Part shown: in pieces, positions 1 to 64,000 of the stretch | Layout of the letters: every line of letters starts with the position of its first letter | Numbering within the stretch: the first letter of the stretch is position 1 | Source: Bacillota bacterium | GTDB lineage: Bacteria > Bacillota > Clostridia > Lachnospirales > Lachnospiraceae | Length of the DNA stretch: 64,000 bases | NCBI GenBank assembly: GCA_029224465.1 | Contig: JAQXUQ010000031.1 | Location: 1 to 64,000, forward strand | Direction: 5' to 3' | The notes under the pieces: model-generated | Databases searched by the model: none | What the model saw: the letters and a program-made list of their open reading frames with translations, nothing else | What the model was told of the DNA's origin: nothing | Made by a program: the position numbers and the translations under genes

Positions 1-801
1 CTTCCAGGTCAGTCCCTTATAGACGTAGATCGAAACCAGCAGCGAGTAGATAACCGCGATTGCCGCGGACTCTGTCGCCGTGAAAACACCGGCAACAACG
101 CCGATAACAACGATCAGGATCGAGGACAGCGCCCACAGGGATGTGCGCAGTTCCTTCCACAGTCTCTTGCCGCTGAATGCGTCTCCCTTCGGATATCCTC
201 TCTTCTTGGAAAGGATATAGGAAATAACCATCAGGGAAACAGCGAGAACCGCGCCCGGCAGGTAACCTGCAAGGAACAGGGAGCCTACGGAAATACCGCC
301 GGCTGTTGTCGCGTAGATAACCATGTTGTGTGACGGCGGAACCAGCATGCCTTCTACGGAAGACGAAATGGTAACCGCTGTCGAGAAATCGACGTCATAT
401 CCTCTGTCAACCATCATCGGGATTTCAAGAGATCCCAGAGATGCCGTATCCGCGGAAGCGGAACCGGAAATACCGCCGAAGAAATAAGACGCAACAATGT
501 TAACCATTGCGAGGCCGCCGGTCATCCAGCCGACGCAGGCATCGGCGAGATCCAGCAGTTTTTCCGAAATACCGCCAAAGCCCATCAGAACGCCCATCGT
601 TATGAAGAACGGAACGGCCATCAAAGAGAATGAAGAAATACCTTTTACCATCTGCTGCGGCAGAGTCGCAAGCGGCATGCCCTGATAAACAAGGCAGATA
701 ATAGCGGAAATTGCTACGGAATAAGCGATCGGGAAACGCAGGAAGACCATGACCAGGAAACTGACAAGGAGCACTGCGATCGCAGCTGTATTGTATGTCA
801 T
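1..801 (-). CDS. dctM: TRAP transporter large permease, DctM subunit (partial)
   Basis: The translated 266 residues begin MTYNTAAIAVLLVSFLVMVF at an ATG directly after the DctQ stop codon and run off the left edge of the window, so the C-terminal part is missing. Hydrophobic segments alternate with Gly/Ser/Pro-rich loops such as FFGGISGSASADTASLGS and SVEGMLVPPSHNM, which are typical of the DctM family. This is the ion-coupled membrane channel that takes ligand from the DctP binding protein. It ends a dctP-dctQ-dctM operon. The downstream Kdu-type genes suggest a uronate or oligogalacturonide-derived substrate, but that is inferred from context only. Confidence 0.93.
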   Translation of the reverse strand, partial: MTYNTAAIAVLLVSFLVMVFLRFPIAYSVAISAIICLVYQGMPLATLPQQMVKGISSFSLMAVPFFITMGVLMGFGGISEKLLDLADACVGWMTGGLAMVNIVASYFFGGISGSASADTASLGSLEIPMMVDRGYDVDFSTAVTISSSVEGMLVPPSHNMVIYATTAGGISVGSLFLAGYLPGAVLAVSLMVISYILSKKRGYPKGDAFSGKRLWKELRTSLWALSSILIVVIGVVAGVFTATESAAIAVIYSLLVSIYVYKGLTWK

Positions 802-1371
802 TTATTTGCCCTCCCTGGCTTTTAATTCATCAGCTTCAGTATCAATGCCGATCTGACCGTACATCCCGGCCAGATGCTCGAGATCGATGATGAGGCGCTC
901 GACCTCAAAGAAAATCATCGCGATGCCTGCGAGAGGAATCGGGAAATACTGCCAGAACTTGGACAGCCAGGGCATCGAAATATAAGAGCCCTTGGCGCCA
1001 ATGCCGGAGGCGTATTTCCAGCCGACAACCAGCATAACCAGTGCCAGAATCAAAACAGCGATGTCCGCCAGAAGATCCAGCACCTCAACTGCTTTGACCG
1101 GAAGATAGCGGTCAAACGCCGTCATGCGGATATGCGCGTTGCGTCTGATCGCGAGTGCTGCCGAGAGAACTGCCATGTATGCCATCAGTGTCAGAATCAG
1201 TTCCTCGCCCCAGTTCGGCGCGGGAATCACGGTGATGTATCGCGCGAGAACAATCCAGCTCGTGATAACGATATCCGCGATCAGAAGAACCTTACAGATC
1301 GTCAGGAAAACACTGTAGACAACATTGTAGATCGGCTCGGCTTTTTTCATTGCATTGATGAATGAAGCCAT
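802..1371 (-). CDS. dctQ: TRAP transporter small permease, DctQ subunit
   Basis: A 189-residue protein with four predicted membrane segments and the DctQ signature region around RRNAHIRMTAFDRYLP, where a conserved basic stretch precedes the third helix. The small subunit links the DctM channel to the periplasmic-type binding protein. It lies between dctP and dctM. Its stop codon directly abuts the dctM ATG, so the two are almost certainly co-translated. The C-terminus carries a soluble acidic tail. Family assignment is secure; substrate is not shown by the sequence. Confidence 0.92.
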   Translation of the reverse strand: MASFINAMKKAEPIYNVVYSVFLTICKVLLIADIVITSWIVLARYITVIPAPNWGEELILTLMAYMAVLSAALAIRRNAHIRMTAFDRYLPVKAVEVLDLLADIAVLILALVMLVVGWKYASGIGAKGSYISMPWLSKFWQYFPIPLAGIAMIFFEVERLIIDLEHLAGMYGQIGIDTEADELKAREGK

Positions 1372-1447
1372 ATATTCTTGCCCTCCTCTTTAAAAAGTGC
1401 CCGAACGCTTTTGTCCGGGCACCGTTTGAAACATTATTGATCAGGAA

Positions 1448-2608
1448 TTACTTCGCAAGATCAAGAATCTGCTGGTAAACATCAGCGAGATCGCCGGTAG
1501 CATACTCGTCAGCAATCGGCTTGCAGGCTTCCTGCCAAGCGGTCTTGTCCGGAACCTCGATGATGTTGACGCCCTGGCTCTTGAGCTGATCCAGAACTTC
1601 GTTCTCCTTCGACTCGGAAACTTCTCTGCAGTAATCGGAAGCGATCTTGCCGGCATCCTGGATAACCTGCTTCTGGTTGTCTGTCAGCTTATCCCAGGAC
1701 TTGTCAGAAATAACCGTCATCATAGCGCCCAGTGTGTGGCCGTCCATTGTCAGGTTCGGGCCGACTTCCTGGAAGCTGTTGCCTGCGTAGTTAACGGTAG
1801 GCTGCTCTGCGCCGTCGATGGTGCCGTTCTGCATGGAGGAGTAAATCTCGGACATCGAAACCGGAGAAGGTGTTGCGCCAAGGCTGCTGACCATGGAGGT
1901 CATGATCGGGTCGTTGGAAACACGGATCTTCATGCCCTTCATATCCGCAGGAGTCTTGATCGGCTTGTCTTTAACAGTGAAGAAATGACGGAAGCCTTCT
2001 TCGCCGTAGTACAGGCCTCTTACACCAAGGCCGAGCTCTTCGGACTCGTTCAGGAATTCCTTGCCGAGATCGCTGTTCGCGAAGTTCCAGAAATGCTCTC
2101 TGTCCTTGAATGTGTAAGGCAGGGAAAGAAGGACGGCCTTCTTTGTGCCGTAAGATGTCAGAGCGAATGCGGAGATACGGCTGATATCGACTGTGCCTGT
2201 ACCGCCGATCATGCCGTCCAGTACGTCAGCTTCAACGCCGAGAACGCCGGAGCCCTGCAGATCGATCTTGATGGAGCCGCCGGACATAGCTTCAACAGCT
2301 TCCTTGAACTTGGTGTCCATTGCACCGCAGACGGTATTGTCGAGCGGGTTAACTTCAGCCATTGTCAGAGTAACTGCGGGATCAGCCTTCGCTGCTTCGT
2401 TTACTGTGTAGTCAGCAGATGCTTCTGTCGTTGCCGCAGCTGCCTCTGTAGATGCTGCTGCCGCCTCGGTAGCTGCTGTTGTAGCCGCTGCTGTTGCTGC
2501 TGTTGTCGCTGCATTGTCTGCGCTCTTGCTGCCGGAAAGTCCGCAGCCTGCAAGCATCGAAGCTGCCATTGCAGAGCAGAGAACTGCGCTTAATAACTTC
2601 TTCTTCAT
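1448..2608 (-). CDS. dctP: TRAP transporter substrate-binding lipoprotein, DctP family
   Basis: A 386-residue protein with a lipoprotein signal peptide ending LAGCG (Cys22), then an Ala/Thr/Glu-rich linker to about residue 68, then a DctP-type fold. Visible family features include the stretch around KPIKTPADMKGMKIRVSNDP, which carries the conserved Arg that binds the ligand carboxylate in this family, and the PSPVSMSEIYSSMQNGTIDG motif. The start follows an AGGGGG Shine-Dalgarno. It is the first gene of the dctPQM operon and lies directly downstream of the two-component system that probably controls it. The long low-complexity linker is typical of Lachnospiraceae lipoproteins. Confidence 0.93.
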   Translation of the reverse strand: MKKKLLSAVLCSAMAASMLAGCGLSGSKSADNAATTAATAAATTAATEAAAASTEAAAATTEASADYTVNEAAKADPAVTLTMAEVNPLDNTVCGAMDTKFKEAVEAMSGGSIKIDLQGSGVLGVEADVLDGMIGGTGTVDISRISAFALTSYGTKKAVLLSLPYTFKDREHFWNFANSDLGKEFLNESEELGLGVRGLYYGEEGFRHFFTVKDKPIKTPADMKGMKIRVSNDPIMTSMVSSLGATPSPVSMSEIYSSMQNGTIDGAEQPTVNYAGNSFQEVGPNLTMDGHTLGAMMTVISDKSWDKLTDNQKQVIQDAGKIASDYCREVSESKENEVLDQLKSQGVNIIEVPDKTAWQEACKPIADEYATGDLADVYQQILDLAK

Positions 2609-2669
2609 AATTTACCCCCTATGGTATTAGCTTTGGTCCGGACAACCTTTCCGGAACCCTTACGAAACC

Positions 2670-2733
2670 ATTATATGTGTAAGCCCTTTCATGTGTTAGG
2701 GCAATATTTTGTCATAGCGGGTAATATTTTGTC
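2670..2733 (-). promoter_or_regulatory. Predicted dctP promoter with direct-repeat activator site
   Basis: On the minus strand a TATAAT -10 box lies at 2670-2675. The hexamer 17 bp upstream (TAACAC) is a poor -35. Upstream of it the 11-mer GACAAAATATT occurs twice (2703-2713 and 2723-2733), exactly 20 bp apart, about two helical turns. Direct repeats abutting a weak -35 are the usual layout for activation by an AraC-type response regulator, and such a regulator is the adjacent upstream gene. The binding partner is inferred. Confidence 0.6.
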
Positions 2734-2755
2734 CTGTTTTGGGAGTATTGAATAG

Positions 2756-2781
2756 AAAAAGAGAGCCTTTTTCGGGCTCTC
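2756..2781 (-). terminator. Rho-independent terminator after the AraC response regulator
   Basis: The stem GAGAGCC/GGCTCTC (7 bp) with a six-base loop is followed on the minus strand by TTTTTC. It separates the two-component operon from the dctP promoter. The plus strand also has a T-rich tail, so the terminator may work in both directions. Confidence 0.8.
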
Positions 2782-2837
2782 CTGTCTTTTTTGTTTAATT
2801 TGTACGTTGCATTGTGTGTATTTAGTGCATTTTGCCA

Positions 2838-2935
2838 CATTGGCAGGCCGGCGGTTGTTTAATCCGCGGCAAGCAGTTGTTCACTCTGCGGCAAGCAGTT
2901 GTTCACTCCGCGGCAGGCCGGTTGTTCAGTCTGCA
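2838..2935. repeat. 22-bp tandem repeat overlapping the response-regulator stop codon
   Basis: About four imperfect copies of a 22-23 bp unit of the form GGCAAGCAGTTGTTCACTCYGC. The unit at the gene-proximal end encodes the last residues and stop codon of the response regulator. The others continue into the intergenic region, each copying the stop-codon area. It looks like local tandem duplication of the gene end. Confidence 0.7.
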
Positions 2936-3937
2936 GTCGGTCGGCGACTGGCCGGTAACGCGCCTGAACACCTTGGCGAAATAATTTGCATCCGCATACC
3001 CGACCGCCTGTCCGGCTTCTTTCACACTGATGTTCGTGCCTGTCAGCAGGCGTTTCGCCTCTCTGATCCGGTAGTCCGTCAGGAAACTGATGAAGGACTG
3101 TCCGAAGTACTGCTTGAACAGCTTGCAGAAATATGCCTCGGAATATCCCAGTTCATCCGCGATGTCCGACACGGACAGCTCATTCATATAGTCACGGCGG
3201 ATGATCTGCCGGATTCTCTCCTGCTGACCGCCGACACTGCATGCGGCGCCAAGGTCTGCACCGCTCGCATTCTCCTGCACCTGTGCGGTGCCTGCTGCGG
3301 GCAGGCCGGTGGCTGATGCGGATAGTCCGGCGGCGGCCGTGCGTTTTCCCATTCCGCCGGCTGCCGGGCCGGCAGTACCTGCCGCCGCTCCGGTCGTTCC
3401 TGCTCCCGCTGTTCCCGTGCCTGTATCGTCTGCCATTGCCTGACGGGTTGCAGGGCTCTGCCCGCCTGCGGTTTCGCTGCCGGGCTGCACCTCTCCTGTG
3501 CTCGCGGCGGCTTCCGCCTGCCTTGCCATTCGCGATGCGGCTTCGGCTGCTCCGCGGCGTCTCTCATCCGCTCCGCGCATGCCCTCTTCCACAGCGGCGA
3601 TCAGTTCTTTGTCATCACAAGGCTTAAGCAGGTAGTCCAGTGCCCTGACGGAAATTGCTTTTTTTGCGTACGAAAACTCATCAAACGCGGTCAGAAAAAT
3701 GATGCCGCAGGGTGCGCCTATCGCGCGGATCTGTTCGGCGGCTTCAAGGCCCGTAACGCCCGGCATTTCAATATCCAGAATCAGGATATCCGCCGGCTCT
3801 TCCTTATAAAACGAGACGGCTTCTCTTCCGTTTCTGGCCTGACGAAGGCTGATGCTGTCTCCGAAATTCTTCTTTAATTTTTTACCGAGGACGGTTCGTT
3901 CAATGACTTCGTCATCCGCGATGATAACCTTATACAT
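2903..3937 (-). CDS. AraC-type response regulator of the TRAP locus
   Basis: The protein is 344 residues from the ATG at 3937, chosen because MYKVIIADDE begins the receiver domain and a GGAGGAATAG site precedes it. The receiver domain (about 1-120) carries the acidic pair ADDE and the phosphoacceptor region LILDIEMPG. The C-terminal 100 residues form an AraC double helix-turn-helix ending in the family pattern YFAKVFRRVTGQSP. Between them lies a linker of more than 100 residues rich in Ala, Gly and Thr, which is unusually long. It is co-transcribed with the histidine kinase (40-nt gap) and probably activates dctPQM through the direct repeats at 2703-2733. Confidence 0.92.
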   Translation of the reverse strand: MYKVIIADDEVIERTVLGKKLKKNFGDSISLRQARNGREAVSFYKEEPADILILDIEMPGVTGLEAAEQIRAIGAPCGIIFLTAFDEFSYAKKAISVRALDYLLKPCDDKELIAAVEEGMRGADERRRGAAEAASRMARQAEAAASTGEVQPGSETAGGQSPATRQAMADDTGTGTAGAGTTGAAAGTAGPAAGGMGKRTAAAGLSASATGLPAAGTAQVQENASGADLGAACSVGGQQERIRQIIRRDYMNELSVSDIADELGYSEAYFCKLFKQYFGQSFISFLTDYRIREAKRLLTGTNISVKEAGQAVGYADANYFAKVFRRVTGQSPTDCRLNNRPAAE

Positions 3938-3977
3938 TCTATTCCTCCAAGAAAAATGCGCGCGTTCAGGCACATCA

Positions 3978-5501
3978 CTATATAATCTTTTCATCCTGCG
4001 GGAGAATAATCTCGATTCTGGTACCCTCTCCCTCTTTTGTGAAAATCAGCATCTGCCCTTTCCGGTAGATCTGATGAATGCGCTGATAAATATTGCCAAG
4101 CCCGATTCCCACATGGCGCTCCTCTTTGGGCGCCGCGGCAGCAAAATCCGGCGTAGCCGCTTTCTCCAGGTCCTCCATAAGTTTTCGATACGCGTCGCCG
4201 CTCATGCCGACGCCGTCGTCCTCCACCGTGATATGTACGTTGCCGTCTTCCAGCCGGACACTCGTCCCGACGCGGCCTCCCTGCTCTTTCTTGATGACGC
4301 CATGGTTGACCGCGTTTTCAATGATCGGCTGCAGCAGAAAAACAGGCACCATGATCTGATCCGTGTCGACGCCGTCTGTTTTGACGGAATATGTCAGCCT
4401 GTCTCCGAACCGCATCTTCTGCAGGTACATGTAGTCACCGGCAACCGAGAGCTCCTGCGACAGGGAGACAAACTGCTCCACCGTATGCAGATTGTACCGG
4501 AAAATTCCGGAGAGCGCACGGATCATCTTGTCCGTCGTCTCCGCGTCCTCGATCTGTGCCATGCCGGAAATCGTATTCAGCGTGTTAAACAGAAAGTGCG
4601 GATTGATCTGTGACTGCAGGAGGTCGAGGCGGATCGTTTCGAGTTGTTTGGCCATGACCGTGCGATCGAGTTCTTCCTGATGAAGCTTCTCCGAAAGGCG
4701 CTGGTTTTCCTGCAGCGTTTCGATGTTGGTCTTTGCCGCGTGCTTCATCTTGTTGAAGGCGTTAACCAGTTCGCCCAGCTCATCCGTGTTGTCGACCTGC
4801 ACGTCGGGCTCGTCGAAGCCGCCCTGGATGATTTTGCGGACCGCCTGCGCGAGAACCGTGACTGGTGTTACCATGGCGCGGGTAAAGACGCCCGAAAGAC
4901 TTACGATGAGCAGCAGCACCAGCGCGGAAAACAAAATCAAAATATACGGAAACGAATGCAGCGTCGGATAGATTGACTGGTAGGAGGAGCTGCCTGCTTC
5001 GACGGTTATCTTCAAAAGATCGACGAAGTACTGGTTCAGGTACCCCTGCATATCATAAAGATCATACAGGTTGCTGACGGATCCGGTCTGCTCCATGTCC
5101 GTCCGGATCAGGCGGTCCCGGACTTTTCCATACGTATTGTAGGCGTTTCGGATATTCCAGGTCCTCGCGCAGCGCTCGGCACCGATTTCGTTGTAGTCAT
5201 CCGGCAGGAGCCCGATCGAGTTTTCCGTGTGCAGGATGGCATCGCGCAGTGCCGTGCCGGTCTCATCCGTTTGATTATGAACATATGCACGGAAGGCGCT
5301 TTCTTCCTGCTGCATTGCCTTCTGCGCGGTTTCGCAGCGCGTCATTGCAGTCAGAATCTGCTCTGTCGCGTCGGTCGAATAGTTCATCGCATATATGTTG
5401 AAAGCAGCTGCGGCTGTAAGCGCAATCAAAAGCGTGCTGACGAAGAGCTTTACCTTTTCGCGGATGGGCATCGCCAGCCATAGGGTTTGTAATTTCTTCA
5501 T
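3978..5501 (-). CDS. Sensor histidine kinase, LytS/YesM type
   Basis: The protein is 507 residues starting at MKKLQTLWLAMPIREKVKLF. The N-terminal membrane helix is followed by an extracytoplasmic sensor region, a second helix near 195-215, a HAMP segment, and the His-kinase motif QINPHFLFNTLNT whose His is the phosphorylation site. A HATPase domain follows (ENAVNHG, DDGVGM, GIGLGN). It partners with the AraC-type regulator immediately downstream. The start is chosen by domain logic: no clear Shine-Dalgarno is visible and the upstream reading frame runs into GC-rich repeats, so read-through in that frame is not coding. Its ligand is probably the substrate or an intermediate of the uronate pathway. 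Confidence 0.9.
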   Translation of the reverse strand: MKKLQTLWLAMPIREKVKLFVSTLLIALTAAAAFNIYAMNYSTDATEQILTAMTRCETAQKAMQQEESAFRAYVHNQTDETGTALRDAILHTENSIGLLPDDYNEIGAERCARTWNIRNAYNTYGKVRDRLIRTDMEQTGSVSNLYDLYDMQGYLNQYFVDLLKITVEAGSSSYQSIYPTLHSFPYILILFSALVLLLIVSLSGVFTRAMVTPVTVLAQAVRKIIQGGFDEPDVQVDNTDELGELVNAFNKMKHAAKTNIETLQENQRLSEKLHQEELDRTVMAKQLETIRLDLLQSQINPHFLFNTLNTISGMAQIEDAETTDKMIRALSGIFRYNLHTVEQFVSLSQELSVAGDYMYLQKMRFGDRLTYSVKTDGVDTDQIMVPVFLLQPIIENAVNHGVIKKEQGGRVGTSVRLEDGNVHITVEDDGVGMSGDAYRKLMEDLEKAATPDFAAAAPKEERHVGIGLGNIYQRIHQIYRKGQMLIFTKEGEGTRIEIILPQDEKII

Positions 5502-5533
5502 AATGGTAGTGTGTGGGCTGCGCGGGCGGGGCA

Positions 5534-5695
5534 GTCTGGCGAGCGGCCGCGGCGCGGGCGGGGTCTGCCTCGCGGGTAACAGGCCTTGCGGGGCGTGGGC
5601 GGCGCCCGTCTGACGGGCGGCTGCGGCGCGGGCGGGGTCTGCCTCGCGGGTAACAGGCCTTGCGGGGCGTAGGCGGCGCCCGTCCCGCGGGCGTC
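5534..5695. repeat. 74-bp GC-rich tandem repeat upstream of the sensor kinase
   Basis: Two nearly identical 74-bp units sharing GGCGCGGGCGGGGTCTGCC and AACAGGCCTTGCGGGGCGT begin near 5551 and 5625. A related GGCGCCC-type unit recurs at 5920-5980. The block lies directly before the kinase gene and pushes any promoter for that operon further upstream, into repeat family A. Confidence 0.75.
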
Positions 5696-5703
5696 CACAA
5701 ATT

Positions 5704-5875
5704 TCAATGCAATACGCGCAGCTCGCCGTTGTCTGCATGGATTTTCTAAGACGTTTCGGGCGTGTCCGCTCGTATTGCATAGATTTTCCCGTTTTCTATG
5801 CAATATGAGTGCGACTTGCATATTTGTCTTGGATTCTTCATGCAGTAGGGCGTGGACGCATCATATTGCATGGAA
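5704..5875. repeat. Family A palindromic element, copy A1
   Basis: An imperfect palindrome of about 170 bp centred near 5789. The arms begin with AATGCAATA-type sequence, carry a GCATGGATTTTCTAAGAC-like box in the left arm and its complement TGTCTTGGATTCTTCATGC in the right arm, and meet at a central TATTGCATAG / CTATGCAATA pair. It lies between the divergent sensor-kinase and kdgF genes. No protein-coding content is supported. Confidence 0.75.
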
Positions 5876-5989
5876 AATTTCTTTGTTACGGATGCGGGTG
5901 AGCCTTCGGGGGCCATTCGGCGCCCGTCCAGCAGGTTGTCGGCTCTTGCGAGGTGCGTGCGGCGCCCGCCCAGCGGGCGTCTGCAAATT

Positions 5990-6058
5990 TCAATGCAATA
6001 CGCGCGGCTCGCCGTTGTCTGCATGGATTTTCTAAGACGTTTCGGGCGTGTCCGCTCG
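5990..6058. repeat. Family A element, half copy A2
   Basis: The left arm only of the family A palindrome, almost identical to the left arm of A1 (TCAATGCAATACGCGCGGCT to GTGTCCGCTCG). The right arm is absent, which points to truncation or to duplication of one arm. Confidence 0.7.
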
Positions 6059-6218
6059 CCGCACGAGACAGCTGACATATCCCAACTGCCGTATTATAAC
6101 AACAATCTATCCTTTTAGATATGATACCATTCATGCGCCCCTTTGTGTTACACTGATTCATATGCCGCAATGGCTGCGGATCAAAGATCCGTGAACAACT
6201 AATGGAGGGACGATAGAA

Positions 6219-6557
6219 ATGAAGAATGACCGCTGGGTATTTTACAAAGATGCTGTGGCAGAAGATAACGGACAGGGTGTTGTCAGGCGCGTACTCGCGT
6301 ATTCAGATGATCTCATGGTCGTCGAAAATACCTTCGCAAAGGGTGCCGTCGGTGCCATGCATCACCATCCGCACACGCAGATCACTTATGTAAAAAGCGG
6401 AAAGTTTGAATTCACGATTGACGGAGAAACACATATCGTGACAGAAGGCGATACGCTCTGCAAGACCAATGGTGTTGAACATGGCTGTGTCTGCCTGGAG
6501 GCTGGTGTATTAATTGATACTTTCACGCCTTACAGAAGCGATTTCGTAAAAGATTAA
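6219..6557 (+). CDS. kdgF: Cupin protein, KdgF-type unsaturated uronate linearising enzyme
   Basis: A 112-residue single-domain cupin. The metal site is complete: His48 and His50 in MHHHPHTQ, Gln54, and His88 in GVEHG, the same set and spacing as KdgF. KdgF converts the cyclic 4,5-unsaturated galacturonate released from pectin into the linear ketone used by KduI. A strong GGAGGGA site precedes the ATG. It sits between repeat elements, divergent from the sensor kinase and convergent with the KduD-type gene. Small cupins are hard to assign by sequence alone, so the name relies on metal residues plus the kduI/kduD neighbourhood. Confidence 0.82.
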   Translation: MKNDRWVFYKDAVAEDNGQGVVRRVLAYSDDLMVVENTFAKGAVGAMHHHPHTQITYVKSGKFEFTIDGETHIVTEGDTLCKTNGVEHGCVCLEAGVLIDTFTPYRSDFVKD

Positions 6558-6623
6558 GCTAGTCAGAGGCGCCCGCTATATGGTACCCGCTATTCGGCGC
6601 CCGCGGGCGGGCGCCCACAATTT

Positions 6624-6797
6624 TCAATACAATACGCGTGGCTCGCCGTTGTTTGCATAAAAAATCCAAGACATTTTGCGTATGTGCGATCGTATTGCAT
6701 AGATTTCCTCATTTTCTAGGCAATACAAGCGCAGCTCACAAATCTGTCTTGGATTTTTCATGCAGTTTGGCGTGAGCGCTTCATATTGCATTGTAAA
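6624..6797. repeat. Family A palindromic element, copy A3
   Basis: A full copy of about 174 bp centred near 6710. The diagnostic boxes are GCATAAAAAATCCAAGACA in the left arm and TGTCTTGGATTTTTCATGC in the right, with ACAATRCAATA-like outer ends and TATTGCATAG / CTAGGCAATA near the centre. It lies between kdgF and the convergent KduD-type gene. Confidence 0.8.
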
Positions 6798-6867
6798 TTT
6801 CTTTGTTGCGGATGCGGTTGAGCCTTCGAAGGGCTATTCGGCGCCCGCGGACGGGCGCCCACAAATT

Positions 6868-7037
6868 TCAATACAATACGCGTGGCTCACCGTTGTTTGC
6901 ATAAAAAATCCAAGACATTTTGCGTATGTGTGATCGTATTGCATAAATTTCCTCATTTTCTAGGCAATACAAGCGTGTCTCACAAATCTGTCTTGGATTT
7001 TTCATGCAGTATGCGCGACACCGCTCGTATTGTATTA
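6868..7037. repeat. Family A palindromic element, copy A4
   Basis: A near-identical neighbour of A3 in the same orientation, 244 bp downstream and about 170 bp long, centred near 6953. It has the same CAAGACA / TGTCTTG core boxes and the same central symmetric segment. The spacing to A3 suggests tandem duplication of the element with its GC-rich flank GGCGCCCGCGG. Confidence 0.8.
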
Positions 7038-7117
7038 AGCAAGCCGCGCGGCAGCGTCCCCGGCATGCCAAAGGCCTCTCCGCGCGGCAAAAATCTGCAG
7101 GTGTCGGACTGCCGGAT

Positions 7118-7157
7118 CGGAAAACGGGAGGCTGCCTCCGCAGCCTCCCGTTTTCCG
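7118..7157 (-). terminator. Strong intrinsic hairpin after the KduD-type gene
   Basis: A perfect 18-bp stem (CGGAAAACGGGAGGCTGC and its complement) with a 4-base loop, immediately downstream of the dehydrogenase stop codon. The CGTTTTCCG at the end of the stem gives only a short T-run, but the position and strength indicate transcription termination. Confidence 0.75.
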
Positions 7158-7170
7158 GTTTCATATTGAA

Positions 7171-8037
7171 TTATTTGTCAGCAACATTGACATGCTCTTT
7201 TTCCTGCACGTCCGCGAACTTCGACTCATCAAGCTGCGAAGGATCCTGGCCGATATAAGCAAGGATACCGCCGTCGATGTAAACAACCTGTCCGTTGATG
7301 AAATCCGAAGCCGGAGAAGCAAGGAAAACAGCCAGTCCCTGCAGATCTTCTGTCTGGCCCCATCTCTGTGCCGGTGTTTTGGATCGGATGAAGCGGTCAA
7401 ACGGATGCATCGAGCCGTCCGGCTGCTTCTCACGAAGCGGAGCCGTCTGCGGAGTCGCAATATAGCCGGGTCCGATCGCGTTGCACTGAATGTTGTACTG
7501 GCCATACTCGGAGCAGATGTTTTTGGTCAGCATCTTCAGGCCGCCCTTTGCCGCCGCATACGCGGAAACCGTCTCACGGCCGAGCTCGGACATCATCGAG
7601 CAGGCGTTGATGATTTTACCGCTTCTCTTTTCGATCATCTTGGGCAGAACTGCTTTGGAGCAGATGAACGGTCCTGTCAGATCAACATTGATAACCTGAT
7701 CCCACTGCGCTTTTGTCATCTCGATCATCGGAATTCTCTTGATGATACCCGCGTTGTTGACCAGAATGTCAATTGTGCCGACCTTCTCTTCCACGTCTTT
7801 AACGAAAGCATTTGCCTGCTCTTCGTTTGTTACATCGCAGACAGCGCCGTAAGCGTCAATGCCTTTTTCCTTGTATGCCGCAAGTCCTCTGTCAACCAGC
7901 TCCTGATTGATATCATTGAAAACAATCTTTGCGCCAACTTCCGCAAACGCTTCGGCATACGCAAGGCCAAGGCCGTAGGACGCGCCTGTGATCCATGCTA
8001 CTTTGCCATCCAGTCTGAACTTATCAATAATTCCCAT
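7171..8037 (-). CDS. kduD: SDR family oxidoreductase, KduD / gluconate 5-dehydrogenase type
   Basis: A 288-residue short-chain dehydrogenase. The cofactor motif TGASYGLG lies at about 18-25, NNAG at about 93-96, the catalytic Ser in ACSMMSELG, and YAAAK supplies the Tyr and Lys. GPGYIATPQT follows. In pectin catabolism KduD reduces 2,5-diketo-3-deoxygluconate to 2-keto-3-deoxygluconate using NADH. Close relatives are annotated gluconate 5-dehydrogenase, and sequence alone cannot separate them. The kduI and kdgF neighbours favour KduD. AAAGGAG precedes the ATG. It has a C-terminal extension of about 30 residues beyond the usual IDGG end. Confidence 0.85.
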   Translation of the reverse strand: MGIIDKFRLDGKVAWITGASYGLGLAYAEAFAEVGAKIVFNDINQELVDRGLAAYKEKGIDAYGAVCDVTNEEQANAFVKDVEEKVGTIDILVNNAGIIKRIPMIEMTKAQWDQVINVDLTGPFICSKAVLPKMIEKRSGKIINACSMMSELGRETVSAYAAAKGGLKMLTKNICSEYGQYNIQCNAIGPGYIATPQTAPLREKQPDGSMHPFDRFIRSKTPAQRWGQTEDLQGLAVFLASPASDFINGQVVYIDGGILAYIGQDPSQLDESKFADVQEKEHVNVADK

Positions 8038-8074
8038 AGCAATTCTCCTTTCAAATTCGATCTGTATGAATTGC

Positions 8075-8190
8075 GCCCGGCGGCGGGCTCTTCGCTGCGC
8101 CGCCCAAGGGGTACAGCGCCGGCCCGGCTCTTCGCCGCGCTATCCGCGGATACAGCCGCCGGTCGATTCTTCCCGCGCGTCGATGCAGAT
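8075..8190. repeat. GC-rich tandem repeat between the kduI and kduD-type genes
   Basis: Roughly three imperfect units of about 40 bp, sharing CCGGCNCGGCTCTTCGCYGCGC and GGNTACAGCGCCGG, lie just past the kduI stop codon and before the dehydrogenase gene. No coding content is seen. Confidence 0.55.
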
Positions 8191-8211
8191 GCCGCCGGCC
8201 GCGCCGCCGTC

Positions 8212-9078
8212 TTACATCAGATCCTGCATCTTCACTTCATCCATGTCGTCGAAGTCCTGATTCTCGCCGACCATCGCCCAGATAAAGGTATAGTTTCTTG
8301 TGCCGCAGCCGCTGTGAATCGACCAGCTCGGGCTGATGACAGCCTGCTCGTTCCGCATCACGATATGACGCGTCTCTGTCGGCTCGCCCATGAAATGCAT
8401 GACGAAAGCATCCTCCGGCAGATCAAAATACAGATAAACCTCCATCCGTCTGTCATGCGTATGGCAGGGCATCGTGTTCCAGACACTGCCGGGCTCCAGA
8501 TGCGTCATACCCATTTCCAGCTGGCAGGACTCGACCTGACCGGGCAGAATGTACTTGCAGATCGTTCTGTGGTTCGAATCTTCCAGCGTGCCAAGCTCCT
8601 TCTTGTTGGCGGCGAGGATTTCGACGTCGGCGTTGTTTTCCGCCTTTGCGTCCTTCAAAATTCTCTTTGTCGGATACGCCTTATGCGCCGGGCCGCTCGC
8701 CATATAGAACTTTGCGGGATGCGCGGCATCGTCGGAAGCAAACGAAATCTCCTTCGTGCCCATGCCGATGTACATGCCGTCACGCTCGCCGATTCTGTAC
8801 TCCACACCGTCCGCCGTGACAACGCCGCTGCCGCCGATGTTGATGATGCCGAGCTCTCTTCTTTCGCAGAAATACTTTGCGCGGAGTTCAGCGCCGGCCT
8901 CCAGCCGCAGCGTCTTCGAAACCGGCATCGCGCCGCCGAAAATAATTCTGTCGATATGGCTGTACACGAGCTTGATTTCGTCTTCAAAGAAAATCTTCTC
9001 GACGACGAATTCATCTCTTAATCTCTTGGTGTCATAATATTTTTCATCCTTCGGGGATGAAGCTGTTCTGAGTTCCAT
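8212..9078 (-). CDS. kduI: 5-dehydro-4-deoxy-D-glucuronate isomerase
   Basis: A 288-residue KduI protein. Family hallmarks are the N-terminal [23 protein letters not shown], the SAEFR-like segment [11 protein letters not shown], and the metal-site region [19 protein letters not shown] (zinc-binding His pair and Glu), with [20 protein letters not shown] following. The enzyme isomerises 5-keto-4-deoxyuronate to 2,5-diketo-3-deoxygluconate, the substrate of KduD. The start at 9078 is chosen because an AGGAGGG site precedes this ATG; an extra eight-residue upstream extension lacks support. It is divergent from the AraC regulator and probably co-transcribed with the KduD-type gene. Confidence 0.95.
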
Positions 9079-9113
9079 AGGTATCCCTCCTATCCAATAC
9101 AATTTCTGATGTC

Positions 9114-9174
9114 ATTATCATACGTCGGAACATTTTCCGTTTCTTTGCAAAATTTATCTGAAATCACGCAAATC
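9114..9174. promoter_or_regulatory. Predicted kduI promoter with AraC-type direct repeats
   Basis: A minus-strand -10 (GATAAT, 9114-9119) has no good -35. GCAAA half-sites occur at 9147 and 9168, 21 bp apart, on the side facing the AraC gene. The 27-bp gap between the -10 and the first half-site equals that at the dctP promoter. The AraC protein encoded at 9215 is the natural candidate to bind. Confidence 0.45.
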
Positions 9175-9214
9175 TTACATTCCGCTGTGTTACAATCATT
9201 ACCGGAGGTGCAAC

Positions 9215-10129
9215 ATGCAAATTCTTTCATCCTGCACGCAGGCAATCCATGACTGCAAAGAAACCCACTCCTTCGCGGTCGCCCACCTGTACAACGACGA
9301 TGTCCCCATGAAGATGCACATCCACGACACCTATGAGATCTATTACTCGATCTCGGGCGGCCGGCAGTTTCTGATTGACAACCGGTTTTATGATTTTGCG
9401 CCCGGCGACATCTTCTTCATCAACCAGTTCGAAAGCCACTATCTTTCCCAGCTGGACAAGGCAACACACGAACGCATCGTACTTTCGATCGACCCCGCGT
9501 ACCTGATCTCCCTTAGCAGCGCCAAAACAGACCTCAACCACTGTTTTTCCGCCCACGACCAGATCTGCGGGCACAAGATCTCGCTGACGCCCGAAGAGCA
9601 GCAGCGTTTCCGGTATTTCATCCACAGGTTCCGCGAAAATGAAGGTCAGGAGGGTGAAGACATTCTGGACCGGGCGACGTTTATGGAGCTGCTGTTGTTT
9701 TTAAATATCTCGTTCCGTAATCACAACCGGCTCGCCGAGCAGCCGGAGGAGGGTACCCCTTGTCCCGACGGCAAAACATCCCCCTACCGGAACGCCTCCC
9801 ACCACGAGCAGGTTGACGCGATCCTTTCCTATATCAATCAGAATATTAAAAGCGAGCTGTCGATTGACCGGCTCGCCGCGAATTTTTATATGAGCAGCTC
9901 GAACATCTGCAAGATTTTCAAGGAAGAAACCGGCACGACGTTGAACCGGTATATCACAGCCAAGCGTATTACAATTGCCAAGGAGCTGCTCTCGGGCGGC
10001 TCGTCGGTCACGGACGCCTGCTTGTCCTGCGGCTTCCGTGATTACAGCAATTTTCTGAAAGCGTTTACCAAAGCGGTCGGTGTTTCGCCGAAGAAGTATG
10101 CAGCGCTGACCGGCATGTTCGGGGCGTGA
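9215..10129 (+). CDS. AraC family transcriptional regulator with cupin sensor domain
   Basis: The protein has 304 residues. The N-terminal 150 residues form an AraC-ligand cupin (MKMHIHDTYEIYYSISGGRQF, then FAPGDIFFINQFESH). The C-terminal 100 residues form the double helix-turn-helix (LSIDRLAANFYMSSSNICKIFKEETG, then CGFRDYSNFLKAFTKAVGVSP). A GGAGGTG site precedes the start. It is transcribed divergently from kduI, so it probably regulates uronate isomerisation genes in response to a sugar-acid ligand. It lacks a receiver domain, unlike the AraC-type regulator at 2903-3937. Confidence 0.92.
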   Translation: MQILSSCTQAIHDCKETHSFAVAHLYNDDVPMKMHIHDTYEIYYSISGGRQFLIDNRFYDFAPGDIFFINQFESHYLSQLDKATHERIVLSIDPAYLISLSSAKTDLNHCFSAHDQICGHKISLTPEEQQRFRYFIHRFRENEGQEGEDILDRATFMELLLFLNISFRNHNRLAEQPEEGTPCPDGKTSPYRNASHHEQVDAILSYINQNIKSELSIDRLAANFYMSSSNICKIFKEETGTTLNRYITAKRITIAKELLSGGSSVTDACLSCGFRDYSNFLKAFTKAVGVSPKKYAALTGMFGA

Positions 10130-10157
10130 TGGCGGCGCAGGCATACTGCGCCGCGCC

Positions 10158-10829
10158 CTACTCAGATACCCGGTAATGACCAACCAGGTCATCACGGCTT
10201 TCCAGAATATCCTGCTCATACGCTGTCTGAAACGGGTCATTGTGATGAATCACATATGGCACGCCGTTCTTATTTCTCCTGTCGGAGACGATGCCGATAT
10301 GATTTTTAAAAATAACGATGTCGCCGCCCTGCCACTGCTTAATATCCTGAAGGTCGGTGGTGAGGGGGACGGTGTTGTGTTGGAAATAGACAAGGAGATT
10401 CCGGACACGGCGGAAATCAATATTCTTGTCCGGCGTGTCCACCTGATAATTTTCCGGATGCTGGCGGATATCTGCATCAACGAGTTCGCGCAGGTCGAAG
10501 CCGGCTGCTTTCATAGCGTTCGCGACAACATCCGTGCAGACGCCGTACCGGTCATTTGGGTAGCCGGTGCTGTAGTATTTGCTTTTATATTTGGGATGCG
10601 CAGCCACATAGTCCAGCGCGCCCTGCAGAATGTCCGCCTGATCGTCCAAGCCGTCCCCATCCTGATCAACACTGCTGTGAAACTGCGGAATATTGCCGGC
10701 ATACTGACCGGCCGGTCTTCTCGAAGACGTATGCTGGTATCTTGAAAGAACGACGCCGCAGCCGCATGCCGCGATCACAAGTATCGCTGCTGCGAGTCTT
10801 AGAAAGAGCTTTTTCCCATTTACACGCAT
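10158..10829 (-). CDS. DUF1287 family secreted protein (NlpC/P60-like fold)
   Basis: The protein is 223 residues from the ATG at 10829, chosen because GAGGAGGC precedes it and the signal anchor LFLRLAAAILVIAACGCGVVL follows directly. The extracytoplasmic part holds the DUF1287 features: YPNDRYGVCTDVVANAMKAAG (putative catalytic Cys), a His in NHIGIVS, and a further HHND motif. DUF1287 proteins resemble NlpC/P60 cysteine peptidases, but no activity is established here. It is last in a minus-strand cluster with the isochorismatase-like gene, crcB and the SRAP gene. Confidence 0.8.
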   Translation of the reverse strand: MRVNGKKLFLRLAAAILVIAACGCGVVLSRYQHTSSRRPAGQYAGNIPQFHSSVDQDGDGLDDQADILQGALDYVAAHPKYKSKYYSTGYPNDRYGVCTDVVANAMKAAGFDLRELVDADIRQHPENYQVDTPDKNIDFRRVRNLLVYFQHNTVPLTTDLQDIKQWQGGDIVIFKNHIGIVSDRRNKNGVPYVIHHNDPFQTAYEQDILESRDDLVGHYRVSE

Positions 10830-10878
10830 GGCCGCCTCCTCCACGAAACTGCGCAGTGTGCCTGCCGCCTGCCGCGCC

Positions 10879-11444
10879 TCACCAGATCTCCACCCCCGCC
10901 GCTCGCATGTCTTCCAGATTGCTCCGCTGCACCTTCTCGTTCGCGGAAGATGTGCAGTCAGACAAAACAATCGTCCGATAATCATACGAAACCGCATCGA
11001 ACGCCGTTGCGCGTACGCAGTTCGGCGTCTGCGTACCTGCGATGACAACCGTGTCAATATGGTGCGTATCCAGAATTTCCTTCAAATCTGTTCCGAAGAA
11101 ACCGCTGAACCGCTTTTTGATGACAACCGGATCTCCCGGCTCGCCTTCGAGTCCAGCCGCGGGCTGTGCGCCATAGCTGCCTTCCGCCATGACATTCAAG
11201 GTTCCGTTCGCCCGCATCTTTTCCCTCCGGAAAGCCTCCATATCGCTTCCGTCAGCCTTGTATTCCCGTCTGATCCAGACAATGAGTGAGCCGCTTTTGC
11301 GGGCATCGCTTACTGTTTTGGTCAAAACAGGCACTGTCGCCGCCCCCCCGCCACGCACAGCGGCTGGTCCGGTTCCACAAATGCCCTTTGCATATCAATG
11401 ACGAGCAGGGCTGTTTTGCTTCGGTCAATTTTTCGATCGCTCAA
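10879..11444 (-). pseudogene. Isochorismatase-family cysteine hydrolase, frameshifted at a G7 tract
   Basis: The frame from about 11342 to 10879 carries the C-terminal two thirds: the Lys region VIKKRFSGFFGT and the Cys motif GTQTPNCVRATAFDA of isochorismatase/nicotinamidase-like hydrolases. The missing N-terminus, with the catalytic Asp in TALLVIDMQRAFVEP, is encoded just upstream in another frame. A TTG start at 11444 with an AAGGA site would begin it. The two join at a run of seven G (plus-strand C7, 11343-11349); one extra G restores the family sequence AGGAATVPVL. It may be a pseudogene, a phase-variable gene or a sequencing error. Confidence 0.75.
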
Positions 11445-11510
11445 TGTTTTTCCTTCTTCTGTTCGCTGCGTTTCACGCGAAATTACCCCGGCGCCGCCCG
11501 GCGGGCCTGC

Positions 11511-11888
11511 TCAATGCACAATCATCTGCGCCGCCATCACCGCCAGCACCCCGGCGGCCATGCTGAGCACCGCATACAAAACCGCCGTCGGCGCAGCCCC
11601 CGCCTTCAACAGATCCGAAGTCTCCATCGCAAGCGACGAGAATGTCGTAAACCCGCCGCAGATGCCGACCTTCAGGAACAGGATCAGGTTCGGATTCAGA
11701 TCCTTGTTCTTCGCGGCCGCCGCGGCAATCAGACCGATCGCGAAGGAGCCGAGGATGTTGATCAGGAATGTTTTGGCAGGAAAACCGGACTGCGGCCGAA
11801 GCGGCACAAGCCCAATCAGATACCGCAGGACCGAGCCCGCAAAACCGCCAAGACCAACTGCCAGACAACTTATCATCATTTTCTCCAA
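11511..11888 (-). CDS. crcB: Fluoride efflux channel CrcB/Fluc
   Basis: A 125-residue four-helix membrane protein. The family motifs are GGFAGSVLRYLIG near the N-terminus, FLINILGSFAIG in helix 2 and GICGGFTTFSSLAMET in helix 3, which holds the central Na+ site and the Phe residues lining the pore. It acts as a dual-topology dimer expelling fluoride. Only one crcB is visible here, whereas Firmicutes often carry a pair. It begins 11 bp after the SRAP gene stop, so it is probably co-transcribed with it. No fluoride riboswitch was recognised upstream. Confidence 0.93.
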   Translation of the reverse strand: MEKMMISCLAVGLGGFAGSVLRYLIGLVPLRPQSGFPAKTFLINILGSFAIGLIAAAAAKNKDLNPNLILFLKVGICGGFTTFSSLAMETSDLLKAGAAPTAVLYAVLSMAAGVLAVMAAQMIVH

Positions 11889-11898
11889 TTCATTTGTT

Positions 11899-12507
11899 TC
11901 AGTTGCACTTTTCGAATTCCATGTCGGTCACCGCGCAGCGAAGCAGTTTCTCCGGCTCCGCGTCCGGCCGAATCCACTCGTCCAGAAATTCTTCAGGCAG
12001 CATCAGCGGCATCCGGTTGTGGATGAAGCGGATTGCATCCGCCGGCTCCCGCGTCAAAACAACGAACCGCGGCACCCCGCCTTCAACCCGATACAGTCCG
12101 CACAGCCAGGTCATCGCGGCATCTTTCGGATGAATCGCATATTTGCTGACTGTCTTGGTCACCGAACGTCCGCCTGCGCTATGCTCCCACTCGAAGTAAT
12201 AGGTCGCCGGCACAATACAGCGGTGCCGCTTCCAGTCTTCCCGGAAGGCCGGCTTTTCCGCCGCGGTCTCCGACCGCGCATTCAACAGGAGCGAGCGCCC
12301 TGTGTAGCCCCACTGCATCGGAAATACTGTCCGCCTGCCGGCTTTGTTCGGAGCAATGACAGGTGCAATGTCTGTCGGCCTGATTTCTCCGGATGTCTTG
12401 ATCGCGGCGGCCGGTTTCCATTTTCCAAGCAGCGGTGAAAGGCTCATTTCTTCAATAATTGTGCGGAATTGTTCCGATTCATCATCAATATAGTATCGGC
12501 AGCACAT
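11899..12507 (-). CDS. yedK: SOS response-associated peptidase family protein (SRAP/YedK)
   Basis: The protein is 202 residues from the ATG at 12507, selected because SRAP proteins need Cys at position 2 after Met removal (MCCRYY) and GAGGT precedes this codon. It carries PTDIAPVI, MQWGY, NARSETA, CIVPATYYFEWEH (catalytic Glu region) and IHNRMPLML (His). SRAP proteins crosslink through Cys2 to abasic sites in single-stranded DNA. It is the first gene of the minus-strand cluster that includes crcB. Repeat arrays begin just upstream of it. Confidence 0.92.
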   Translation of the reverse strand: MCCRYYIDDESEQFRTIIEEMSLSPLLGKWKPAAAIKTSGEIRPTDIAPVIAPNKAGRRTVFPMQWGYTGRSLLLNARSETAAEKPAFREDWKRHRCIVPATYYFEWEHSAGGRSVTKTVSKYAIHPKDAAMTWLCGLYRVEGGVPRFVVLTREPADAIRFIHNRMPLMLPEEFLDEWIRPDAEPEKLLRCAVTDMEFEKCN

Positions 12508-12553
12508 TGCAATACCTCGCAAGTATCAGCTGCGCGCGGCGAAAGCACAGCGG

Positions 12554-12660
12554 GCGCACAGATTTAGCGGCGTGCGGGAAATTTGGCGGCCGCGCAGATT
12601 TTGGCAGCGCGCGGGAAATTGGCGGCCGCGCAGATTTTAGCGGCGCGCGGGAATTTTTAT
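12554..12660. repeat. GC-rich tandem repeat (about 37 bp) upstream of the SRAP gene
   Basis: Three units beginning at 12554, 12592 and 12628, each of the form GCGCAGATTTTAGCGGCGCG followed by GGGAAATTTGGCGGCC. They lie between the SRAP gene and the family B array. Confidence 0.75.
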
Positions 12661-12698
12661 TGACTTTGGGCGCACTCTATTCGGGACATTTCGCAGCC

Positions 12699-12851
12699 TG
12701 CAAGAAGAGCTTCTTGCAAATTCCTGAATTTCATTGTTTTGCAAGAAGCTTCTCCTCTAATTTCAAGATTTCTTCTTGCATATTTCTGATTTTCCGCTTT
12801 CGCCAAGAAGCTCTTCTTGCAAATCCTCATATTCTTCGGTTTTGCAAGAAA
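12699..12851. repeat. Family B palindromic element, copy B1
   Basis: A 153-bp element carrying the heptamer GCAAGAA or its complement seven times in the order right-left, right-left, right-left, right. The first pair forms GCAAGAAGAGCTTCTTGC, a perfect short palindrome with a 2-base spacer. The whole element is also an imperfect palindrome. It is the first of three copies at 221-222 bp intervals. Confidence 0.85.
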
Positions 12852-12920
12852 TTGCCGCCCCGCAAGCCAAACCGCCGCCCCGGGCTTTTGGGTGCATTCT
12901 ATTCCGGACATTTCGCAGCC

Positions 12921-13072
12921 TGCAAGAAGAGCTTCTTGCAAATTCCTGGATTCCATTGTTTTGCAAGAAGCTTCTCCTCTAATTTCTAGATTTCTTCTTG
13001 CAAATTTCCGATTTTCCGCTTGCGCTAAGAAGCTTTTCTTGCAAATTCTCAAATTCTTCAGTTCTGCAAGAA
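12921..13072. repeat. Family B palindromic element, copy B2
   Basis: A 152-bp copy in the same orientation as B1, with small differences in the inter-box segments. The linker between copies (about 70 bp) contains CCCCGGGCTTTTGGGTG and TCGCAGCC and is itself repeated. Confidence 0.85.
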
Positions 13073-13141
13073 ATTGCCGCCCGTAAGCCGAACCGCTACC
13101 CCGGGCTTTTGGGTGTATTCTATTTGGGGCATTTCGCAGCC

Positions 13142-13293
13142 TGCAAGAAGAGCTTCTTGCAAATTCCTGAATTTCATTGTTTTGCAAGAAGCTTCTCCTC
13201 TAATTTCAAGATTTCTTCTTGCAAATTTCTGATTTTCCGCTTTCGCCAAGAAGCTCTTCTTGCAAATCCTCATATTCTTCGGTTTTGCAAGAA
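13142..13293. repeat. Family B palindromic element, copy B3
   Basis: A 152-bp copy nearly identical to B1. It is followed directly by an 18-bp GC-rich tandem repeat and then by the end of the alcohol dehydrogenase gene. Confidence 0.85.
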
Positions 13294-13294
13294 A

Positions 13295-13385
13295 TTGCCG
13301 CCCCTCAAGCCGAACCACCCGCCCCGCAAGCCGAACCGCCGCCCGCATGCCGAACCGCCCGCCCCGGGCCAGACTGGCTCTAAGC
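13295..13385. repeat. 18-bp tandem repeat just past the alcohol dehydrogenase stop codon
   Basis: About four imperfect units of CCGCCCCGCAAGCCGAAC-like sequence end a few bases from the dehydrogenase stop codon (minus strand, 13394). Confidence 0.6.
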
Positions 13386-13393
13386 CCACCGCC

Positions 13394-14605
13394 TTACCTG
13401 CTCGCCCTGTAAATCGCGAGCATATCCTCTTCCCGCAGCTTCTTTGCCGAGCCTGCGCAGCCGCCAACGCCTTCCGCGCACTTGCGTGCCATCTCCGCAA
13501 GCTGCCCGTCGGTCGCGTTCACGCCAAGTTCCCGCAGATTCGTCGGCATCTTGATCTCGCGGAAGAACGCTTCCATGTCTTCAATGCCCCGCAGTGCAAG
13601 CGCTTCATCGGCCTGCGTGCTTCCGGGCTGTCCGTCCGCCTGCACGTCCGGCCGCCTCTCGCCCATTACATTCACGGCAAACTTCACAAATCGCGGCAGG
13701 CAATCCTTATAGACATACCTTGCCCAGCTTCCCCAGATCGCCGCAAGCCCCGCGCCATGCGCGACATCAAACAGCCCGCCGATCTCATGCTCCAGCTTGT
13801 GCGTCGCCCAGTCTCCGCCGTCGCTCCCGCACCCGGTCAGCCCGTTATGCGACAGACTTCCGGCCCACATGATTTCCGCACGCGCGTCATAATTCTTCGG
13901 ATCTTTGACCAGAATCCGTGCGTTTTCCATTACCGTGCGCAGCAGCCCCTCCGCAAGCGCGTCGGTAATCTCCATCGTGCCGCTGCCATTGAAATACCGC
14001 TCCATCGTATGCATCAGAATGTCCGTGCATCCGCACGCGGTCTGATAATCCGGCAGCGTCATCGTCAGCTCCGGATTCATGACGGCAAATTTCGGCCGCG
14101 CGAAGTCACTGCTGTACCCGCGCTTGATCAGCCCCTCTTCCTTCGTGATGACGGAAGACGCGCTCATTTCGCTGCCCGTCGCCGCAATCGTCAAAACAAC
14201 GCCCACCGGCAAACACCCCTTGGCCTTCCTCTTGTAGTCGTAGAAGTCCCAGACGTCGCCTTCGTTGACGACGCCGTAGCCGATTGCCTTTGCCGAATCG
14301 ATGACAGAACCGCCGCCGACGGCGAGGATGAAGTCGATGTGGTTTGTTTTGCAGAGCTCAATTCCCTGATAAACCAGACTCAGCCGCGGATTCGGGACAA
14401 CGCCGCCGAGCGTCACATACGAAATGCCTGCCGCATGCAGCGAGTCCGTGATGCGCTGCAGGAGCCCCGAGCGGATGACGCTACCGCCTCCGTAATGAAT
14501 CAGCAGCTTTTTGCCGCCAAACTCCCGCACAAGATTTGCGGTCTGTGTTTCGGCATTTCTCCCGAAAACCACCTTCGTCGGTGTGTAATACGTAAAATCC
14601 AGCAT
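13394..14605 (-). CDS. Iron-containing alcohol dehydrogenase, NAD(P)H-dependent butanol dehydrogenase type
   Basis: A 403-residue group III alcohol dehydrogenase. The nucleotide site includes GGGSVIDSAKAIG, and TIAATGSEMSASSVIT follows. Metal ligands lie in GCTDILMHTMERY and in THKLEHEIGGLFDVAHGAGLA, which supply the Asp and three His of the family. It resembles BdhA/YqhD-like enzymes that reduce aldehydes to alcohols. An in-frame low-complexity insertion (RRPDVQADGQPGSTQADEA) sits in the C-terminal part. It is flanked by family B repeats on both sides and has no operon partners, so substrate is uncertain. Confidence 0.92.
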   Translation of the reverse strand: MLDFTYYTPTKVVFGRNAETQTANLVREFGGKKLLIHYGGGSVIRSGLLQRITDSLHAAGISYVTLGGVVPNPRLSLVYQGIELCKTNHIDFILAVGGGSVIDSAKAIGYGVVNEGDVWDFYDYKRKAKGCLPVGVVLTIAATGSEMSASSVITKEEGLIKRGYSSDFARPKFAVMNPELTMTLPDYQTACGCTDILMHTMERYFNGSGTMEITDALAEGLLRTVMENARILVKDPKNYDARAEIMWAGSLSHNGLTGCGSDGGDWATHKLEHEIGGLFDVAHGAGLAAIWGSWARYVYKDCLPRFVKFAVNVMGERRPDVQADGQPGSTQADEALALRGIEDMEAFFREIKMPTNLRELGVNATDGQLAEMARKCAEGVGGCAGSAKKLREEDMLAIYRASR

Positions 14606-14756
14606 CGTTTTCCTCCTGTTCTTCCATTTATTAACGAAGACAAACGTTCTACAATCAGCATATCACAAGCAGTTTCCGCCGAACAACGGTTCATTGCGGT
14701 TGTCATCCTGCAATGTGAATTTCTATTGACTTTTTAAGTCATTTTCTGGTTTGCAA

Positions 14757-14830
14757 GGCAGGACTTTCTACTGCCATTTCGTTTCATTTTTGCCAGGCAG
14801 GATTTTCTACTGCCATTTCGTTTCATTGAT
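14757..14830. repeat. 38-bp direct repeat upstream of the alcohol dehydrogenase
   Basis: Two copies of a unit containing GGCAGGACTTTCTACTGCC followed by ATTTCGTTTCATT, 38 bp apart. Each unit has a short GGCAG/CTGCC stem. Confidence 0.7.
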
Positions 14831-14834
14831 AAGC

Positions 14835-14988
14835 TTGCAAGAAGAGCTTCTTGCAAAATCTCGGATTTCTATGTTTTGCAAGAAGCCTCTTCTCAAATAT
14901 CCGGATTTCTTCCTGCAAATTTCCGAATTTCTGCTTTCGCTAAGAAGCTCTTCTTGCAAATTCTGCAATTCTTCGGTTTTGCAAGAAA
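14835..14988. repeat. Family B palindromic element, copy B4
   Basis: A 154-bp copy with the same seven-box order as B1-B3 but diverged between boxes. It lies between the alcohol dehydrogenase start and the end of the pilus operon. Confidence 0.85.
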
Positions 14989-15017
14989 TTGCCGCCTCGT
15001 GCGTCGAACATTCACTA

Positions 15018-15120
15018 CCGCACTACGCGGTTACTCCTCTACGGCACTACGCGGCCTACCGCTCCACCGCACTACGCGGCCGCTCCTCCACCGCACTATG
15101 CAACCTACTGCTCCACGCAC
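15018..15120. repeat. 24-bp tandem repeat overlapping the end of the pilus operon
   Basis: Four units starting at 15018, 15042, 15066 and 15091, of the form CCGCACTACGCGGCCTNCTCCTCCA. The last unit covers the stop codon of the sortase-like gene. Read on the minus strand, each unit carries TAG triplets. Confidence 0.75.
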
Positions 15121-15704
15121 TCCGCAACAAACCAGCCGCTCCCTTCCGGGCAGCAAAGATTCAAGATGGATGCGTTTTCTCCTTCCGGAAGCTGACCGGA
15201 AGTATAGACAGAATTGACCAGATAGGTTTTCTGACTACCGTATACATTGGTAAATACCACTTTGTCGCTTTCATTCACATCCGGAAGCCTGCCAAGCAGA
15301 CTGGCACGATTTTCTCCGGCAATCGAAAAGCTGCCGGATTTCCCGTTTCGATTGGCGATGTATACCATGGGATCGGGCGCCGTGTCTGCGGCCGCAACTG
15401 CGAGCTTGAGCCGCAAAGCCGGGATTTCCAGAATCCCGGTACAGTCAATCCCGCTGACAGAGACGACAGGAAACGTTTGGCTGGAGGCTGTAGAATACCC
15501 CGGACTGCTCGGAATCACTTTTTCCAGCGACGCACACAATTCTGCCTGCTTTTGCGCGATCCGGCGGTCATATTGTTTTCGTGTGTACAGGATGTATGCT
15601 CCGCCGATAACCATCCCCACTCCTGCCAAAACGAGCAGGAACCGGAACATCATCCGGATTCCTGCTCCCGCGTGAATTTTCTTTTGTTTTTTCTGATTAC
15701 TCAC
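15105..15704 (-). CDS. Sortase-fold protein lacking the catalytic His and Arg (pseudo-sortase)
   Basis: The protein is 199 residues from a GTG that overlaps the TGA of the upstream pilin gene (GTGA), with AGGA before it, so it is translationally coupled. A membrane anchor lies at about 20-40. The rest aligns with sortase landmarks: GILEIPALRLKLAV matches the GYVNIPKIGIELPV region, SIAGENRASLLGRLPDVNESDKV matches the HRG/DLDQLQEGD region, and ILNLCC matches TLVTC. The catalytic His is replaced by Glu/Asn (AGENR) and the Arg region reads SGWFVAEC, while Cys184 remains. It ends the pilus operon. It may assist pilus anchoring or regulate the true sortase; that is inference. Confidence 0.7.
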   Translation of the reverse strand: MSNQKKQKKIHAGAGIRMMFRFLLVLAGVGMVIGGAYILYTRKQYDRRIAQKQAELCASLEKVIPSSPGYSTASSQTFPVVSVSGIDCTGILEIPALRLKLAVAAADTAPDPMVYIANRNGKSGSFSIAGENRASLLGRLPDVNESDKVVFTNVYGSQKTYLVNSVYTSGQLPEGENASILNLCCPEGSGWFVAECVEQ

Positions 15705-16882
15705 TTTTTCCTGAACCCGATCATTCCATAAAGCACCAGTACTCCGCCGGAAACGATACATACCATCAGCCAGAGATTCATCCTCGCGTCATCACCGGTT
15801 CGTATCCCCGAAATAAACGAATGCAGATGACTTCCACCCGAAGTTGACGGGTGATTCTGGTCCGGAGGTGTTTGTTTTCCCGCGTCCGGCGGCGGTGTGG
15901 CCGACTTCCGGTTCGTCAGCGTAAACCACGTATGCGCCGCGCCGTCATTGTCTTTCCCGGTCGATGAAGTAATGCTTACCTTGTATTCCGCGCCGTCCGC
16001 GTTTCTGACCGCAGCGTTTTCGAGGACGCGGTATTCTGATTTGCCGTCGCCCGTCCAGCCCGCCGACCAGTTATTCGCATCTGAAAGCGTATAGGTTCCG
16101 GCAGCGTACCAGGCCCCATAAGAGCCAGAAGCATCAGCTTGCGGGTCCCTGCGATATACGGTCACAGCAATGCTCTCCGGCCTTCCGGCGCCCTGATCGT
16201 CCTGCCAGTACTTTGCCACCGAATATCTGCGCTGCTTTCCGCCTGACGGGACCGTCTCGGTGCTGTACTTTGCCTGTGCTTTCACATCATAGTCCCAGGT
16301 ATCGTCCGCTATGCCGGCCGCTTTCTGTCCTGCCGACGGCACCGAAACGAGTATCGGCGAAAAGGTGTACTTCTTCCCGTTTACCTCGCGGCTCGTGCCA
16401 AGCACCAGATACACGCCCGGCTTCAAGCCGGAGAAAACCGCTTTCCCGGCCGCGTCCGTCACCGCGGGCTTCTTCGCTTCATTCAGGCGCGGCGCATAAT
16501 TCTCCAGCGTCACAGCGTACGCGTCCCACTTGCCGGAGCCGGGATCAATTTTCTTGTCACCCGGAAGATCCGCGTTCAGCTTCTTCACATCCTCCGTCAG
16601 CACAAAATCCGCGCCGGCCGCCGTGAATTCCGCGATTTTATAAATGCGGAAAGCAAACCCGGCACCGCCGCTCATCGTTGCTGTGAGCGTGCCTTGTTTT
16701 GCCTGATCGACTGGCGTATACGCGGAGACCGGCAGAGACTGCGCAAGCAGCATCACAGGCAGCAGGAACGCCGCCATCACACCTGCCAGAACCGCGGACA
16801 GCCTGCGCATGACGGGAGTGCGGGGCGGTTTCGTGGCGGTTTTGTTTTGTCGTAATCCTGCAAAACAGATCCTTCTCATCAT
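15701..16882 (-). CDS. Minor/anchor pilin with Cna-B domain
   Basis: A 393-residue secreted protein with a long positively charged N-terminus and a signal helix ending near SLPVSAYT. A pilin-like domain follows (FRIYKIAEF, then SGLKPGVYLVLG). A Cna-B-type domain spans about 218-330 (SVAKYWQDDQGAGRPESIAV, ending HTWFTLTNRK). Next come a Pro-rich stalk, a variant sorting signal IRTGDD, a hydrophobic segment and an RKK tail. The degenerate signal instead of LPxTG suggests it is joined to the pilus base or to the cell wall by a different sortase. It lies between the class C sortase and the pseudo-sortase genes. Confidence 0.82.
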   Translation of the reverse strand: MMRRICFAGLRQNKTATKPPRTPVMRRLSAVLAGVMAAFLLPVMLLAQSLPVSAYTPVDQAKQGTLTATMSGGAGFAFRIYKIAEFTAAGADFVLTEDVKKLNADLPGDKKIDPGSGKWDAYAVTLENYAPRLNEAKKPAVTDAAGKAVFSGLKPGVYLVLGTSREVNGKKYTFSPILVSVPSAGQKAAGIADDTWDYDVKAQAKYSTETVPSGGKQRRYSVAKYWQDDQGAGRPESIAVTVYRRDPQADASGSYGAWYAAGTYTLSDANNWSAGWTGDGKSEYRVLENAAVRNADGAEYKVSITSSTGKDNDGAAHTWFTLTNRKSATPPPDAGKQTPPDQNHPSTSGGSHLHSFISGIRTGDDARMNLWLMVCIVSGGVLVLYGMIGFRKK

Positions 16883-16897
16883 TCTAAACTCCTGACA

Positions 16898-17788
16898 TTA
16901 AAGTTCGTCGGCGGTATCCTTTTTCCGATGCATCCCGGTAAATAGCAATATCCACAGCAGCGCGAGCAGCAATACCGGCAAAGCAATCACCGGCACGACA
17001 TACCTCGGATCAATCCGCACCGCGTCGGCGCTGACCGGCAGCTCCGTCTCCGATGCCTCCATGCGATGCCCGCGCACGAGCAGCCGGTGCGTGTTGACAC
17101 CATACGGTGTGCAGGTCACAAGCGTACAGTAATCTTTGTCGGGATCGATTGCGAGGTCACTCAGTTCATCCGGCAAAACAATCCTGATCTGATCCACCTC
17201 ATACACCAGCGTCCGGTTTAATACCTGCAGTTGGAACGTGTCGCCTTCCTGCAGCTGGTCAAGGTCCGTGAAAAGTTTTGCGGACGGCAGCCCGCGGTGG
17301 CCGGATATCACGCAGTGCGTTCCCTTGCCGCCGACCGGCAGCGACGAGCCTTCGATATGACCGATCGCAATTTCGAGAACCGCCGGGTCCGTTCCGTGAT
17401 AAACCGGCAGCTCAATGCCGATCTTCGGAATATTCACATAGCCCATAATACCGGTTCCGGTAACGTTGAGCGTGCGCTCGTACTCCGCCTTCTCTTCGTC
17501 GGTCAGCAGAAAACGGTCGCCCGATTTCTTCGAAAGCTTCTCATTGTAGGCGCGGGCGGCGGACCAGAGGGCGTCGCTGTTTTGCCGGGTCATGTCGGAT
17601 ACCTGCTCGACATAGCCCGCGATCGCGCGCGACTGATGCATGTCGTTCCACCAGTCCGAGAAGGTCGGGTAGGCCATCATGACGACGCCGATTACAACGA
17701 CCGCCGCCAAAAGAACATCCATCGCGATCGATACCCGTCTGCGCCAGTCCGGCTTTTTATGCTGCTGTTCTCCTTTGTTTTCTCTCAC
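16898..17788 (-). CDS. srtC: Class C (pilus-polymerising) sortase
   Basis: A 296-residue sortase with membrane segments at both ends (about 20-40 and 263-285), the class C topology. The catalytic triad is intact: His164 in SGHRG, Cys226 in TLVTC and Arg235 in NTHRLLVRG. TPYGVNTHR is the class C signature. The usual lid motif (Asp-Pro-aromatic) before the NIPKIGI strand is not evident, so this may be a lid-variant enzyme. It joins LPSTG-bearing pilin subunits through Lys. It lies between the major pilin and the anchor pilin. Confidence 0.94.
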   Translation of the reverse strand: MRENKGEQQHKKPDWRRRVSIAMDVLLAAVVVIGVVMMAYPTFSDWWNDMHQSRAIAGYVEQVSDMTRQNSDALWSAARAYNEKLSKKSGDRFLLTDEEKAEYERTLNVTGTGIMGYVNIPKIGIELPVYHGTDPAVLEIAIGHIEGSSLPVGGKGTHCVISGHRGLPSAKLFTDLDQLQEGDTFQLQVLNRTLVYEVDQIRIVLPDELSDLAIDPDKDYCTLVTCTPYGVNTHRLLVRGHRMEASETELPVSADAVRIDPRYVVPVIALPVLLLALLWILLFTGMHRKKDTADEL

Positions 17789-17858
17789 AATTCGTCTGGG
17801 ATCGTCCTTTCATCCCCGGGAAGGACCTGGCGCCGGCTTTCCGTTCCAGATGCTTCCC

Positions 17859-17891
17859 GGAGATGAAGGGTGTCTTGCATCCTTCATCTCC
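17859..17891 (-). promoter_or_regulatory. Hairpin between the major pilin and sortase genes
   Basis: A perfect 11-bp stem (GGAGATGAAGG / CCTTCATCTCC) with an 11-base loop, about 30 bp past the pilin stop codon and without a T-run. It probably acts as an mRNA-stabilising or processing element that lowers sortase relative to pilin output. Confidence 0.5.
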
Positions 17892-17922
17892 TGATTGAAT
17901 GATCATTCTTGAAAACGCTGTG

Positions 17923-19470
17923 TTATCTGTTTCTCATTTTCTTCTTCAAAACAAGCACTGTGCCCGCCGTCACCGCAAGGATCGCGCCGCCGATGTAGAG
18001 GAGCTTTGTGCCGCTGCCGCCGGTCGAGGGGAGGGTGGAACCCTTTTTGTTGACGACGTCGGTGGTAAGGGAGCCATCGGCTGTTTTTGCAGTGAAGGTT
18101 ATCAGGCCAGTTGTAGCATCAGTTGTGCCATTTCCAGTAGTATTTGCTTCGAGACTAATGAGTTCCGGTTTATCTGCCGTTTCGTCATGTGTTGCCGAGA
18201 TTGTAAACTCGATCGGGGTGATGGTGTTGTAGCCGTCAGGCGTTGTCGTCTCGGTCAGTTTGTAGTCGCCGTCGTCGAGACCGGAGAACTCAAAAGTAAT
18301 CTCTTCTCCTGCGGTAAAGGACTTAACATCTTTGTACTCAGTTTTACCATCTGTCGCCTTAACCTTCTTCTGAAGCTTGAAGGCTGCGCCCTTCAGGGAT
18401 TTATTGTCCTGATCGACCTTGTTGACAACAACCTTATAGGTGAAAACAATGTTCTTGTCTTCCGGGGTCGTACCGGTCTCTCCTTCGCCACCCTTGTTCG
18501 GGTTGTTGGAGTAAGTCAGGTTGACGGTGTTCGGGTTGCCGGCGGAGCCGAGGACGGCGTTTTTGTTGAGCTGGGCTGTGTAGTTTACAACTACGGTTGT
18601 ATTCTTATCAAGCGTGACACCTTCGATTTCTTTCAGGTTGTTGCAGGTCCAAGTTACTGTCGTCGAGCCATTCTCATTCGGAGTAACAACCTCTTTAAAG
18701 GAACTGGTCACATCCTTTTCCCCGATTTTAATCGTTACGTTGTTGGCCGTGTAGGTGAGGCCTTTGCTCATTGTATCGGTGAACATGTACTTGTAAGTCT
18801 TGTAGTCTGCGATATTGTCCGGCATTGTACCTGTGATCTGGTAAGGGACGTCATCGCCAAAGTCGTAGTCCGCGGAATCTTGCCAGCCAGATGTTTCGCC
18901 AGTGCTGTCGTTCGTGTCTTTGACTTTCTTTTCGACGGTGGGGACATCGGACTTGATGGCAGCTTCTGTATCACCAACTACCTGCACGATGAACTTAGTA
19001 TAAGCGTCGGATGTATTTGCCTGCGTACCGTCTTTATCCTTGACGAGGTAGTAGCCGGCAGCAAGGCCGTCAATGACGGTGTTACCTTGTGTAGACTCAA
19101 CAGTCTTTGCGGAGATTGTCAGTTGAAGTCCATCCACAAATTCATCAAGTTTCTTCGTTCCATCAGTAAGTCCTTTTGCGACATCTTCTGCCTTCTCTGT
19201 TGAGCTGGCAGTGACGCCATTACCCCACTTCACATTGGAAAGGACCTTCTTACCTTCAGCGTTGGTTGAAAGGTCACCCGTAAAAATCTGATACACTTCG
19301 TAAGTATGCCCTGTAGACGTACCATTGAGTGTAAGCTTGTAAGTGGAAGTGGGTGCGTTACCGTTATTATTGCCCGCTGATGTTTCTTCCGCAAACGCAG
19401 TCATCCCCATCGCCATGACCATGACCAGCGATAATAGAATCGCCATGAAATGTCTTGTTAGTTTTTTCAT
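17923..19470 (-). CDS. Major pilin (LPSTGG-anchored, isopeptide type)
   Basis: A 515-residue secreted subunit. The signal peptide ends at TAFAEE. The middle carries a pilin-type Lys segment (PTVEKKVKD) that could serve as polymerisation site, an immunoglobulin-like domain, and a SpaA-like C-terminal domain with E-box LTETTTPDGYN for intramolecular isopeptide bonding. The sorting signal LPSTGG is at 480-485, followed by a hydrophobic helix and KKKMRNR. GGGGGA precedes the ATG, and a strong stem lies in the leader. It is the likely backbone of the fibre assembled by the adjacent class C sortase. Base composition is more AT-rich than the metabolic genes. Confidence 0.92.
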   Translation of the reverse strand: MKKLTRHFMAILLSLVMVMAMGMTAFAEETSAGNNNGNAPTSTYKLTLNGTSTGHTYEVYQIFTGDLSTNAEGKKVLSNVKWGNGVTASSTEKAEDVAKGLTDGTKKLDEFVDGLQLTISAKTVESTQGNTVIDGLAAGYYLVKDKDGTQANTSDAYTKFIVQVVGDTEAAIKSDVPTVEKKVKDTNDSTGETSGWQDSADYDFGDDVPYQITGTMPDNIADYKTYKYMFTDTMSKGLTYTANNVTIKIGEKDVTSSFKEVVTPNENGSTTVTWTCNNLKEIEGVTLDKNTTVVVNYTAQLNKNAVLGSAGNPNTVNLTYSNNPNKGGEGETGTTPEDKNIVFTYKVVVNKVDQDNKSLKGAAFKLQKKVKATDGKTEYKDVKSFTAGEEITFEFSGLDDGDYKLTETTTPDGYNTITPIEFTISATHDETADKPELISLEANTTGNGTTDATTGLITFTAKTADGSLTTDVVNKKGSTLPSTGGSGTKLLYIGGAILAVTAGTVLVLKKKMRNR

Positions 19471-19497
19471 AAGAGTTTCCCCCTTGTTCAGCGGTAT

Positions 19498-19520
19498 CCG
19501 CCCGATGTTTTATCGGGCGG
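19498..19520 (-). promoter_or_regulatory. Stable 5' leader stem of the major pilin mRNA
   Basis: A perfect 9-bp stem CCGCCCGAT / ATCGGGCGG with a 5-base loop, about 30 bases before the pilin ATG and without a following T-run. A 5' stem of this kind often protects a processed, highly expressed transcript. The rest of the 231-bp gap to the adhesin gene (19521-19701) shows no gene and no recognised riboswitch. Confidence 0.5.
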
Positions 19521-19701
19521 TGTTCCATAAAAATTGCTAAACTTAAATTGCACTATTAATGGCAGTTGATCCGGTCTGCCTCCCGGTAATTAACGTCTCT
19601 TTTACGGCTTCCAGTTGGGAAAGCTTTCATCCAGACCTGACTATCCTCCCTTCTCCAGCGTTCGCGTTTCGTAATAAAGGGATGTTCTTGAACTTTTCAT
19701 C

Positions 19702-22700
19702 TTATAGTGAACCACCCCCTTTTCCCACTTTCCTGCTGATCAACAATTTCCTCGCTATAAGTGTTGTCCCTGCGAAAAGCAGAAGAAGTGCTCCTGTCCC
19801 TATTAAAGGCAGCGTTCCGTTGCTACCGGTGGAAGGCAGGGTATAGGAAGAATCTTTCTGGTTGACAATTGCCTGACCATCTTCAGCGTATTTCAAATCC
19901 TGACCGGCTACTATGGATTCATCTGTATTTAATGCCCTGTATTTCGGTTCCATGTAACCGTTTACTTTTCCATCCTCCTTGACGAAATAATGCCAGCTTC
20001 CTGTGCATGTTTGATCTCCTTTATTTACTGTTCCAACAGAAGGTAATCCGGAAATCAAGTAGCTATTCTTACCGTCCTTTGTCAATAATTCGCAGTCAGG
20101 ATAGGAATTATTATGTTTAGTAACTTTGCTGGTAGTAAGTGTATATGTTGCATAAGCAGTTGCGTTCTCCAATACCTCCTTATTATTACCAAGCAACTCA
20201 CGATACAAAGTTACTTGAATTGATGTTCCAGATGGCCATTCTTGTTCAACGGTCCCATCACTCCATATCTTCGTGAATTTCAGTTTCTGTTCCTGACTGT
20301 TGGTAATCGTTCCTCCGTTACCCACTTCCTGTTTATCTGGAATGTATCCGGTTGCCGACGATACCTCTTTCACAGAATAGGATATTTCTTTCCCGCTTTG
20401 ATCATATTTATTAAGTTTTGTAAAATTCGCCTGCCATGCCGGGGATTCGTATTCGTCCTCTGTGCCATCCAGAGTGATTTTCTTCCCTGTTGGATTACCA
20501 TTTTGCAATAGTTCGAAAGTGCAGGAAGCACCGGCAGGCGGAGTGTTTGTTCCATCCGAATTTACCCATGCTTTCTTTGCAGAGATCGACTCTTCTTCCC
20601 GGGTGTTGGTAACAGTTAACGTTCCTTTTTGAATCTTTCCATTATTACTCGAATATGATGTTGTATATCCTGTGACTGAACCCTCCTCTACCCAGTAGTA
20701 ATATTTATTTCCGTTTTCATCGTCTAAGTTAAGCGGACCTACAGTAATACTATTCTTATTACTGCTATTCAGATCATAACTTCCGATTATTTCTTTCTGT
20801 CCAGCATCTTTGTACTGATCTGTTGGGGTGTACAGGAGGTCCTTGTAAATTTTATCCGGTGGATATGAAACATATACTGAATAAGTGGTGTCCTCTTTTG
20901 GACTTCCCAACGCAATGGTATGATCTTTGTTGTTGTTGAACGTTATAGGTGTACCGTTATCTACTATGTACTGCTCATTATATTTTGAACGTACAGACAG
21001 GGCTACTTCCGTATCACTCTTGATATAAACCTCATTATGATAAAGTTCATTATGCCATTCCCGATTAGTCCAGACCTCCACAGTTACTTTCACCCCGCCG
21101 GGCTTGCGCGCCTGTCTGTATAAAGTAACATGTGCTGTTCCGGGATTAGCGTCATCTGTATGATCCGCGTTCAGCCATACTTTGTCGATTCTGATTCCGG
21201 TCTTTTCATTCGGGACATAAATCGTGCCGGAAGTACGAATGATGTTAACTTCCTCCTGTGTTACCCCGGAATGATCATATTGAGGAACCTCACTCCATAT
21301 CTCCCAGTCAGATTTCGACTCCGATTCAAATTTTGCCCAGACAAAATAATATGGCTTGTTATTCAAGGAATAGGCATTGTTGGTGCCTAGGTTCGTCTCG
21401 GTAAGCTTATATAAGACTCCTTCTTCGAGTTTGTCATCAATTTTATTCAGATGAATTTGACCATTTTCATTTGTGGAAGCTTCCTTTATTGTCCTCCAGA
21501 CTGCTGCATTATTCTCATAGCCTTTATACTCCTCGAGTTTAAACGTTACTCCCTGTAATTTGATGTTGTAGTTTTCACTGTCAACTTTATATAGGTCAAG
21601 CTCCTTTCTGGATACCGTTGCTCCCGCTGTACTCTCAGCAAGCGCAAGTTTATTCTCAATGGAAGACTCCGCGACTCCGGAAAGTCTGGCCGAATTACTC
21701 AGCTGCGTAGCATTAATTCCCGGTGTCACACAGTACTCGTAATACACCACGCAAGGAACCTCATCCGGAAGCGTCAGGGTGAGTGTATGGGTCTTTTCCT
21801 CATAGGAGAATCCATATCTGTTCGGGTCAATGAGAGCTCCGCAATGGTTCTCTCCTGCTGCATCATATGCATAAACCTTCAGCGAAGCAGGCTGAAAGTC
21901 CATTTGCACATCCTTATCTCCTGATGTCAATTGATCCTGAAGTGTCAGGGTATCAGAACCTTTGACCAGATCTTCACCCTTCGGATTGACAGGGAGATAA
22001 TAAATCGCTTTTTTTACTCCTTTAACTCCCTCAACATCCGACAGCTGTCCGATCTTATCCAGCTTCTTAATCGTATGTTTGACATTTGTTGTAACGTCAG
22101 AAGTCAGATTTCCCCTTTGAACTGTGTTGGAATAGGGCTTCATTTCATTACGAATATCATTCCAGAATTGTCTATCCTCAATCGTCGCAGTATAGTAGAA
22201 CGCAATGCGGTAAGAATCCGTATAGGGTCTCTCATATCCATCAGACAAGGTGAAAGTAACTTTAGTTGTTCCATCCTTCTGGTTTTCTTCCGTTTTTGTT
22301 GTCACATGATCAGCTAATTTAAAATGCCAATCACCATTAAAGCCGCTCAGATCTTCACGTTGATCGTAATCATTTTCATAATAAACAACTTTTGTAAGTT
22401 TCCCAAACTTCATGCCGGAAGGAAGAGTATCAACAATCGTCTGTTCTCCTCCGGATTCTTTATTCAAGCGGATCAACACCCTGTAATACAGTATCATCCC
22501 GTTCTCAGAATATTCGATTTCCGGATCATTACAGGAATACGAAGTATCCGTGCCGCTGGTACTAACCTGTTTCGTCAGATCTCCATCCGGCTTTTTGCGA
22601 TCGTATTTTACCTCCGATTCATGGTTCGGAATGGCTGCTTTATTCTTGAAGGTCCATGTTGAACCATCTGGCTGACCATCTTCATCAACAATAGTGTCAT

Positions 22701-25700
22701 ACTCGAGAGAAATATTTTTATGTCCTTTAAGCGTAGAAAGCGATGCATCCAGAAACTGAATCTGAAAACCAGTCAGCCTAGTATTGTCATCCATTTTGCT
22801 GATATCAGATCCGGCAAGATCTAACAGTTTGTAATCTGTCCCATATTTCAATTTGTCGTTATTCTCTGTCCAGAGCATAAGCTCCTTAAGCAGAGCCGGA
22901 GTTGTGTAATGCCTTTCTGAAAGTGAGGTACTCCCATCCCATGCAGTCATCGTGTCTGTATAGAGAAGCTTTGAGAGATCAAGATCGCTTTCAGGAAGGT
23001 CAATTCTTGCCGTCCACTTGATTTTTTCTCCTGTTTCCGTCTGGTCATCGGTCCTGGAATACCACTTTGTGACATTATAAGTAGGATGGGATATGGTAAT
23101 CTCTCCTGATTCGCCGGTATACTCCTTGCCATGGTTGTTATAGGTAACTTTGTTCTTTACCCTCGATGAAGTTCCCTCATTTCCCTTAGGCGCAGATGTT
23201 TCATACTCAATTTTATATTGCTCTCTTGAATATCCGGATGGAAATGTATAGTAACCATTTGCATCGAACGATCCTGTTCCTACCTGCGTGCCGTTTCCAT
23301 CTTTAATGATAAAACTAAGCGGAAAAGTAATGTTAGATCCATCCCCCTCCGTTACAGTAAATACATCCTTCAGCGTTGTTCCGGCCAGATCCTGCTTATC
23401 TGGATTGTTAACAGTGATCGTCCATTTCAGCTTTCCAGTCTGATAATCCTGATACCCCTCTTTTCTTACAACCGGTTCATGAATGGTTGTCGTTGTATTA
23501 CCCCAGCCGGTGACATGACTATTCCATGCGCAGCAGTTGTTCGAAACGGAGGCGCTTCCGTCTGAAGACGTGATATTTCCTTCTACAGGGACTTCATAAA
23601 TCACATGATACTTATCTCCAGCCTGTAATTCCGGTAGATTGTCTATTTCAAGTTTCCCGTCACTAACTATAGGGGTTAAACCGCTGACGCCATGCTGCTC
23701 ATCATTTCGATAGACCCAGACCTTGCCCGTATCATAATTCGGAACATTGATACCGGACGCAGTCATGGAGTCAGTAAACCGAATGTCACCATCTGTACCT
23801 TTCGTCGTGGAGATCGTCACCTCATAGCGGATATAATGCTTCCCATCCTGATCTGTATAATAGCGTCCCGTTTTTTGTGTAGAAATATCATATTGATCCG
23901 TTGTTGTCTTAGGCTGAATAGTTACATGCGCATTAGCCCCAAAGTCGACGGTCACCGGATTATCAGAATTTGTATTATGTGCCGTACCTGTAAATTTAAG
24001 GCTTCCCTCAAAGGCTTGGGAAACATTATAGTCCTCGTTCAGGCTAAGTGTTATTGTCCCATCCGGACTAGCCGACATTGTCCCTATCTTTTGGCCTTTT
24101 TGTATCGCATCGCCCGTGGTCAATTCGCTGACGCCAATATATTGTGGATCCATTTTATAGGTCAGTACTTCGCCTTTATTCAGCTTTCCGCTTTCCACTT
24201 TATAATTCAGTACAAATAATACATTGTCTCCATCTTTGATATTACTATTCGGATTCCATTTTCCGTTCCCATCCTTCGTATACGTTGTTACCGAGGTGAT
24301 ATAATTTCCCAACTTATTTTCCTGCTCATCCTTCACCTCCACCTCATACCTGCTTCCATCTTTCATGCCGATGGTAAGCTTCTCAGTAGACGTAAACGGC
24401 TTCCTGCTCTCCAGCTCCCAGTCCCCGTCCTTCTTCGTCACGGTCACAAGGCTGCTGTCGGAGAAGGTAACGTCATCGACATCCGCGATATCAAAATCTT
24501 TGTCCTGCTTTGTGTCGCGCAGACCGAGCTGGTCCGCCAGCGCCGACAGCAGGATGCTGCTGCCGCCCCGGATCGAATACGTATACCCGCTGAAAGTAAA
24601 ATCGACCGTATAAACGATGGCATAAACCGAGAAAGCATCGGATTCGAAGGAAACGGTGTCGGCGCCGTTTGTTTTGCCGGCGACAACGTCCGCGCTGCCC
24701 TCATTGTCAACATGCACAACATGCGCTTTCTCCGCAATGTCCAGAACATCCGACACCATCCTCACCCGAATCGGCTTCGCCGGCTCGACCGCGGTGCCGT
24801 CCTTCTTTATGAACTTGATGTCAACAGCCGCTGCCGCACCTTTTCCGCCGGCCGCGCGGATCGCCCGGTCCAGCACATCCTGATTCGTGACCGCCGCGAC
24901 GGTCATCGTTGTTCCTTCTTCGAACGTTCCCTCGTCCGCGTCCACCAGCACCCGGACGCTGCCGTTTTCCGTCGCTGCCTTTTCATCAAACGAAACGGCG
25001 GGCATCGGCACTTCTTCTTTGGAGACAGTCTCGGTCACCGTCTTCCGCACAATCTGCGCCAAAACAACACCCTCCGGCAGCTCCCCCGCAAACGCGGCTT
25101 TGGTGCAGGCGCCGGTGCTATCTGTGGACAGCGTTACAGAGTCTTCGTTGGTGATGTCGTTCAGGCTGCTTCCGGAAAATGTGTAAATCTTCCATGAAGT
25201 CTCATATTTTGTCGTTCTGGCGACGGTCGTGCCATTGCCCGCAGTCTGCTCCTCTTTGGATGCATAGCCGGCATCATTCAGACCGTCCGTAAATTCAGCT
25301 GTGAATCTGATTTCTCCGTCCACGTAAGCATCGCTGCCGTCTTCATTCTCCGGCGCCAGCTGCAGGGCATGGAACCCCGCAATGCTGAAAGTCGTGCTGT
25401 CTGTATCATTCTGTGACACCAGATCTCTGAGCGAGCGCTCTGCTGCCGCAGAATCACTGTCATCAAAGGCTTCCGCAGAAAGTGTCATTCCCGCCGGAAA
25501 AGCATTCCCGTCCGCACGCACCGCCGCAATCCTCATACGGCTGTCTTCAAAGGCAAGTTCCGACTGCGTAGCTGCTTCTTCCCCGCCTGCATTTTCTGTG
25601 ATTTCTTCTTCCGAATCAGCGGCGTCCGCTTCGGCAGTCGTATTCTCCAGCGCAGCATTCGAATCGGCATTCTCATCCGTCCGTGCGGCGGCATCCGGAT

Positions 25701-26151
25701 CGGCATTCTCATCCATCCGTGCGGCAGTGTTCAGATCGACAGACTGCGCGTCCGTCCGGCTTGCGCCCTGCTCTGTACGCTGTTCTGCAGCCTGTCCGGC
25801 GGTCTGCGCGCCGTTCTGACTGTCATCCTGCGGCGCAGAAATGTTTTCCGTCTGCATAGAATTTTGCGCATCGGCCTGATTCTGTTCATCAGCCTGATTC
25901 TGTGCATCGCCGATAAGCTGATCTTCCTTCGTTAGAGAATCAACCGGAGCGGCTGCGGAGGCGGCGTCCTGCATGTTTTGCACGACTTCTCCGGAAGTAT
26001 CCTCCGTCAGCGCCGTCGCCGGGCTCGCCAAAATCGTCGAAGTAACCAGCACTGCCATCAGACTCAGCACCAGCAGGAGTCTGCGTCTGTTTCTGCGTTT
26101 TTTGTTCCGGCTCAGTCTGTCTCGAATTTCATGATTCAGATCAGCATTCAT
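19702..26151 (-). CDS. Giant cell-surface adhesin / pilus tip protein
   Basis: A 2149-residue protein. An extended N-terminus with a basic stretch and signal helix ends near SPATALTED. An acidic Ala/Asn/Asp/Gln-rich region to about 200 holds short repeats such as ADPDAAARTDENAD. Long tandem immunoglobulin-like domains follow. At least three C-terminal Cna-B-type units begin at KVWLNADHTDD, KAWVNSDGTNT and KIWSDGTVEQ. LPSTGS at 2105 then precedes a membrane helix and a basic tail. This is the usual design of a sortase-anchored pilus-tip adhesin. No Cys-Gln thioester motif was seen. The target ligand is unknown. Confidence 0.88.
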   Translation of the reverse strand: MNADLNHEIRDRLSRNKKRRNRRRLLLVLSLMAVLVTSTILASPATALTEDTSGEVVQNMQDAASAAAPVDSLTKEDQLIGDAQNQADEQNQADAQNSMQTENISAPQDDSQNGAQTAGQAAEQRTEQGASRTDAQSVDLNTAARMDENADPDAAARTDENADSNAALENTTAEADAADSEEEITENAGGEEAATQSELAFEDSRMRIAAVRADGNAFPAGMTLSAEAFDDSDSAAAERSLRDLVSQNDTDSTTFSIAGFHALQLAPENEDGSDAYVDGEIRFTAEFTDGLNDAGYASKEEQTAGNGTTVARTTKYETSWKIYTFSGSSLNDITNEDSVTLSTDSTGACTKAAFAGELPEGVVLAQIVRKTVTETVSKEEVPMPAVSFDEKAATENGSVRVLVDADEGTFEEGTTMTVAAVTNQDVLDRAIRAAGGKGAAAAVDIKFIKKDGTAVEPAKPIRVRMVSDVLDIAEKAHVVHVDNEGSADVVAGKTNGADTVSFESDAFSVYAIVYTVDFTFSGYTYSIRGGSSILLSALADQLGLRDTKQDKDFDIADVDDVTFSDSSLVTVTKKDGDWELESRKPFTSTEKLTIGMKDGSRYEVEVKDEQENKLGNYITSVTTYTKDGNGKWNPNSNIKDGDNVLFVLNYKVESGKLNKGEVLTYKMDPQYIGVSELTTGDAIQKGQKIGTMSASPDGTITLSLNEDYNVSQAFEGSLKFTGTAHNTNSDNPVTVDFGANAHVTIQPKTTTDQYDISTQKTGRYYTDQDGKHYIRYEVTISTTKGTDGDIRFTDSMTASGINVPNYDTGKVWVYRNDEQHGVSGLTPIVSDGKLEIDNLPELQAGDKYHVIYEVPVEGNITSSDGSASVSNNCCAWNSHVTGWGNTTTTIHEPVVRKEGYQDYQTGKLKWTITVNNPDKQDLAGTTLKDVFTVTEGDGSNITFPLSFIIKDGNGTQVGTGSFDANGYYTFPSGYSREQYKIEYETSAPKGNEGTSSRVKNKVTYNNHGKEYTGESGEITISHPTYNVTKWYSRTDDQTETGEKIKWTARIDLPESDLDLSKLLYTDTMTAWDGSTSLSERHYTTPALLKELMLWTENNDKLKYGTDYKLLDLAGSDISKMDDNTRLTGFQIQFLDASLSTLKGHKNISLEYDTIVDEDGQPDGSTWTFKNKAAIPNHESEVKYDRKKPDGDLTKQVSTSGTDTSYSCNDPEIEYSENGMILYYRVLIRLNKESGGEQTIVDTLPSGMKFGKLTKVVYYENDYDQREDLSGFNGDWHFKLADHVTTKTEENQKDGTTKVTFTLSDGYERPYTDSYRIAFYYTATIEDRQFWNDIRNEMKPYSNTVQRGNLTSDVTTNVKHTIKKLDKIGQLSDVEGVKGVKKAIYYLPVNPKGEDLVKGSDTLTLQDQLTSGDKDVQMDFQPASLKVYAYDAAGENHCGALIDPNRYGFSYEEKTHTLTLTLPDEVPCVVYYEYCVTPGINATQLSNSARLSGVAESSIENKLALAESTAGATVSRKELDLYKVDSENYNIKLQGVTFKLEEYKGYENNAAVWRTIKEASTNENGQIHLNKIDDKLEEGVLYKLTETNLGTNNAYSLNNKPYYFVWAKFESESKSDWEIWSEVPQYDHSGVTQEEVNIIRTSGTIYVPNEKTGIRIDKVWLNADHTDDANPGTAHVTLYRQARKPGGVKVTVEVWTNREWHNELYHNEVYIKSDTEVALSVRSKYNEQYIVDNGTPITFNNNKDHTIALGSPKEDTTYSVYVSYPPDKIYKDLLYTPTDQYKDAGQKEIIGSYDLNSSNKNSITVGPLNLDDENGNKYYYWVEEGSVTGYTTSYSSNNGKIQKGTLTVTNTREEESISAKKAWVNSDGTNTPPAGASCTFELLQNGNPTGKKITLDGTEDEYESPAWQANFTKLNKYDQSGKEISYSVKEVSSATGYIPDKQEVGNGGTITNSQEQKLKFTKIWSDGTVEQEWPSGTSIQVTLYRELLGNNKEVLENATAYATYTLTTSKVTKHNNSYPDCELLTKDGKNSYLISGLPSVGTVNKGDQTCTGSWHYFVKEDGKVNGYMEPKYRALNTDESIVAGQDLKYAEDGQAIVNQKDSSYTLPSTGSNGTLPLIGTGALLLLFAGTTLIARKLLISRKVGKGGGSL

Positions 26152-26181
26152 TTAATAACTCCTTCAAAATCGCGCACGCCG

Positions 26182-27228
26182 TCACTTTACAATCCCGAGA
26201 TTTTTCAGCGGCCATACGCGCAGCAGAATTCTTCCGACCAGCCGGTCCTGTCCGATACAGCCGATCTGCGAATTCCGGGAATCCACGGACGTTTCTCTGT
26301 GATCCCCCATGACAAAGTATTTCCCGTCCGGCACCTGATACGGGTACCGAATGTCGGTTGTCTGCCCTTTACTTTTGGAAATGAGATACGGTTCATCGAG
26401 CGCGCGGCCGTTCAGATTCACATTGCCCGCCTCGTCGATGTCCACCCAGTCGCCCGGGCCGGCGATCACCCTTTTAACCAGAATCTTGTTGTTGAAATAA
26501 AAAGCCACAAGTTCACCTTGGTGGATGTGGTTTGTTTTGACGGCAACGACGATGTCTTTCTCGTCAAGCGTCGGCGCCATCGATGTCCCGTAAATGCGCA
26601 GGATCGGAAGCAGGAGCGTGGCCACCAAAGCAGCACCCGCCGCCACCGTAATAATCGTCATGAAGATGCCTTTCAGAACGTTGCCGCGTTTCTTTCCTGT
26701 CCGGACGCGGAGCAGTTCCTGCTCGAGCTGTTCTCTGGATGGCGGGTCCTGCAGAAGCTTTTCGGTTCTTTCGCGGCGTTTTCGGCTGCGTGGGGACTCG
26801 GCTTGCGCGGAATTTTCGTTGTGAACTGGAGCGATATCGGCTTGTGCGGGCTGGTCGCCGCGGACGCGATCGGCCTGCGCAGGCTTTTCGCTGCAAGCGG
26901 AATCGTTCGTTTCTGGCCGCGCGGCGGCTTGATTGTCCGTTTCATGCGCAGATTCTCTTTCCGCTGCTATTTCGTCCCATGACGCATCATCCGCGAAGCT
27001 GCCTTCGGCGGCAGTTACATCCCAAGCCGTGTCATTATTTGTTTCCACTTCTGCGTCGACGCCATCCCACGGCGTGCCTTCTGAATCGCTGTTCCCTGCG
27101 TCGGCGTCACTCCAAGGCGCATCTTCAAAGCTCTCCAGATTGTCCGGCATTGCGTCCCACGAGCCGTCATCAGCCTCATCTTTTATGAAGTTGTCAGGCA
27201 GTTTGCCTGTTGCTTCTCTTCGTCTCAT
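26182..27228 (-). CDS. Signal peptidase I with a long acidic N-terminal extension
   Basis: The protein has 348 residues. The catalytic half (about 185-348) has one membrane helix, Ser216 in GTSMAPT and Lys252 in ILVKRVIAGPGD, plus FVMGDHRETSVDSR, so it is an active-type S26 peptidase. The first 185 residues form a cytosolic, strongly acidic tail with imperfect Trp-containing repeats (SWDAMPD, APWSDAD, TPWDGVD, TAWDVTA, ASWDEIA). Typical SipS-type enzymes are about 180-200 residues. It sits at the head of the pilus operon and probably processes the pilus subunits. The extension could dock other assembly factors; that is inference. Confidence 0.88.
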   Translation of the reverse strand: MRRREATGKLPDNFIKDEADDGSWDAMPDNLESFEDAPWSDADAGNSDSEGTPWDGVDAEVETNNDTAWDVTAAEGSFADDASWDEIAAERESAHETDNQAAARPETNDSACSEKPAQADRVRGDQPAQADIAPVHNENSAQAESPRSRKRRERTEKLLQDPPSREQLEQELLRVRTGKKRGNVLKGIFMTIITVAAGAALVATLLLPILRIYGTSMAPTLDEKDIVVAVKTNHIHQGELVAFYFNNKILVKRVIAGPGDWVDIDEAGNVNLNGRALDEPYLISKSKGQTTDIRYPYQVPDGKYFVMGDHRETSVDSRNSQIGCIGQDRLVGRILLRVWPLKNLGIVK

Positions 27229-27423
27229 TTATATGAGCCTTCCGTTCTCGTCTCTGCGACCTGCAAGTGCGGAACGAAGCCGCCCGTTTTCCTCTTCCAG
27301 CGCTCTGATCCTGGCTGTCAGATCTTCTATTTCTTTCTGCCGGATTTCCGCGGACTTTGCCTGTCCGATCAGAAGCTCCAGCAGATCTTCTTTTGTCAGC
27401 TTGCGCAGTTCTTTATTGGTCAT
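27229..27423 (-). CDS. Small coiled-coil protein of the pilus operon
   Basis: A 64-residue, highly charged helical protein. It opens with NKELRKLTKEDLLELLIGQAK and continues with heptad-like Glu/Leu/Arg pattern (EIRQKEIEDLTARIRALEEE), so it should form a coiled coil. Its stop codon directly abuts the signal peptidase start. Short proteins of this type appear next to sortase or signal peptidase genes in Clostridia, but I know of no assigned function. A clear Shine-Dalgarno is not visible. Coupling to the signal peptidase suggests a role in organising secretion or assembly. Confidence 0.7.
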   Translation of the reverse strand: MTNKELRKLTKEDLLELLIGQAKSAEIRQKEIEDLTARIRALEEENGRLRSALAGRRDENGRLI

Positions 27424-27488
27424 GGTGGGTGCTATGCAATTTACGTAATCGTTTAATCGTATGGGGCACGTTTGAGACGCTTTAAGAC

Positions 27489-27518
27489 AAAGCAGAGCAT
27501 TTCCACCCTGCTTTTTTT
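27489..27518 (+). terminator. Plus-strand intrinsic terminator upstream of the pilus operon
   Basis: The stem AAAGCAG / CTGCTTT is followed by a plus-strand T-run to 27518. No plus-strand gene ends here. It may end an antisense transcript or act as a leader hairpin for the minus-strand pilus operon. Confidence 0.45.
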
Positions 27519-27900
27519 CTGGAAAGACCGCTCCCGATTTCCCCCTCCGTCAATTTAGTCCGATTTAAATCATATTTTATTGATCGGATTACAAATAGAT
27601 CCATTATGATGAGCTATTATGTATCGCTCATATTTTATTTATATATAGCACATATTACCAAATTTGCAAGCTCATAACTTAAACGTTTTCACAAATCTGA
27701 TATTTTTCACAGAATCAGGATATAATTTTGTGATTTTTGCTATCTGAGAAATTCAAGATTAGAATTGCTAGCACCACTGCATTGGCACCCGCCGACCAGA
27801 ACTATCCGCTGCGAAATTGCCAAGCTTACCGTGAATAACAAAAAATTCGGATGCTGTGCCATACTTGGTAAGCCGTCCTTCAAAAGATAAGTAAAAACTA
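27519..27900. other. AT-rich intergenic region upstream of the pilus operon
   Basis: About 380 bp with no supported gene. 27560-27780 is very AT-rich with several TATA-like -10 candidates, and is the likely site of the pilus operon promoter or a silenced region. 27780-27880 is more GC-rich, with no recognised structure. Confidence 0.4.
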
Positions 27901-27942
27901 AAAGAGGCCTCTCCGATTCATATAAACCGGAGAGGTCTCTTT
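27901..27942 (-). terminator. Intrinsic terminator after the MarR gene
   Basis: A 15-bp stem (AAAGAGGCCTCTCCG / CGGAGAGGTCTCTTT, one G-T pair) with a 12-base loop, directly downstream of the MarR stop. Both strands carry T-rich tails, so it probably insulates this unit from the pilus operon. Confidence 0.85.
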
Positions 27943-27954
27943 CTCTTTGAAAAG

Positions 27955-28446
27955 TTAAATTTTAATGAGTGTAGGACGACTGAGAACATCATCAAAATGC
28001 GCGATGCTCATAATGTCAAATACTTCCTGTAATCGCTTGAGGTCTTCTTGTGAGAACTGATCTAATAGCTCAAATACCTTGCCAAAAATCATTTTCTCTG
28101 CCTTTTCCGCATACTCCCTGTAGGATAGAATACCTTTCTCCGTCACGACGAGTATCACATTTTTGCGGTTATTTGATGTGTGATACTTATTGACTAACCC
28201 GCGTTTATTCAAGAGATTCACTCTCTTGGTAAACGTACTGGTGCTGATACCGATCTTTTCCGCATACCATTTCATGTTTCGATGTTCTTCGCTGTGGTCC
28301 AGAATCTGCTCAATAATTTGTACATCGATGGAACTCATCTTTATCTCGCCACCTAACGATTCATTAAAGCAGATGGACGCATATGCATTGGCATATTTGT
28401 AAATGGCATGGATCAGTTCTTTGTGCCGCAGCCAGTTTGTTTCCAT
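27955..28446 (-). CDS. MarR family transcriptional regulator
   Basis: The protein is 163 residues from the ATG at 28446, five bases after the stop of the upstream hydrolase gene. A TTG eight codons earlier is an alternative start. The central winged helix-turn-helix is visible (SSIDVQIIEQILDHS, then KIGISTSTFTKRVNLLNKRGLV, then the wing SNNRKNVILVVTEKG). It is followed by a helical dimerisation segment. MarR proteins bind DNA as dimers and release it on binding small phenolic or other ligands. It is co-transcribed with the membrane hydrolase and probably autoregulates that unit. Confidence 0.87.
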   Translation of the reverse strand: METNWLRHKELIHAIYKYANAYASICFNESLGGEIKMSSIDVQIIEQILDHSEEHRNMKWYAEKIGISTSTFTKRVNLLNKRGLVNKYHTSNNRKNVILVVTEKGILSYREYAEKAEKMIFGKVFELLDQFSQEDLKRLQEVFDIMSIAHFDDVLSRPTLIKI

Positions 28447-28451
28447 AATTT

Positions 28452-30281
28452 CTACATAAATACAGTGCAAGTGTTAGTGATCGTGAATACTGTAACGATT
28501 ATAGCATTAATTGCACCTGCAATGTAAGGATTCTTTGTATGCTTGTAGATCACTCTGGAGATCAACGTAGTTCCAATCAACACAAGTACAATAGGGAAGA
28601 GCCATAGTACATACATCGGATAGTTCGGCGATGCCATCGTCGGCTGATTCCACATCATAGATTTTGTTGTGTAGTAATGGATGTATTGAATCCACGGAAG
28701 TACGAATGCCGGAAACGCCGCAAATAACGAAACAATGATTGCATTACCCCAGGATCTGCCGATAGTATTATAGTTGAATGCGTTTGCTGCCACAGACTGC
28801 GCGAAGTAGTACGTCAGGAAAAGTACTCCATAAGGCAGATATTTGAGGATCGGCGCCTTGAAAGCCTTAATCGCAAGTGTCCAGAGCCGGAAATCTGCCA
28901 AAAAGAAATAGTGATCTAAAAATACACACATGTATGCTGCGATAGCCACTATAAGACCGAGGAGTATGCTTAGAGCGATCTGTTTTACCGGCATTTTCAC
29001 ACCGCGCTCAGATAGATCCATGCCATGTTTCTTTCCATAGAGCTTATAGTACAGAAGCATGCTGATGATGGTAATGATACCGCAGGCGGTAGACCAGAGA
29101 CCAATTCCCAGGGACTCGCCCTGCGCAACCGCTTGTGAATTTCCAAATGCAACGATCGGAAGATATACACATGTACTAAGGATACCGCAAACGATCAGGC
29201 TTCCCCAGAACCATGCATATCCCTTTCCATCAGCAACCTTTACAGGTAGAACCGATGTTTCATTCAGCAGGCTGCGGAAAGGAGTGGTGTATGCAAAAAG
29301 GAGCGCAAGCGCACAAACAAACATTCCAAGCCCGATCAGGCCAATAAAATTGAAAGCTTCTTTCCACTGCCAGATCTGATTATTCGAATCGATCGCATTC
29401 GGAGCGCCCAGTGTCTTCTGGAAGAAATCGCATACATAGCTCTCAGATCTTGCAGAGAAGTGAGACCATGGATGAATAATGGATGGCCGGAAAGTTACAC
29501 GCACAGCTTCCTTACCATTGATATTCTCTGTATAGTAGGTGAAAGCCTCTCTCTTCTCCTTACCCTCCGGTTCCGTTCCAAAGTACAAGAATGACTGTGC
29601 GTTGGCGGAATCCATATAATATGGAGACTGTAGCGTAGATCCATCCTTTGCGGTAGATGTATTGAAAAACTCATCATACTCTGCAGAAATGAGCCCCACA
29701 TCTCTGCTTCCGTAGATGTTAACATACTTTCCTTCGTTGTCTGCATAGACCGGGTCATTGCAGTGAATCAAAACGACAGAGATAAGCTGCTCATCTGCTT
29801 CATTGTCTGCGTTAACTGCCTGTGTAACAGACCAAGACCCCATGGAATGACCTGTGACACCTATTTTTGTCTTATCAACATAGGGAAGTCGGCTGACAGC
29901 AAGAACCCCCTGATAAACGCCAGTCGGCTGTATAATGTTGAAATCTTTTGTGACCTCGGAGTCCCCATGGTCCGGTTGGTCGATTGCCAGAACAACGTAA
30001 CCCCTTCGTGCCAGTTCCACGTAGTTGGCATCTGTCATTTCTTTATTATTCAAATAGCCGTGGCTTGTGACAACAGCAGGAGCCGGGGTATCTTTCGTAG
30101 CCGTATCTGGAACGAGAAGGTATGCCGACATTTCGTAACCTTCATCTGTCTCAATCGTCAGCTCCTTCATGGTGATTTTTCCGCCACCAGTCTGAATGAG
30201 TGATACAACAATTCCGCTGATCAGCATCAGAGCAATAGCCAGACACAAAAACAAACGTGCTTTCTTTCTTACTTGTTCCAT
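28452..30281 (-). CDS. Alpha/beta hydrolase fused to a polytopic membrane domain
   Basis: The protein has 609 residues. After an N-terminal membrane helix, an extracytoplasmic alpha/beta hydrolase domain (about 35-290) shows SHGYLNNK (oxyanion region), GHSMGSWS (nucleophile Ser146) and a His in IHPWSHFSARSE. Residues from about 305 to the end form seven to eight membrane helices. The hydrolase therefore probably faces outward, anchored by a membrane domain of unknown role. No named family is recognised for the fusion. It is co-transcribed with a MarR regulator, which suggests a detoxification or lipid/ester-processing role. Codon use is AT-richer than the catabolic genes. Confidence 0.75.
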   Translation of the reverse strand: MEQVRKKARLFLCLAIALMLISGIVVSLIQTGGGKITMKELTIETDEGYEMSAYLLVPDTATKDTPAPAVVTSHGYLNNKEMTDANYVELARRGYVVLAIDQPDHGDSEVTKDFNIIQPTGVYQGVLAVSRLPYVDKTKIGVTGHSMGSWSVTQAVNADNEADEQLISVVLIHCNDPVYADNEGKYVNIYGSRDVGLISAEYDEFFNTSTAKDGSTLQSPYYMDSANAQSFLYFGTEPEGKEKREAFTYYTENINGKEAVRVTFRPSIIHPWSHFSARSESYVCDFFQKTLGAPNAIDSNNQIWQWKEAFNFIGLIGLGMFVCALALLFAYTTPFRSLLNETSVLPVKVADGKGYAWFWGSLIVCGILSTCVYLPIVAFGNSQAVAQGESLGIGLWSTACGIITIISMLLYYKLYGKKHGMDLSERGVKMPVKQIALSILLGLIVAIAAYMCVFLDHYFFLADFRLWTLAIKAFKAPILKYLPYGVLFLTYYFAQSVAANAFNYNTIGRSWGNAIIVSLFAAFPAFVLPWIQYIHYYTTKSMMWNQPTMASPNYPMYVLWLFPIVLVLIGTTLISRVIYKHTKNPYIAGAINAIIVTVFTITNTCTVFM

Positions 30282-30306
30282 AGTATCCCCCCTTGGATGA
30301 AAACTC

Positions 30307-30351
30307 GAGCGGTTTCGGGAACTCGAAAGCCCGAGCTTCCGCTCTTTTTTT
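30307..30351. promoter_or_regulatory. Strong hairpin in the leader of the membrane hydrolase gene
   Basis: A two-part stem (GAGCGG/CCGCTC around TCGGG/CCCGA) is followed on the plus strand by seven T. No plus-strand gene ends here. On the minus strand it lies about 25-70 bases before the hydrolase start and could fold in the mRNA leader. Confidence 0.5.
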
Positions 30352-30982
30352 ACTTTTGATTTTTTACCAACCCGTGTATATATCCTTTGTCCCCCCCAAG
30401 GAAAGCCCGATCTGTCAGGCCGGCCGCAAAATGATCAGTCGGGGATATGACAGGTCAAAGCATTCTCCAGGATGCCAGATGCAAGCTTTTGTCAGCACCA
30501 CCTCCCCTGCAAGCACCAGATTCATGCCTGAGAATCCGGTTATTCCGGTTTTATGCATAACTCCGAAACGACTTTGAATACACCCCCCATAATTCATGGT
30601 TTACGGTTTATTATTCAAAGAGTTCTCTTCTAGCCTCATATAGATAAATAGCCTCAATATTATGAGAAAATAATTAATAATTGCAGCATTTAATTCATAT
30701 ATGTTTTATTTAGTTTCTGCGTAGAATATATCACTTCTATATTTACTATTCAATTATTGATATTATATATATATTTTCACTGATTTTTGTCTATTTTTCG
30801 TTAATATCCAGTTTTAAGCAAAACAATAATAGCTGGAATTATCACATAAAAAAGAGATAAGCTCGGAAAAGAAGCATCGCTCCATCTCAAATGAAGTTTC
30901 TATTCTATCTGCAGTTTCTTATCTCTCGAAGGATCCACGGATAAGATGGTATTTATGGTGTACGGATGGAATCAAGGGAGCT
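30352..30982. other. Intergenic region without a recognised gene
   Basis: About 630 bp. 30360-30600 is of mixed composition, with short open frames that match nothing recognisable; it could be an untranslated leader for the hydrolase gene. 30600-30840 is extremely AT-rich. No tRNA, riboswitch or mobile element was recognised. Confidence 0.4.
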
Positions 30983-31025
30983 AAAAAAATTCCCTCCGGA
31001 TAGAAGTATCTCTACCCGGAAGGAA
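30983..31025 (-). terminator. Intrinsic terminator of the ABC transporter operon
   Basis: An imperfect stem ATTCCCTCCGGATAGA / TCTCTACCCGGAAGGAAT is followed on the minus strand by seven T. It lies about 75 bp past the ATPase stop codon, at the end of the binding protein-permease-ATPase operon. Confidence 0.8.
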
Positions 31026-31100
31026 TCTGCCCCGTCTACACACAGCTTTCGATACAATACACCGCCCACACGCACTCTGCATTCAAACTGCAAGACATTT

Positions 31101-32828
31101 CTATCGCACGTCCCTGCCTTTCCCGGCAAACTCCAGTCTTCCCTCGCTGATTCTTCTTCCGGACTGCCGGTCAAACAGAAGAATGTGATTTCCGTTCAGA
31201 TTGATGCTGACTTTCTCACCGATCCGGAACGTATTGCTGCCGAAGATCACGCCCGTTAAAAGCAACGTGTCCGCAACGCTGAGTTTGAGTGTTGTTTCCA
31301 TTCCGGTCGGCATCGCGCCGTAAACAATGGAAGAGAGCGCGCCGTTTTCCTCGATATCGACTGCCTCCGGCCGGATGCCAAGCACAAGATCATCATTCGT
31401 CAGCACCGGCGTCTCCTGAATGGAAGTATCCTCTTCTGTAATTTTCTGGATGTGGTACCGGAAAACTTCATCTTTATTTGATTTCTCAACAAGCTTCTTA
31501 TCCTTCAGACGTTCCGCTTCTCTTTGCCTCTCCTGTTCGCTCCTCCGGTCGCGGTCCGCGAACCAGGCTTCCAGATCCAGCGGAGCCGAAGGGACAAAAA
31601 CTGCGCGCAGTCCGCAAAACAGTTCGAGCATAATACCGCCCGCAGCTGCTTTGTCCATCGCGGCACCTGAAGGCGTTCCCGCGGCTGCGCTTTCCCGCGC
31701 ATCGTGGATAACTTTCGCCTCCACGAAGTTAATACCCGGATTTCCGACAAAGTCCGCCGCAAACAGGTTGGCAGGCTCATTATAAACTGTCAGAGGTGCG
31801 TCATATTGCTGCAGCACGCCGTTATTTAACAGGCAGATGCCGGTCGCAAGCGTCATTGCCTCCATCTGATCGTGTGTTACATAGACAAGCGTCGAGCCTG
31901 TCTCAAGATGCAGACGCTGCAGCTCATAGCGCATTTCCAGACGCAGCTTGGCGTCAAGGTTTGACAGCGGCTCGTCCATGAACAGGACTCTCGGTTTGGG
32001 TGCCAGCGTTCTCGCGATCGCGACACGCTGCTGCTGTCCTCCGGACAGCTCCGCCGGATACCGGTCCATGAACATACCGATTTTGACAATTCTCGCGACC
32101 TCGCGCACACGGGCGTCGATTTCTTCGGAGGAAAGCTTACGGACGGCTTTCTGCGGAATTCCGCCCCGGACAACCTGACAATCCGCATTGAGATCCTCCC
32201 CTTGCGCGCGGCGTGCGGCTTTTCTGTCTTCCAGTTTCTTTTCGTATATCTTTTTCGCTTCCGCGGCGGCACTGTCCGGGTCTGCCGCGTCCTGAATCTT
32301 CAGATCATACAATTCCTTCGCCGTCATCATGGAAAGACCGAAAGTGTCAATCAGCTTTACGTATGCCTTCTCCGTGTCCGGATTCCCTTTCTTGTCTCTG
32401 CATTCCAGAATCAGCTCCCGGATCCTCCGTCCTCCCGAAAGGCTGCGCAGGATGTCTGACGCCCTCTTGGCCTCTACATCCAGAACGGCCATCTCCTCTT
32501 TTACATTTTTCAGACCGAAGGAAATGTTCTGATAAACGGTCATGTTCGGCCATAGCGCGTAGTTCTGGAATAAAAATCCGACCTTGCGCTTGTTCGGCGG
32601 CACGTTAATACCCGCATCGGAGTCAAAAACGACCTGATCCCCGATCATAATCTTCCCCTCGGTCGGCGTTTCCAGGCCTGCGATCATGCGGAGGATCGTT
32701 GTTTTGCCGCAGCCGGACGGCCCCAGAAGCGTTACAAAGGCATTGTCCCGAATATCGAGGGACAGGTCATCGACACCGTAAAAACTGCCCCATCGTTTTG
32801 TAATATGTATAAGCTTGATCGCAGGCAT
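31101..32828 (-). CDS. ABC transporter ATPase with large insertion in the helical region
   Basis: A 575-residue ATPase of the Fe3+/sugar-phosphate/polyamine importer class, with all catalytic motifs: Walker A GPSGCGKTT (36-44), Q-loop Gln88, signature LSGGQQQ (261-267), Walker B VLFMDEP (281-287), D-loop, and His319. The Q-loop to signature distance is about 173 residues instead of the usual 50, so roughly 120 extra, highly charged residues (about 111-235) interrupt the helical subdomain that contacts the permease. A second charged segment interrupts the TOBE region near 380-465. Typical homologues are about 350-370 residues. It is last in the operon after the permease. Confidence 0.9.
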   Translation of the reverse strand: MPAIKLIHITKRWGSFYGVDDLSLDIRDNAFVTLLGPSGCGKTTILRMIAGLETPTEGKIMIGDQVVFDSDAGINVPPNKRKVGFLFQNYALWPNMTVYQNISFGLKNVKEEMAVLDVEAKRASDILRSLSGGRRIRELILECRDKKGNPDTEKAYVKLIDTFGLSMMTAKELYDLKIQDAADPDSAAAEAKKIYEKKLEDRKAARRAQGEDLNADCQVVRGGIPQKAVRKLSSEEIDARVREVARIVKIGMFMDRYPAELSGGQQQRVAIARTLAPKPRVLFMDEPLSNLDAKLRLEMRYELQRLHLETGSTLVYVTHDQMEAMTLATGICLLNNGVLQQYDAPLTVYNEPANLFAADFVGNPGINFVEAKVIHDARESAAAGTPSGAAMDKAAAGGIMLELFCGLRAVFVPSAPLDLEAWFADRDRRSEQERQREAERLKDKKLVEKSNKDEVFRYHIQKITEEDTSIQETPVLTNDDLVLGIRPEAVDIEENGALSSIVYGAMPTGMETTLKLSVADTLLLTGVIFGSNTFRIGEKVSINLNGNHILLFDRQSGRRISEGRLEFAGKGRDVR

Positions 32829-32840
32829 AATGGTGCTCCT

Positions 32841-34673
32841 TTACTTTTCTTTTCCGACGCCGCTGTCAAGGCTCGCTCCGGTGAACAGATCAATCAGCGT
32901 GTTGAACAGCAGAATCGTGAGAATCAGGATCAGATTAATGGAACTCGAGAACGCGTAAAGTCCCATTTCATCAAAGTAATCCAGCGTCGTCGACAGGATG
33001 AATCCCTGTGTGCACAGCAGTAAAAACAGGGACAGCTCCCGGATGCAAGTCATAAACGGAAGTGTGTATCCGCTGATGATGGACGACTTCTGAATCGGAA
33101 TGATAATTCTTGTCATCCGTTTGATCCATGGAATATTCTGGATGATCGCGGCTTCTTCGATCTCATTTGAAAGCTGCAGCATCGAATTCAGCGAACTGCG
33201 CGAGGCAAACGGAATATATTTCACAACGCCTGCAATAATCAGCAGTGTATAGGTGTTGAACAGGTTGATGTGCTGATTCGAGAACAGGATGAAAAACGCG
33301 GCGCCGACAGCGATCGAAGGCATCAGATACGGCAGAAATGCAATGTTGTTGACATAACCTGCCCATTTGCTTCTGCGGTTTTTGGCAACGGAATAACCGA
33401 TCAGCGTGCCGATCGTTCCCGCAATCAGCGCGCACATGACCGCGAGGAAAAGCGTTCCCTTGAACGCATGCCAGATCGTCGGATTATAAAGAATGCCCTG
33501 CTGGCCGTACATGCCGTTTTCGGTGATGTTTTCATGTGTGATCCACCACTTTGTCGTCAGGTTTGAAAAATCTCCGGTATACAGGAAGCTGTAATCGCCG
33601 GGATTCGGCAGGAATGTTTCAAGTGCGAACAGAACGATCGGCCAGATCGAAGTAAAGAACGTCAGGATGATAAAAACAACAGCGACAATATGTTTTCCCG
33701 CTCTGCCAAGATGCACTTTGGAAAGCTGCCCCGATTTCCCGGTGACGGTTGTGAAGTTTCTGCGGCTCGTCAGCGTCGTCTGGTTGAAACCGAGAATCAG
33801 GACGCCGAAAATCATCATGATGATCGCCAGAATGCTGGCTTCTCCCGTGTACTTCGAGTTCATCGAGATGTATTTGGTTGAAAGCGTCGTCAGATTCAGA
33901 TAGTGCGGCACCGGATAGGATCCCATTGCCGAGCCGAAAACCAGAAGTATCGTGCTTAAGATGGCAGGCTTTACCATCGGGAGTGTGACCCGTCCGAAAA
34001 TCTTCCAGCGCGGCGTATCGAGGATGGTCGCCGCCTCTTCGAGGTTTGCGTCCATGTTTTTAAAGATGCCGCCGATCAGGATATACGCAAACGGCGCGTA
34101 ATGCAGCCCTAATACCAGCGCGCTCGGGAACAGGCCCTGACAGAACCATTTCGGCATGGCGACGTGGAACAGCGACGCAAGCAGGCCGTCCGCAGTTCCG
34201 GTTACCTTGTTCGAATTGAACATGTGCTGCCAGACAACCGCCAGCGTCCACTGGGGCATAATATACGGAAAAATAAAAATCGAGCTCAGATACTTTTTGC
34301 ACCGCATATCCGTTCTGGTCACGAGATACGCGAAAATTCCTCCATACAGGATGGAAATCAGACAGGCGAGCACGGACAAAAGGACCGTGTTCATCAGCGG
34401 TTTCCACAGGTTTGTTCCGGCCAGCCGGCTCGTAAAAAGATCGATGTAGTTGACAAGGCTGTAGCCGCTGCTTTTTCCGGTCAGATGCTGGTCGATGGTG
34501 CCGGGATGAATCACGAACGTATCCCGGACAATCGCGATGACAGGGGCAAGCGTACTGCATGTCAGAACAATGCCGAACATCAGCAATATGACATTCTGCG
34601 GCTTTACAAAAAATGTCTTGATCTTATTCAGGAGAATGGCGGACTTCTTCTTTCGGGCAATCGTATTCTCCAT
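32841..34673 (-). CDS. ABC transporter permease, fused two-domain type
   Basis: A 610-residue membrane protein with two permease halves, each holding an EAA loop: EEAATILDTPRWKIFGRVTLP in the first and EEAAIIQNIPWIKRMTRIIIP in the second. This fused layout is that of FbpB/AfuB-type importers for ferric ions or sugar phosphates. It lies between the binding protein and ATPase genes; the ATPase starts 12 bp downstream. Substrate is not readable from the sequence. The adjoining three-component sensor favours a phosphorylated metabolite over iron. Confidence 0.92.
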   Translation of the reverse strand: MENTIARKKKSAILLNKIKTFFVKPQNVILLMFGIVLTCSTLAPVIAIVRDTFVIHPGTIDQHLTGKSSGYSLVNYIDLFTSRLAGTNLWKPLMNTVLLSVLACLISILYGGIFAYLVTRTDMRCKKYLSSIFIFPYIMPQWTLAVVWQHMFNSNKVTGTADGLLASLFHVAMPKWFCQGLFPSALVLGLHYAPFAYILIGGIFKNMDANLEEAATILDTPRWKIFGRVTLPMVKPAILSTILLVFGSAMGSYPVPHYLNLTTLSTKYISMNSKYTGEASILAIIMMIFGVLILGFNQTTLTSRRNFTTVTGKSGQLSKVHLGRAGKHIVAVVFIILTFFTSIWPIVLFALETFLPNPGDYSFLYTGDFSNLTTKWWITHENITENGMYGQQGILYNPTIWHAFKGTLFLAVMCALIAGTIGTLIGYSVAKNRRSKWAGYVNNIAFLPYLMPSIAVGAAFFILFSNQHINLFNTYTLLIIAGVVKYIPFASRSSLNSMLQLSNEIEEAAIIQNIPWIKRMTRIIIPIQKSSIISGYTLPFMTCIRELSLFLLLCTQGFILSTTLDYFDEMGLYAFSSSINLILILTILLFNTLIDLFTGASLDSGVGKEK

Positions 34674-34834
34674 AGCAACCTTCCTTCAATAGAATAGAAT
34701 CCGGTTTCCTACCGGCAGCATAACAAAGAGGCAAAGCGGCAGCAGCCGTGTGTTCTGCTGCCGCCTGCCGTAGATTTTCTTCCTGCAGGGTGCATGCGGC
34801 GCGCGGCGCCGGACACACCCGTGGTCTCCGGGTA

Positions 34835-36277
34835 TTACTTGGAAGCGTCCGCGTACTTGGTCAATGTCTCGATCCAGCTGCCGACACCGAAAGCCGCGTC
34901 CGCGCAATACTGCGGATCTTCAAGAACGAGTTCTCCCGTGGTTGTCCACCAGTCGTAGCCGCGGTCGTCTTTCGCAGGATAAACGTCCTTGCCGGATTCG
35001 TCCTGTCCGCCGGTCTGGTGATGATAGGTTTCCTCGGTCTGTTTTGCAACTTCCGGATTTGCGGAATAGCCGCCCATGTCCTTGCCCCATGCGCTGAAGC
35101 CGTCGACAGTGCAGGTCATGTACTGGATAAACGCGCAGGCTGTCCAGGGAAGGGGACTGTTTTTCGTAAGGAACAGATAGTGGCAATAGCCATAGCCGCC
35201 GATTCCGGTATATCCATCCTGATAAGCCGCGACCGTGATATTGTTGACTGATACGGTTGCTGATTCTTCAACAGAGCGGAGCTTCGAGTAAACCAGAAGT
35301 CCGGCCTGATCCTTCGCGGACTTGTCTACGAGCGTGTTGCAGATCGGTCCGTCGTCGGTCTGTGCATTGTAGTTTTCGACCCAGAGCTTGATCCACGCGA
35401 GCGCATACGCACCGTTCTCACCAAGGCCGAAGTCCTCTGCATCCTGCGAAAGCTCCTTGATAACCGGATCAAAGTACGCCTTATGCGCATCATCCAGCTT
35501 GTCATACGCAGCTTTGAGCATGTCCGCGTATTTGTCCTGTGTCAGCATATACAGGAAATTCTTTCCGACAAGCTCGGAATCAATGTCCATGTACAGCGGA
35601 TGCTGATCCTTGTAAATGAAATCCCAGCAGTTGGTATACTTGGCGCTGCCGGTATTGTTGAACATAAAGACCTTGTTCAAGGTCTGCAGCGGAAGGAACC
35701 CGTCGTATGCGTCTGCGGTTGTTCCGTTCGCTTCTGCCCATTCCTTCGGAATATAGGTCTTCAGGATACCGGTATCGACCATTTTGGTCTGAATCTGGTT
35801 GCCGTCCTGAATCAGGGTCATCGCAAAGGTTCCCGTATCCTTCAGCGAATCTGCAGAAAGCTGCTCGAAGATTTTGTTGTTCTTGGGCTGCTGCCACTCG
35901 AATTCCATGTTGTAGCCGGGATCGATGGTCTTTAAGTGATCAATGAAAAGAGGAAGTGCTGTTTTGCCGCGGCTGGAGTTGCCGACGCCGTAAAACGTCT
36001 TGCCGTTTGACTCTTCAATTGCCTTTTTATACAGATCCTCGGCGCTCATGGTCTGTGCCTGTGCGATGATTGCGTCAATTCCGGTCAGATCCTCCGCAGC
36101 TTCCTTCTGCGTCGCAGCTTCCGTAGCAGCCGGCGCGGCGCTTTCTGTCGATGCTGCGCTGCTGCCCGCATCGGTTTTCGAACCTCCCCCGCCACCTGAT
36201 GAAGAACTTCCGCAGCCTGCCAGAAGTGTTGCTGCCATGGCAGCTGTAAGAATAAGCGATACAACCTTTCTGTTCAT
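34835..36277 (-). CDS. ABC transporter substrate-binding lipoprotein
   Basis: A 480-residue lipoprotein with lipobox LLAGCG, then a Ser/Gly-rich and Ala/Thr/Glu-rich linker to about 60, then a periplasmic-binding-protein fold of the class found with FbpB-type permeases (YGVGNSSRGKTALPLFIDHL, then LPLQTLNKVFMFNNTG). It delivers ligand to the fused permease encoded 161 bp downstream. It is the first gene of the importer operon and is on the same strand as the response regulator 146 bp upstream, which probably controls it. Confidence 0.9.
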   Translation of the reverse strand: MNRKVVSLILTAAMAATLLAGCGSSSSGGGGGSKTDAGSSAASTESAAPAATEAATQKEAAEDLTGIDAIIAQAQTMSAEDLYKKAIEESNGKTFYGVGNSSRGKTALPLFIDHLKTIDPGYNMEFEWQQPKNNKIFEQLSADSLKDTGTFAMTLIQDGNQIQTKMVDTGILKTYIPKEWAEANGTTADAYDGFLPLQTLNKVFMFNNTGSAKYTNCWDFIYKDQHPLYMDIDSELVGKNFLYMLTQDKYADMLKAAYDKLDDAHKAYFDPVIKELSQDAEDFGLGENGAYALAWIKLWVENYNAQTDDGPICNTLVDKSAKDQAGLLVYSKLRSVEESATVSVNNITVAAYQDGYTGIGGYGYCHYLFLTKNSPLPWTACAFIQYMTCTVDGFSAWGKDMGGYSANPEVAKQTEETYHHQTGGQDESGKDVYPAKDDRGYDWWTTTGELVLEDPQYCADAAFGVGSWIETLTKYADASK

Positions 36278-36423
36278 AATTCATTACCTCCCGATACATT
36301 GATTATGGATTGACCTTCTGATGAGCAATACCCCTATATTTCTCATCGTCCACAATGCAAGTTTAGTCGGTTTTACCGAAATTATGAATGGATTGTACTG
36401 ACTTTTTATGTATTATTCTGACA

Positions 36424-37197
36424 TTATGCCTTTTCCTGATACTCGCTGGGTGACATTCCCGTCATTTTGCGAAAAGTGTTTGAAAAATATCCGACATCCT
36501 GATACCCCGCGCACCTTGCGGCTTCCGACACGCGGCAGTGTACATCACGCAGCAGACGCATCGACACGCGGATTCGGAACGTCGTCACGTAGGTCGAAAC
36601 ACTCATCCCGGTATCCTTCTTGAACAGGCGCGAAAGATGTCCTTCCGAGATGTCCAGCGCCGCCGCGACCGTGCTGATGCTCACGTTCTCTTCCTTGTAA
36701 TGCTCTTCGATATACCGGATTGCGGAACGCACATAACGGTTCATGGATGGATTCTGTGTGACCAGTGGCAGAAGCCTGCCGTCCCTTTCTTCCCGTTCCT
36801 CCTGCGCAGCATTTGCATTCTCCGCGCTCTGCGGGCTCGTGATTCTTCTGATCGCGGACTCCAGCTGTCCGTCCGCAAACGGCTTCAGGATATAATCGAC
36901 TGCACCGAGCCGGAGTGCTTTCTGAATATAGGCAAAATCACTGTATGCCGTAAGAAATATAGTCTTTACCGCGATTCCCCGTTTCCGCAGCTGCATGGTC
37001 ATATCGAGTCCGTCCATCAGAGGCATGCGGATATCGCAGATGACAAGGTCCGGGTGTCTCGCCAGAATCAGATCGAAGCCGCTTTTCCCATCTGCAGCTT
37101 CTCCAACGATGCGGCATTCCACGCTCTCCCAGTCGGTATTATGAATGATCCCCTGACGGACATGCATTTCATCGTCGATGACAACAACATCGTACAT
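36424..37197 (-). CDS. AraC-type response regulator of the ABC importer
   Basis: A 257-residue two-domain regulator. The receiver domain (1-120) holds the acidic pair VIDDE, phosphoacceptor VICDIRMPLMDG and a Lys in YILKPF. A short linker leads to an AraC DNA-binding domain (VSISTVAAALDISEGHLSRLFKKDTG, then CAGYQDVGYFSNTFRKMTGMSP). It is divergent from the binding-protein/histidine-kinase pair, with only 66 bp between them, and upstream of the importer operon. The layout matches three-component systems in which this protein activates the transporter genes. Confidence 0.93.
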   Translation of the reverse strand: MYDVVVIDDEMHVRQGIIHNTDWESVECRIVGEAADGKSGFDLILARHPDLVICDIRMPLMDGLDMTMQLRKRGIAVKTIFLTAYSDFAYIQKALRLGAVDYILKPFADGQLESAIRRITSPQSAENANAAQEEREERDGRLLPLVTQNPSMNRYVRSAIRYIEEHYKEENVSISTVAAALDISEGHLSRLFKKDTGMSVSTYVTTFRIRVSMRLLRDVHCRVSEAARCAGYQDVGYFSNTFRKMTGMSPSEYQEKA

Positions 37198-37218
37198 GGC
37201 AGTTTCCCCGCTTTCGCA

Positions 37219-37253
37219 TTGTTCCTTTTATTGTAGCACGGTAAAATGTGCTA
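37219..37253 (+). promoter_or_regulatory. Promoter and overlapping operator for the sensor binding protein
   Basis: TTGTTC (37219-37224), a 17-bp spacer and TAAAAT (37242-37247) form a good promoter. The inverted repeat TAGCAC-N8-GTGCTA (37234-37253) covers the -10. The ATG at 37264 is only about 10 bases past the expected start, so the mRNA would be nearly leaderless. No Shine-Dalgarno is visible, consistent with that. Confidence 0.55.
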
Positions 37254-37263
37254 TTCTTGAATC

Positions 37264-38376
37264 ATGAAATCCGTATCGAATAAAAAGTTAATCTTTTTCA
37301 TGATCGCATCCGCTGCGCTGATTGCCGGTTGTGCGTCGTCAGAGCAAGTCTCCGTTATGCCTCCTTCCGACGAGCAGCGGCTTGTCATCTACACTGCTCA
37401 TAAGGAAGAAGTCTATCGGCCTGTCATCGAAGAGTTCGAGGATCAGACGGGGATCTGGGTCGATGTGCAGGCAGGTGGAACCACGCAGATGCTGCGCAGG
37501 ATCCGGCAGGAGCAGTCTGCGGTCACTTCCAGCAAAACGTCGCGGTCCGCGGTCACTTCCGGCAAAACATCCCCCGCCGACATCATGTTCGGCGGCGGCG
37601 CGGAGAATCTGGAGGCGTATCGGGATTGTTTTGCCCCGTATCATTCACCGCTCGAAGGCAGTATCAGTTCCTCTTTCCGCTCCCCCGACGGTACATGGAC
37701 GCCTTTCACGGAGCTGCCGATCGTCTTCATCTATAACAGCAAACTTGTCGCGCAGCAAAACGCGCCGCGCAGCTGGAAGGATTTCTTGGACGGCAAATGG
37801 AGCGGTCAGATCAGTTTTGCCGATCCTCAGAAGTCAGGAACCAGTATCACGATTCTGGAAACGCTCAAGCTTGTGAATGACACGCAGGGCTGGGGAATGC
37901 GGGAGGAAGAGGTGCTTTCGCAGTTTGCGGAACAGCTCGGCGGACATCTGGCTGCCGGCTCCGGAGATGTGCCCGGAGAAGTGGCATCCGGTACCCGTAT
38001 GGTCGGTATCACGCTGGAAGAAACCGCGCTGAAGTTCATGGCGGGAGGCAGCGATATCGGCATGATTTATCCGGAGGAAGGGACAAGCGCAGTTCCGGAC
38101 TGCGTCGCGATTGTGCGATCTGCGCCGCACGAAGCGAACGCAAAACGCTTTGTAGACTTTGTTATTGACCGTCCTGTTCAAAAATACACGGAAACCAATC
38201 TCTTCCGCCGTTCGATACGTACAGATGTGCATGAGACAATTCGCGGCACAAACGGACTTTCAGAACAAGACACCGGTACGCTGCACATTCTGCCGTTTGA
38301 CGTACCCGGTGCAAGCGAAGACGGTCATGACATGCTCGAAAAATTTCTTTCGTACATGCGGCAGGAGAATGCATGA
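37264..38376 (+). CDS. Sensor-associated extracellular binding lipoprotein (HptA/PgtC-like)
   Basis: A 370-residue lipoprotein (lipobox IAGCA) with the class II binding-protein fold of the iron/phosphosugar family: RLVIYTAHKEEVYRPVIEEFE, WVDVQAGGTTQML, and the later MIYPEEGTSAVPD. It is not in the importer operon. It overlaps the histidine kinase start by four bases (ATGA), so it is probably the extracellular ligand sensor for that kinase, as HptA is for HptS. An in-frame duplication (SAVTSSKTSRSAVTSGKTS) lies near residue 82. The ligand is unknown; phosphorylated sugars are the best guess from the architecture. Confidence 0.82.
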   Translation: MKSVSNKKLIFFMIASAALIAGCASSEQVSVMPPSDEQRLVIYTAHKEEVYRPVIEEFEDQTGIWVDVQAGGTTQMLRRIRQEQSAVTSSKTSRSAVTSGKTSPADIMFGGGAENLEAYRDCFAPYHSPLEGSISSSFRSPDGTWTPFTELPIVFIYNSKLVAQQNAPRSWKDFLDGKWSGQISFADPQKSGTSITILETLKLVNDTQGWGMREEEVLSQFAEQLGGHLAAGSGDVPGEVASGTRMVGITLEETALKFMAGGSDIGMIYPEEGTSAVPDCVAIVRSAPHEANAKRFVDFVIDRPVQKYTETNLFRRSIRTDVHETIRGTNGLSEQDTGTLHILPFDVPGASEDGHDMLEKFLSYMRQENA

Positions 38377-40154
38377 AAATTCGCAGCTACATTCAGAAAT
38401 CTTATAAGCGGCAGCTGCAGCTGTACTTTATTACCTCTTCGGTTATTCCGATCGCGGTCAGCGGGTTCCTTCTGGTAGGCTTGTTCCGGTATCAGGCGGA
38501 AAAGGATTTGTCGAAACAGGATCTGCGCAGACAGAATCAGATTGCAGCGATTCTCTCGGATGCTTTCACGCTTGCCGAAAACGGAATCCGGGAAGTCGCG
38601 GAAGATCCGGATATCGCATCTGCACTGCGGAGCGGCAAGGTGCAGTCGCACAATGTCTACGCTGCTTTGTACCGGAAAACCGGCAGGCTGCGGAACTTTG
38701 CAACGGCAGACATCTATTCCGGCGGAAAGCGCATCTACTCGACAGGCAGCGGTACCGAGAGCCGGACCCTTCCGACGGACTTCGGCATTCTGGCAAAAGC
38801 CCGGGAATCAAAGGGCAAAGTCGTGTACCGGGCCGGTTACGCAGGAGACCTTGCAGCAGACAGTTCTCTGAATACAGCGCAAAGCAGCCGCCGCGAACCC
38901 TGCATTCAGATTGCCGGTCAAATTCAGGAAAATGAAGGGTATGCCGTCGTCACGATCCGGAAAGCAGGGCTGGACCTGCTCCTGCAGGGTTCCTATGGAG
39001 CGGATGAAGGTATTCTTGTGATGAACCGTTTCTGGGAGCCGGTATACAGTGCGGGCGCTCTCGCGGATCCGGACGCGGCTTCGCTGTTCCGCAGGAATCT
39101 GCTCTCCGCGCAGCCGGTTCGGCAGGATTATCCCGACAATTTCTACAGTGTCCCGATCGGCGGCACCGGACTGACGCTTGTGTATATGACAGCGCCTGCT
39201 TTATCTCCGGGCATCTTTCATTCTCTGCTGAATGTTGTTTTGTTCTTCTGTGTGCTGATGATTCCTCTGGGACTTCTGTTTGCAAATTATATGTCCCGGT
39301 ATCTGTCCCGGCCGATTGCAGAACTCGGTGCCGCGATGCGCAGCTTCCGGCACGGCGACATGAACGCGCAGGTACATATGGACCGCGATGATGAGCTGGG
39401 GCTTCTTGCGGAAGGGTTCAACAAAACGACGGTGCGTCTGCGCGAAAACATAGAAGAACAGATTCGCCAGCAGAAGCATCTGAACGAGACTAAAATCCGG
39501 ATGCTGCAGGCGCAGCTGAATCCGCATTTTCTTTACAACACGCTCGACACCATCAAGTGGGTCGGCATAGAGCATCAGGTTCCGGAAGTGGCGCAGCTTG
39601 CGCAGAATCTTGCCGGTCTTCTGCGTCAAAGCATCTCGAACCGTCAGTTTATCACGCTCTCGGAAGAGCTGGACATGGTCGAAAACTACTGCAATATTCA
39701 GGAGTTCCGGTTCGGATATTCCTTTTCTTACGAATGTGAGGTTCCGGAGGATCTGATGGGCTGCATCGTGCCCAAGCTGATCCTGCAGCCGGTTGTGGAG
39801 AACGCGATCATTCACGGCCTCGAAGGCGTAGAGGACGGACTGGTAAAGGTAAGTGCGGCGCGAAAGCCGCACCGATGTGCAGGCGAAGCGGATATTGACG
39901 GGGCCGGCGCGCCGCAGGACGACTTGGAAATTATTGTCATCGACAACGGCCGCGGAATCAGCGACAAAATGATTGATATTCTTGACCGGCATGATGCCGG
40001 TCAACTCTCCGGACATCTCGGCTTCCGGAACGTGGATACGATTCTGCGTATGTTCTATGGCGATTCCTATGGGATTCATGCTTCGCGCCGCGAAGAAGGC
40101 GGGACGCAGGTTTCACTGCTGTTGCCGGCGACCTGCGCCATGATAAAAGAGTAA
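38373..40154 (+). CDS. Sensor histidine kinase of the three-component system
   Basis: The protein has 593 residues. An N-terminal helix (about 15-37), an extracytoplasmic sensor to about 275, a second helix, then HAMP (YMSRYLSRPIAELGAAM), the phosphorylation motif QLNPHFLYNTLDTIKW, and a HATPase domain (ENAIIHGLEG, DNGRGIS, GHLGFRNV). A GC-rich in-frame segment (AARKPHRCAGEADIDGAGAPQ) interrupts the HATPase domain. It is translationally coupled to the binding protein by an ATGA overlap, and its partner regulator is encoded divergently. It probably reads the occupancy of the binding protein. Confidence 0.92.
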   Translation: MKIRSYIQKSYKRQLQLYFITSSVIPIAVSGFLLVGLFRYQAEKDLSKQDLRRQNQIAAILSDAFTLAENGIREVAEDPDIASALRSGKVQSHNVYAALYRKTGRLRNFATADIYSGGKRIYSTGSGTESRTLPTDFGILAKARESKGKVVYRAGYAGDLAADSSLNTAQSSRREPCIQIAGQIQENEGYAVVTIRKAGLDLLLQGSYGADEGILVMNRFWEPVYSAGALADPDAASLFRRNLLSAQPVRQDYPDNFYSVPIGGTGLTLVYMTAPALSPGIFHSLLNVVLFFCVLMIPLGLLFANYMSRYLSRPIAELGAAMRSFRHGDMNAQVHMDRDDELGLLAEGFNKTTVRLRENIEEQIRQQKHLNETKIRMLQAQLNPHFLYNTLDTIKWVGIEHQVPEVAQLAQNLAGLLRQSISNRQFITLSEELDMVENYCNIQEFRFGYSFSYECEVPEDLMGCIVPKLILQPVVENAIIHGLEGVEDGLVKVSAARKPHRCAGEADIDGAGAPQDDLEIIVIDNGRGISDKMIDILDRHDAGQLSGHLGFRNVDTILRMFYGDSYGIHASRREEGGTQVSLLLPATCAMIKE

Positions 40155-40173
40155 GCAAATCCTTGTTCTCGCG

Positions 40174-40302
40174 GCGCCCGCGCCACAGCATGCCCTGCCT
40201 CCTGCCTCTCTGTGGGCGCCCCGCAACATCTTGCTCTGCTCCTTCCCTCTCTGCGGGCGCCCCGCAATATCTTGCTCTGCTCCTTCTCTCTGCGGGCGCC
40301 CC
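40174..40302. repeat. 41-bp tandem repeat after the sensor kinase
   Basis: Units start at 40174, 40215, 40256 and 40295, with the form GGCGCCCCGCAAYATCTTGC followed by TCTGCTCCTTCCCTCTCTGC. The last unit runs directly into family B copy B5. Confidence 0.75.
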
Positions 40303-40454
40303 GCAAGAAAGACTTCTAGCAAAATCCGGAATTTCTGAAATTTGCAAGAAGAGATAGCACCACAGGCAGTAATTCTTCTTGCAAATTGTTTGAAATCTTT
40401 TCTCGCGAAGAAAGGCTTCTTGCAAATCCGGGAAATTTTCGGTTCTGCAAGAAA
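40303..40454. repeat. Family B palindromic element, copy B5
   Basis: A 152-bp element with the same seven-box GCAAGAA order and spacing as copies B1-B4, though the sequence between boxes has diverged. One box reads CTTCTAGC. Confidence 0.82.
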
Positions 40455-40590
40455 TGAAAAGCAAGTGAGAGCACGCCTGCGCTGACAGCTTGTTCTCGCG
40501 GCGCCCCGCCAAGGCATCCCCTGCTCCTTGCCTCTCTGCGAATTCCCCCGTAACATCTTGCTATGCTCCTTCCCTCTCTGCGGGCGCCCC

Positions 40591-40743
40591 GCAAGAAAGA
40601 CTTCTTGCAAAATTCGGAATTTCTGAAATTTGCAAGAAGCGATTGGCTCGCTGGAAGTGATTCTTCTTGCAAATAGTTTGAATTCTTATCTCGCGAAGAA
40701 AGGCTTCTTGCAAATCCGGGAAATTTTCGGTTCTGCAAGAAAT
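40591..40743. repeat. Family B palindromic element, copy B6
   Basis: A 153-bp copy 288 bp after B5 and very similar to it, including downstream flank AAATGAAAAGCAAGTGAGAG and the following GCGCCCCGCC segment. B5 and B6 look like a local duplication. Confidence 0.82.
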
Positions 40744-40865
40744 GAAAAGCAAGTGAGAGCGCGCCTGCGCTGACAGCTTGTTCTCGGGGCGCCCCGCCAA
40801 GGCATCCCCTGCTCTTTTCCTCTCCTCGGACGCCCCGCAAGAAATGTCCCACTGAAATAGAGCCT

Positions 40866-42353
40866 TTACTTCCCGCTTCTCCCCTCATACAGCCCGTCAT
40901 CCATCACATCCGCCAGCTTCTTCGTCGACGGCGCAAAGCCGAACGCGGTCCCGTCGCCGGCCGCCGCGACCAGAAAGCCGATAATTCTCGGCCGGCGCAG
41001 CGCGTAATCGAGTCCGTCATAAGTCTGCTTGTAGAACTCGTTGTAATATTCAATGACATTCATCTTCATGCGGACAAAGCTTGTAATACCGGTACTTTGC
41101 GTTTCCACGAGCGACCCGTCAGTTTTGACGTAGTAGTAAAGCGGCACACGCAGCGGCGCGATCCTGTCACAGTGCAGGACATATTCCAGCACGAAAATGA
41201 AATCCTCGCACCAGTTGAGGTCCTCATCCATCCGAAGATGAAACTTTTCAATGATCGAGCGGCGGAAAAACTTGTTCCAGATAACACCATAATAAAAATC
41301 CGCAGGGTTCTTCATCATCTCATCGGCGTACCCTTGCCTCGTCAAAACTTCCCCGCTCCCGATATCCCCCTTCGGCGCCGCATGTTCACCGACGACGCGA
41401 TAGAAATCCGCTATCACCATATCGCAGTGCAAGTCTTCCAGCGTATGCACAAAAAGTGCCGTCGCCTCCGGAATGATCCAGTCATCAGCATCCAGAAACT
41501 GCACATATTCACCCTTTGCAAGATCCAGCGCCAGATTTCTTGTCGATGACACGCCGGAGTTCGGCTTGTGTACCGCGGTGACTCGCGGATCTTCCGCAGC
41601 ATACGCATCCAGAATCGCGCCCGTCTCGTCCTGACTTCCGTCATCCATAAGAATCAGCTCGAAATCCTTGAAATCCTGCCCCAAAACACTGTCTACACAT
41701 CGATGCAGAACTGTCCTTGGCTTTCCGTCCGCTCCTGTTACCTGCACTTTCTTGTCCGGGTCGTCGGAGGAAGGCCGCAGCCACGGCTTCGCGGCGTTAT
41801 AGCAAGGTATGATAATACTCACTTTCGGGACATGGCTTTCCGCGGCGCCCTGGCTCCCCGAAGCAGCATCGTTCTCCGCTGTGCCGCCAGCCGCGGCATT
41901 CCCGCGGACAATGTGCAGGTCTGCCAGCGTAAGCTTCGGCCGTTTCCGCGCGCCGTTCTTCCCTCCAGCCTGCGCCGCCGTGCGTGCGCTGTTCTTCCCG
42001 ACGGTCAAGGATGTACCGCGCGTGCCGTCCTCACCGCCAGCCTGTGCTGACTTCCGCGCCGCTTTCCTCGCGGCTTTGTCCGGCACATGGATAATCCCCA
42101 GATCCAGCAGGACAGGATACAAATATGAGGCGCCGAAAACTTTCAAAGCCTTCGGACCTTTGACCGAATAGTTCAATAATTCCGCATTATCCAGTGCCAG
42201 ACACAATGTCGAGTAAGTAATGGATTTTTCCTTGCGGCTGATTTTCATTTCATGCCCGATGACCGAATAGGTAAATTCCAGCCCGCGGGAGGTTGTGAAG
42301 GTGCGGCCGGCGTTGTTTTCCAGCTGCTGCCATACAGCATCATAGTCCATCAT
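40866..42353 (-). CDS. Family 2 glycosyltransferase with an N-terminal winged-helix-like domain
   Basis: The protein is 495 residues from the ATG at 42353 (GGGGG nine bases upstream). Residues about 1-95 resemble an accessory domain seen in unrelated Firmicutes proteins: it contains TFTTSRGLEFTYSVIGHEMK and KVFGASYLYPVLLDLGII. A low-complexity Ala/Gly/Lys linker follows (about 100-170). The GT-A domain then has KVSIIIPCYNA, ILMDDGSQDETG, FLDADDW (metal-binding DxD) and NLALDLAKGEYV. The acceptor is unknown. The gene stands alone between the family B repeats and a LuxR regulator. Confidence 0.82.
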   Translation of the reverse strand: MMDYDAVWQQLENNAGRTFTTSRGLEFTYSVIGHEMKISRKEKSITYSTLCLALDNAELLNYSVKGPKALKVFGASYLYPVLLDLGIIHVPDKAARKAARKSAQAGGEDGTRGTSLTVGKNSARTAAQAGGKNGARKRPKLTLADLHIVRGNAAAGGTAENDAASGSQGAAESHVPKVSIIIPCYNAAKPWLRPSSDDPDKKVQVTGADGKPRTVLHRCVDSVLGQDFKDFELILMDDGSQDETGAILDAYAAEDPRVTAVHKPNSGVSSTRNLALDLAKGEYVQFLDADDWIIPEATALFVHTLEDLHCDMVIADFYRVVGEHAAPKGDIGSGEVLTRQGYADEMMKNPADFYYGVIWNKFFRRSIIEKFHLRMDEDLNWCEDFIFVLEYVLHCDRIAPLRVPLYYYVKTDGSLVETQSTGITSFVRMKMNVIEYYNEFYKQTYDGLDYALRRPRIIGFLVAAAGDGTAFGFAPSTKKLADVMDDGLYEGRSGK

Positions 42354-42391
42354 GGTTCTGACCCCCTGTTGATTCTGTTCATGCCCTGTGT

Positions 42392-43276
42392 CTACTGCTT
42401 GAATCGCAGCAGTTCCCATCTGGCTTGAATGCCAAGCTTCCTATATATATGCTGCAGGTGTTTCTTGAGTGTGCCGGCGGAAATCGAAAGCGCCTGCGTG
42501 ATCTGCTCATCCGACTCGCCGGCCAGCAGATGCCCGAGGATTTCCCTTTCCCGATCAGTGAGCGTCTCCTGCTGCGACGGCCAATTGCCGGCTGCTTCGC
42601 CTGCCGTTATATCCGTGCCGCACGACTTCGGCGCGGCAGCCAATCCTGCGGCTGAAAGCGGTGCGGTCTGTGCCGATGCATTCCGCAATGCTGCCGCACC
42701 GCTGCCCGGCCACATCGCCGCGCCGCCGGCGCCTGCGACACCGCGCGTCCCCGCGGCTTCCTCCTGCATAAACCGGATCAGATGGCTGGACAGCACCTGC
42801 ACCGCAAAAACATCCTCGTCCGTGAAGGCACCTTCTTCGCGCGTGCGATAAAACGTAAATACTCCGAGAAATGTACTGCCCGCGAACAGATTCGCCTGCA
42901 GCGTGTCATACACTTGAAACGGCTCATAGCAGGCTTTGTAGATTGGCGTGCTCAGACGTTTTTCGTCGCTTAAAAGACTGCTTTCCCGCAGAATACCCGG
43001 GCGCCCGGCCTCGGACCCCCATAAAAGATGGTCCTCGCCCGAAAGCCTGATATAATTTTCCTCCGCGGGAAGGAAGGAAACCGGGTCACAGACAGGGCGG
43101 CAGAACGAAGGCCGTCCGTCCGGCTTCGGCTCCCCCGCGTGAAGTATACTCGCGAATGCGCAGGACAGGAAACGGCGGGTCATGGAAAGTACCTGTTGCT
43201 GCCTCTGCATGAAATCCGATGTGTCATACAGATGATATAAAATCTCGCTGATTGCCATGACTTCGTAGTTTTCCAT
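42392..43276 (-). CDS. LuxR family transcriptional regulator
   Basis: The protein is 294 residues from the ATG at 43276, chosen because GGAGGACG lies just before it. The N-terminal about 170 residues look like a GAF-type sensor region (YKACYEPFQVYDTLQANLFAGSTFLGVFTFY). An Ala/Gly-rich linker follows (about 175-230). The C-terminal LuxR helix-turn-helix is LTDREREILGHLLAGESDEQI, then SISAGTLKKHLQHIYRKLGI. It is divergent from putrescine aminotransferase, so it probably controls that operon through the palindromes at 43343-43368. Confidence 0.9.
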   Translation of the reverse strand: MENYEVMAISEILYHLYDTSDFMQRQQQVLSMTRRFLSCAFASILHAGEPKPDGRPSFCRPVCDPVSFLPAEENYIRLSGEDHLLWGSEAGRPGILRESSLLSDEKRLSTPIYKACYEPFQVYDTLQANLFAGSTFLGVFTFYRTREEGAFTDEDVFAVQVLSSHLIRFMQEEAAGTRGVAGAGGAAMWPGSGAAALRNASAQTAPLSAAGLAAAPKSCGTDITAGEAAGNWPSQQETLTDREREILGHLLAGESDEQITQALSISAGTLKKHLQHIYRKLGIQARWELLRFKQ

Positions 43277-43342
43277 AACGTCCTCCAATACAATGAATAT
43301 ACTCTTTCAGAGGTATAAAAGCAAACCGCTGTTCTACTTAAA

Positions 43343-43408
43343 TCGTATAATTGTATACAAAAATACGATCGATAGTCCATTGTACAGTCCGGGCGGCGCC
43401 GCTATAAT
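43343..43408 (+). promoter_or_regulatory. Promoter of the aminotransferase operon with upstream palindromes
   Basis: TTGTAC (43380-43385), a 17-bp spacer and TATAAT (43403-43408) form a near-consensus promoter. Just upstream are the 10-bp palindrome TTGTATACAA (43351-43360) and flanking TCGTAT / ATACGA, a plausible site for the divergent LuxR protein. Confidence 0.65.
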
Positions 43409-43416
43409 AAGGACAA

Positions 43417-43510
43417 TTCTTACAGAAGTAAGAACCGGCAAAAGTGTATACTAAGGATGCAAAGGCGCATGTGGTGACTGGATAGGTCAGTGCATGCGCC
43501 TTTGTTTTCA
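43417..43510 (+). promoter_or_regulatory. Structured leader with terminator-like attenuator
   Basis: The leader has two stems. The first is TTCTTAC / GTAAGAA (43417-43434). The second is AAAGGCGCATG / CATGCGCCTTT (43462-43504), with inner TGAC/GTCA pairing and then a TTTGTTTT tail. The second stem is a terminator placed between the promoter and the gene, which implies attenuation or antitermination. No known riboswitch class was recognised. Confidence 0.6.
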
Positions 43511-43529
43511 CAAAAAGGGAGGTAACATC

Positions 43530-44906
43530 ATGGCGGACAAGCAGCAGGTTATCAAAGATCTGGATGAGATCATCGGACTGATCGGTAAAGACACCAGTGA
43601 AATCACGAAGGAAGAGAAGAAAAAGATGGTCAGCGATACGCTCGACTATTTTGACAACTATGTTTCTCCGGGCTGGCTCAAATACCGCAAATCGGTGTCG
43701 TCAGATTCGGAGGACGGTGCTGTTTTGGAGTGGTACGACGAGGGTGCTTACGTATACGGGCTGAACGATGAAAAGTTCATCGACTGTCTTGGCGGCTTCG
43801 GCATCTACACCTGCGGTCACAGAAACCCTGAAATCATGGAAGTTGTACGCGAGCAGCTGAAGCATCAGGCACTGCATTCCCAGGAACTTCTGGATCCGCT
43901 TCGCGGATATCTCGCAAAGGCCATGGCTGATATTACTCCCGGTGATCTGCAGCAGTGCTTCTTTACAAACGGCGGCGCGGAAGCTGTAGAGATGGCTTTA
44001 AAGCTCGCGCGTATCGCGACCGGCGGCCGCTGGTTCATCTCGACGGTCGGCGCTTTCCACGGCAAGAGCATGGGCGCGATCTCGGTCGGCGGCAAAAACA
44101 CCTACCGCATTCCTTACACCCCGATGGTACAGCAGGTACAGCATGTGCAGTACGGTGTCGCGGAAGACATCCGCAAGGCAATTCATAACCTGCAGGCGGT
44201 CGGCGAACCGGTCGCAGCCGTTATCCTCGAGCCGATTCAGGGCGAGGCCGGCGTCATCATCCCGCCGGACGGCTATCTTACGGAAGTCCGCAAGATCTGC
44301 GACGAAACCGGTGTTGCACTGATCTTCGATGAAATCCAGACCGGCATGGGCCGCACAGGAACCATGTGGAGATGCGAGTACGAAGGCGTTACGCCGGATA
44401 TCATGACATTCGGCAAGGCATTCGGCGGCGGCATTCTCCCGATCACCGGCCTGATCTGCCGTCCGAAGATGTGGGTACAGCAGCTGATCGACAACCCGTG
44501 GCTTCTGGGCTCTCCTACTTTCGGCGGCAACCCGCTCTGCTGCGCGGCAGCTCTCGCGACGATCCGCTACATGCTGAAGAACGACATCCCGGGCGTCTGC
44601 AAACGGAAGGGCGAAATCCTCAAGGCAGGTCTGCAGTCCCTCGCCGATAAATATCCGGACATCATTCAGGAAGTCCGCGGCACCGGCCTGATGCTTGCGG
44701 TCGAGTTCCACTCCACCGAGCTTGGTTATGAGACATCGAAGGGGCTGTTTGCAAGGCGTGTTCTGACTGCCGGAACGCTCGTCAACGCCAAAACAATCCG
44801 CTTCGAGCCCACCGCCGTCATTTCCGAACAGGATATGAAGGATGTCATTTCCCGCATGGACGAAGCGCTCGCGGACACAAGAAAGCTGGTTGCTTCCGGC
44901 AGATAA
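43530..44906 (+). CDS. patA: Putrescine aminotransferase (class III, PLP-dependent)
   Basis: The protein is 458 residues from the ATG at 43530, preceded by GGGAGGTAAC; a longer upstream frame lacks support. It follows the YgjG/PatA sequence pattern closely: YFDNYVSPGWLKYRKSV, IDCLGGFGIYTCGHRNPE, ALHSQELLDPLR, ILEPIQGEAGVI, FDEIQTGMGRTG, the PLP Lys in MTFGKAFGGG, and SPTFGGNPLCCAAAL. It converts putrescine and 2-oxoglutarate to 4-aminobutanal and glutamate. It probably forms a unit with the NhaC-type transporter 182 bp downstream. A terminator-like leader precedes it. Confidence 0.92.
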   Translation: MADKQQVIKDLDEIIGLIGKDTSEITKEEKKKMVSDTLDYFDNYVSPGWLKYRKSVSSDSEDGAVLEWYDEGAYVYGLNDEKFIDCLGGFGIYTCGHRNPEIMEVVREQLKHQALHSQELLDPLRGYLAKAMADITPGDLQQCFFTNGGAEAVEMALKLARIATGGRWFISTVGAFHGKSMGAISVGGKNTYRIPYTPMVQQVQHVQYGVAEDIRKAIHNLQAVGEPVAAVILEPIQGEAGVIIPPDGYLTEVRKICDETGVALIFDEIQTGMGRTGTMWRCEYEGVTPDIMTFGKAFGGGILPITGLICRPKMWVQQLIDNPWLLGSPTFGGNPLCCAAALATIRYMLKNDIPGVCKRKGEILKAGLQSLADKYPDIIQEVRGTGLMLAVEFHSTELGYETSKGLFARRVLTAGTLVNAKTIRFEPTAVISEQDMKDVISRMDEALADTRKLVASGR

Positions 44907-45088
44907 TCCGTCAGAAAACATCACCGTCCTGCAGTTATATGTAGGTTTTACAGATACAATGGGGTATACTCTTGCGGAGGGAGTATGCCCCGTTTGTTTT
45001 GCACCTGCAGACACGGACACGCGCATCTTTTCGACACGGATGCAGCCGTAAAGAATACTCTCCGTGGATCACCGGAAAGGAGTCCGCC

Positions 45089-46447
45089 ATGAATCTTGGA
45101 CTTGCAGCCATCATCATCACATTGTGTATCATTGTCGGCGCTGTCTGGACGAAGCGCTGTCTGGAATTCATGATTGCCGGCTCGATTGCCGCTGCCATCT
45201 TCGTTTACCACGGAGGATTTCTTGCCGGGTGGGGACAGTCCCTGCAGGATATGCTTTCGGAAAACGTCTGGGTCATGCTGGTCTGTCTGCTTTTCGGCGG
45301 ACTGATCGGACTCCTGACCGATTCAAGAGGAAGCTTCGGCTTTTCCCATTATATTTCCAAAATCTGCAACACCCAGCGCAAAACACTGCTCACCACCTTC
45401 GTCATGGGCATCCTGATTTTCGTTGACGATTATCTGAATGTGCTTTCGATCGGCGCCTGCATGAAGAAAATCAGCGACCGCCAGAAGCTGCCGCGCGAGA
45501 CGCTGGCCTATCTTCTCGATTCCACCGGCGCGCCGGTGTGCGTGCTGCTGCCGTTCTCGACATGGGCTGCATTTTACGCGAGCCTTTTCTATCAGCAGGA
45601 CAGCGTCCGTTCGCTCGGTATCAAAAGTGCGATGCAGGCCTATGCAATGGCGATACCGTATTTGTTTTACCCGATCATCACACTGATCATCGTCTTCCTT
45701 TTCTGCATGGGATGGATGCCGAAGCTGGGATCCATGAAAAAAGCCTACGAGCGCGTCGAAAAGACCGGACAGGTCTACTCCGAGCGCAACCGCAAATATA
45801 ACCACGAAGCCTTTGAAGAGGATGAAACCGAAGGCAACATCTGGAATTTTCTGATTCCGATGGGTACGCTCGTTGTATTCGCGGTCATCACGAACGACAT
45901 TCTTTCGGCCGTGATTCTCGCTCTGATCCTGTGCTTCTTCCTCTATGTTCCGAGAAAAATTCTGACGCTGGACCAGTTTCTGGCCAGCGTGATGCGCGGC
46001 TTTGCCGACATGCTGCCGACATTGACGCTGCTTCTTGTGACGTTTGTTTTGAAGGATCTGTCCGCCAAAATGGGCATGACCGACTACATCATCAAGCTCG
46101 CGGAGCCGTATCTGTTCGCGGAAGTCTTCCCTGCGGCGGTGTTCATTCTGGGAGCGGTGCTGGCTTTTACAACCGGCTCCGACTGGGGGAGGAGCTCGAT
46201 CATTACCCCGATTGTTTTTCCGCTCGGCGCTGCTCTCGGCGCGAATCCGGTCCTGATTATGGCTGCCGTTATTTCGGGCGGTACGTTCGGAAGCCATGCC
46301 TGCTTCTATGCGGACGCGACGCTTCTCGCGTCCCAGTCCGCCGGCATTGAAAACATGGAGCACGCGCTCACACAGCTGCCGTATGTGATTATCGCCGCGG
46401 CGCTGTCTGTTTTGTGCTTCACGATCAGCGGATTTATTCTGCACTGA
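45089..46447 (+). CDS. NhaC-family Na+/H+ antiporter-type transporter
   Basis: The protein is 452 residues from the ATG at 45089, chosen for AAAGGAG before it and for MNLGLAAIIITLC as first helix. There are eleven to twelve membrane segments. Family features are ILIFVDDYLNVLSIGACMKKISD, STGAPVCVLLPFSTWAAFY, and the Gly/Ser-rich FTTGSDWGRSSIITPIVFPLG near the C-terminus. NhaC relatives include Na+/H+ antiporters and amino-acid or amine exchangers. Its place after putrescine aminotransferase suggests amine or amino-acid traffic rather than sodium homeostasis, but that is inference. Confidence 0.88.
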   Translation: MNLGLAAIIITLCIIVGAVWTKRCLEFMIAGSIAAAIFVYHGGFLAGWGQSLQDMLSENVWVMLVCLLFGGLIGLLTDSRGSFGFSHYISKICNTQRKTLLTTFVMGILIFVDDYLNVLSIGACMKKISDRQKLPRETLAYLLDSTGAPVCVLLPFSTWAAFYASLFYQQDSVRSLGIKSAMQAYAMAIPYLFYPIITLIIVFLFCMGWMPKLGSMKKAYERVEKTGQVYSERNRKYNHEAFEEDETEGNIWNFLIPMGTLVVFAVITNDILSAVILALILCFFLYVPRKILTLDQFLASVMRGFADMLPTLTLLLVTFVLKDLSAKMGMTDYIIKLAEPYLFAEVFPAAVFILGAVLAFTTGSDWGRSSIITPIVFPLGAALGANPVLIMAAVISGGTFGSHACFYADATLLASQSAGIENMEHALTQLPYVIIAAALSVLCFTISGFILH

Positions 46448-46459
46448 GTGGCGCGGTCC

Positions 46460-46540
46460 GCACCGAGCGGCATAAGCATTTATCCCGCGCCGAGCGGCGA
46501 GATCATTTATTCAGCGCCGAGCGGCGAGATCGTGTAAAAT
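46460..46540. repeat. 27-bp tandem repeat after the NhaC gene
   Basis: Three units exactly 27 bp apart (starts 46460, 46487, 46514), of the form GCGCCGAGCGGCGAGATCATTTATTCA. They begin about 12 bp after the stop codon and end just before the next gene. Confidence 0.75.
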
Positions 46541-46578
46541 AGAGGTATAAAAGCGGACGCAGTCCGGAGGTTTCCAGA

Positions 46579-47184
46579 ATGGGACATTACGTTGTGACAA
46601 TCCAGCGGCAGTTCGGCAGTATGGGCAGGCCGATTGCCAGAAAAATGAGTGAGATTCTCGGAATCGATTTCTATGACAGGGATATAGTGGAAGCTGCGGC
46701 AAAACAGCTCGATCTTCCGGTCTCTGTCGTAAAAAAGGAAGAGGAACGGGCGCATACGCCGTATCCGAATCCGTTTACGCGGATGTGTTTTCCCCTGGAT
46801 GACGGTACCAGCGCAACGCAGGACGACATCTTTGAAGCCCAGAAAAAGGTGATCCGGCAGATCGCCGAACAGGAAACCTGCATCATCGTGGGCCGGTGCG
46901 CGGACTTCATTCTCAGCGACATGCCGGAGAGCTGCCATATCTTCATTTATGCGCCGTACAAGACGAGGGTCTATAATTCTGTCCATTCGCTGAATCTGAA
47001 GGAAAAGGAAGCAAGGCATATGATTCATGAGGTCGACAAGGCCCGCCGCTCCTACCATATGCACTATGCCGGGTACATTCCTTCCGATCCCCGGTTCAAG
47101 CATCTGCTGATTGACAGCTCGTTCCTAGGTGTGGACGGCACGGCGGAGTATCTGGCGGAGCTGGTGCGGAGAAAATTCGGATAA
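46579..47184 (+). CDS. Cytidylate kinase-like family protein
   Basis: A 201-residue P-loop protein with N-terminal TIQRQFGSMGRPIARKMSE (nucleotide-binding loop), FYDRDIVEAAAK, and IIVGRCADFIL. This pattern marks the cytidylate-kinase-like family widespread in Clostridia. These proteins differ from canonical Cmk and their substrate is not established. GGAGGTTTCCAG precedes the start. It lies downstream of the NhaC gene, after a 27-bp tandem repeat, and may share its transcript. Confidence 0.88.
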   Translation: MGHYVVTIQRQFGSMGRPIARKMSEILGIDFYDRDIVEAAAKQLDLPVSVVKKEEERAHTPYPNPFTRMCFPLDDGTSATQDDIFEAQKKVIRQIAEQETCIIVGRCADFILSDMPESCHIFIYAPYKTRVYNSVHSLNLKEKEARHMIHEVDKARRSYHMHYAGYIPSDPRFKHLLIDSSFLGVDGTAEYLAELVRRKFG

Positions 47185-47255
47185 AGTAAGTTTTTCTGCT
47201 ATGATAGTTTTACTGGGCAATATACCGGAAATTATGATCTAGATTAGAGGATGAG

Positions 47256-47795
47256 ATGATTGCTTCAATCGATGGGTACCATATCTTCCGCGCAGTTTCC
47301 AAGAGTACGCTTTCTTCCCAACTGCAGACAGATCTTGGAAAAGATGCCGCTATCTGCAAGGAGGCATTGCAAAGGAAGCTTCCCGTATACGCTGTTTACC
47401 GCAAAACAGCACTGAAGGCATGTTATGTTTTTACGGCGCAGGATCATCTCCTCACTGTGCAGACAGAATGGAAAAAGATGGATTTTCCTGCAGACCTGCA
47501 GGAAAAAATAGATCAGGAAATATGCCGTGATTTAATGGATGTGCTGCTTCGAAAGCCGGGATACAAGGCTGAATTTCATAACTATACGGTAGATATCCGA
47601 CGAAAAGCATTCGTTTTGCAGATTGTGGAAGGTATCCTGTTCGGTATCTTCATGGGGGTGGTCTTTAACTTTGCGCTGAAACAGCCGGCTGCCGCTGTGA
47701 TCATTGGCATTCTCTGGGGTGTTATGTCAGCTATCCTTTTCACAAGCCACGAGCTTCGCCGGCAGAAGGATCAGTTTCATCTGCATCTGTCCTGA
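47256..47795 (+). CDS. Uncharacterised membrane protein
   Basis: A 179-residue protein that I do not recognise. The N-terminal 120 residues are soluble and mixed alpha/beta, with no catalytic motif visible. Two hydrophobic helices (about 126-142 and 146-164) follow, and then a short charged tail, so the N-terminus is probably cytosolic. GAGGATGAG-like sequence precedes the ATG. It follows the cytidylate-kinase-like gene by 71 bp and converges with the GntR gene. No operon logic reveals its role. Confidence 0.6.
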   Translation: MIASIDGYHIFRAVSKSTLSSQLQTDLGKDAAICKEALQRKLPVYAVYRKTALKACYVFTAQDHLLTVQTEWKKMDFPADLQEKIDQEICRDLMDVLLRKPGYKAEFHNYTVDIRRKAFVLQIVEGILFGIFMGVVFNFALKQPAAAVIIGILWGVMSAILFTSHELRRQKDQFHLHLS

Positions 47796-47822
47796 AAACT
47801 TCAGCCGGATAAAATTATGCGT

Positions 47823-48491
47823 TTATTGTTCTTGATCCGCTTTTTTACTGTTCAGGTATTCGATCACCTGATCCCGCGCAAGGGCCAGGTGTGTCGAATT
47901 ATACTTGCAGGCTTTTTCCTTTTCCCCATCCAGAAGACACTGGAGAATGGAGGCGTGCTCCATCAGGGAATTGTCAAATCTCTTCTTGCTGGTTAGGGAA
48001 ATAATACGGAACTGATGATTCATATTTTCCGCCTTTTCATAAAGCGCGGACATCAGTTCATTCTCATTCATATCTACCAGCTGCCGGTGAAATCTGGCGT
48101 CCAGCCGGATATAGGTATTCAGATCCCCCGCCCCATGCAGCCTGGAAAATTCCCGGATCTCCTCATGCAGAATATCCTTTTTGCTCTCAATGACTTCGCT
48201 GCTGATATGCATGAGCGCGTAGTTTTCTATTGCTTCCCGGACTTCAAAGATATCCTCGATATCTTTTGCGGTATACGTGCGCACAAAAATTCCCTTATTG
48301 GGAATGACGGTCGCTATCCCGTCCGCGACCAGAAGCCGCAGTGCCTCCCGGACCGGTGACCTGCTGATCCCCAGTTCGGAAGCTATGATATTTTCCTGCA
48401 GCCAGCTGCCGGAAGGATATTTCCCGGAAAAAATGTCTTCCTTTAAAATATTATAGGCCTGCTGGCTGATCGTCGTAATTGTCCTGCTCAT
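47823..48491 (-). CDS. GntR family regulator, FadR/FCD subfamily
   Basis: A 222-residue protein. The N-terminal winged helix (about 8-75) carries YNILKEDIFSGKYPSGSWLQE and SELGISRSPVREALRLLVADG. The C-terminal all-helical FCD domain has the metal/ligand-binding pattern RLDARFHRQLVDMNEN. FCD regulators of sugar-acid operons usually repress and bind TGTATACA-like palindromes; one lies at 52864-52871 before larA. It is the last gene of the GntP operon, separated from gntP by a terminator, so part of its transcription probably comes from its own promoter. Confidence 0.93.
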   Translation of the reverse strand: MSRTITTISQQAYNILKEDIFSGKYPSGSWLQENIIASELGISRSPVREALRLLVADGIATVIPNKGIFVRTYTAKDIEDIFEVREAIENYALMHISSEVIESKKDILHEEIREFSRLHGAGDLNTYIRLDARFHRQLVDMNENELMSALYEKAENMNHQFRIISLTSKKRFDNSLMEHASILQCLLDGEKEKACKYNSTHLALARDQVIEYLNSKKADQEQ

Positions 48492-48517
48492 AGCAATAAA
48501 TTATACATCATCAAGAC

Positions 48518-48559
48518 AAAAGCTGCATAGAAGCTTCCTGAGAACAGCTTCTATGCAGC
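48518..48559 (-). terminator. Intrinsic terminator between gntP and gntR
   Basis: A perfect 14-bp stem GCTGCATAGAAGCT / AGCTTCTATGCAGC with a 10-base loop, then TTTTGTCTTG on the minus strand. It should end most transcripts of the larA-uxaA-gntP operon before the regulator. Confidence 0.85.
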
Positions 48560-48577
48560 ACCTGACAAATCAGGCCA

Positions 48578-50038
48578 TCAAGGGATAAGAAGGCTCAGAA
48601 TGATCAGAAGTACGGAGCCGAACAAAGGCACCAGAATTGTGCTGATTGTCCAGGTCTTCAGCGATGTGTTGATATCCAGCCCGGAGAAGTTCGTCACTAC
48701 GTGGAAGTAGGAATCATTCAGGAAGGAAGGGCACATCGAAGTCAGGCAGATTGCCATTGCAGCAAGATAAGGGTTGACGCCCAGCGTTGACATCATCGGT
48801 GCGATAATCGCGGACCCTGTGATCATCGCAGTCGTACCGGATCCCTGCGGGAAGCGCATGATCGTGCCGATCAGGAGCGGTACAAGAATCGGAAGTACGC
48901 CGGCATTCACAATTCCCTGCGCCATGATCTGCGCTGCGCCGGTCGCCTTTACAACGGCGCCCAGCGCTCCGCCTGCCGCCGTGATGAATACGATCGGACC
49001 GGCGTCTTTGAGCGCGTCCCCCATCATGCCCTGAATCTCTTTCCTGCTCTTGCTTTCTGCAAGGAAAAACGCACCAAGGCAAACCGAAATGAACAGAGCA
49101 ATGACCGGGTTACCGAGGAAGGTGATGATCTGACCAAAAGCAGAAGTCTTTATTGCAGTCTGCGATACGACTGTATTCGCCAGAATGAGAATGACCGGGA
49201 GAAGCAGGATCAGGAACGAGAGTCCCGCACTCGGAAGCTTCTCGGTTGTAAGCAGTTCCTCGAAATCCTTGTTTTCCAGCTCTTTACCGGAATCCAGCTT
49301 CTCAGAGATCTTCTTCAGTACGGAATACTGCGCTTCCGTATACCTGGACGGATCAATTTTATCCGCGACAACAAACTTCCCTTCATATTTTCTGCCATAA
49401 TAACGGAACAGATAGACGGCAAAGATAAACAGCGGAATGGAGAATGCCAGACCGCAGAGAATAAAAATTCCGAGATCAATTGCAATGCCTTCATTCTGGA
49501 ATGTTGAAACAACTGCCAGCGGTCCCGGTGTCGGCGGTACCATAAAGTGCGTAATGTATAATCCCATGCCGAGGATTCCACCCAGTTGTACCATCGACTT
49601 CTTGGTCAGACGGGAAAATTCCTTCGCGAGAGAGGACAGAATAACAAAGCCGCTGTCGCAGAAAACAGGTATCGAAACAACAAAACCAGTCAGACCGAGT
49701 ACAACATCTGCACGCTTCACACCGACAAGCTTGAGTATGCTCAGCGCCATGCATTTTGCCGCACCGCTCTTTTCAAGAAAAATTCCCATGATGCAGCCAA
49801 GACCGATGACAATGCCGATGCTGGTCATGGTTCCGCCAAAACCGGCAGTAACCGTAGACACCGCAACGCTGAGCAGCCCCTTCCCTTCGTTACCTGTGCC
49901 GGTCAGCAGCGCATTGCCAGACAGAACCGCAATCAGAATCGCAGAAATAATCATCGCCGGAAACGGGTGAAGTCTCGTTTTGATGATTAAAAGCATCATG
50001 ATCACAATACCAATTATCATTGCCAATACTGGACTCAT
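48578..50038 (-). CDS. gntP: GntP family gluconate:H+ symporter-type permease
   Basis: A 486-residue membrane protein with about twelve helices. GntP features include VFCDSGFVILSSLAKEF, VPPTPGPLAVVSTF and GSGTTAMITGSAIIAPM. The family imports gluconate and related sugar or hydroxy acids. It follows the UxaA-type large-subunit gene by 23 bp on the same strand, so it probably supplies the substrate for the LarA/UxaA-type enzymes. The exact acid cannot be read from sequence. Confidence 0.93.
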   Translation of the reverse strand: MSPVLAMIIGIVIMMLLIIKTRLHPFPAMIISAILIAVLSGNALLTGTGNEGKGLLSVAVSTVTAGFGGTMTSIGIVIGLGCIMGIFLEKSGAAKCMALSILKLVGVKRADVVLGLTGFVVSIPVFCDSGFVILSSLAKEFSRLTKKSMVQLGGILGMGLYITHFMVPPTPGPLAVVSTFQNEGIAIDLGIFILCGLAFSIPLFIFAVYLFRYYGRKYEGKFVVADKIDPSRYTEAQYSVLKKISEKLDSGKELENKDFEELLTTEKLPSAGLSFLILLLPVILILANTVVSQTAIKTSAFGQIITFLGNPVIALFISVCLGAFFLAESKSRKEIQGMMGDALKDAGPIVFITAAGGALGAVVKATGAAQIMAQGIVNAGVLPILVPLLIGTIMRFPQGSGTTAMITGSAIIAPMMSTLGVNPYLAAMAICLTSMCPSFLNDSYFHVVTNFSGLDINTSLKTWTISTILVPLFGSVLLIILSLLIP

Positions 50039-50061
50039 TGCTATACACCTCCATAAGAAAA

Positions 50062-51225
50062 TCAGATGACCGGACCAAGACAGTGAATGTCAATCGCGGA
50101 AAAATACTGAATTGCTTCATTTTTCGTCATTTCACCATTCAGTACACGGACAAGCTTCGCGATCGCTTCCTCCCCAACCTGTTCAATTGTCTTATCTCCG
50201 GTGATAATCAGACCTGCATTCAGATCCATGTCGTTTTTCATCCGTTCATAAGTATTCGGATTTCCACAGATCTTAATAACAGGCATGCTCGGGAAGCCCT
50301 GCGGTGCACCTCTTCCGGTTGAAAAACACATGAACTGCGCACCTGTTGCGGCCATACCGGTCAGGATCTCAGGCTCCCTTCCCGGTGTATCCTTAATCCA
50401 CAAGCCCTTTTGGGTTGTGACATGCTCCGGATACGAGAGAACGCCCTGTATCGGGCGGCTTCCGCTCTTGACAATCGCGCCGAGGCTCTTCTCTTCAATA
50501 GAAGACAGGCCGCCGGCAATATTGCCCGGCGTCGGCTGACCACGGCGCATATCGCAGCCGACACTCTTGGCTCTGTTTTCCATGTCTTTCACAATCTGCA
50601 GGATTTTATCCGCGACCTGCTTGTTCACAGCACGGCGGGCAAGAAGATGTTCGCCGCCCAGGAATTCCGTCGTTTCCCCAAAAACAACTGTAGCTCCAAG
50701 ATCCACCAGCTTGTCCGCAACATAGCCGATCACGCAGTTGCTCGCCATGCCGCTGGTTGTGTCACTCGCGCCGCATTTGATCGCCATTACGATTTCACTC
50801 ATTTCTGCAGGTTCACGTTGAAGACCGGAGATTTCAATAACCAGTCTTCGCGCAATGTCCGTTCCTTCCCGAATCGCATTTGTAACGCCGCCAAGCTCCT
50901 GGATGTGAATGATTTCGACAGGTTTTCCCGTAGCCGAAAGTTCCTGATACATCCGCTCATGATCTGTGCCCTCGCAGCCAAGCGAGACAATCAGAACCGC
51001 GCCGACATTCGGGCTCTTTCCAAGAGAAATCAGCGTGTCCGTTACACGATCCAGATCAGGCGGAAGCTGACAGCAGCCCTGATGATGCAGGTAAACCACT
51101 GTTCCCTGTACTTCACGTGCAATCGCGTTCGCTACATCATTTGCGCAGGTTACCGAGGGAATGATCGCTACATAATTTCTCGAGCCGACCTGTCCGTCCG
51201 CTCTGCGGTATCCATACCATTTCAT
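50062..51225 (-). CDS. UxaA-family hydrolyase, large (C-terminal) subunit
   Basis: A 387-residue protein of the altronate/galactarate dehydratase family: WYGYRRADGQVGSRNYVAIIPSV at the N-terminus, VYLHHQGCCQLPPD, LGCEGTD, KCGASDTTSGMASN, and a late FSTGRGAPQGFP. Cys and His residues in these motifs are the expected Fe2+ ligands. The small SAF subunit is encoded just upstream with a four-base overlap, so the enzyme is split. It probably dehydrates an aldonate or related sugar acid to a 2-keto-3-deoxy acid. Confidence 0.92.
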   Translation of the reverse strand: MKWYGYRRADGQVGSRNYVAIIPSVTCANDVANAIAREVQGTVVYLHHQGCCQLPPDLDRVTDTLISLGKSPNVGAVLIVSLGCEGTDHERMYQELSATGKPVEIIHIQELGGVTNAIREGTDIARRLVIEISGLQREPAEMSEIVMAIKCGASDTTSGMASNCVIGYVADKLVDLGATVVFGETTEFLGGEHLLARRAVNKQVADKILQIVKDMENRAKSVGCDMRRGQPTPGNIAGGLSSIEEKSLGAIVKSGSRPIQGVLSYPEHVTTQKGLWIKDTPGREPEILTGMAATGAQFMCFSTGRGAPQGFPSMPVIKICGNPNTYERMKNDMDLNAGLIITGDKTIEQVGEEAIAKLVRVLNGEMTKNEAIQYFSAIDIHCLGPVI

Positions 51226-51545
51226 TCTTTTCTTCCCTCCTTAGCCCAGTCTCCTCTTCCGCGCATGCTTTCCAGATTGTGGACATGGACATATTCACCC
51301 TCTCGGATATCCGCACTGGCCAGACCGATTTCTTCACCGTATTTTACAATCAGTTCCCCTTTTCCGATCGGCCGTACGGCAATCTTGTGTCCGTATGGAA
51401 CATCTCCGATCACCCGCATTTCTTCCATATTCCCATGCGGATCACGAATTTCCACGATGCTTCCGTCCGTGATGCCATTCGCAAAGATTGTTGCTACGTT
51501 GTCTTTATCATTTACCTTTAAAGCAATCTTTTTCTCTTCCGCCAT
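51222..51545 (-). CDS. UxaA-family hydrolyase, small SAF-domain subunit
   Basis: A 107-residue SAF-domain protein with the pattern DNVATIFANGITDGSIVEI, VPYGHKIAVRPIGKGELIVKYGEEIG, and VHVHNLES. In UxaA and GarD this domain is the N-terminal part that helps bind the substrate and metal. Its end overlaps the large-subunit start (ATGA). GGTGAAAT precedes its start, three bases after the larA stop. The split arrangement is common in Firmicutes. Confidence 0.92.
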   Translation of the reverse strand: MAEEKKIALKVNDKDNVATIFANGITDGSIVEIRDPHGNMEEMRVIGDVPYGHKIAVRPIGKGELIVKYGEEIGLASADIREGEYVHVHNLESMRGRGDWAKEGRKE

Positions 51546-51547
51546 TT

Positions 51548-52831
51548 CTATTTCACCTCCGGTGCGACCGCCAGAACACTGACACCATCCGGAATCACGA
51601 CAACCTGTGCGTCTTTCCCCTTCATTTCATACGCAATATCCAACGCCGCATCGACGCTCTTTGCGGGTATCATGTTGCAGGCACGCACTGTATCATCGTC
51701 AAGTTCGGAAACCAGAATCATTTTGTGCTTATGCAGAATCCTTGCGTAAATCTGCGGACACCACTGCTCCGGTATCGTTTCTTTGGGTGGGATTTTTGAA
51801 AGATATGCATCAATTTCTTCCGGCGTTCCCATGCGGATCAGTTCCGCGAAATGCGTTCCGCCCATACCGTCAACACAGCTGCAGCACATAATGATGACGC
51901 CGTCCTCACCTGCGCATGCTTCCGCAGTTGCCACCGCTTTCGGGCTCTGGTAAAGATTCTGATCAAGCGGATAGCCACCGTTGGAAGTAATGACAATATC
52001 ACCGCTTATACTCTCGCACTGACTCCACTTCCGGATAAAAGCCACACCTTCCGCATGCGCCTGTTCAAGATCGCCTGCCCACGCGGCAATCACCTTTTTC
52101 TTTTCATTCAGAGCCACATTCAGGATGTACTGCACATTCACCATTCTCGCCGCACATACCATATCTTCATGAATCGGGTTATGTTCGAGCACACCGGTTT
52201 TGGCGTACGGACTGCTGATGGCTTTATACGAATGATTTTCGTTTACCGTTTCCGCCGAGCAGACTCCCGGCAGAATGCTCTTCCTGCCTCCGGAAAATCC
52301 CGCGAAGAAATGCGGTTCAATAAATCCCTCCGTTATGAGAAGATCTGCCTCCGCTGCAACCTTATTGACATGGAATTCCGCGCCGGAAGGCAAAACTCCT
52401 TTCATGACAAAATCTTCATTCTCAAAAGCTTTGTTAACCACGATTTTCTCGTGATCCACAATCTCATCCCCGAACATTCTGCGTTGCTCTTCCCGCGTTG
52501 TCGGACGGTGAAGACCTGTCGCAATCAGTATGGTAATCTGCGCATCAGGATTTCCCCTTCGAATTGCCGACAGCTCAAGCGGAAGTGTAATCCTGCTGGG
52601 AACCGCTCTCGTGTGATCACTTGTCACAATCACCACATTTTTCTTTCCTCTGGCAAGTTCTTCCAGCCGGGGCGTTCCGATCGGATGTTCCATTGCCTCC
52701 CGGACAATTTCGGTTTCGCTCTTCTCGGAATGAAATTCATGCAGCTTGGCTCGTATGACTGCCTTAAGATTCTTCTCATCAATATGCAGCTGCACTTTCG
52801 ACGTGTAATACGGAATTTCAATCGTCTTCAT
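51548..52831 (-). CDS. larA: LarA-family nickel-pincer racemase/epimerase
   Basis: The protein has 427 residues. Every residue known to hold or use the nickel pincer in lactate racemase is present at the same number: His108 (GLHRP), His174 (EPHFFAG), Lys184 (SGGRKSILPG) and His200 (NENHS), plus the DHTR motif at 72-75. It is therefore likely an active 2-hydroxy-acid racemase or epimerase. The operon (GntP, split UxaA-type hydrolyase) points to an aldonate 2-epimerase rather than lactate racemase. No larB, larC or larE is in the window, so the cofactor must be made elsewhere. GGGAGGAGG precedes the ATG. Confidence 0.88.
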   Translation of the reverse strand: MKTIEIPYYTSKVQLHIDEKNLKAVIRAKLHEFHSEKSETEIVREAMEHPIGTPRLEELARGKKNVVIVTSDHTRAVPSRITLPLELSAIRRGNPDAQITILIATGLHRPTTREEQRRMFGDEIVDHEKIVVNKAFENEDFVMKGVLPSGAEFHVNKVAAEADLLITEGFIEPHFFAGFSGGRKSILPGVCSAETVNENHSYKAISSPYAKTGVLEHNPIHEDMVCAARMVNVQYILNVALNEKKKVIAAWAGDLEQAHAEGVAFIRKWSQCESISGDIVITSNGGYPLDQNLYQSPKAVATAEACAGEDGVIIMCCSCVDGMGGTHFAELIRMGTPEEIDAYLSKIPPKETIPEQWCPQIYARILHKHKMILVSELDDDTVRACNMIPAKSVDAALDIAYEMKGKDAQVVVIPDGVSVLAVAPEVK

Positions 52832-52863
52832 CTGATCCTCCTCCCATTTTGTATTATGTATGG

Positions 52864-52871
52864 TGTATACA
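52864..52871. promoter_or_regulatory. Palindromic site upstream of larA
   Basis: TGTATACA lies within an extended imperfect palindrome (ATGTATGGTGTATACATTATGAT), about 35 bp before larA, in an AT-rich promoter-like region. It resembles operators of FCD-type GntR regulators. Binding by the GntR protein encoded at 47823 is inferred. Confidence 0.45.
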
Positions 52872-52961
52872 TTATGATTTTAGTAAAACATATCTTCTCT
52901 GATCTCTCAACAGGTAAGGATTACATCTCTACCCAAAATGTAAACCGGCAGGAAGCGTTTT

Positions 52962-53501
52962 TCAGTGCCCTCCTGCCGGTCTCAAATGATTATATCCATT
53001 TTTGATGAATGTATCTATGGTCCGTCTTGTTGCTTCCCACTCCTCATCGCTTCTTCCACGCATATGACGAATTACATGGATGCAGCCATTCAGCTGAAAA
53101 TACAAAAGCGCAAGCAGCGAATCTTCATCCGCGTAATATTTCTTCCGCATTGCGGCAAGATATTCCTCCTTTTTGTATTCCACGAACTTATGAAGCACCG
53201 AGTGCAGGATAGTATCATCGGTAAACAGATTCTGCAGTTCCGGATTTGCGCGGACATACGAACAAAGCGGTACTCCGGACGATGTTTCCCCGCATAGTAA
53301 CTGCGTCTGAACTGTCGTCACCTGCGCGAAGATCTGCTCGAGGACAGCATCCAGCACCTCTGCCGTATTATTATAATGCTTATAGAAGCACGTTCTGCTG
53401 ATTCCGGCTTCTCTGCACAGCATTGCCACTGTAATTTCCGAAAAGCTGTATTTCTGGATTAATTGAATAAGCGATTCGTTGATTTTTCTGTCAATATTCA
53501 T
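52962..53501 (-). CDS. TetR family transcriptional regulator
   Basis: A 179-residue protein. The N-terminal helix-turn-helix is SFSEITVAMLCREAGISRTCFYKHYNNTAEVLDAVL. The C-terminal helical ligand domain ends in the RMRGRSDEEWEATRRTIDTFIKNGY stretch common in Firmicutes TetR_C proteins. It reads toward larA, with 130 bp between its stop and the larA start. Its regulon is unclear; the nearest candidates are larA and the toxin-antitoxin region. AT-rich sequence with many TATA-like boxes precedes it. Confidence 0.9.
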   Translation of the reverse strand: MNIDRKINESLIQLIQKYSFSEITVAMLCREAGISRTCFYKHYNNTAEVLDAVLEQIFAQVTTVQTQLLCGETSSGVPLCSYVRANPELQNLFTDDTILHSVLHKFVEYKKEEYLAAMRKKYYADEDSLLALLYFQLNGCIHVIRHMRGRSDEEWEATRRTIDTFIKNGYNHLRPAGGH

Positions 53502-53570
53502 GCAGACATTTTACATCATATTTTCCCCTGCTCTATATAATATATAAGGTATATATGATTATATCGCACC

Positions 53571-53618
53571 CTACATAGGATCCGTCGCATATTGTTCCAG
53601 AACTGCAGACTCTGCTGT
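53571..53618 (-). pseudogene. Remnant of a GH2 gene 3' end
   Basis: The 48 bp just after the toxin stop codon encode AESAVLEQYATDPM and a stop, matching the tail of the GH2 protein encoded at 54522 (AAAVLEQYAPEL... to ...PDPM) with about 115 bp deleted internally. At DNA level GCATATTGTTCCAGAACTGC and CCCTACAT are shared. The toxin-antitoxin pair thus sits between an intact GH2 gene and a second GH2 tail. Confidence 0.7.
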
Positions 53619-53972
53619 TTAAAATCTTTCGGGATTCGCTTCTTTGTAGCCTCCTTCTCTCAAACCATTTCTCTGGTCACGGCCCTGATAAATGACATCA
53701 AGCACCGAAACCTCGTGTCTATCTTCATATATTTTGAAATATACGTAATAGTTCTTAACGCTGATCCGACGGAATCCCATCTCACCCCATGGCTGTTCAG
53801 GAATTGTTTTCACAGTTGACGCCCTGTAAGACAGTTCCTCAATCGCATTTAAAATCGCATCTACATGGCCTTCTGCTGCCGAAACATTCATAAGGTTTTG
53901 TGCGATATATAAGGCAATATTATGCATTGACTCTTCTGCTTGTTTTGTAATATTAACCTTAAACGAGTCCAC
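53619..53972 (-). CDS. RelE/ParE-family toxin
   Basis: The protein is 117 residues from a GTG at 53972 that lies within the antitoxin gene, after GGGGGA; a start further upstream lies deeper inside the antitoxin. The C-terminal half has the RelE/ParE pattern: MGFRRISVKNYYVYFKIYEDRHEVSVLDVIYQGRDQR. Such toxins cut ribosome-bound mRNA (RelE) or poison gyrase (ParE); the sequence does not tell which. It follows and overlaps its antitoxin gene, the standard order. Confidence 0.87.
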   Translation of the reverse strand: MDSFKVNITKQAEESMHNIALYIAQNLMNVSAAEGHVDAILNAIEELSYRASTVKTIPEQPWGEMGFRRISVKNYYVYFKIYEDRHEVSVLDVIYQGRDQRNGLREGGYKEANPERF

Positions 53973-54273
53973 GCAGTTCCCCCATAATCCTCTTGCGAAC
54001 ATCATCTACAGACGAAACTTCTCCATCATCCGCTTGACGAAGGCCTTCTGTCATTCTCGCGTCAAACTCTTCACGAGACATCCCGCTTATCGCTTTCGGA
54101 GCTGAAACATTCTTTGACGGTTGAAATGGAAGGCCATTGTCCGTAATAATCTGTCTGTAAAACATGTTGATCGCTACTGACGATGGAATCCCCATGCCCT
54201 TTAATATTTTTTCAGCCTTTTCTTTGATTTCCGGTTCTACCCTTGCAATGACATTTGCTGTTCTCACTGCCAT
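53959..54273 (-). CDS. RelB/DinJ-family antitoxin
   Basis: A 104-residue protein with a ribbon-helix-helix N-terminus typical of RelB/DinJ (RTANVIARVEPEIKEKAEKILKGMGIPSSVAINMFYRQII) and a toxin-binding tail (FDARMTEGLRQADDGEVSSVDDVRKRI). It both neutralises the toxin and represses its own promoter. AGGAGG precedes the start. Base composition is AT-richer than neighbouring catabolic genes, consistent with acquisition as a mobile module. Confidence 0.9.
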   Translation of the reverse strand: MAVRTANVIARVEPEIKEKAEKILKGMGIPSSVAINMFYRQIITDNGLPFQPSKNVSAPKAISGMSREEFDARMTEGLRQADDGEVSSVDDVRKRIMGELRGLV

Positions 54274-54304
54274 ACGGTTAGCCTCCTTACTTCTTTATGA
54301 TATG

Positions 54305-54334
54305 AGTATAGCATTTCTGTATATCGCATCGCAA
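54305..54334 (-). promoter_or_regulatory. Promoter of the toxin-antitoxin operon
   Basis: On the minus strand TTGCGA and TATACT are separated by 18 bp, ending about 32 bp before the antitoxin ATG. The remaining 54335-54521 holds no recognised gene. Confidence 0.6.
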
Positions 54335-54521
54335 TCGGTTTGAATACATTTACCAGACCATTACAATCAATAGCGGCACAGTTGATGTAACTGATGTATA
54401 TCGCTTTCCATAGTAGCAGTTGCTGACAGACTTCTATTATGCAATATGCAGCTATAAGATCATTCTGCATTAAAGTTTCAAAATCGGGAGTTTCGTCATC
54501 AGCGCAGGAAGCGATTCCACC

Positions 54522-56807
54522 CTACATCGGGTCCGGCACCTGATTCAGCGCTTTATTGAGTGCCTTCCGGTCAATGCCGCTTTCATCTCTGCTCAGAATA
54601 CTCTGCAGGGATAATCCGGCCGGAATAATATCGCCCTTCCGGAGAATCGCAAACAGTTCCGGCGCATATTGTTCCAGAACTGCGGCTGCCTGCGCGTCAT
54701 GCATGATATCGCTCGCGGTATTTGCAATCGAGAAGTAACCTTCCCGCACAATATCATCTTCCGCGAGGAACCAGTTGCGTACATTCTGACCGGCGTCGCT
54801 CCCGGCAAGCACATAATCTCCACATGGTTCATCCACACGCGTAAAAACACACTCGTCCTGCACATCCGCATGATCCACAGAAATTGTCCGCACGGTATTC
54901 TCCGCATCGTGTAAAGGAATATTCCGGAACAGAACAATCCCGTTTCCGGTATTCTTTCTGACTCCAAACTCTCTGCCGTTCAGGACGAGTCTCACGCCCT
55001 GTTCATTGGTATAAATTTTCAGATCAATTTCCGTTTCGGCACGCTTTGCAAAACGTCTGGAGCAGATATGTACAAACGGCTCCTTCGACCACTGCGCCTT
55101 ATAATAATAAAACGCATCTTTCCGAACACGCCGGTCAAAGCTCACGAGTCCTTTCTGGTTTCTGTTGACCTTCCCGCCCTCGTTACGCATCGGGCTGGCA
55201 AAATCAAACATGTTCCAGACAAAGGAGCCCCACAGATACGGCTTGCTGCAGAATATCGGGTAGACTGTTTCATGATACAGAGCCTGATATTCTTCGGAAT
55301 AATCACGGATCTGCGGAGCAGCCGCATGCAGCGCCGGATTGGCATCCACACCATATTCACTCATACCTAGAGGAAGCTGCGGGCGCGCGCCGTGAAAACG
55401 GTCCAGAAATTCATCGTAATCATGCATTTTACCGTAATACCAGCCAAAATACACATTATATCCGATCATGTCCGTAACAGCGTTCAGCCCGCTGCCGGCT
55501 CTGACTGTATACAGATTGGCAGCACAGACAAGACGTTCCGGATCGAGATGCTTCGCCAGGTCATACATACTGCGGAGTATGCCATACATATACGGCTCAT
55601 CGCCGAACATACCGATTTCATTCTGTATTCCCCAGAAAAAGATTGACGGATGGTGCATATTCTGCAGAATCAGTTCTTTCAGCTGAAGACAAACCCCCGC
55701 AGCGACTGCCTCCTTGTCCGGCAATTTCAGCATCGGTATCTCTGCCCAGACAATCAGTCCACGTTCATCCGCAAGATCATAAGCCCTCTGCGGATGCTGA
55801 TAATGAGAGAGCCGCAGCGCATTTGCTCCGATCTCATCAATCAGGTCAAAGTCCTGTTCCAGATTCTGATCCGGGACCGCGTTATAGAACCCGTCTCGGT
55901 CCTGATGTTTTGCTACACCGTTTATCCGAAGATGCTGTCCGTTTAAAAAGAACCCCTCCTGAGGGTTCATCCGAAAACTCCGGAATCCGGTTCTTTTCCG
56001 AACAGTATCCGTAGCCTTCCCCTGCCAGAGGAGTTCTGCCTGTACAATGTAGAGCGCAGCGCTTTTCCGACCGTTCCAGAGCTTCGGATTTTCTATCAGT
56101 ATGTCTGCCGGCCGGTCGGCGGGATAAACAGCTGACTGCAGAATTTTATTATCTTCCCGGAAACTTCCGTTTTCTTTATCCGAACTGCTCAGGGAATGCA
56201 GCACAGTATAACGAATTTCCGCACCTTCCGGAGCTACGACATGGGGCTCACAGTGAATCAGGCCGATGTTTTGTCCGTCTGATTCCAGCACTGCTGTCCG
56301 CACAAGGATACCGTCTGTTCCATAATACAGATAATCAAAATGGACCTGCTCCGCAGCGATCAGGTTGACGCCGCGATAAAGCCCGCCGTAAACAGGGAAA
56401 TCCCCCGCAAGGGGGGAAATCTCACTGTTTACTTCATTAGATACAAAAATCCGGAGCTGAAAAGTGCCATTCGCAAGACTGCTTTGCGGAACCTCGCCGC
56501 GGAAAGCGCTGTAGCCTCCTTTATGTGACGCAACAAGCGTATCATCAACAAAGACCTTTGCCTGCTGATCTGCTGCCGGAATATCGATGAAAAGCTTTTC
56601 CCAAGATGTATCTGCTGTCACGGCTTTTTCATACAGCGTAAGGCCGCGATATGGCTCTTCATCCATATAACATGTGTGCGGGAGACTGACTTTTTCAGTC
56701 AGTCCGGCCGAACACAACTCATCTATATGGACCGCATCTGCTGCGTCTATTGAAATTCCTTCGAGTTTTCGGAAGGTCCAGTTTTCATTCAGCGGAATTT
56801 TATGCAT
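54522..56807 (-). CDS. Glycoside hydrolase family 2 enzyme (beta-galactosidase-like)
   Basis: A 761-residue GH2 enzyme with sandwich domain, immunoglobulin-like domain and TIM barrel. Catalytic residues are Glu397 in GIQNEIG (acid/base) and Glu484 in GMSEYG (nucleophile). RINGVAKHQDRDG and NALRLSHYQHPQ are GH2 barrel motifs, and NQKGLVSFDRRVRKDAFYYYKAQW ends the barrel. The pattern fits beta-galactosidase/beta-glucuronidase; the NxK motif occurs in both, so substrate is open. No signal peptide, so it works on imported glycosides. Its start overlaps the GPH transporter stop by eight bases. Confidence 0.92.
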   Translation of the reverse strand: MHKIPLNENWTFRKLEGISIDAADAVHIDELCSAGLTEKVSLPHTCYMDEEPYRGLTLYEKAVTADTSWEKLFIDIPAADQQAKVFVDDTLVASHKGGYSAFRGEVPQSSLANGTFQLRIFVSNEVNSEISPLAGDFPVYGGLYRGVNLIAAEQVHFDYLYYGTDGILVRTAVLESDGQNIGLIHCEPHVVAPEGAEIRYTVLHSLSSSDKENGSFREDNKILQSAVYPADRPADILIENPKLWNGRKSAALYIVQAELLWQGKATDTVRKRTGFRSFRMNPQEGFFLNGQHLRINGVAKHQDRDGFYNAVPDQNLEQDFDLIDEIGANALRLSHYQHPQRAYDLADERGLIVWAEIPMLKLPDKEAVAAGVCLQLKELILQNMHHPSIFFWGIQNEIGMFGDEPYMYGILRSMYDLAKHLDPERLVCAANLYTVRAGSGLNAVTDMIGYNVYFGWYYGKMHDYDEFLDRFHGARPQLPLGMSEYGVDANPALHAAAPQIRDYSEEYQALYHETVYPIFCSKPYLWGSFVWNMFDFASPMRNEGGKVNRNQKGLVSFDRRVRKDAFYYYKAQWSKEPFVHICSRRFAKRAETEIDLKIYTNEQGVRLVLNGREFGVRKNTGNGIVLFRNIPLHDAENTVRTISVDHADVQDECVFTRVDEPCGDYVLAGSDAGQNVRNWFLAEDDIVREGYFSIANTASDIMHDAQAAAVLEQYAPELFAILRKGDIIPAGLSLQSILSRDESGIDRKALNKALNQVPDPM

Positions 56808-58329
56808 TTTCTTCCCTCATTTTGTAGATCTTCTCTTCTACTTCCTTCATTTTAGAAGGTGTCAGATCATAAAACTTCATGGCAAGAATATTGAAAGCTG
56901 CTCCGATCAGTTCCAATCCGTAATAGAACAACAGTCCGATTGCAAGAAGCTTGAAGCTGTAAGGCGTATCAAGATCCGGGAATTTGTCCGCAAAACCGAT
57001 CACCGCGAAACCTACGCCGACAAGCAGCGGTCCGAAAGAACTGATCATCTTGTCCATGAAGGAGAAGAGTGTTCCAACCATGCCGGGTATATATTTGCCG
57101 CTGCGGGATGCCTCATAGTCATTCACATCCGCGATCATCGGCGGGATGATGGAACTGGTAATCATCTGGAAGCCGCCGCCGACAACTGTAACGACGAACA
57201 GAAGAACCGTGAACAGGGTAAAGCCGGAGAACGGTGCACCGTAGCCGTTCGTATATCCGGGCAGATTGAGCGTTTTCGGATCCATGAAAAGCCAGATCAG
57301 AATAGCAACGGCATCCATCACAATCACGCCCCATGAACCGATCTGCATTGCTTTCTTAAGACCGAACTTCGCGCCGATCGCGCCTACACCCAGTGCCATC
57401 ATGACAAGGCCTACAATCGTTGTATAGAATGTCCAGCCTCCCGAAAGCTTGTAGTTTCCGGCTACAATTCCGTATAAAACAAGTAAAATCGCAGACGTCT
57501 TACAGGTATTGGCCAGCATGTCTGTTGCTCTGGTTACAATCATCATCTGCAGCGGGCGGTTGTGCGTAAGCACATCCAGGTAGTCACGGAAACGGATTTT
57601 CGGCTTCTTCGTGGCATTCGTCTCCGAAAAGTAAGGAATGTCCTTCGGCGCAATTGAAATATATGCAATGATAACGCCTGCGGACGCGATGAGCGCTACA
57701 ATCAGCCAGTATTCATGAAAAAGCTCCGCGCTGCCGAGCGTTCCGTACTTGACCGCCAGCGATGCTACAACCATCTGCATGACCGCGCGCATGATGCGGA
57801 CGATAACGGTCCCGACAATCGAAAGAATCGGGCGCTGCCTGGGATCATTGGTCAGGCAGACATTTCCTACGTGATTGGAAATATTCAGGAACGTATACCC
57901 GATATAATAAATCAGCGTAAAGATTACAAAGAAGACCGGACGCAGAGCCCCTTCCGGCAGCCGGTCTGTTACATTAAACATCAGAAAACTGTTAACAAAC
58001 AAAAGGATGCCGCCTGCTGTAAGGCAAAGTCTTGTTTTGCCGAATTTGTCCGTTTCATGGAAACGATCGACCAGAAATCCTACGATCGGATCGGTCACGC
58101 CGTCCCACAGGCGCATGATTGTCGAAAAACTGGATGCCAGAATAACTGCCATGCCGACATAACCGTTCAGATAATACGACATGATCATGGTCAGGCCCAT
58201 GTAAAGATTGACCGCCATATTGGCGCCGGAAAAGCCGATGATCCTCCAGACCGGTACGAAATGAATTCCATCGTCTTTCAAATACTTCGCGGCTTTTGCC
58301 GGGATGCCGCCTCTTGCTGTATCACTCAT
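56800..58329 (-). CDS. GPH family glycoside/sugar:cation symporter
   Basis: The protein is 509 residues from the ATG at 58329, chosen because AGGAGGTTATCC precedes it. It has twelve membrane helices of the glycoside-pentoside-hexuronide family, with MRLWDGVTDPIVGFLVDRF near helix 2, the usual DPxxG signature. It probably imports the glycoside cleaved by the GH2 enzyme, whose gene overlaps its end. It is divergent from the AraC gene at 58467, which likely controls it. Confidence 0.92.
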   Translation of the reverse strand: MSDTARGGIPAKAAKYLKDDGIHFVPVWRIIGFSGANMAVNLYMGLTMIMSYYLNGYVGMAVILASSFSTIMRLWDGVTDPIVGFLVDRFHETDKFGKTRLCLTAGGILLFVNSFLMFNVTDRLPEGALRPVFFVIFTLIYYIGYTFLNISNHVGNVCLTNDPRQRPILSIVGTVIVRIMRAVMQMVVASLAVKYGTLGSAELFHEYWLIVALIASAGVIIAYISIAPKDIPYFSETNATKKPKIRFRDYLDVLTHNRPLQMMIVTRATDMLANTCKTSAILLVLYGIVAGNYKLSGGWTFYTTIVGLVMMALGVGAIGAKFGLKKAMQIGSWGVIVMDAVAILIWLFMDPKTLNLPGYTNGYGAPFSGFTLFTVLLFVVTVVGGGFQMITSSIIPPMIADVNDYEASRSGKYIPGMVGTLFSFMDKMISSFGPLLVGVGFAVIGFADKFPDLDTPYSFKLLAIGLLFYYGLELIGAAFNILAMKFYDLTPSKMKEVEEKIYKMREENA

Positions 58330-58466
58330 TGGATAACCTCCTGTATATCTTCCTCTGGCGTTTTGCCAGGACCGCCTCAAGTCAGCAAGAGGATAGCATG
58401 AATCCCCCGTCCGTAATAGAATTTTATTCTCGATTTTAGTATAATATTCCCGGAGGTGTTCGCGAA

Positions 58467-59681
58467 GTGAATACACTGCAGAGCGGCCTTGAACTGATCC
58501 GGGGCTTATATCATGTTGAAATCACAGAAATCAGTTCCAGACAGGATGCAAAGAATTTCTCATCAAGGCATCTTCTGCATCCGTTGCAGATCCAGATGAC
58601 GCCTGAGGCTTTATGGATGATTCATGAAAATCAGGACACGAACAGTGTATATCTGATCCATGATGTACTGCTGATGTATTTTGCGGCTTTCCGCCTGCAA
58701 GGACACTTTATCATTCTCGGGCCATATACAACCCTGCTCCTGTCGCTTCGTGATTCGCAGCAGATTCTGGAAAGAAGCGGAATGAAAGAGATTTCACCCG
58801 GAGATGTGATGCTTTACCGCGAATCGTATCCGAGCCTGCGGGAAGCGGAGATTAAAAACATCGTGCGGACAATGATCCGCGTTCTAGATCCGGATTCACC
58901 GGTCAGAGTCTTTCATCAACCTGCGGAACCGGCAGCAAATGCCGCACAGGAAGAATGGGATGCATCGACCATTTTAATCAGTGGAGACTCGGATCGTCCG
59001 CATTATTCATCCCTGCTGGAAAAAAGGTATGCGCATGAACAGCAGTTCCTTGATGCGATCAGGAAGGGAAATACCCGCTCCGCTCTTTTAAACCTCGACA
59101 ATATGCAGCAGGATGTTACCTATCTGAAAAAGATCGGAACCACGATGGAAAATGAGCGGATCGGCGCCGCCATTACAAGGACAACCGTGCGGGTCGCAGC
59201 GCTGGAAGCGGGACTGCCGCCGATCATTGCAGACCGGCTCTCCAGTGAAAACACAAGACGCACACAATCTGCCAGAACAGTAACCCAGATTCTGGATGCC
59301 AAGGAAGATATGGTCAGGAACTTCTGTCAGGCAATGCGCATGAATCTCTTAAATTCCCACAGCGCGCTTGCCCAGAGTGTACTCTACTATCTGGAACATG
59401 AATACTATCATCCCATCCGGCTGCGGGATATCGCTGAAAATCTTGATACCTCCGGAAAAAAAATCATTCGTGTCTTCAGCGAAGAGTTCGGCGTCACACC
59501 GGTCGCGTACCTGAACCGCTACCGTGTGAAGAAAGCCGCAGAGCTGCTTCGTACAACACATCTGCCTGTAGGAGAGATCTGCGGGATGGTCGGGGTGGAA
59601 GACGCGAATTATTTTATCAAATTGTTCCGGCGCGAATATGGGAAGACGCCAACGCAGTATCGTAAGCAGAATAAGGTATGA
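58467..59681 (+). CDS. AraC family regulator with large N-terminal sensor, copy 1
   Basis: The protein is 404 residues from a GTG preceded by CGGAGGTG. The last 100 residues form the AraC double helix-turn-helix (PIRLRDIAENLDTSGKKIIRVFSEEFGVTP, then CGMVGVEDANYFIKLFRREYGKTP). The first 300 are not a cupin; they hold a GAF/PAS-like region (IHDVLLMYFAAFRLQGHFIILGPY) and a helical part (EKRYAHEQQFLDAIRKGN). Similar layouts occur in YesN-like Clostridia regulators. It is divergent from the GPH/GH2 operon. The next gene is a paralogue. Confidence 0.88.
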   Translation: MNTLQSGLELIRGLYHVEITEISSRQDAKNFSSRHLLHPLQIQMTPEALWMIHENQDTNSVYLIHDVLLMYFAAFRLQGHFIILGPYTTLLLSLRDSQQILERSGMKEISPGDVMLYRESYPSLREAEIKNIVRTMIRVLDPDSPVRVFHQPAEPAANAAQEEWDASTILISGDSDRPHYSSLLEKRYAHEQQFLDAIRKGNTRSALLNLDNMQQDVTYLKKIGTTMENERIGAAITRTTVRVAALEAGLPPIIADRLSSENTRRTQSARTVTQILDAKEDMVRNFCQAMRMNLLNSHSALAQSVLYYLEHEYYHPIRLRDIAENLDTSGKKIIRVFSEEFGVTPVAYLNRYRVKKAAELLRTTHLPVGEICGMVGVEDANYFIKLFRREYGKTPTQYRKQNKV

Positions 59682-59723
59682 GCTGAGGATAATCCGGCCA
59701 CGAAACAATAGAATAATATCGAT

Positions 59724-60914
59724 ATGAAAAATACAGAAATTTTCAACCTGATTACTTCGTATACAGAAGAAATCTTCCATTTGAAATTTACGCTGGCAGA
59801 TACAGAAGAAAAGATTACCGCGTTCAGCCGGGAGCATTACTTCCATCAGCTGCAGACATGGCTTTCACCGCAGGCACTGCAGCTGATTCTTGCGCAGGCA
59901 AATCACACACAGCTGAGTCGTTTCAAAGATGCTCTGCATCTTCAGCTGATTTTCTTTTATTATGAAGACATCCCCGTCCTTGCAGGTCCGTTTCTGACGG
60001 AGCCGGCTTCCCGGGGATTCTGCACGACACTGAAAAACCTGTACCCTGACAGGAATGTTTCGGTTGAGGAACTGCTGATTTATTTCGGAAAGTATCCGAT
60101 AATCCCGGAGGAAATTCTAAACCGCCTGTTTACTGCTCTCTGCAGAAAACTGGGACTGGATGACCTGGAATACCATGTTGTTTCTTATTCCGGCCCGGAC
60201 AGCCGGCAGCCTGACGATCCGGAATCTGCCGTGCGGATAGCAAGTGAAGCTCTGGAACACCATTACCGGGAAGAAGCTCAGTTTATGGATGCTGTTGAAC
60301 GTGGAAATGTTCAGGAAGCTTTGCGCTATCTCCGTACGATGGATACGGATGCCCGGGCGCTCTGGAATACGGCACCGCTTCACACCTATAAGGCTGGTGC
60401 GGCTGTTACCCGGACTATGGCCAGAACTGCCGCGTATCGTGCCGGAGTTCCGGCGGCATTGATACACCGGATTACTTCGCAAAGTGCGAGACAAATTACT
60501 ATGGCGAGCTCCGTCGGAGAAATTCTGAGGGAGAAAGAAAATGTTGTGCAGGATCTGTGTCTGGCAGTTGCTCGGATGAGGTCCGGTAAGTATTCGGCAC
60601 TGGTTCAGACTATTTTTTATGCTCTTGATACAGGATACGTGCAGGATATCAGTGAGAATAATCTGGCAAGTGAAATGGGGGTGTCGCAAAGTTATATGAT
60701 TGCGGCGTTCCGCCGGGAAACCGGGCAGACGCCCGGGCAGTATCTTCTGAATATCCGCCTGAAAAACGCAGCCCGTATGCTCTCTTCTTCAGGAGAAAGC
60801 ATACGGGCCATCGCCGGAAAATGCGGTATTCCGGACAGTAATTATTTTGCCAGATTATTCCGGGCACGTTACGGATGTACACCGACGGAATATAGAAAAA
60901 AATACTGCATATAA
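59724..60914 (+). CDS. AraC family regulator with large N-terminal sensor, copy 2
   Basis: The protein has 396 residues and aligns with the upstream copy over its whole length (HYFHQLQTWLSPQALQLIL against HLLHPLQIQMTPEALWMIH; then EEAQFMDAVERGN, and the C-terminal SNYFARLFRARYGCTPTEYRKKY). The C-terminal helix-turn-helix is intact. It lies 42 bp after copy 1 with no clear Shine-Dalgarno and converges with the carboxylesterase gene. The two copies probably arose by tandem duplication, one for each of the two flanking GPH transporter operons. Confidence 0.88.
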   Translation: MKNTEIFNLITSYTEEIFHLKFTLADTEEKITAFSREHYFHQLQTWLSPQALQLILAQANHTQLSRFKDALHLQLIFFYYEDIPVLAGPFLTEPASRGFCTTLKNLYPDRNVSVEELLIYFGKYPIIPEEILNRLFTALCRKLGLDDLEYHVVSYSGPDSRQPDDPESAVRIASEALEHHYREEAQFMDAVERGNVQEALRYLRTMDTDARALWNTAPLHTYKAGAAVTRTMARTAAYRAGVPAALIHRITSQSARQITMASSVGEILREKENVVQDLCLAVARMRSGKYSALVQTIFYALDTGYVQDISENNLASEMGVSQSYMIAAFRRETGQTPGQYLLNIRLKNAARMLSSSGESIRAIAGKCGIPDSNYFARLFRARYGCTPTEYRKKYCI

Positions 60915-60929
60915 GATCTGCAAACGGGA

Positions 60930-62234
60930 TTACGCGTGTATCTGAACGCCTGTGTCACCAAACTCAAGATAAGGTCCCGATGGCCGGCTCATGGGACGCC
61001 ATTCGGGAATAGCCGGACTTTTCGGATATCCGTTTTCCGCAAAACAGCAGAGTGCGGACAAAAGTGCATTGCTCAGTGCATAGTCCTTTTCCTCCATCGG
61101 ACGCCAGCAGTGCCGGAGCGTTTCCATGGTGTACCATAGCTCTGCCGAATGAAAAGCACCGGCATCGTCGCCCGGAAGCCTCCTTGTGAACCGGAAATAC
61201 CAAGCCGGTTTCCTGTGCAGTTTGTTAACGGAAGTACAGAAGCTCACGGCCATTCGGTTCAGAATCTCCGGAAGCATATCCTCTGAATTGGTGCTGAGAA
61301 GATACGGGATATCAGCCATTTTCCCTTCCGAAACAGCCTTAGCCGGGTCTTCCGGGATCAGATTCCCGTCAATATGCGGGCAGAGATGATTCAGCAGCTC
61401 CCTGTCTGCGGAAACCTTAACGGCATTCAGGACTTCTTCCGGTGTTTTCCGGCGCCACTCCTCCAGCGTAACGCCGAGCCGTTTTGTAATTCGGGCGCAG
61501 TATGACAGACTGTCATGAACCGGTGTTACGGCGGCAAATTCCCGGCCGATTCCTCCGCCGCTGCTCATGCAGGCTCCTGCGATAAGGGGCTTTACGGATG
61601 GCGAAAGAACCAGCTGCTGAATACTCATGGCACCGGCCGACTGACCGTAAAGCGTGATTCGTTCCGGATCACCGCCGAATGAGGCAATGTGGCGTCTTAT
61701 CCACCGGATGGCCTCAACCTGGTCATACAGGCCATAATTCCCGGTGTGACCGGATTCTTCTTCCAATTCGCGGCTGCACAGGAAGCCGAAAACTCCCAGA
61801 CGGTAATTGATACTCACAAAGATCACACCACGCTTTGCAAATTCCGTACCATTCATGTGCATCTCATTTCCGCAGCCACCCATGAATGCGCCGCCGTGAA
61901 TATAGAGGACGACCGGGGCGCCGCAGGCATACGCCGGGGACCAGATATTCAGGAAAAGGCAGTCTTCGCTGTAGTCAAAATGCATACCTTTCCTGAATTC
62001 CCGATAATAAAACGGTTCCGGGTTTTTCAGAGACTCATCATCATAGGTGCGCATCTGAACGCAGGCAGCCCCGAAAGAGGTAGCATCGTACACACCATCC
62101 CAGTTATTCACCGGGACCGGATACTTCCAGCGCTCTGCAGCCGCGTAGCGGATACCGCGAAATTCACAGATTCCTTCGTCATTCATCAGGCCGCGGATGG
62201 TGCCGCAGTCTGTCTCTTTCTCAATGGTTTTCAT
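60930..62234 (-). CDS. Type B carboxylesterase
   Basis: A 434-residue alpha/beta hydrolase of the carboxylesterase type B family. The sequence shows GTIRGLMNDEGICEFRGIRYA at the N-terminus, EDCLFLNIWSP, the oxyanion YIHGGAFMGG and nucleophile Ser199 in GQSAGAMS. A His typical of the triad is expected in the C-terminal region but was not pinned down. It has no signal peptide. Its start overlaps the end of the second GPH transporter, so it probably de-esterifies an imported acylated glycoside. Confidence 0.88.
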   Translation of the reverse strand: MKTIEKETDCGTIRGLMNDEGICEFRGIRYAAAERWKYPVPVNNWDGVYDATSFGAACVQMRTYDDESLKNPEPFYYREFRKGMHFDYSEDCLFLNIWSPAYACGAPVVLYIHGGAFMGGCGNEMHMNGTEFAKRGVIFVSINYRLGVFGFLCSRELEEESGHTGNYGLYDQVEAIRWIRRHIASFGGDPERITLYGQSAGAMSIQQLVLSPSVKPLIAGACMSSGGGIGREFAAVTPVHDSLSYCARITKRLGVTLEEWRRKTPEEVLNAVKVSADRELLNHLCPHIDGNLIPEDPAKAVSEGKMADIPYLLSTNSEDMLPEILNRMAVSFCTSVNKLHRKPAWYFRFTRRLPGDDAGAFHSAELWYTMETLRHCWRPMEEKDYALSNALLSALCCFAENGYPKSPAIPEWRPMSRPSGPYLEFGDTGVQIHA

Positions 62235-63673
62235 TTGTCCTCTGCCTCACCGTCAGTATTTTCATCTGCTGCGGCAGCTTTTCTTCTTGCCTCAAGTACT
62301 CCATGAACTTCCTGTGTCTTTTTCTGATTCAGGTTGTAAATGAGACCAATACCTAGGAGCGTAATCAGTGCGCCGATCATAGGCATTGTCAGCGTCAGGA
62401 TACGGACATTGGGGCCAAATGTTTCCGGCTGTACCTTTGCGCCTTTAACAAATCCGATCGCACCGATCGCCCAGGAAATAATCGCGTTGACGATGGCAGA
62501 TCCGATCTTGCGGGAAAAGGTGTAGACAGAGTAGAGTGTTCCGTCCGAACGCTCGCCGTTCTTGTATTCCTGATAATCGATGGCGTCAGTCACGAGCGCC
62601 CATACCAGCATGATGAAGATCGTGCTGCCAAACCCGGCAACGGTATTGGCGAACATGAATACATACGGATTGGAAATCGGAAACGCAAGCAGAATGCTGT
62701 AGCCGATAAGACTCAGCACGGCACCGATTAAAATCAGGGTGCGTTTTCCGATCTTCTTTGAGAGGTGCGGCACCAGCCAGAATGCCAGAAACATCATGGG
62801 AAGACTGATATAGGAACTGGCTGCCATGACTCTGGGCTGATGATAATACTCGCGGTACAGGTAGCTGTTGACGCTTTGTGCGGAAAAGAACATGCTGCCG
62901 ATCGATGCAATCATAACACCCACAAGAGGTCGGTTTGTGAAGGCCTCTCTGACTACTTTGAAAAAGCTGAACTTTGCTTTTGTCCTGGTTCCGTCCGCCT
63001 GCACGGAATACTTCAGAGGCTGTCTTACCCGCTCTTTGGAAAACGCGATCAACATCGAGTAAAATACAATCGTTCCGATACCTGCAATGACCGCCATCAG
63101 GAAATATCCGCCTGCATTCGGATTGTTGTTTGCGTCCCAGATTGCGAGGGAAACGATCGGCAAGAAAAGCATACCTACGCCCATTCCTCCAAAGGATCTT
63201 GCTCGGGACAATTTGGTTCTTTCAACAGGATCCGTCGTGATGACACTGGCCATGGCGCCATACGGCATGGAAGTTCCTGTATATGCCATTCCGTAGAGAA
63301 TATAGGAAACGGCAACCCATGTGTGTTTGAGAAGTGACGGGAACGAAGAAACATCTGCAAAGCACATCAGTCCGGCCACAGCGAGCGGAACCATGAACAG
63401 TTTTACCCATGGCTTGAACTTGTCCTGCGTTTTTCCGATATGGAAGTGGTCAGGAAGCGAGCCGATCAGCGGATCGTTGATTGCATCCCAGATTTTTGCC
63501 ACCAGAATCAGACCGGCCATCCATTTCGGGTCGATTCCGAGAACATAGGTACAGAAAGTGAGGAAAAATGCGCTCACATACAGGTTGACAAGACTTCCGC
63601 CGAAGTCCCCGCAGAAATAGCCGAACTGTTCCAGCACGGATACTTTCTGATTACTTGGATTTTCTTTATTCAT
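62231..63673 (-). CDS. GPH family glycoside/sugar:cation symporter, second copy
   Basis: A 480-residue transporter with twelve helices and the GPH signature KIWDAINDPLIGSLPDHF. It is related to the transporter at 56800 but clearly diverged. Its stop overlaps the carboxylesterase start by four bases, so it pairs with that enzyme. The two GPH genes, each coupled to one hydrolase, frame the two AraC genes. GGAG precedes the start at a long spacing. Confidence 0.92.
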   Translation of the reverse strand: MNKENPSNQKVSVLEQFGYFCGDFGGSLVNLYVSAFFLTFCTYVLGIDPKWMAGLILVAKIWDAINDPLIGSLPDHFHIGKTQDKFKPWVKLFMVPLAVAGLMCFADVSSFPSLLKHTWVAVSYILYGMAYTGTSMPYGAMASVITTDPVERTKLSRARSFGGMGVGMLFLPIVSLAIWDANNNPNAGGYFLMAVIAGIGTIVFYSMLIAFSKERVRQPLKYSVQADGTRTKAKFSFFKVVREAFTNRPLVGVMIASIGSMFFSAQSVNSYLYREYYHQPRVMAASSYISLPMMFLAFWLVPHLSKKIGKRTLILIGAVLSLIGYSILLAFPISNPYVFMFANTVAGFGSTIFIMLVWALVTDAIDYQEYKNGERSDGTLYSVYTFSRKIGSAIVNAIISWAIGAIGFVKGAKVQPETFGPNVRILTLTMPMIGALITLLGIGLIYNLNQKKTQEVHGVLEARRKAAAADENTDGEAEDK

Positions 63674-64000
63674 CCTTTCTGGTTCTCCTTTCAGACAAGC
63701 AGATCGACTTGTATCGATCGTTTTATTGTCTAAATCATACGGAGAACCCTGTATAAAATATAGCAGAATACGTAGCTAATAAGGATAATATATTACTACT
63801 TCTTATCCTACAGCACTTCGTTCAGTCCGCTGTGGATCAGACGCACGTTTTTCGCAGCTGCGTACAGTGATTCCGATCGCGCAGAATACGAATGCCTTCT
63901 CCTGTTCCATATTGGTTCATAATAACTACCTCCATGGCAGCATCCTGTCGCAGCCTGCTCTGTCTGTATACCTACGTAGAGTAGAGCACATGTTATCCGC
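63674..64000. other. Right-edge intergenic region with one possible small gene
   Basis: A minus-strand frame 63837-63920 has a strong GGAGGT site and encodes 27 residues (MNQYGTGEGIRILRDRNHCT, then a short tail). The stretch GEGIRILRDRNHCTQ loosely resembles the start of an XRE-type helix-turn-helix, so it may be a truncated remnant. An AAGGATAA / TTCTTATCCT stem lies at 63780-63810. Nothing else was recognised. Confidence 0.3.

Follow-up and report, generated by a model that had tools for sequence, protein, structure and literature searches.

A 64,000-nt stretch of a Lachnospiraceae genome (Bacillota bacterium, assembly GCA_029224465.1, contig JAQXUQ010000031.1), referred to here as the window, contains six copies of an element that is built from short boxes of alternating orientation. 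The copies are exactly 151 bp long, and the box positions are kept more strictly than the letters between them. Judging from sequence comparisons, the element most likely serves at gene 3′ ends as a phased DNA array to which a protein binds. Our reading as a whole, a DNA scaffold of phased half-sites, bound by a putative protein, with a chromosomal role and with its spacing under selection, we hold at about even chances.

Architecture of the element

The window has 47 GCAAGAA sites where 13.2 would be expected, and 100 shuffles gave at most 23; 34 of the 47 (counted from the site list) lie in the six elements. From the start of box 1 to the end of box 7, all six copies measure 151 bp, with boxes at offsets 0 (+), 11 (−), 41 (+), 73 (−), 103 (+, degenerate), 114 (−) and 144 (+). 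The first-pass annotation had described six copies of the same length and box order, and these fixed offsets bear it out. Its figure of 152-154 bp had included one to three edge bases, so the constancy of the length stands and the number does not. Of the seven alternating GCAAGAA boxes that it counted, six are strong (mean match 93-99% in 14 groups of copies), and box 5 is degenerate at all loci except one (71% in the same groups); at 70 control offsets the mean match is 37% and the largest 53%. Because box 5 is degenerate, the element is better described as six good boxes plus a weak one. Single mismatches occur in box 2 of the copy at 40303 and in box 4 of the copy at 14837.

An imperfect palindrome, earlier thought to cover the whole element, spans boxes 1-6 with its centre at offset 60 and leaves box 7 outside. 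The first and last boxes share one orientation, so the element is without terminal inverted repeats. A 37-bp unit, TTCTTGCAAA-N17-TTTGCAAGAA, is formed by box pairs 2-3, 4-5 (weaker) and 6-7; in the first copy these lie at 12711..12747, 12773-12809 and 12814-12850, respectively.

Genomic setting of the window copies

All six copies read on the + strand. The first (12700..12850) has boxes at 12700+, 12711−, 12741+, 12773−, 12803+ (the degenerate CCAAGAA), 12814− and 12844+. The second (12922..13072) and third (13143..13293) are its tandem duplicates with a unit of 221-222 bp, the three being 87-95% identical, and the right neighbour of the third is the 3′ end of an iron alcohol dehydrogenase gene (13394-14605, −). 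Copy 4 (14837..14987), 85-86% identical to copies 1-3, lies between the 5′ end of that gene and the 3′ end of an ORF (15105-15761, −) that is weakly sortase-like, with a score under the Pfam cut-off. Copy 5 (40303..40453) is flanked by a histidine kinase gene (38373-40154, +) and a glycosyltransferase gene (40866-42419, −) that are convergent, and copy 6 (40591..40741) is its 288-bp tandem duplicate, 91% identical. Because these copies are duplicated or similar, the window alone provides only two or three independent groups, and independence comes from the genome-wide set.

Copies 1-3 sit in a repeat-rich island (12536..13360) that is absent from a sister species, where both flanks join directly. 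The island holding copies 5-6 (40157..40867) corresponds to about 19 bp there. Apart from the elements, the islands are made of GC-rich repeats.

Elements lie 3′ of gene ends, often between convergent genes, and divergent gene slots with an element number 0 of 13 (read from the slot listing). In seven tandem slots the element has the same orientation as the genes four times and the opposite orientation three times, and is thus unbiased.

Family size and host range

This genome holds 16 full copies plus one truncated by a contig end. Partial matches of 14-17 bits (C17, C22 and C10) are excluded from the count; the one at C10 overlaps a copy of a second family, described below. Among 62 genomes of the genus (E 0.01) the family is present in two, this genome and one sister species with 10 copies. 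Across both species there are 26 full copies, of which 24 measure 151 bp and two 150 bp. The model that gathered them was itself derived from 16 elements of this size, but both BLAST and the model tolerate gaps. Searches of 397 genomes of the taxonomic family (E 0.001) and 392 of the order (E 0.0001) gave strong matches in this genome only; they scored seven candidates per genome and did not return the sister genome, and may for these reasons miss diverged or few copies. Five other genomes of the taxonomic family gave weak matches of 21-23 bits, which by eye are coding-like or, once, a tandem repeat. For a plasmid or phage origin, blastn found zero matches to 0.01, and a single match of the 37-bp pattern in one viral contig is taken as chance.

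Spacing is conserved more than sequence

For 15 of this genome's 16 full copies, pairwise identity is 51-74% outside a few closer pairs (C31a-d, 85-99%; C31e-f, 90%; C19-C4a, 97%; C4b-C21, 82%). Divided by part, these 15 copies are 92% identical in their boxes and 53% in the inter-box letters. Nine orthologous pairs from the two species behave in the same way, with substitutions at 11 of 433 box positions (2.5%), 130 of 894 spacer positions (14.5%) and 432 of 2105 flank positions (about 20%).

The elements are also depleted of indels relative to their flanks. In the nine pairs, one genuine gap opening was found inside elements (a second is a coordinate artefact) against 107 in the flanks, a count that may be inflated, since GC-rich repeats make up many of these flanks and could be partly misaligned; the flanks are an imperfect control, three 150-bp flanks being free of any gap. 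Locus C2b and its sister copy have weaker boxes, mostly with 4-6 of 7 matches in boxes other than box 5. The search of the whole genome and its relatives, proposed by the first-pass annotation, thus finds a genome-wide family that also occurs in a sister species, and the claim that length and box positions are kept more than sequence holds at both levels.

Helical phasing

Pseudo-dyads of the element fall at offsets 8.5, 29, 60, 91, 111.5 and 132. By arithmetic, their pitches of 20.5, 31, 31, 20.5 and 20.5 bp equal 2, 3, 3, 2 and 2 turns at 10.3 bp. The half-sites of the element therefore stand at constant near-whole-turn spacing with spacer letters largely free, the pattern of a phased array. 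The centres of the 37-bp units are 98-100% A/T at offsets 28-30, 91-92 and 131-132, and the letters there vary; the middle dyad at offset 60 is not A/T-rich. At 10.3 bp the A/T signal exceeds the permuted level, with 0.15% of 2000 spacer permutations as high, but the strongest A/T period within 8-14 is 8.6.

Proposed mechanism

Seven half-sites of the TTTGCAAGAA type would alternate in orientation along a lattice that is in phase with the helix and whose total length is fixed. A putative sequence-specific protein would contact neighbouring half-sites as dimers or as a larger oligomer, and once bound would probably bend or wrap the DNA; each 37-bp unit offers an A/T-rich centre. Placed 3′ of genes, the array most likely exerts its effect on the chromosome itself. 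Candidate roles are to anchor the nucleoid or to form a boundary, either to supercoiling or to read-through transcription; the boundary role taken alone we consider rather unlikely. New copies may come from local tandem duplication and, occasionally, from a larger repeat block being copied, and once formed would be kept through selection on spacing. The first-pass annotation had suggested selection on structure, through either an RNA fold or a multimeric binding protein, and our results favor the protein.

Alternative explanations

First, the element could be non-autonomous and MITE-like, spread in trans by a transposase or recombinase that binds the boxes, with its length inherited from one ancestral element. 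We regard this as unlikely, if still worth serious attention. Copies are dispersed and confined to two of the 62 genus genomes, and a 445-bp block (an element plus one second-family copy) is found at two places with 93% identity. Whole islands have been gained or lost between the two species, some present here and missing in the sister, which lends weak support to the transposable element originally suggested; weighing against it, 9 of 10 sister copies share a gene slot with an element in this genome (for one of these, this is seen from a single side). The end boxes point the same way and form no terminal inverted repeats. Inspection by eye of two islands and of the copied block revealed no target duplication, and the inserted islands exceed the element in size. 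In a dead mobile element, indels would be expected to accumulate at roughly the rate of the flanking DNA, and in this element they do not.

Second, box pairs could form hairpins in a structured RNA or 3′-UTR element, for example a bidirectional terminator or an mRNA stabiliser, an explanation that we find improbable. The RNAalifold consensus reaches −20.6 kcal/mol, but its covariation term is 0.06 and only 2 of 26 pairs have both sides changed in some sequence. Adjacent boxes are complementary, yet the check for compensatory changes that had been proposed found 0 box pairs altered on both sides under two pairing schemes; since the boxes are nearly invariant, there is little room for a covariation signal. 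Spacer arms of the three units and of the middle pair no better than the arms of unrelated copies, falling below the null mean every time. The inner palindrome of C31a, C31b, C3, C27a and C30 looked compensatory by eye and failed this arm-pairing test. The site 3′ of gene ends speaks for this explanation. Terminator-like sites number 2 and 1 in the two regions, where shuffled sequence gives 3.7 and 1.9, none above chance. Rfam gave no match in the window at the gathering score. The RNA fold first suggested fits badly because box pairs lack compensatory change and orientation relative to genes is unbiased (4:3).

Third, plain local duplication of junk repeats, with the shared length due to youth or homogenisation of copies, would account for the tandem duplicates (copies 1-3 and 5-6) and for the repetitive remainder of the islands. 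It sits poorly with distant copies that are 51-74% identical yet equal in length, and with boxes that are kept while spacers are not, a pattern that recurs between species. The orthologous-pair comparison largely refutes this explanation, which is very unlikely.

Finally, a REP/BIME-type element moved by a Y1 (RAYT) transposase, a kinship raised in the first-pass annotation, is barely credible and RAYT is rejected for both carriers: the intergenic, regularly spaced units of alternating orientation do resemble BIMEs as described in PMC2817692, but the transposase search, which covered Y1 transposases only, found PF01797 in 44 of the 62 genus genomes and in neither this genome nor the sister (87% complete), and the copy alignment has no conserved columns for a GTAG/TGTGG-type head beside the palindromes. 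A transposase since lost, or one encoded in the missing 13% of the sister genome, could have escaped this search.

A second family and arrays in other Clostridia

A second fixed-length family, with CTATGCAATA boxes, has the same host range. Its pitch of 66.5 bp is 0.21 step off a 5.2-bp lattice, and 5.1 fits better. Some other Clostridia (L065, L074, genome G457 of L107 and partly L116) have alternating-box arrays whose dyads recur every 26 bp. These arrays share with the phased element short alternating boxes, a constant pitch and a place at gene 3′ ends, and differ in their boxes (TGCCGTA, TTCAACAGA, TTACACC), in an open-ended number of units and in pitch (26 vs 20.5/31). The pitches of L116 lie up to 0.19 step off the 5.2-bp lattice, leaving aside two, of 30.5 and 23.5, that arise through an additional box with one mismatch and that the lattice table omits, and two-mismatch boxes add irregular pitches to two G457 arrays. 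Stretches from 20 further genomes of the genus, 204,744 bases in total and often short contigs, contained no alternating-box cluster.

The 26-bp arrays count in favor of the phased-array reading, although they may be a separate phenomenon. More tentatively, and with a confidence well short of even, we propose that some Clostridia, including this Lachnospiraceae lineage, have an undescribed class of intergenic arrays at gene 3′ ends, with short alternating boxes, a half-turn lattice (dyad pitch about 20.5, 26 or 31 bp), free spacers and lineage-specific boxes, which would be read by a fast-evolving oligomeric binder and would serve as chromosome or transcription boundaries. The window family would be a fixed seven-box member, and the CTATGCAATA family, found in the same genomes, its sister kind.

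If the phased-array reading is correct, this is a kind of intergenic repeat whose information is helix spacing rather than sequence or RNA fold, and one protein is predicted to cover 151-bp stretches 3′ of genes. Such families would escape RNA-family and homology searches because their spacers are free and their box letters lineage-specific. They would also provide a handle on transcription and topology boundaries in a large, mostly uncultured group of gut bacteria.

Comparison with known systems

The first-pass annotation knew of no described family with this architecture, and our search of the open-access literature, which found none, agrees. BIME and REP elements are frequently located at gene ends. 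In enterobacteria and pseudomonads, BIMEs are described as species-specific palindromic units that lie between genes in many copies, at regular spacing and in alternating orientation (PMC2817692), all of which recalls the element here, and interactions with gyrase and IHF are reported for PU-BIMEs (PMC2267715). REPs are palindromes of 20-40 bp, whereas this element conserves boxes of 7-10 bp, holds its spacer length while leaving the spacer letters free, and has no Y1 transposase found with it. Complementary mutations are reported in REPs (PMC2817692) and are absent from the element here. ERIC, compared by description, is likewise a fixed-size intergenic imperfect palindrome, given as 127 bp with about 20 copies in E. 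coli and predicted to form one long stem-loop (PMC2267715). Unlike that single stem-loop, the element here is made of seven short boxes and has no sign of selected folding. Lrp arrays and resolvase res sites have several inverted half-sites at whole-turn spacing over 110-150 bp, and in this arrangement of half-sites the element resembles them. They are single regulatory or recombination sites, whereas the element described here is dispersed in about 17 copies at gene ends.

Results

The six copies listed in the first-pass annotation are real. The window contains 47 GCAAGAA sites where 13.2 would be expected, and none of 100 shuffles exceeds 23. By our count 34 of the 47 fall within the six elements at 12.7-15.0 kb and 40.3-40.7 kb. 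All six measure exactly 151 bp from box 1 through box 7, with boxes at offsets 0 (+), 11 (-), 41 (+), 73 (-), 103 (+), 114 (-) and 144 (+). Across 14 groups of copies, box 5 is degenerate except at one locus (mean match 71%); the other boxes match at 93-99%, and 70 control offsets average 37% (maximum 53%).

Family members were collected with a sequence-only profile, R1, made from 16 copies. The 2.55-Mb genome holding the window (G000) has 16 full copies and one truncated by a contig end, and BLAST recovers the same loci, some partially. One copy lies at the end of contig C5, in sequence that recurs where C29 starts, and was scored only once; three more partial matches of 14-17 bits were excluded from the count. 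Among 62 genus genomes the sole other carrier is a sister species (G032), with 10 copies. Length is nearly constant across the family: 24 of the 26 full copies in both species are 151 bp and two (G32_C23 and G32_C20b) are 150 bp, with no larger change among the full-length copies matched.

Length and box positions had been proposed to be conserved beyond sequence, and this holds both among G000 copies and between species. For 15 of the 16 full G000 copies, pairwise identity is 51-74% outside closer pairs (C31a-d, 85-99%; C31e-f, 90%; C19-C4a, 97%; C4b-C21, 82%), averaging 92% in boxes and 53% in the remainder of the element. Nine copies pair with a sister-species copy in a shared gene slot, one pair being cut by a contig end so that its slot is visible from one side only. 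Substitutions in these pairs number 11/433 in boxes, 130/894 in spacers and, over 150 bp on either side, 207/1075 in left flanks and 225/1030 in right flanks. The elements contain one real gap opening, against 55 in left flanks and 52 in right flanks, where alignments are partly unreliable and many flanks are repeat-rich; three flanks are gap-free and carry 4, 10 and 12 substitutions. The gap contrast between element interior and flanks is strong and non-uniform. Taken together, these counts indicate that spacer letters evolve nearly at the flank rate while length barely changes.

In each of the 13 slots visible on both sides, at least one neighbouring gene has its 3′ end toward the element: five slots are convergent, seven are tandem and none is divergent, while in one the left gene is uncertain. 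Genes here are taken as the longest ORFs; a Pfam match backs the majority of them, not all, and the gene is about 0.6-1.1 kb from the element in some slots. The 825-bp island holding copies 1-3 (12536-13360) is absent from the sister species, the 711-bp island holding copies 5-6 (40157-40867) is about 19 bp there, and the C21 slot is occupied there by a copy of a different repeat. C19 and C4a have a 445-bp block in common, at 93% identity. The shared slots, the absent or short islands and the copied block point to a family mostly inherited in place, with whole islands gained or lost. Short tandem repeats adjoin copy 4 at 14743-14820 (39-bp unit) and 15017-15114 (49-bp unit), and a 2149-residue minus-strand ORF spans 19702-26151.

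The repeat in the C21 slot belongs to a second palindromic family, with CTATGCAATA/TATTGCATAG boxes, an inner CAAGAC/GTCTTG pair and nearly constant box positions. Window copies lie at 5699-5872, 6619-6799 and 6863-7043, with a partial copy at about 5974-6060. It occupies at least 38 places in G000 and at least 24 in G032 (43 candidates scored per genome), the only carriers, with no match in the other 60 of the 62 genus genomes. Some of its GC-rich arms look compensatory, by eye only.

A scan for repeated inverted 8-mers in 98 loci of other genomes (1.36 Mb, a non-random sample) gave ten bins across nine loci, versus none in one block-shuffled control. Two box sets, TGCCGTA and TTCAACAGA, alternate in orientation with a 26-bp pitch (2.5 turns) between dyads, the pseudo-symmetry centres between neighbouring boxes. 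TGCCGTA arrays have 12 boxes at L065:2307-2603 and 10 at L074:2420-2663 (pitch 25.5-26); judged by eye, the difference between them is roughly one 52-bp period. TTCAACAGA forms four arrays in one genome, G457 (L260:8264-8442, L261:7910-8250, L262:133-350, L263:7790-8140), with pitches of 25.5-26.5 between good boxes and spacers that are little alike (inner 35% vs 25% shuffled, linker 29% vs 27%). By ORF calls, two of these lie between convergent genes, a third is in a tandem slot, and the last has a single neighbour in view. An alternating TTACACC/GGTGTAA array at L116:6820-7172, between convergent ORFs, has pitches near 21.5, 26 and 31.5 bp, plus two others. ORF calls place the alternating arrays beside gene 3′ ends, and their records carry the titles Clostridiales, Clostridia or Lachnospiraceae. 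No such array turned up in about 205 kb from 20 further genus genomes, and L118 and L069 are ordinary repeat arrays. We suggest, rather than report as a result, that these arrays and the GCAAGAA-box family form one class.

Discussion

The element had been proposed to be under selection on structure, either as a multimeric protein-binding site or as an RNA fold, and the first of these is favoured. Pseudo-dyads between adjacent boxes lie at offsets 8.5, 29, 60, 91, 111.5 and 132, giving pitches of 20.5, 31, 31, 20.5 and 20.5 bp, or 2, 3, 3, 2 and 2 turns of ~10.3 bp. Boxes 2-3, 4-5 and 6-7 form three 37-bp units, each enclosing 17 bp; at the centre of this interior nearly all copies carry A or T, the letter itself not being fixed. 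The A/T signal at 10.3 bp is stronger than in permuted spacer columns (reached by 0.15% of 2000); the top A/T period within 8-14 is 8.6, not 10.3, and the middle dyad lacks A/T enrichment. Whole-turn pitches and A/T unit centres are the expected trace of a phased, bending protein array and no proof of one. A DNA-level, helically phased, putative protein-binding array is the most likely nature of the element, at roughly even odds in our judgement. Its most likely use, a doubtful one, would be a boundary role at gene ends.

Selection on an RNA fold found no support when compensatory changes were sought. The covariation term of the consensus fold of aligned copies is only 0.06, and no box pair is altered on both sides, whether boxes are paired 1-2, 3-4, 5-6 or 2-3, 4-5, 6-7. 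Within a copy, spacer arms of the three units and the middle pair no better than arms of unrelated copies. By our reading, orientation in the seven tandem slots follows transcription in four and opposes it in three; the window has no Rfam match, and terminator-like sites are not above shuffles. This reading is therefore unlikely. The proposal of a REP-like element with a Y1 transposase is not supported either: PF01797, matched in 44 of the 62 genus genomes, has no match in G000 or in G032 (87% complete).

The expectation that no family of this architecture had been described agrees with the portions of the open-access literature consulted, where none was found. Because two defining features of BIMEs were tested and neither was found, the element is not classed as a BIME; its likeness to BIMEs is one of layout.
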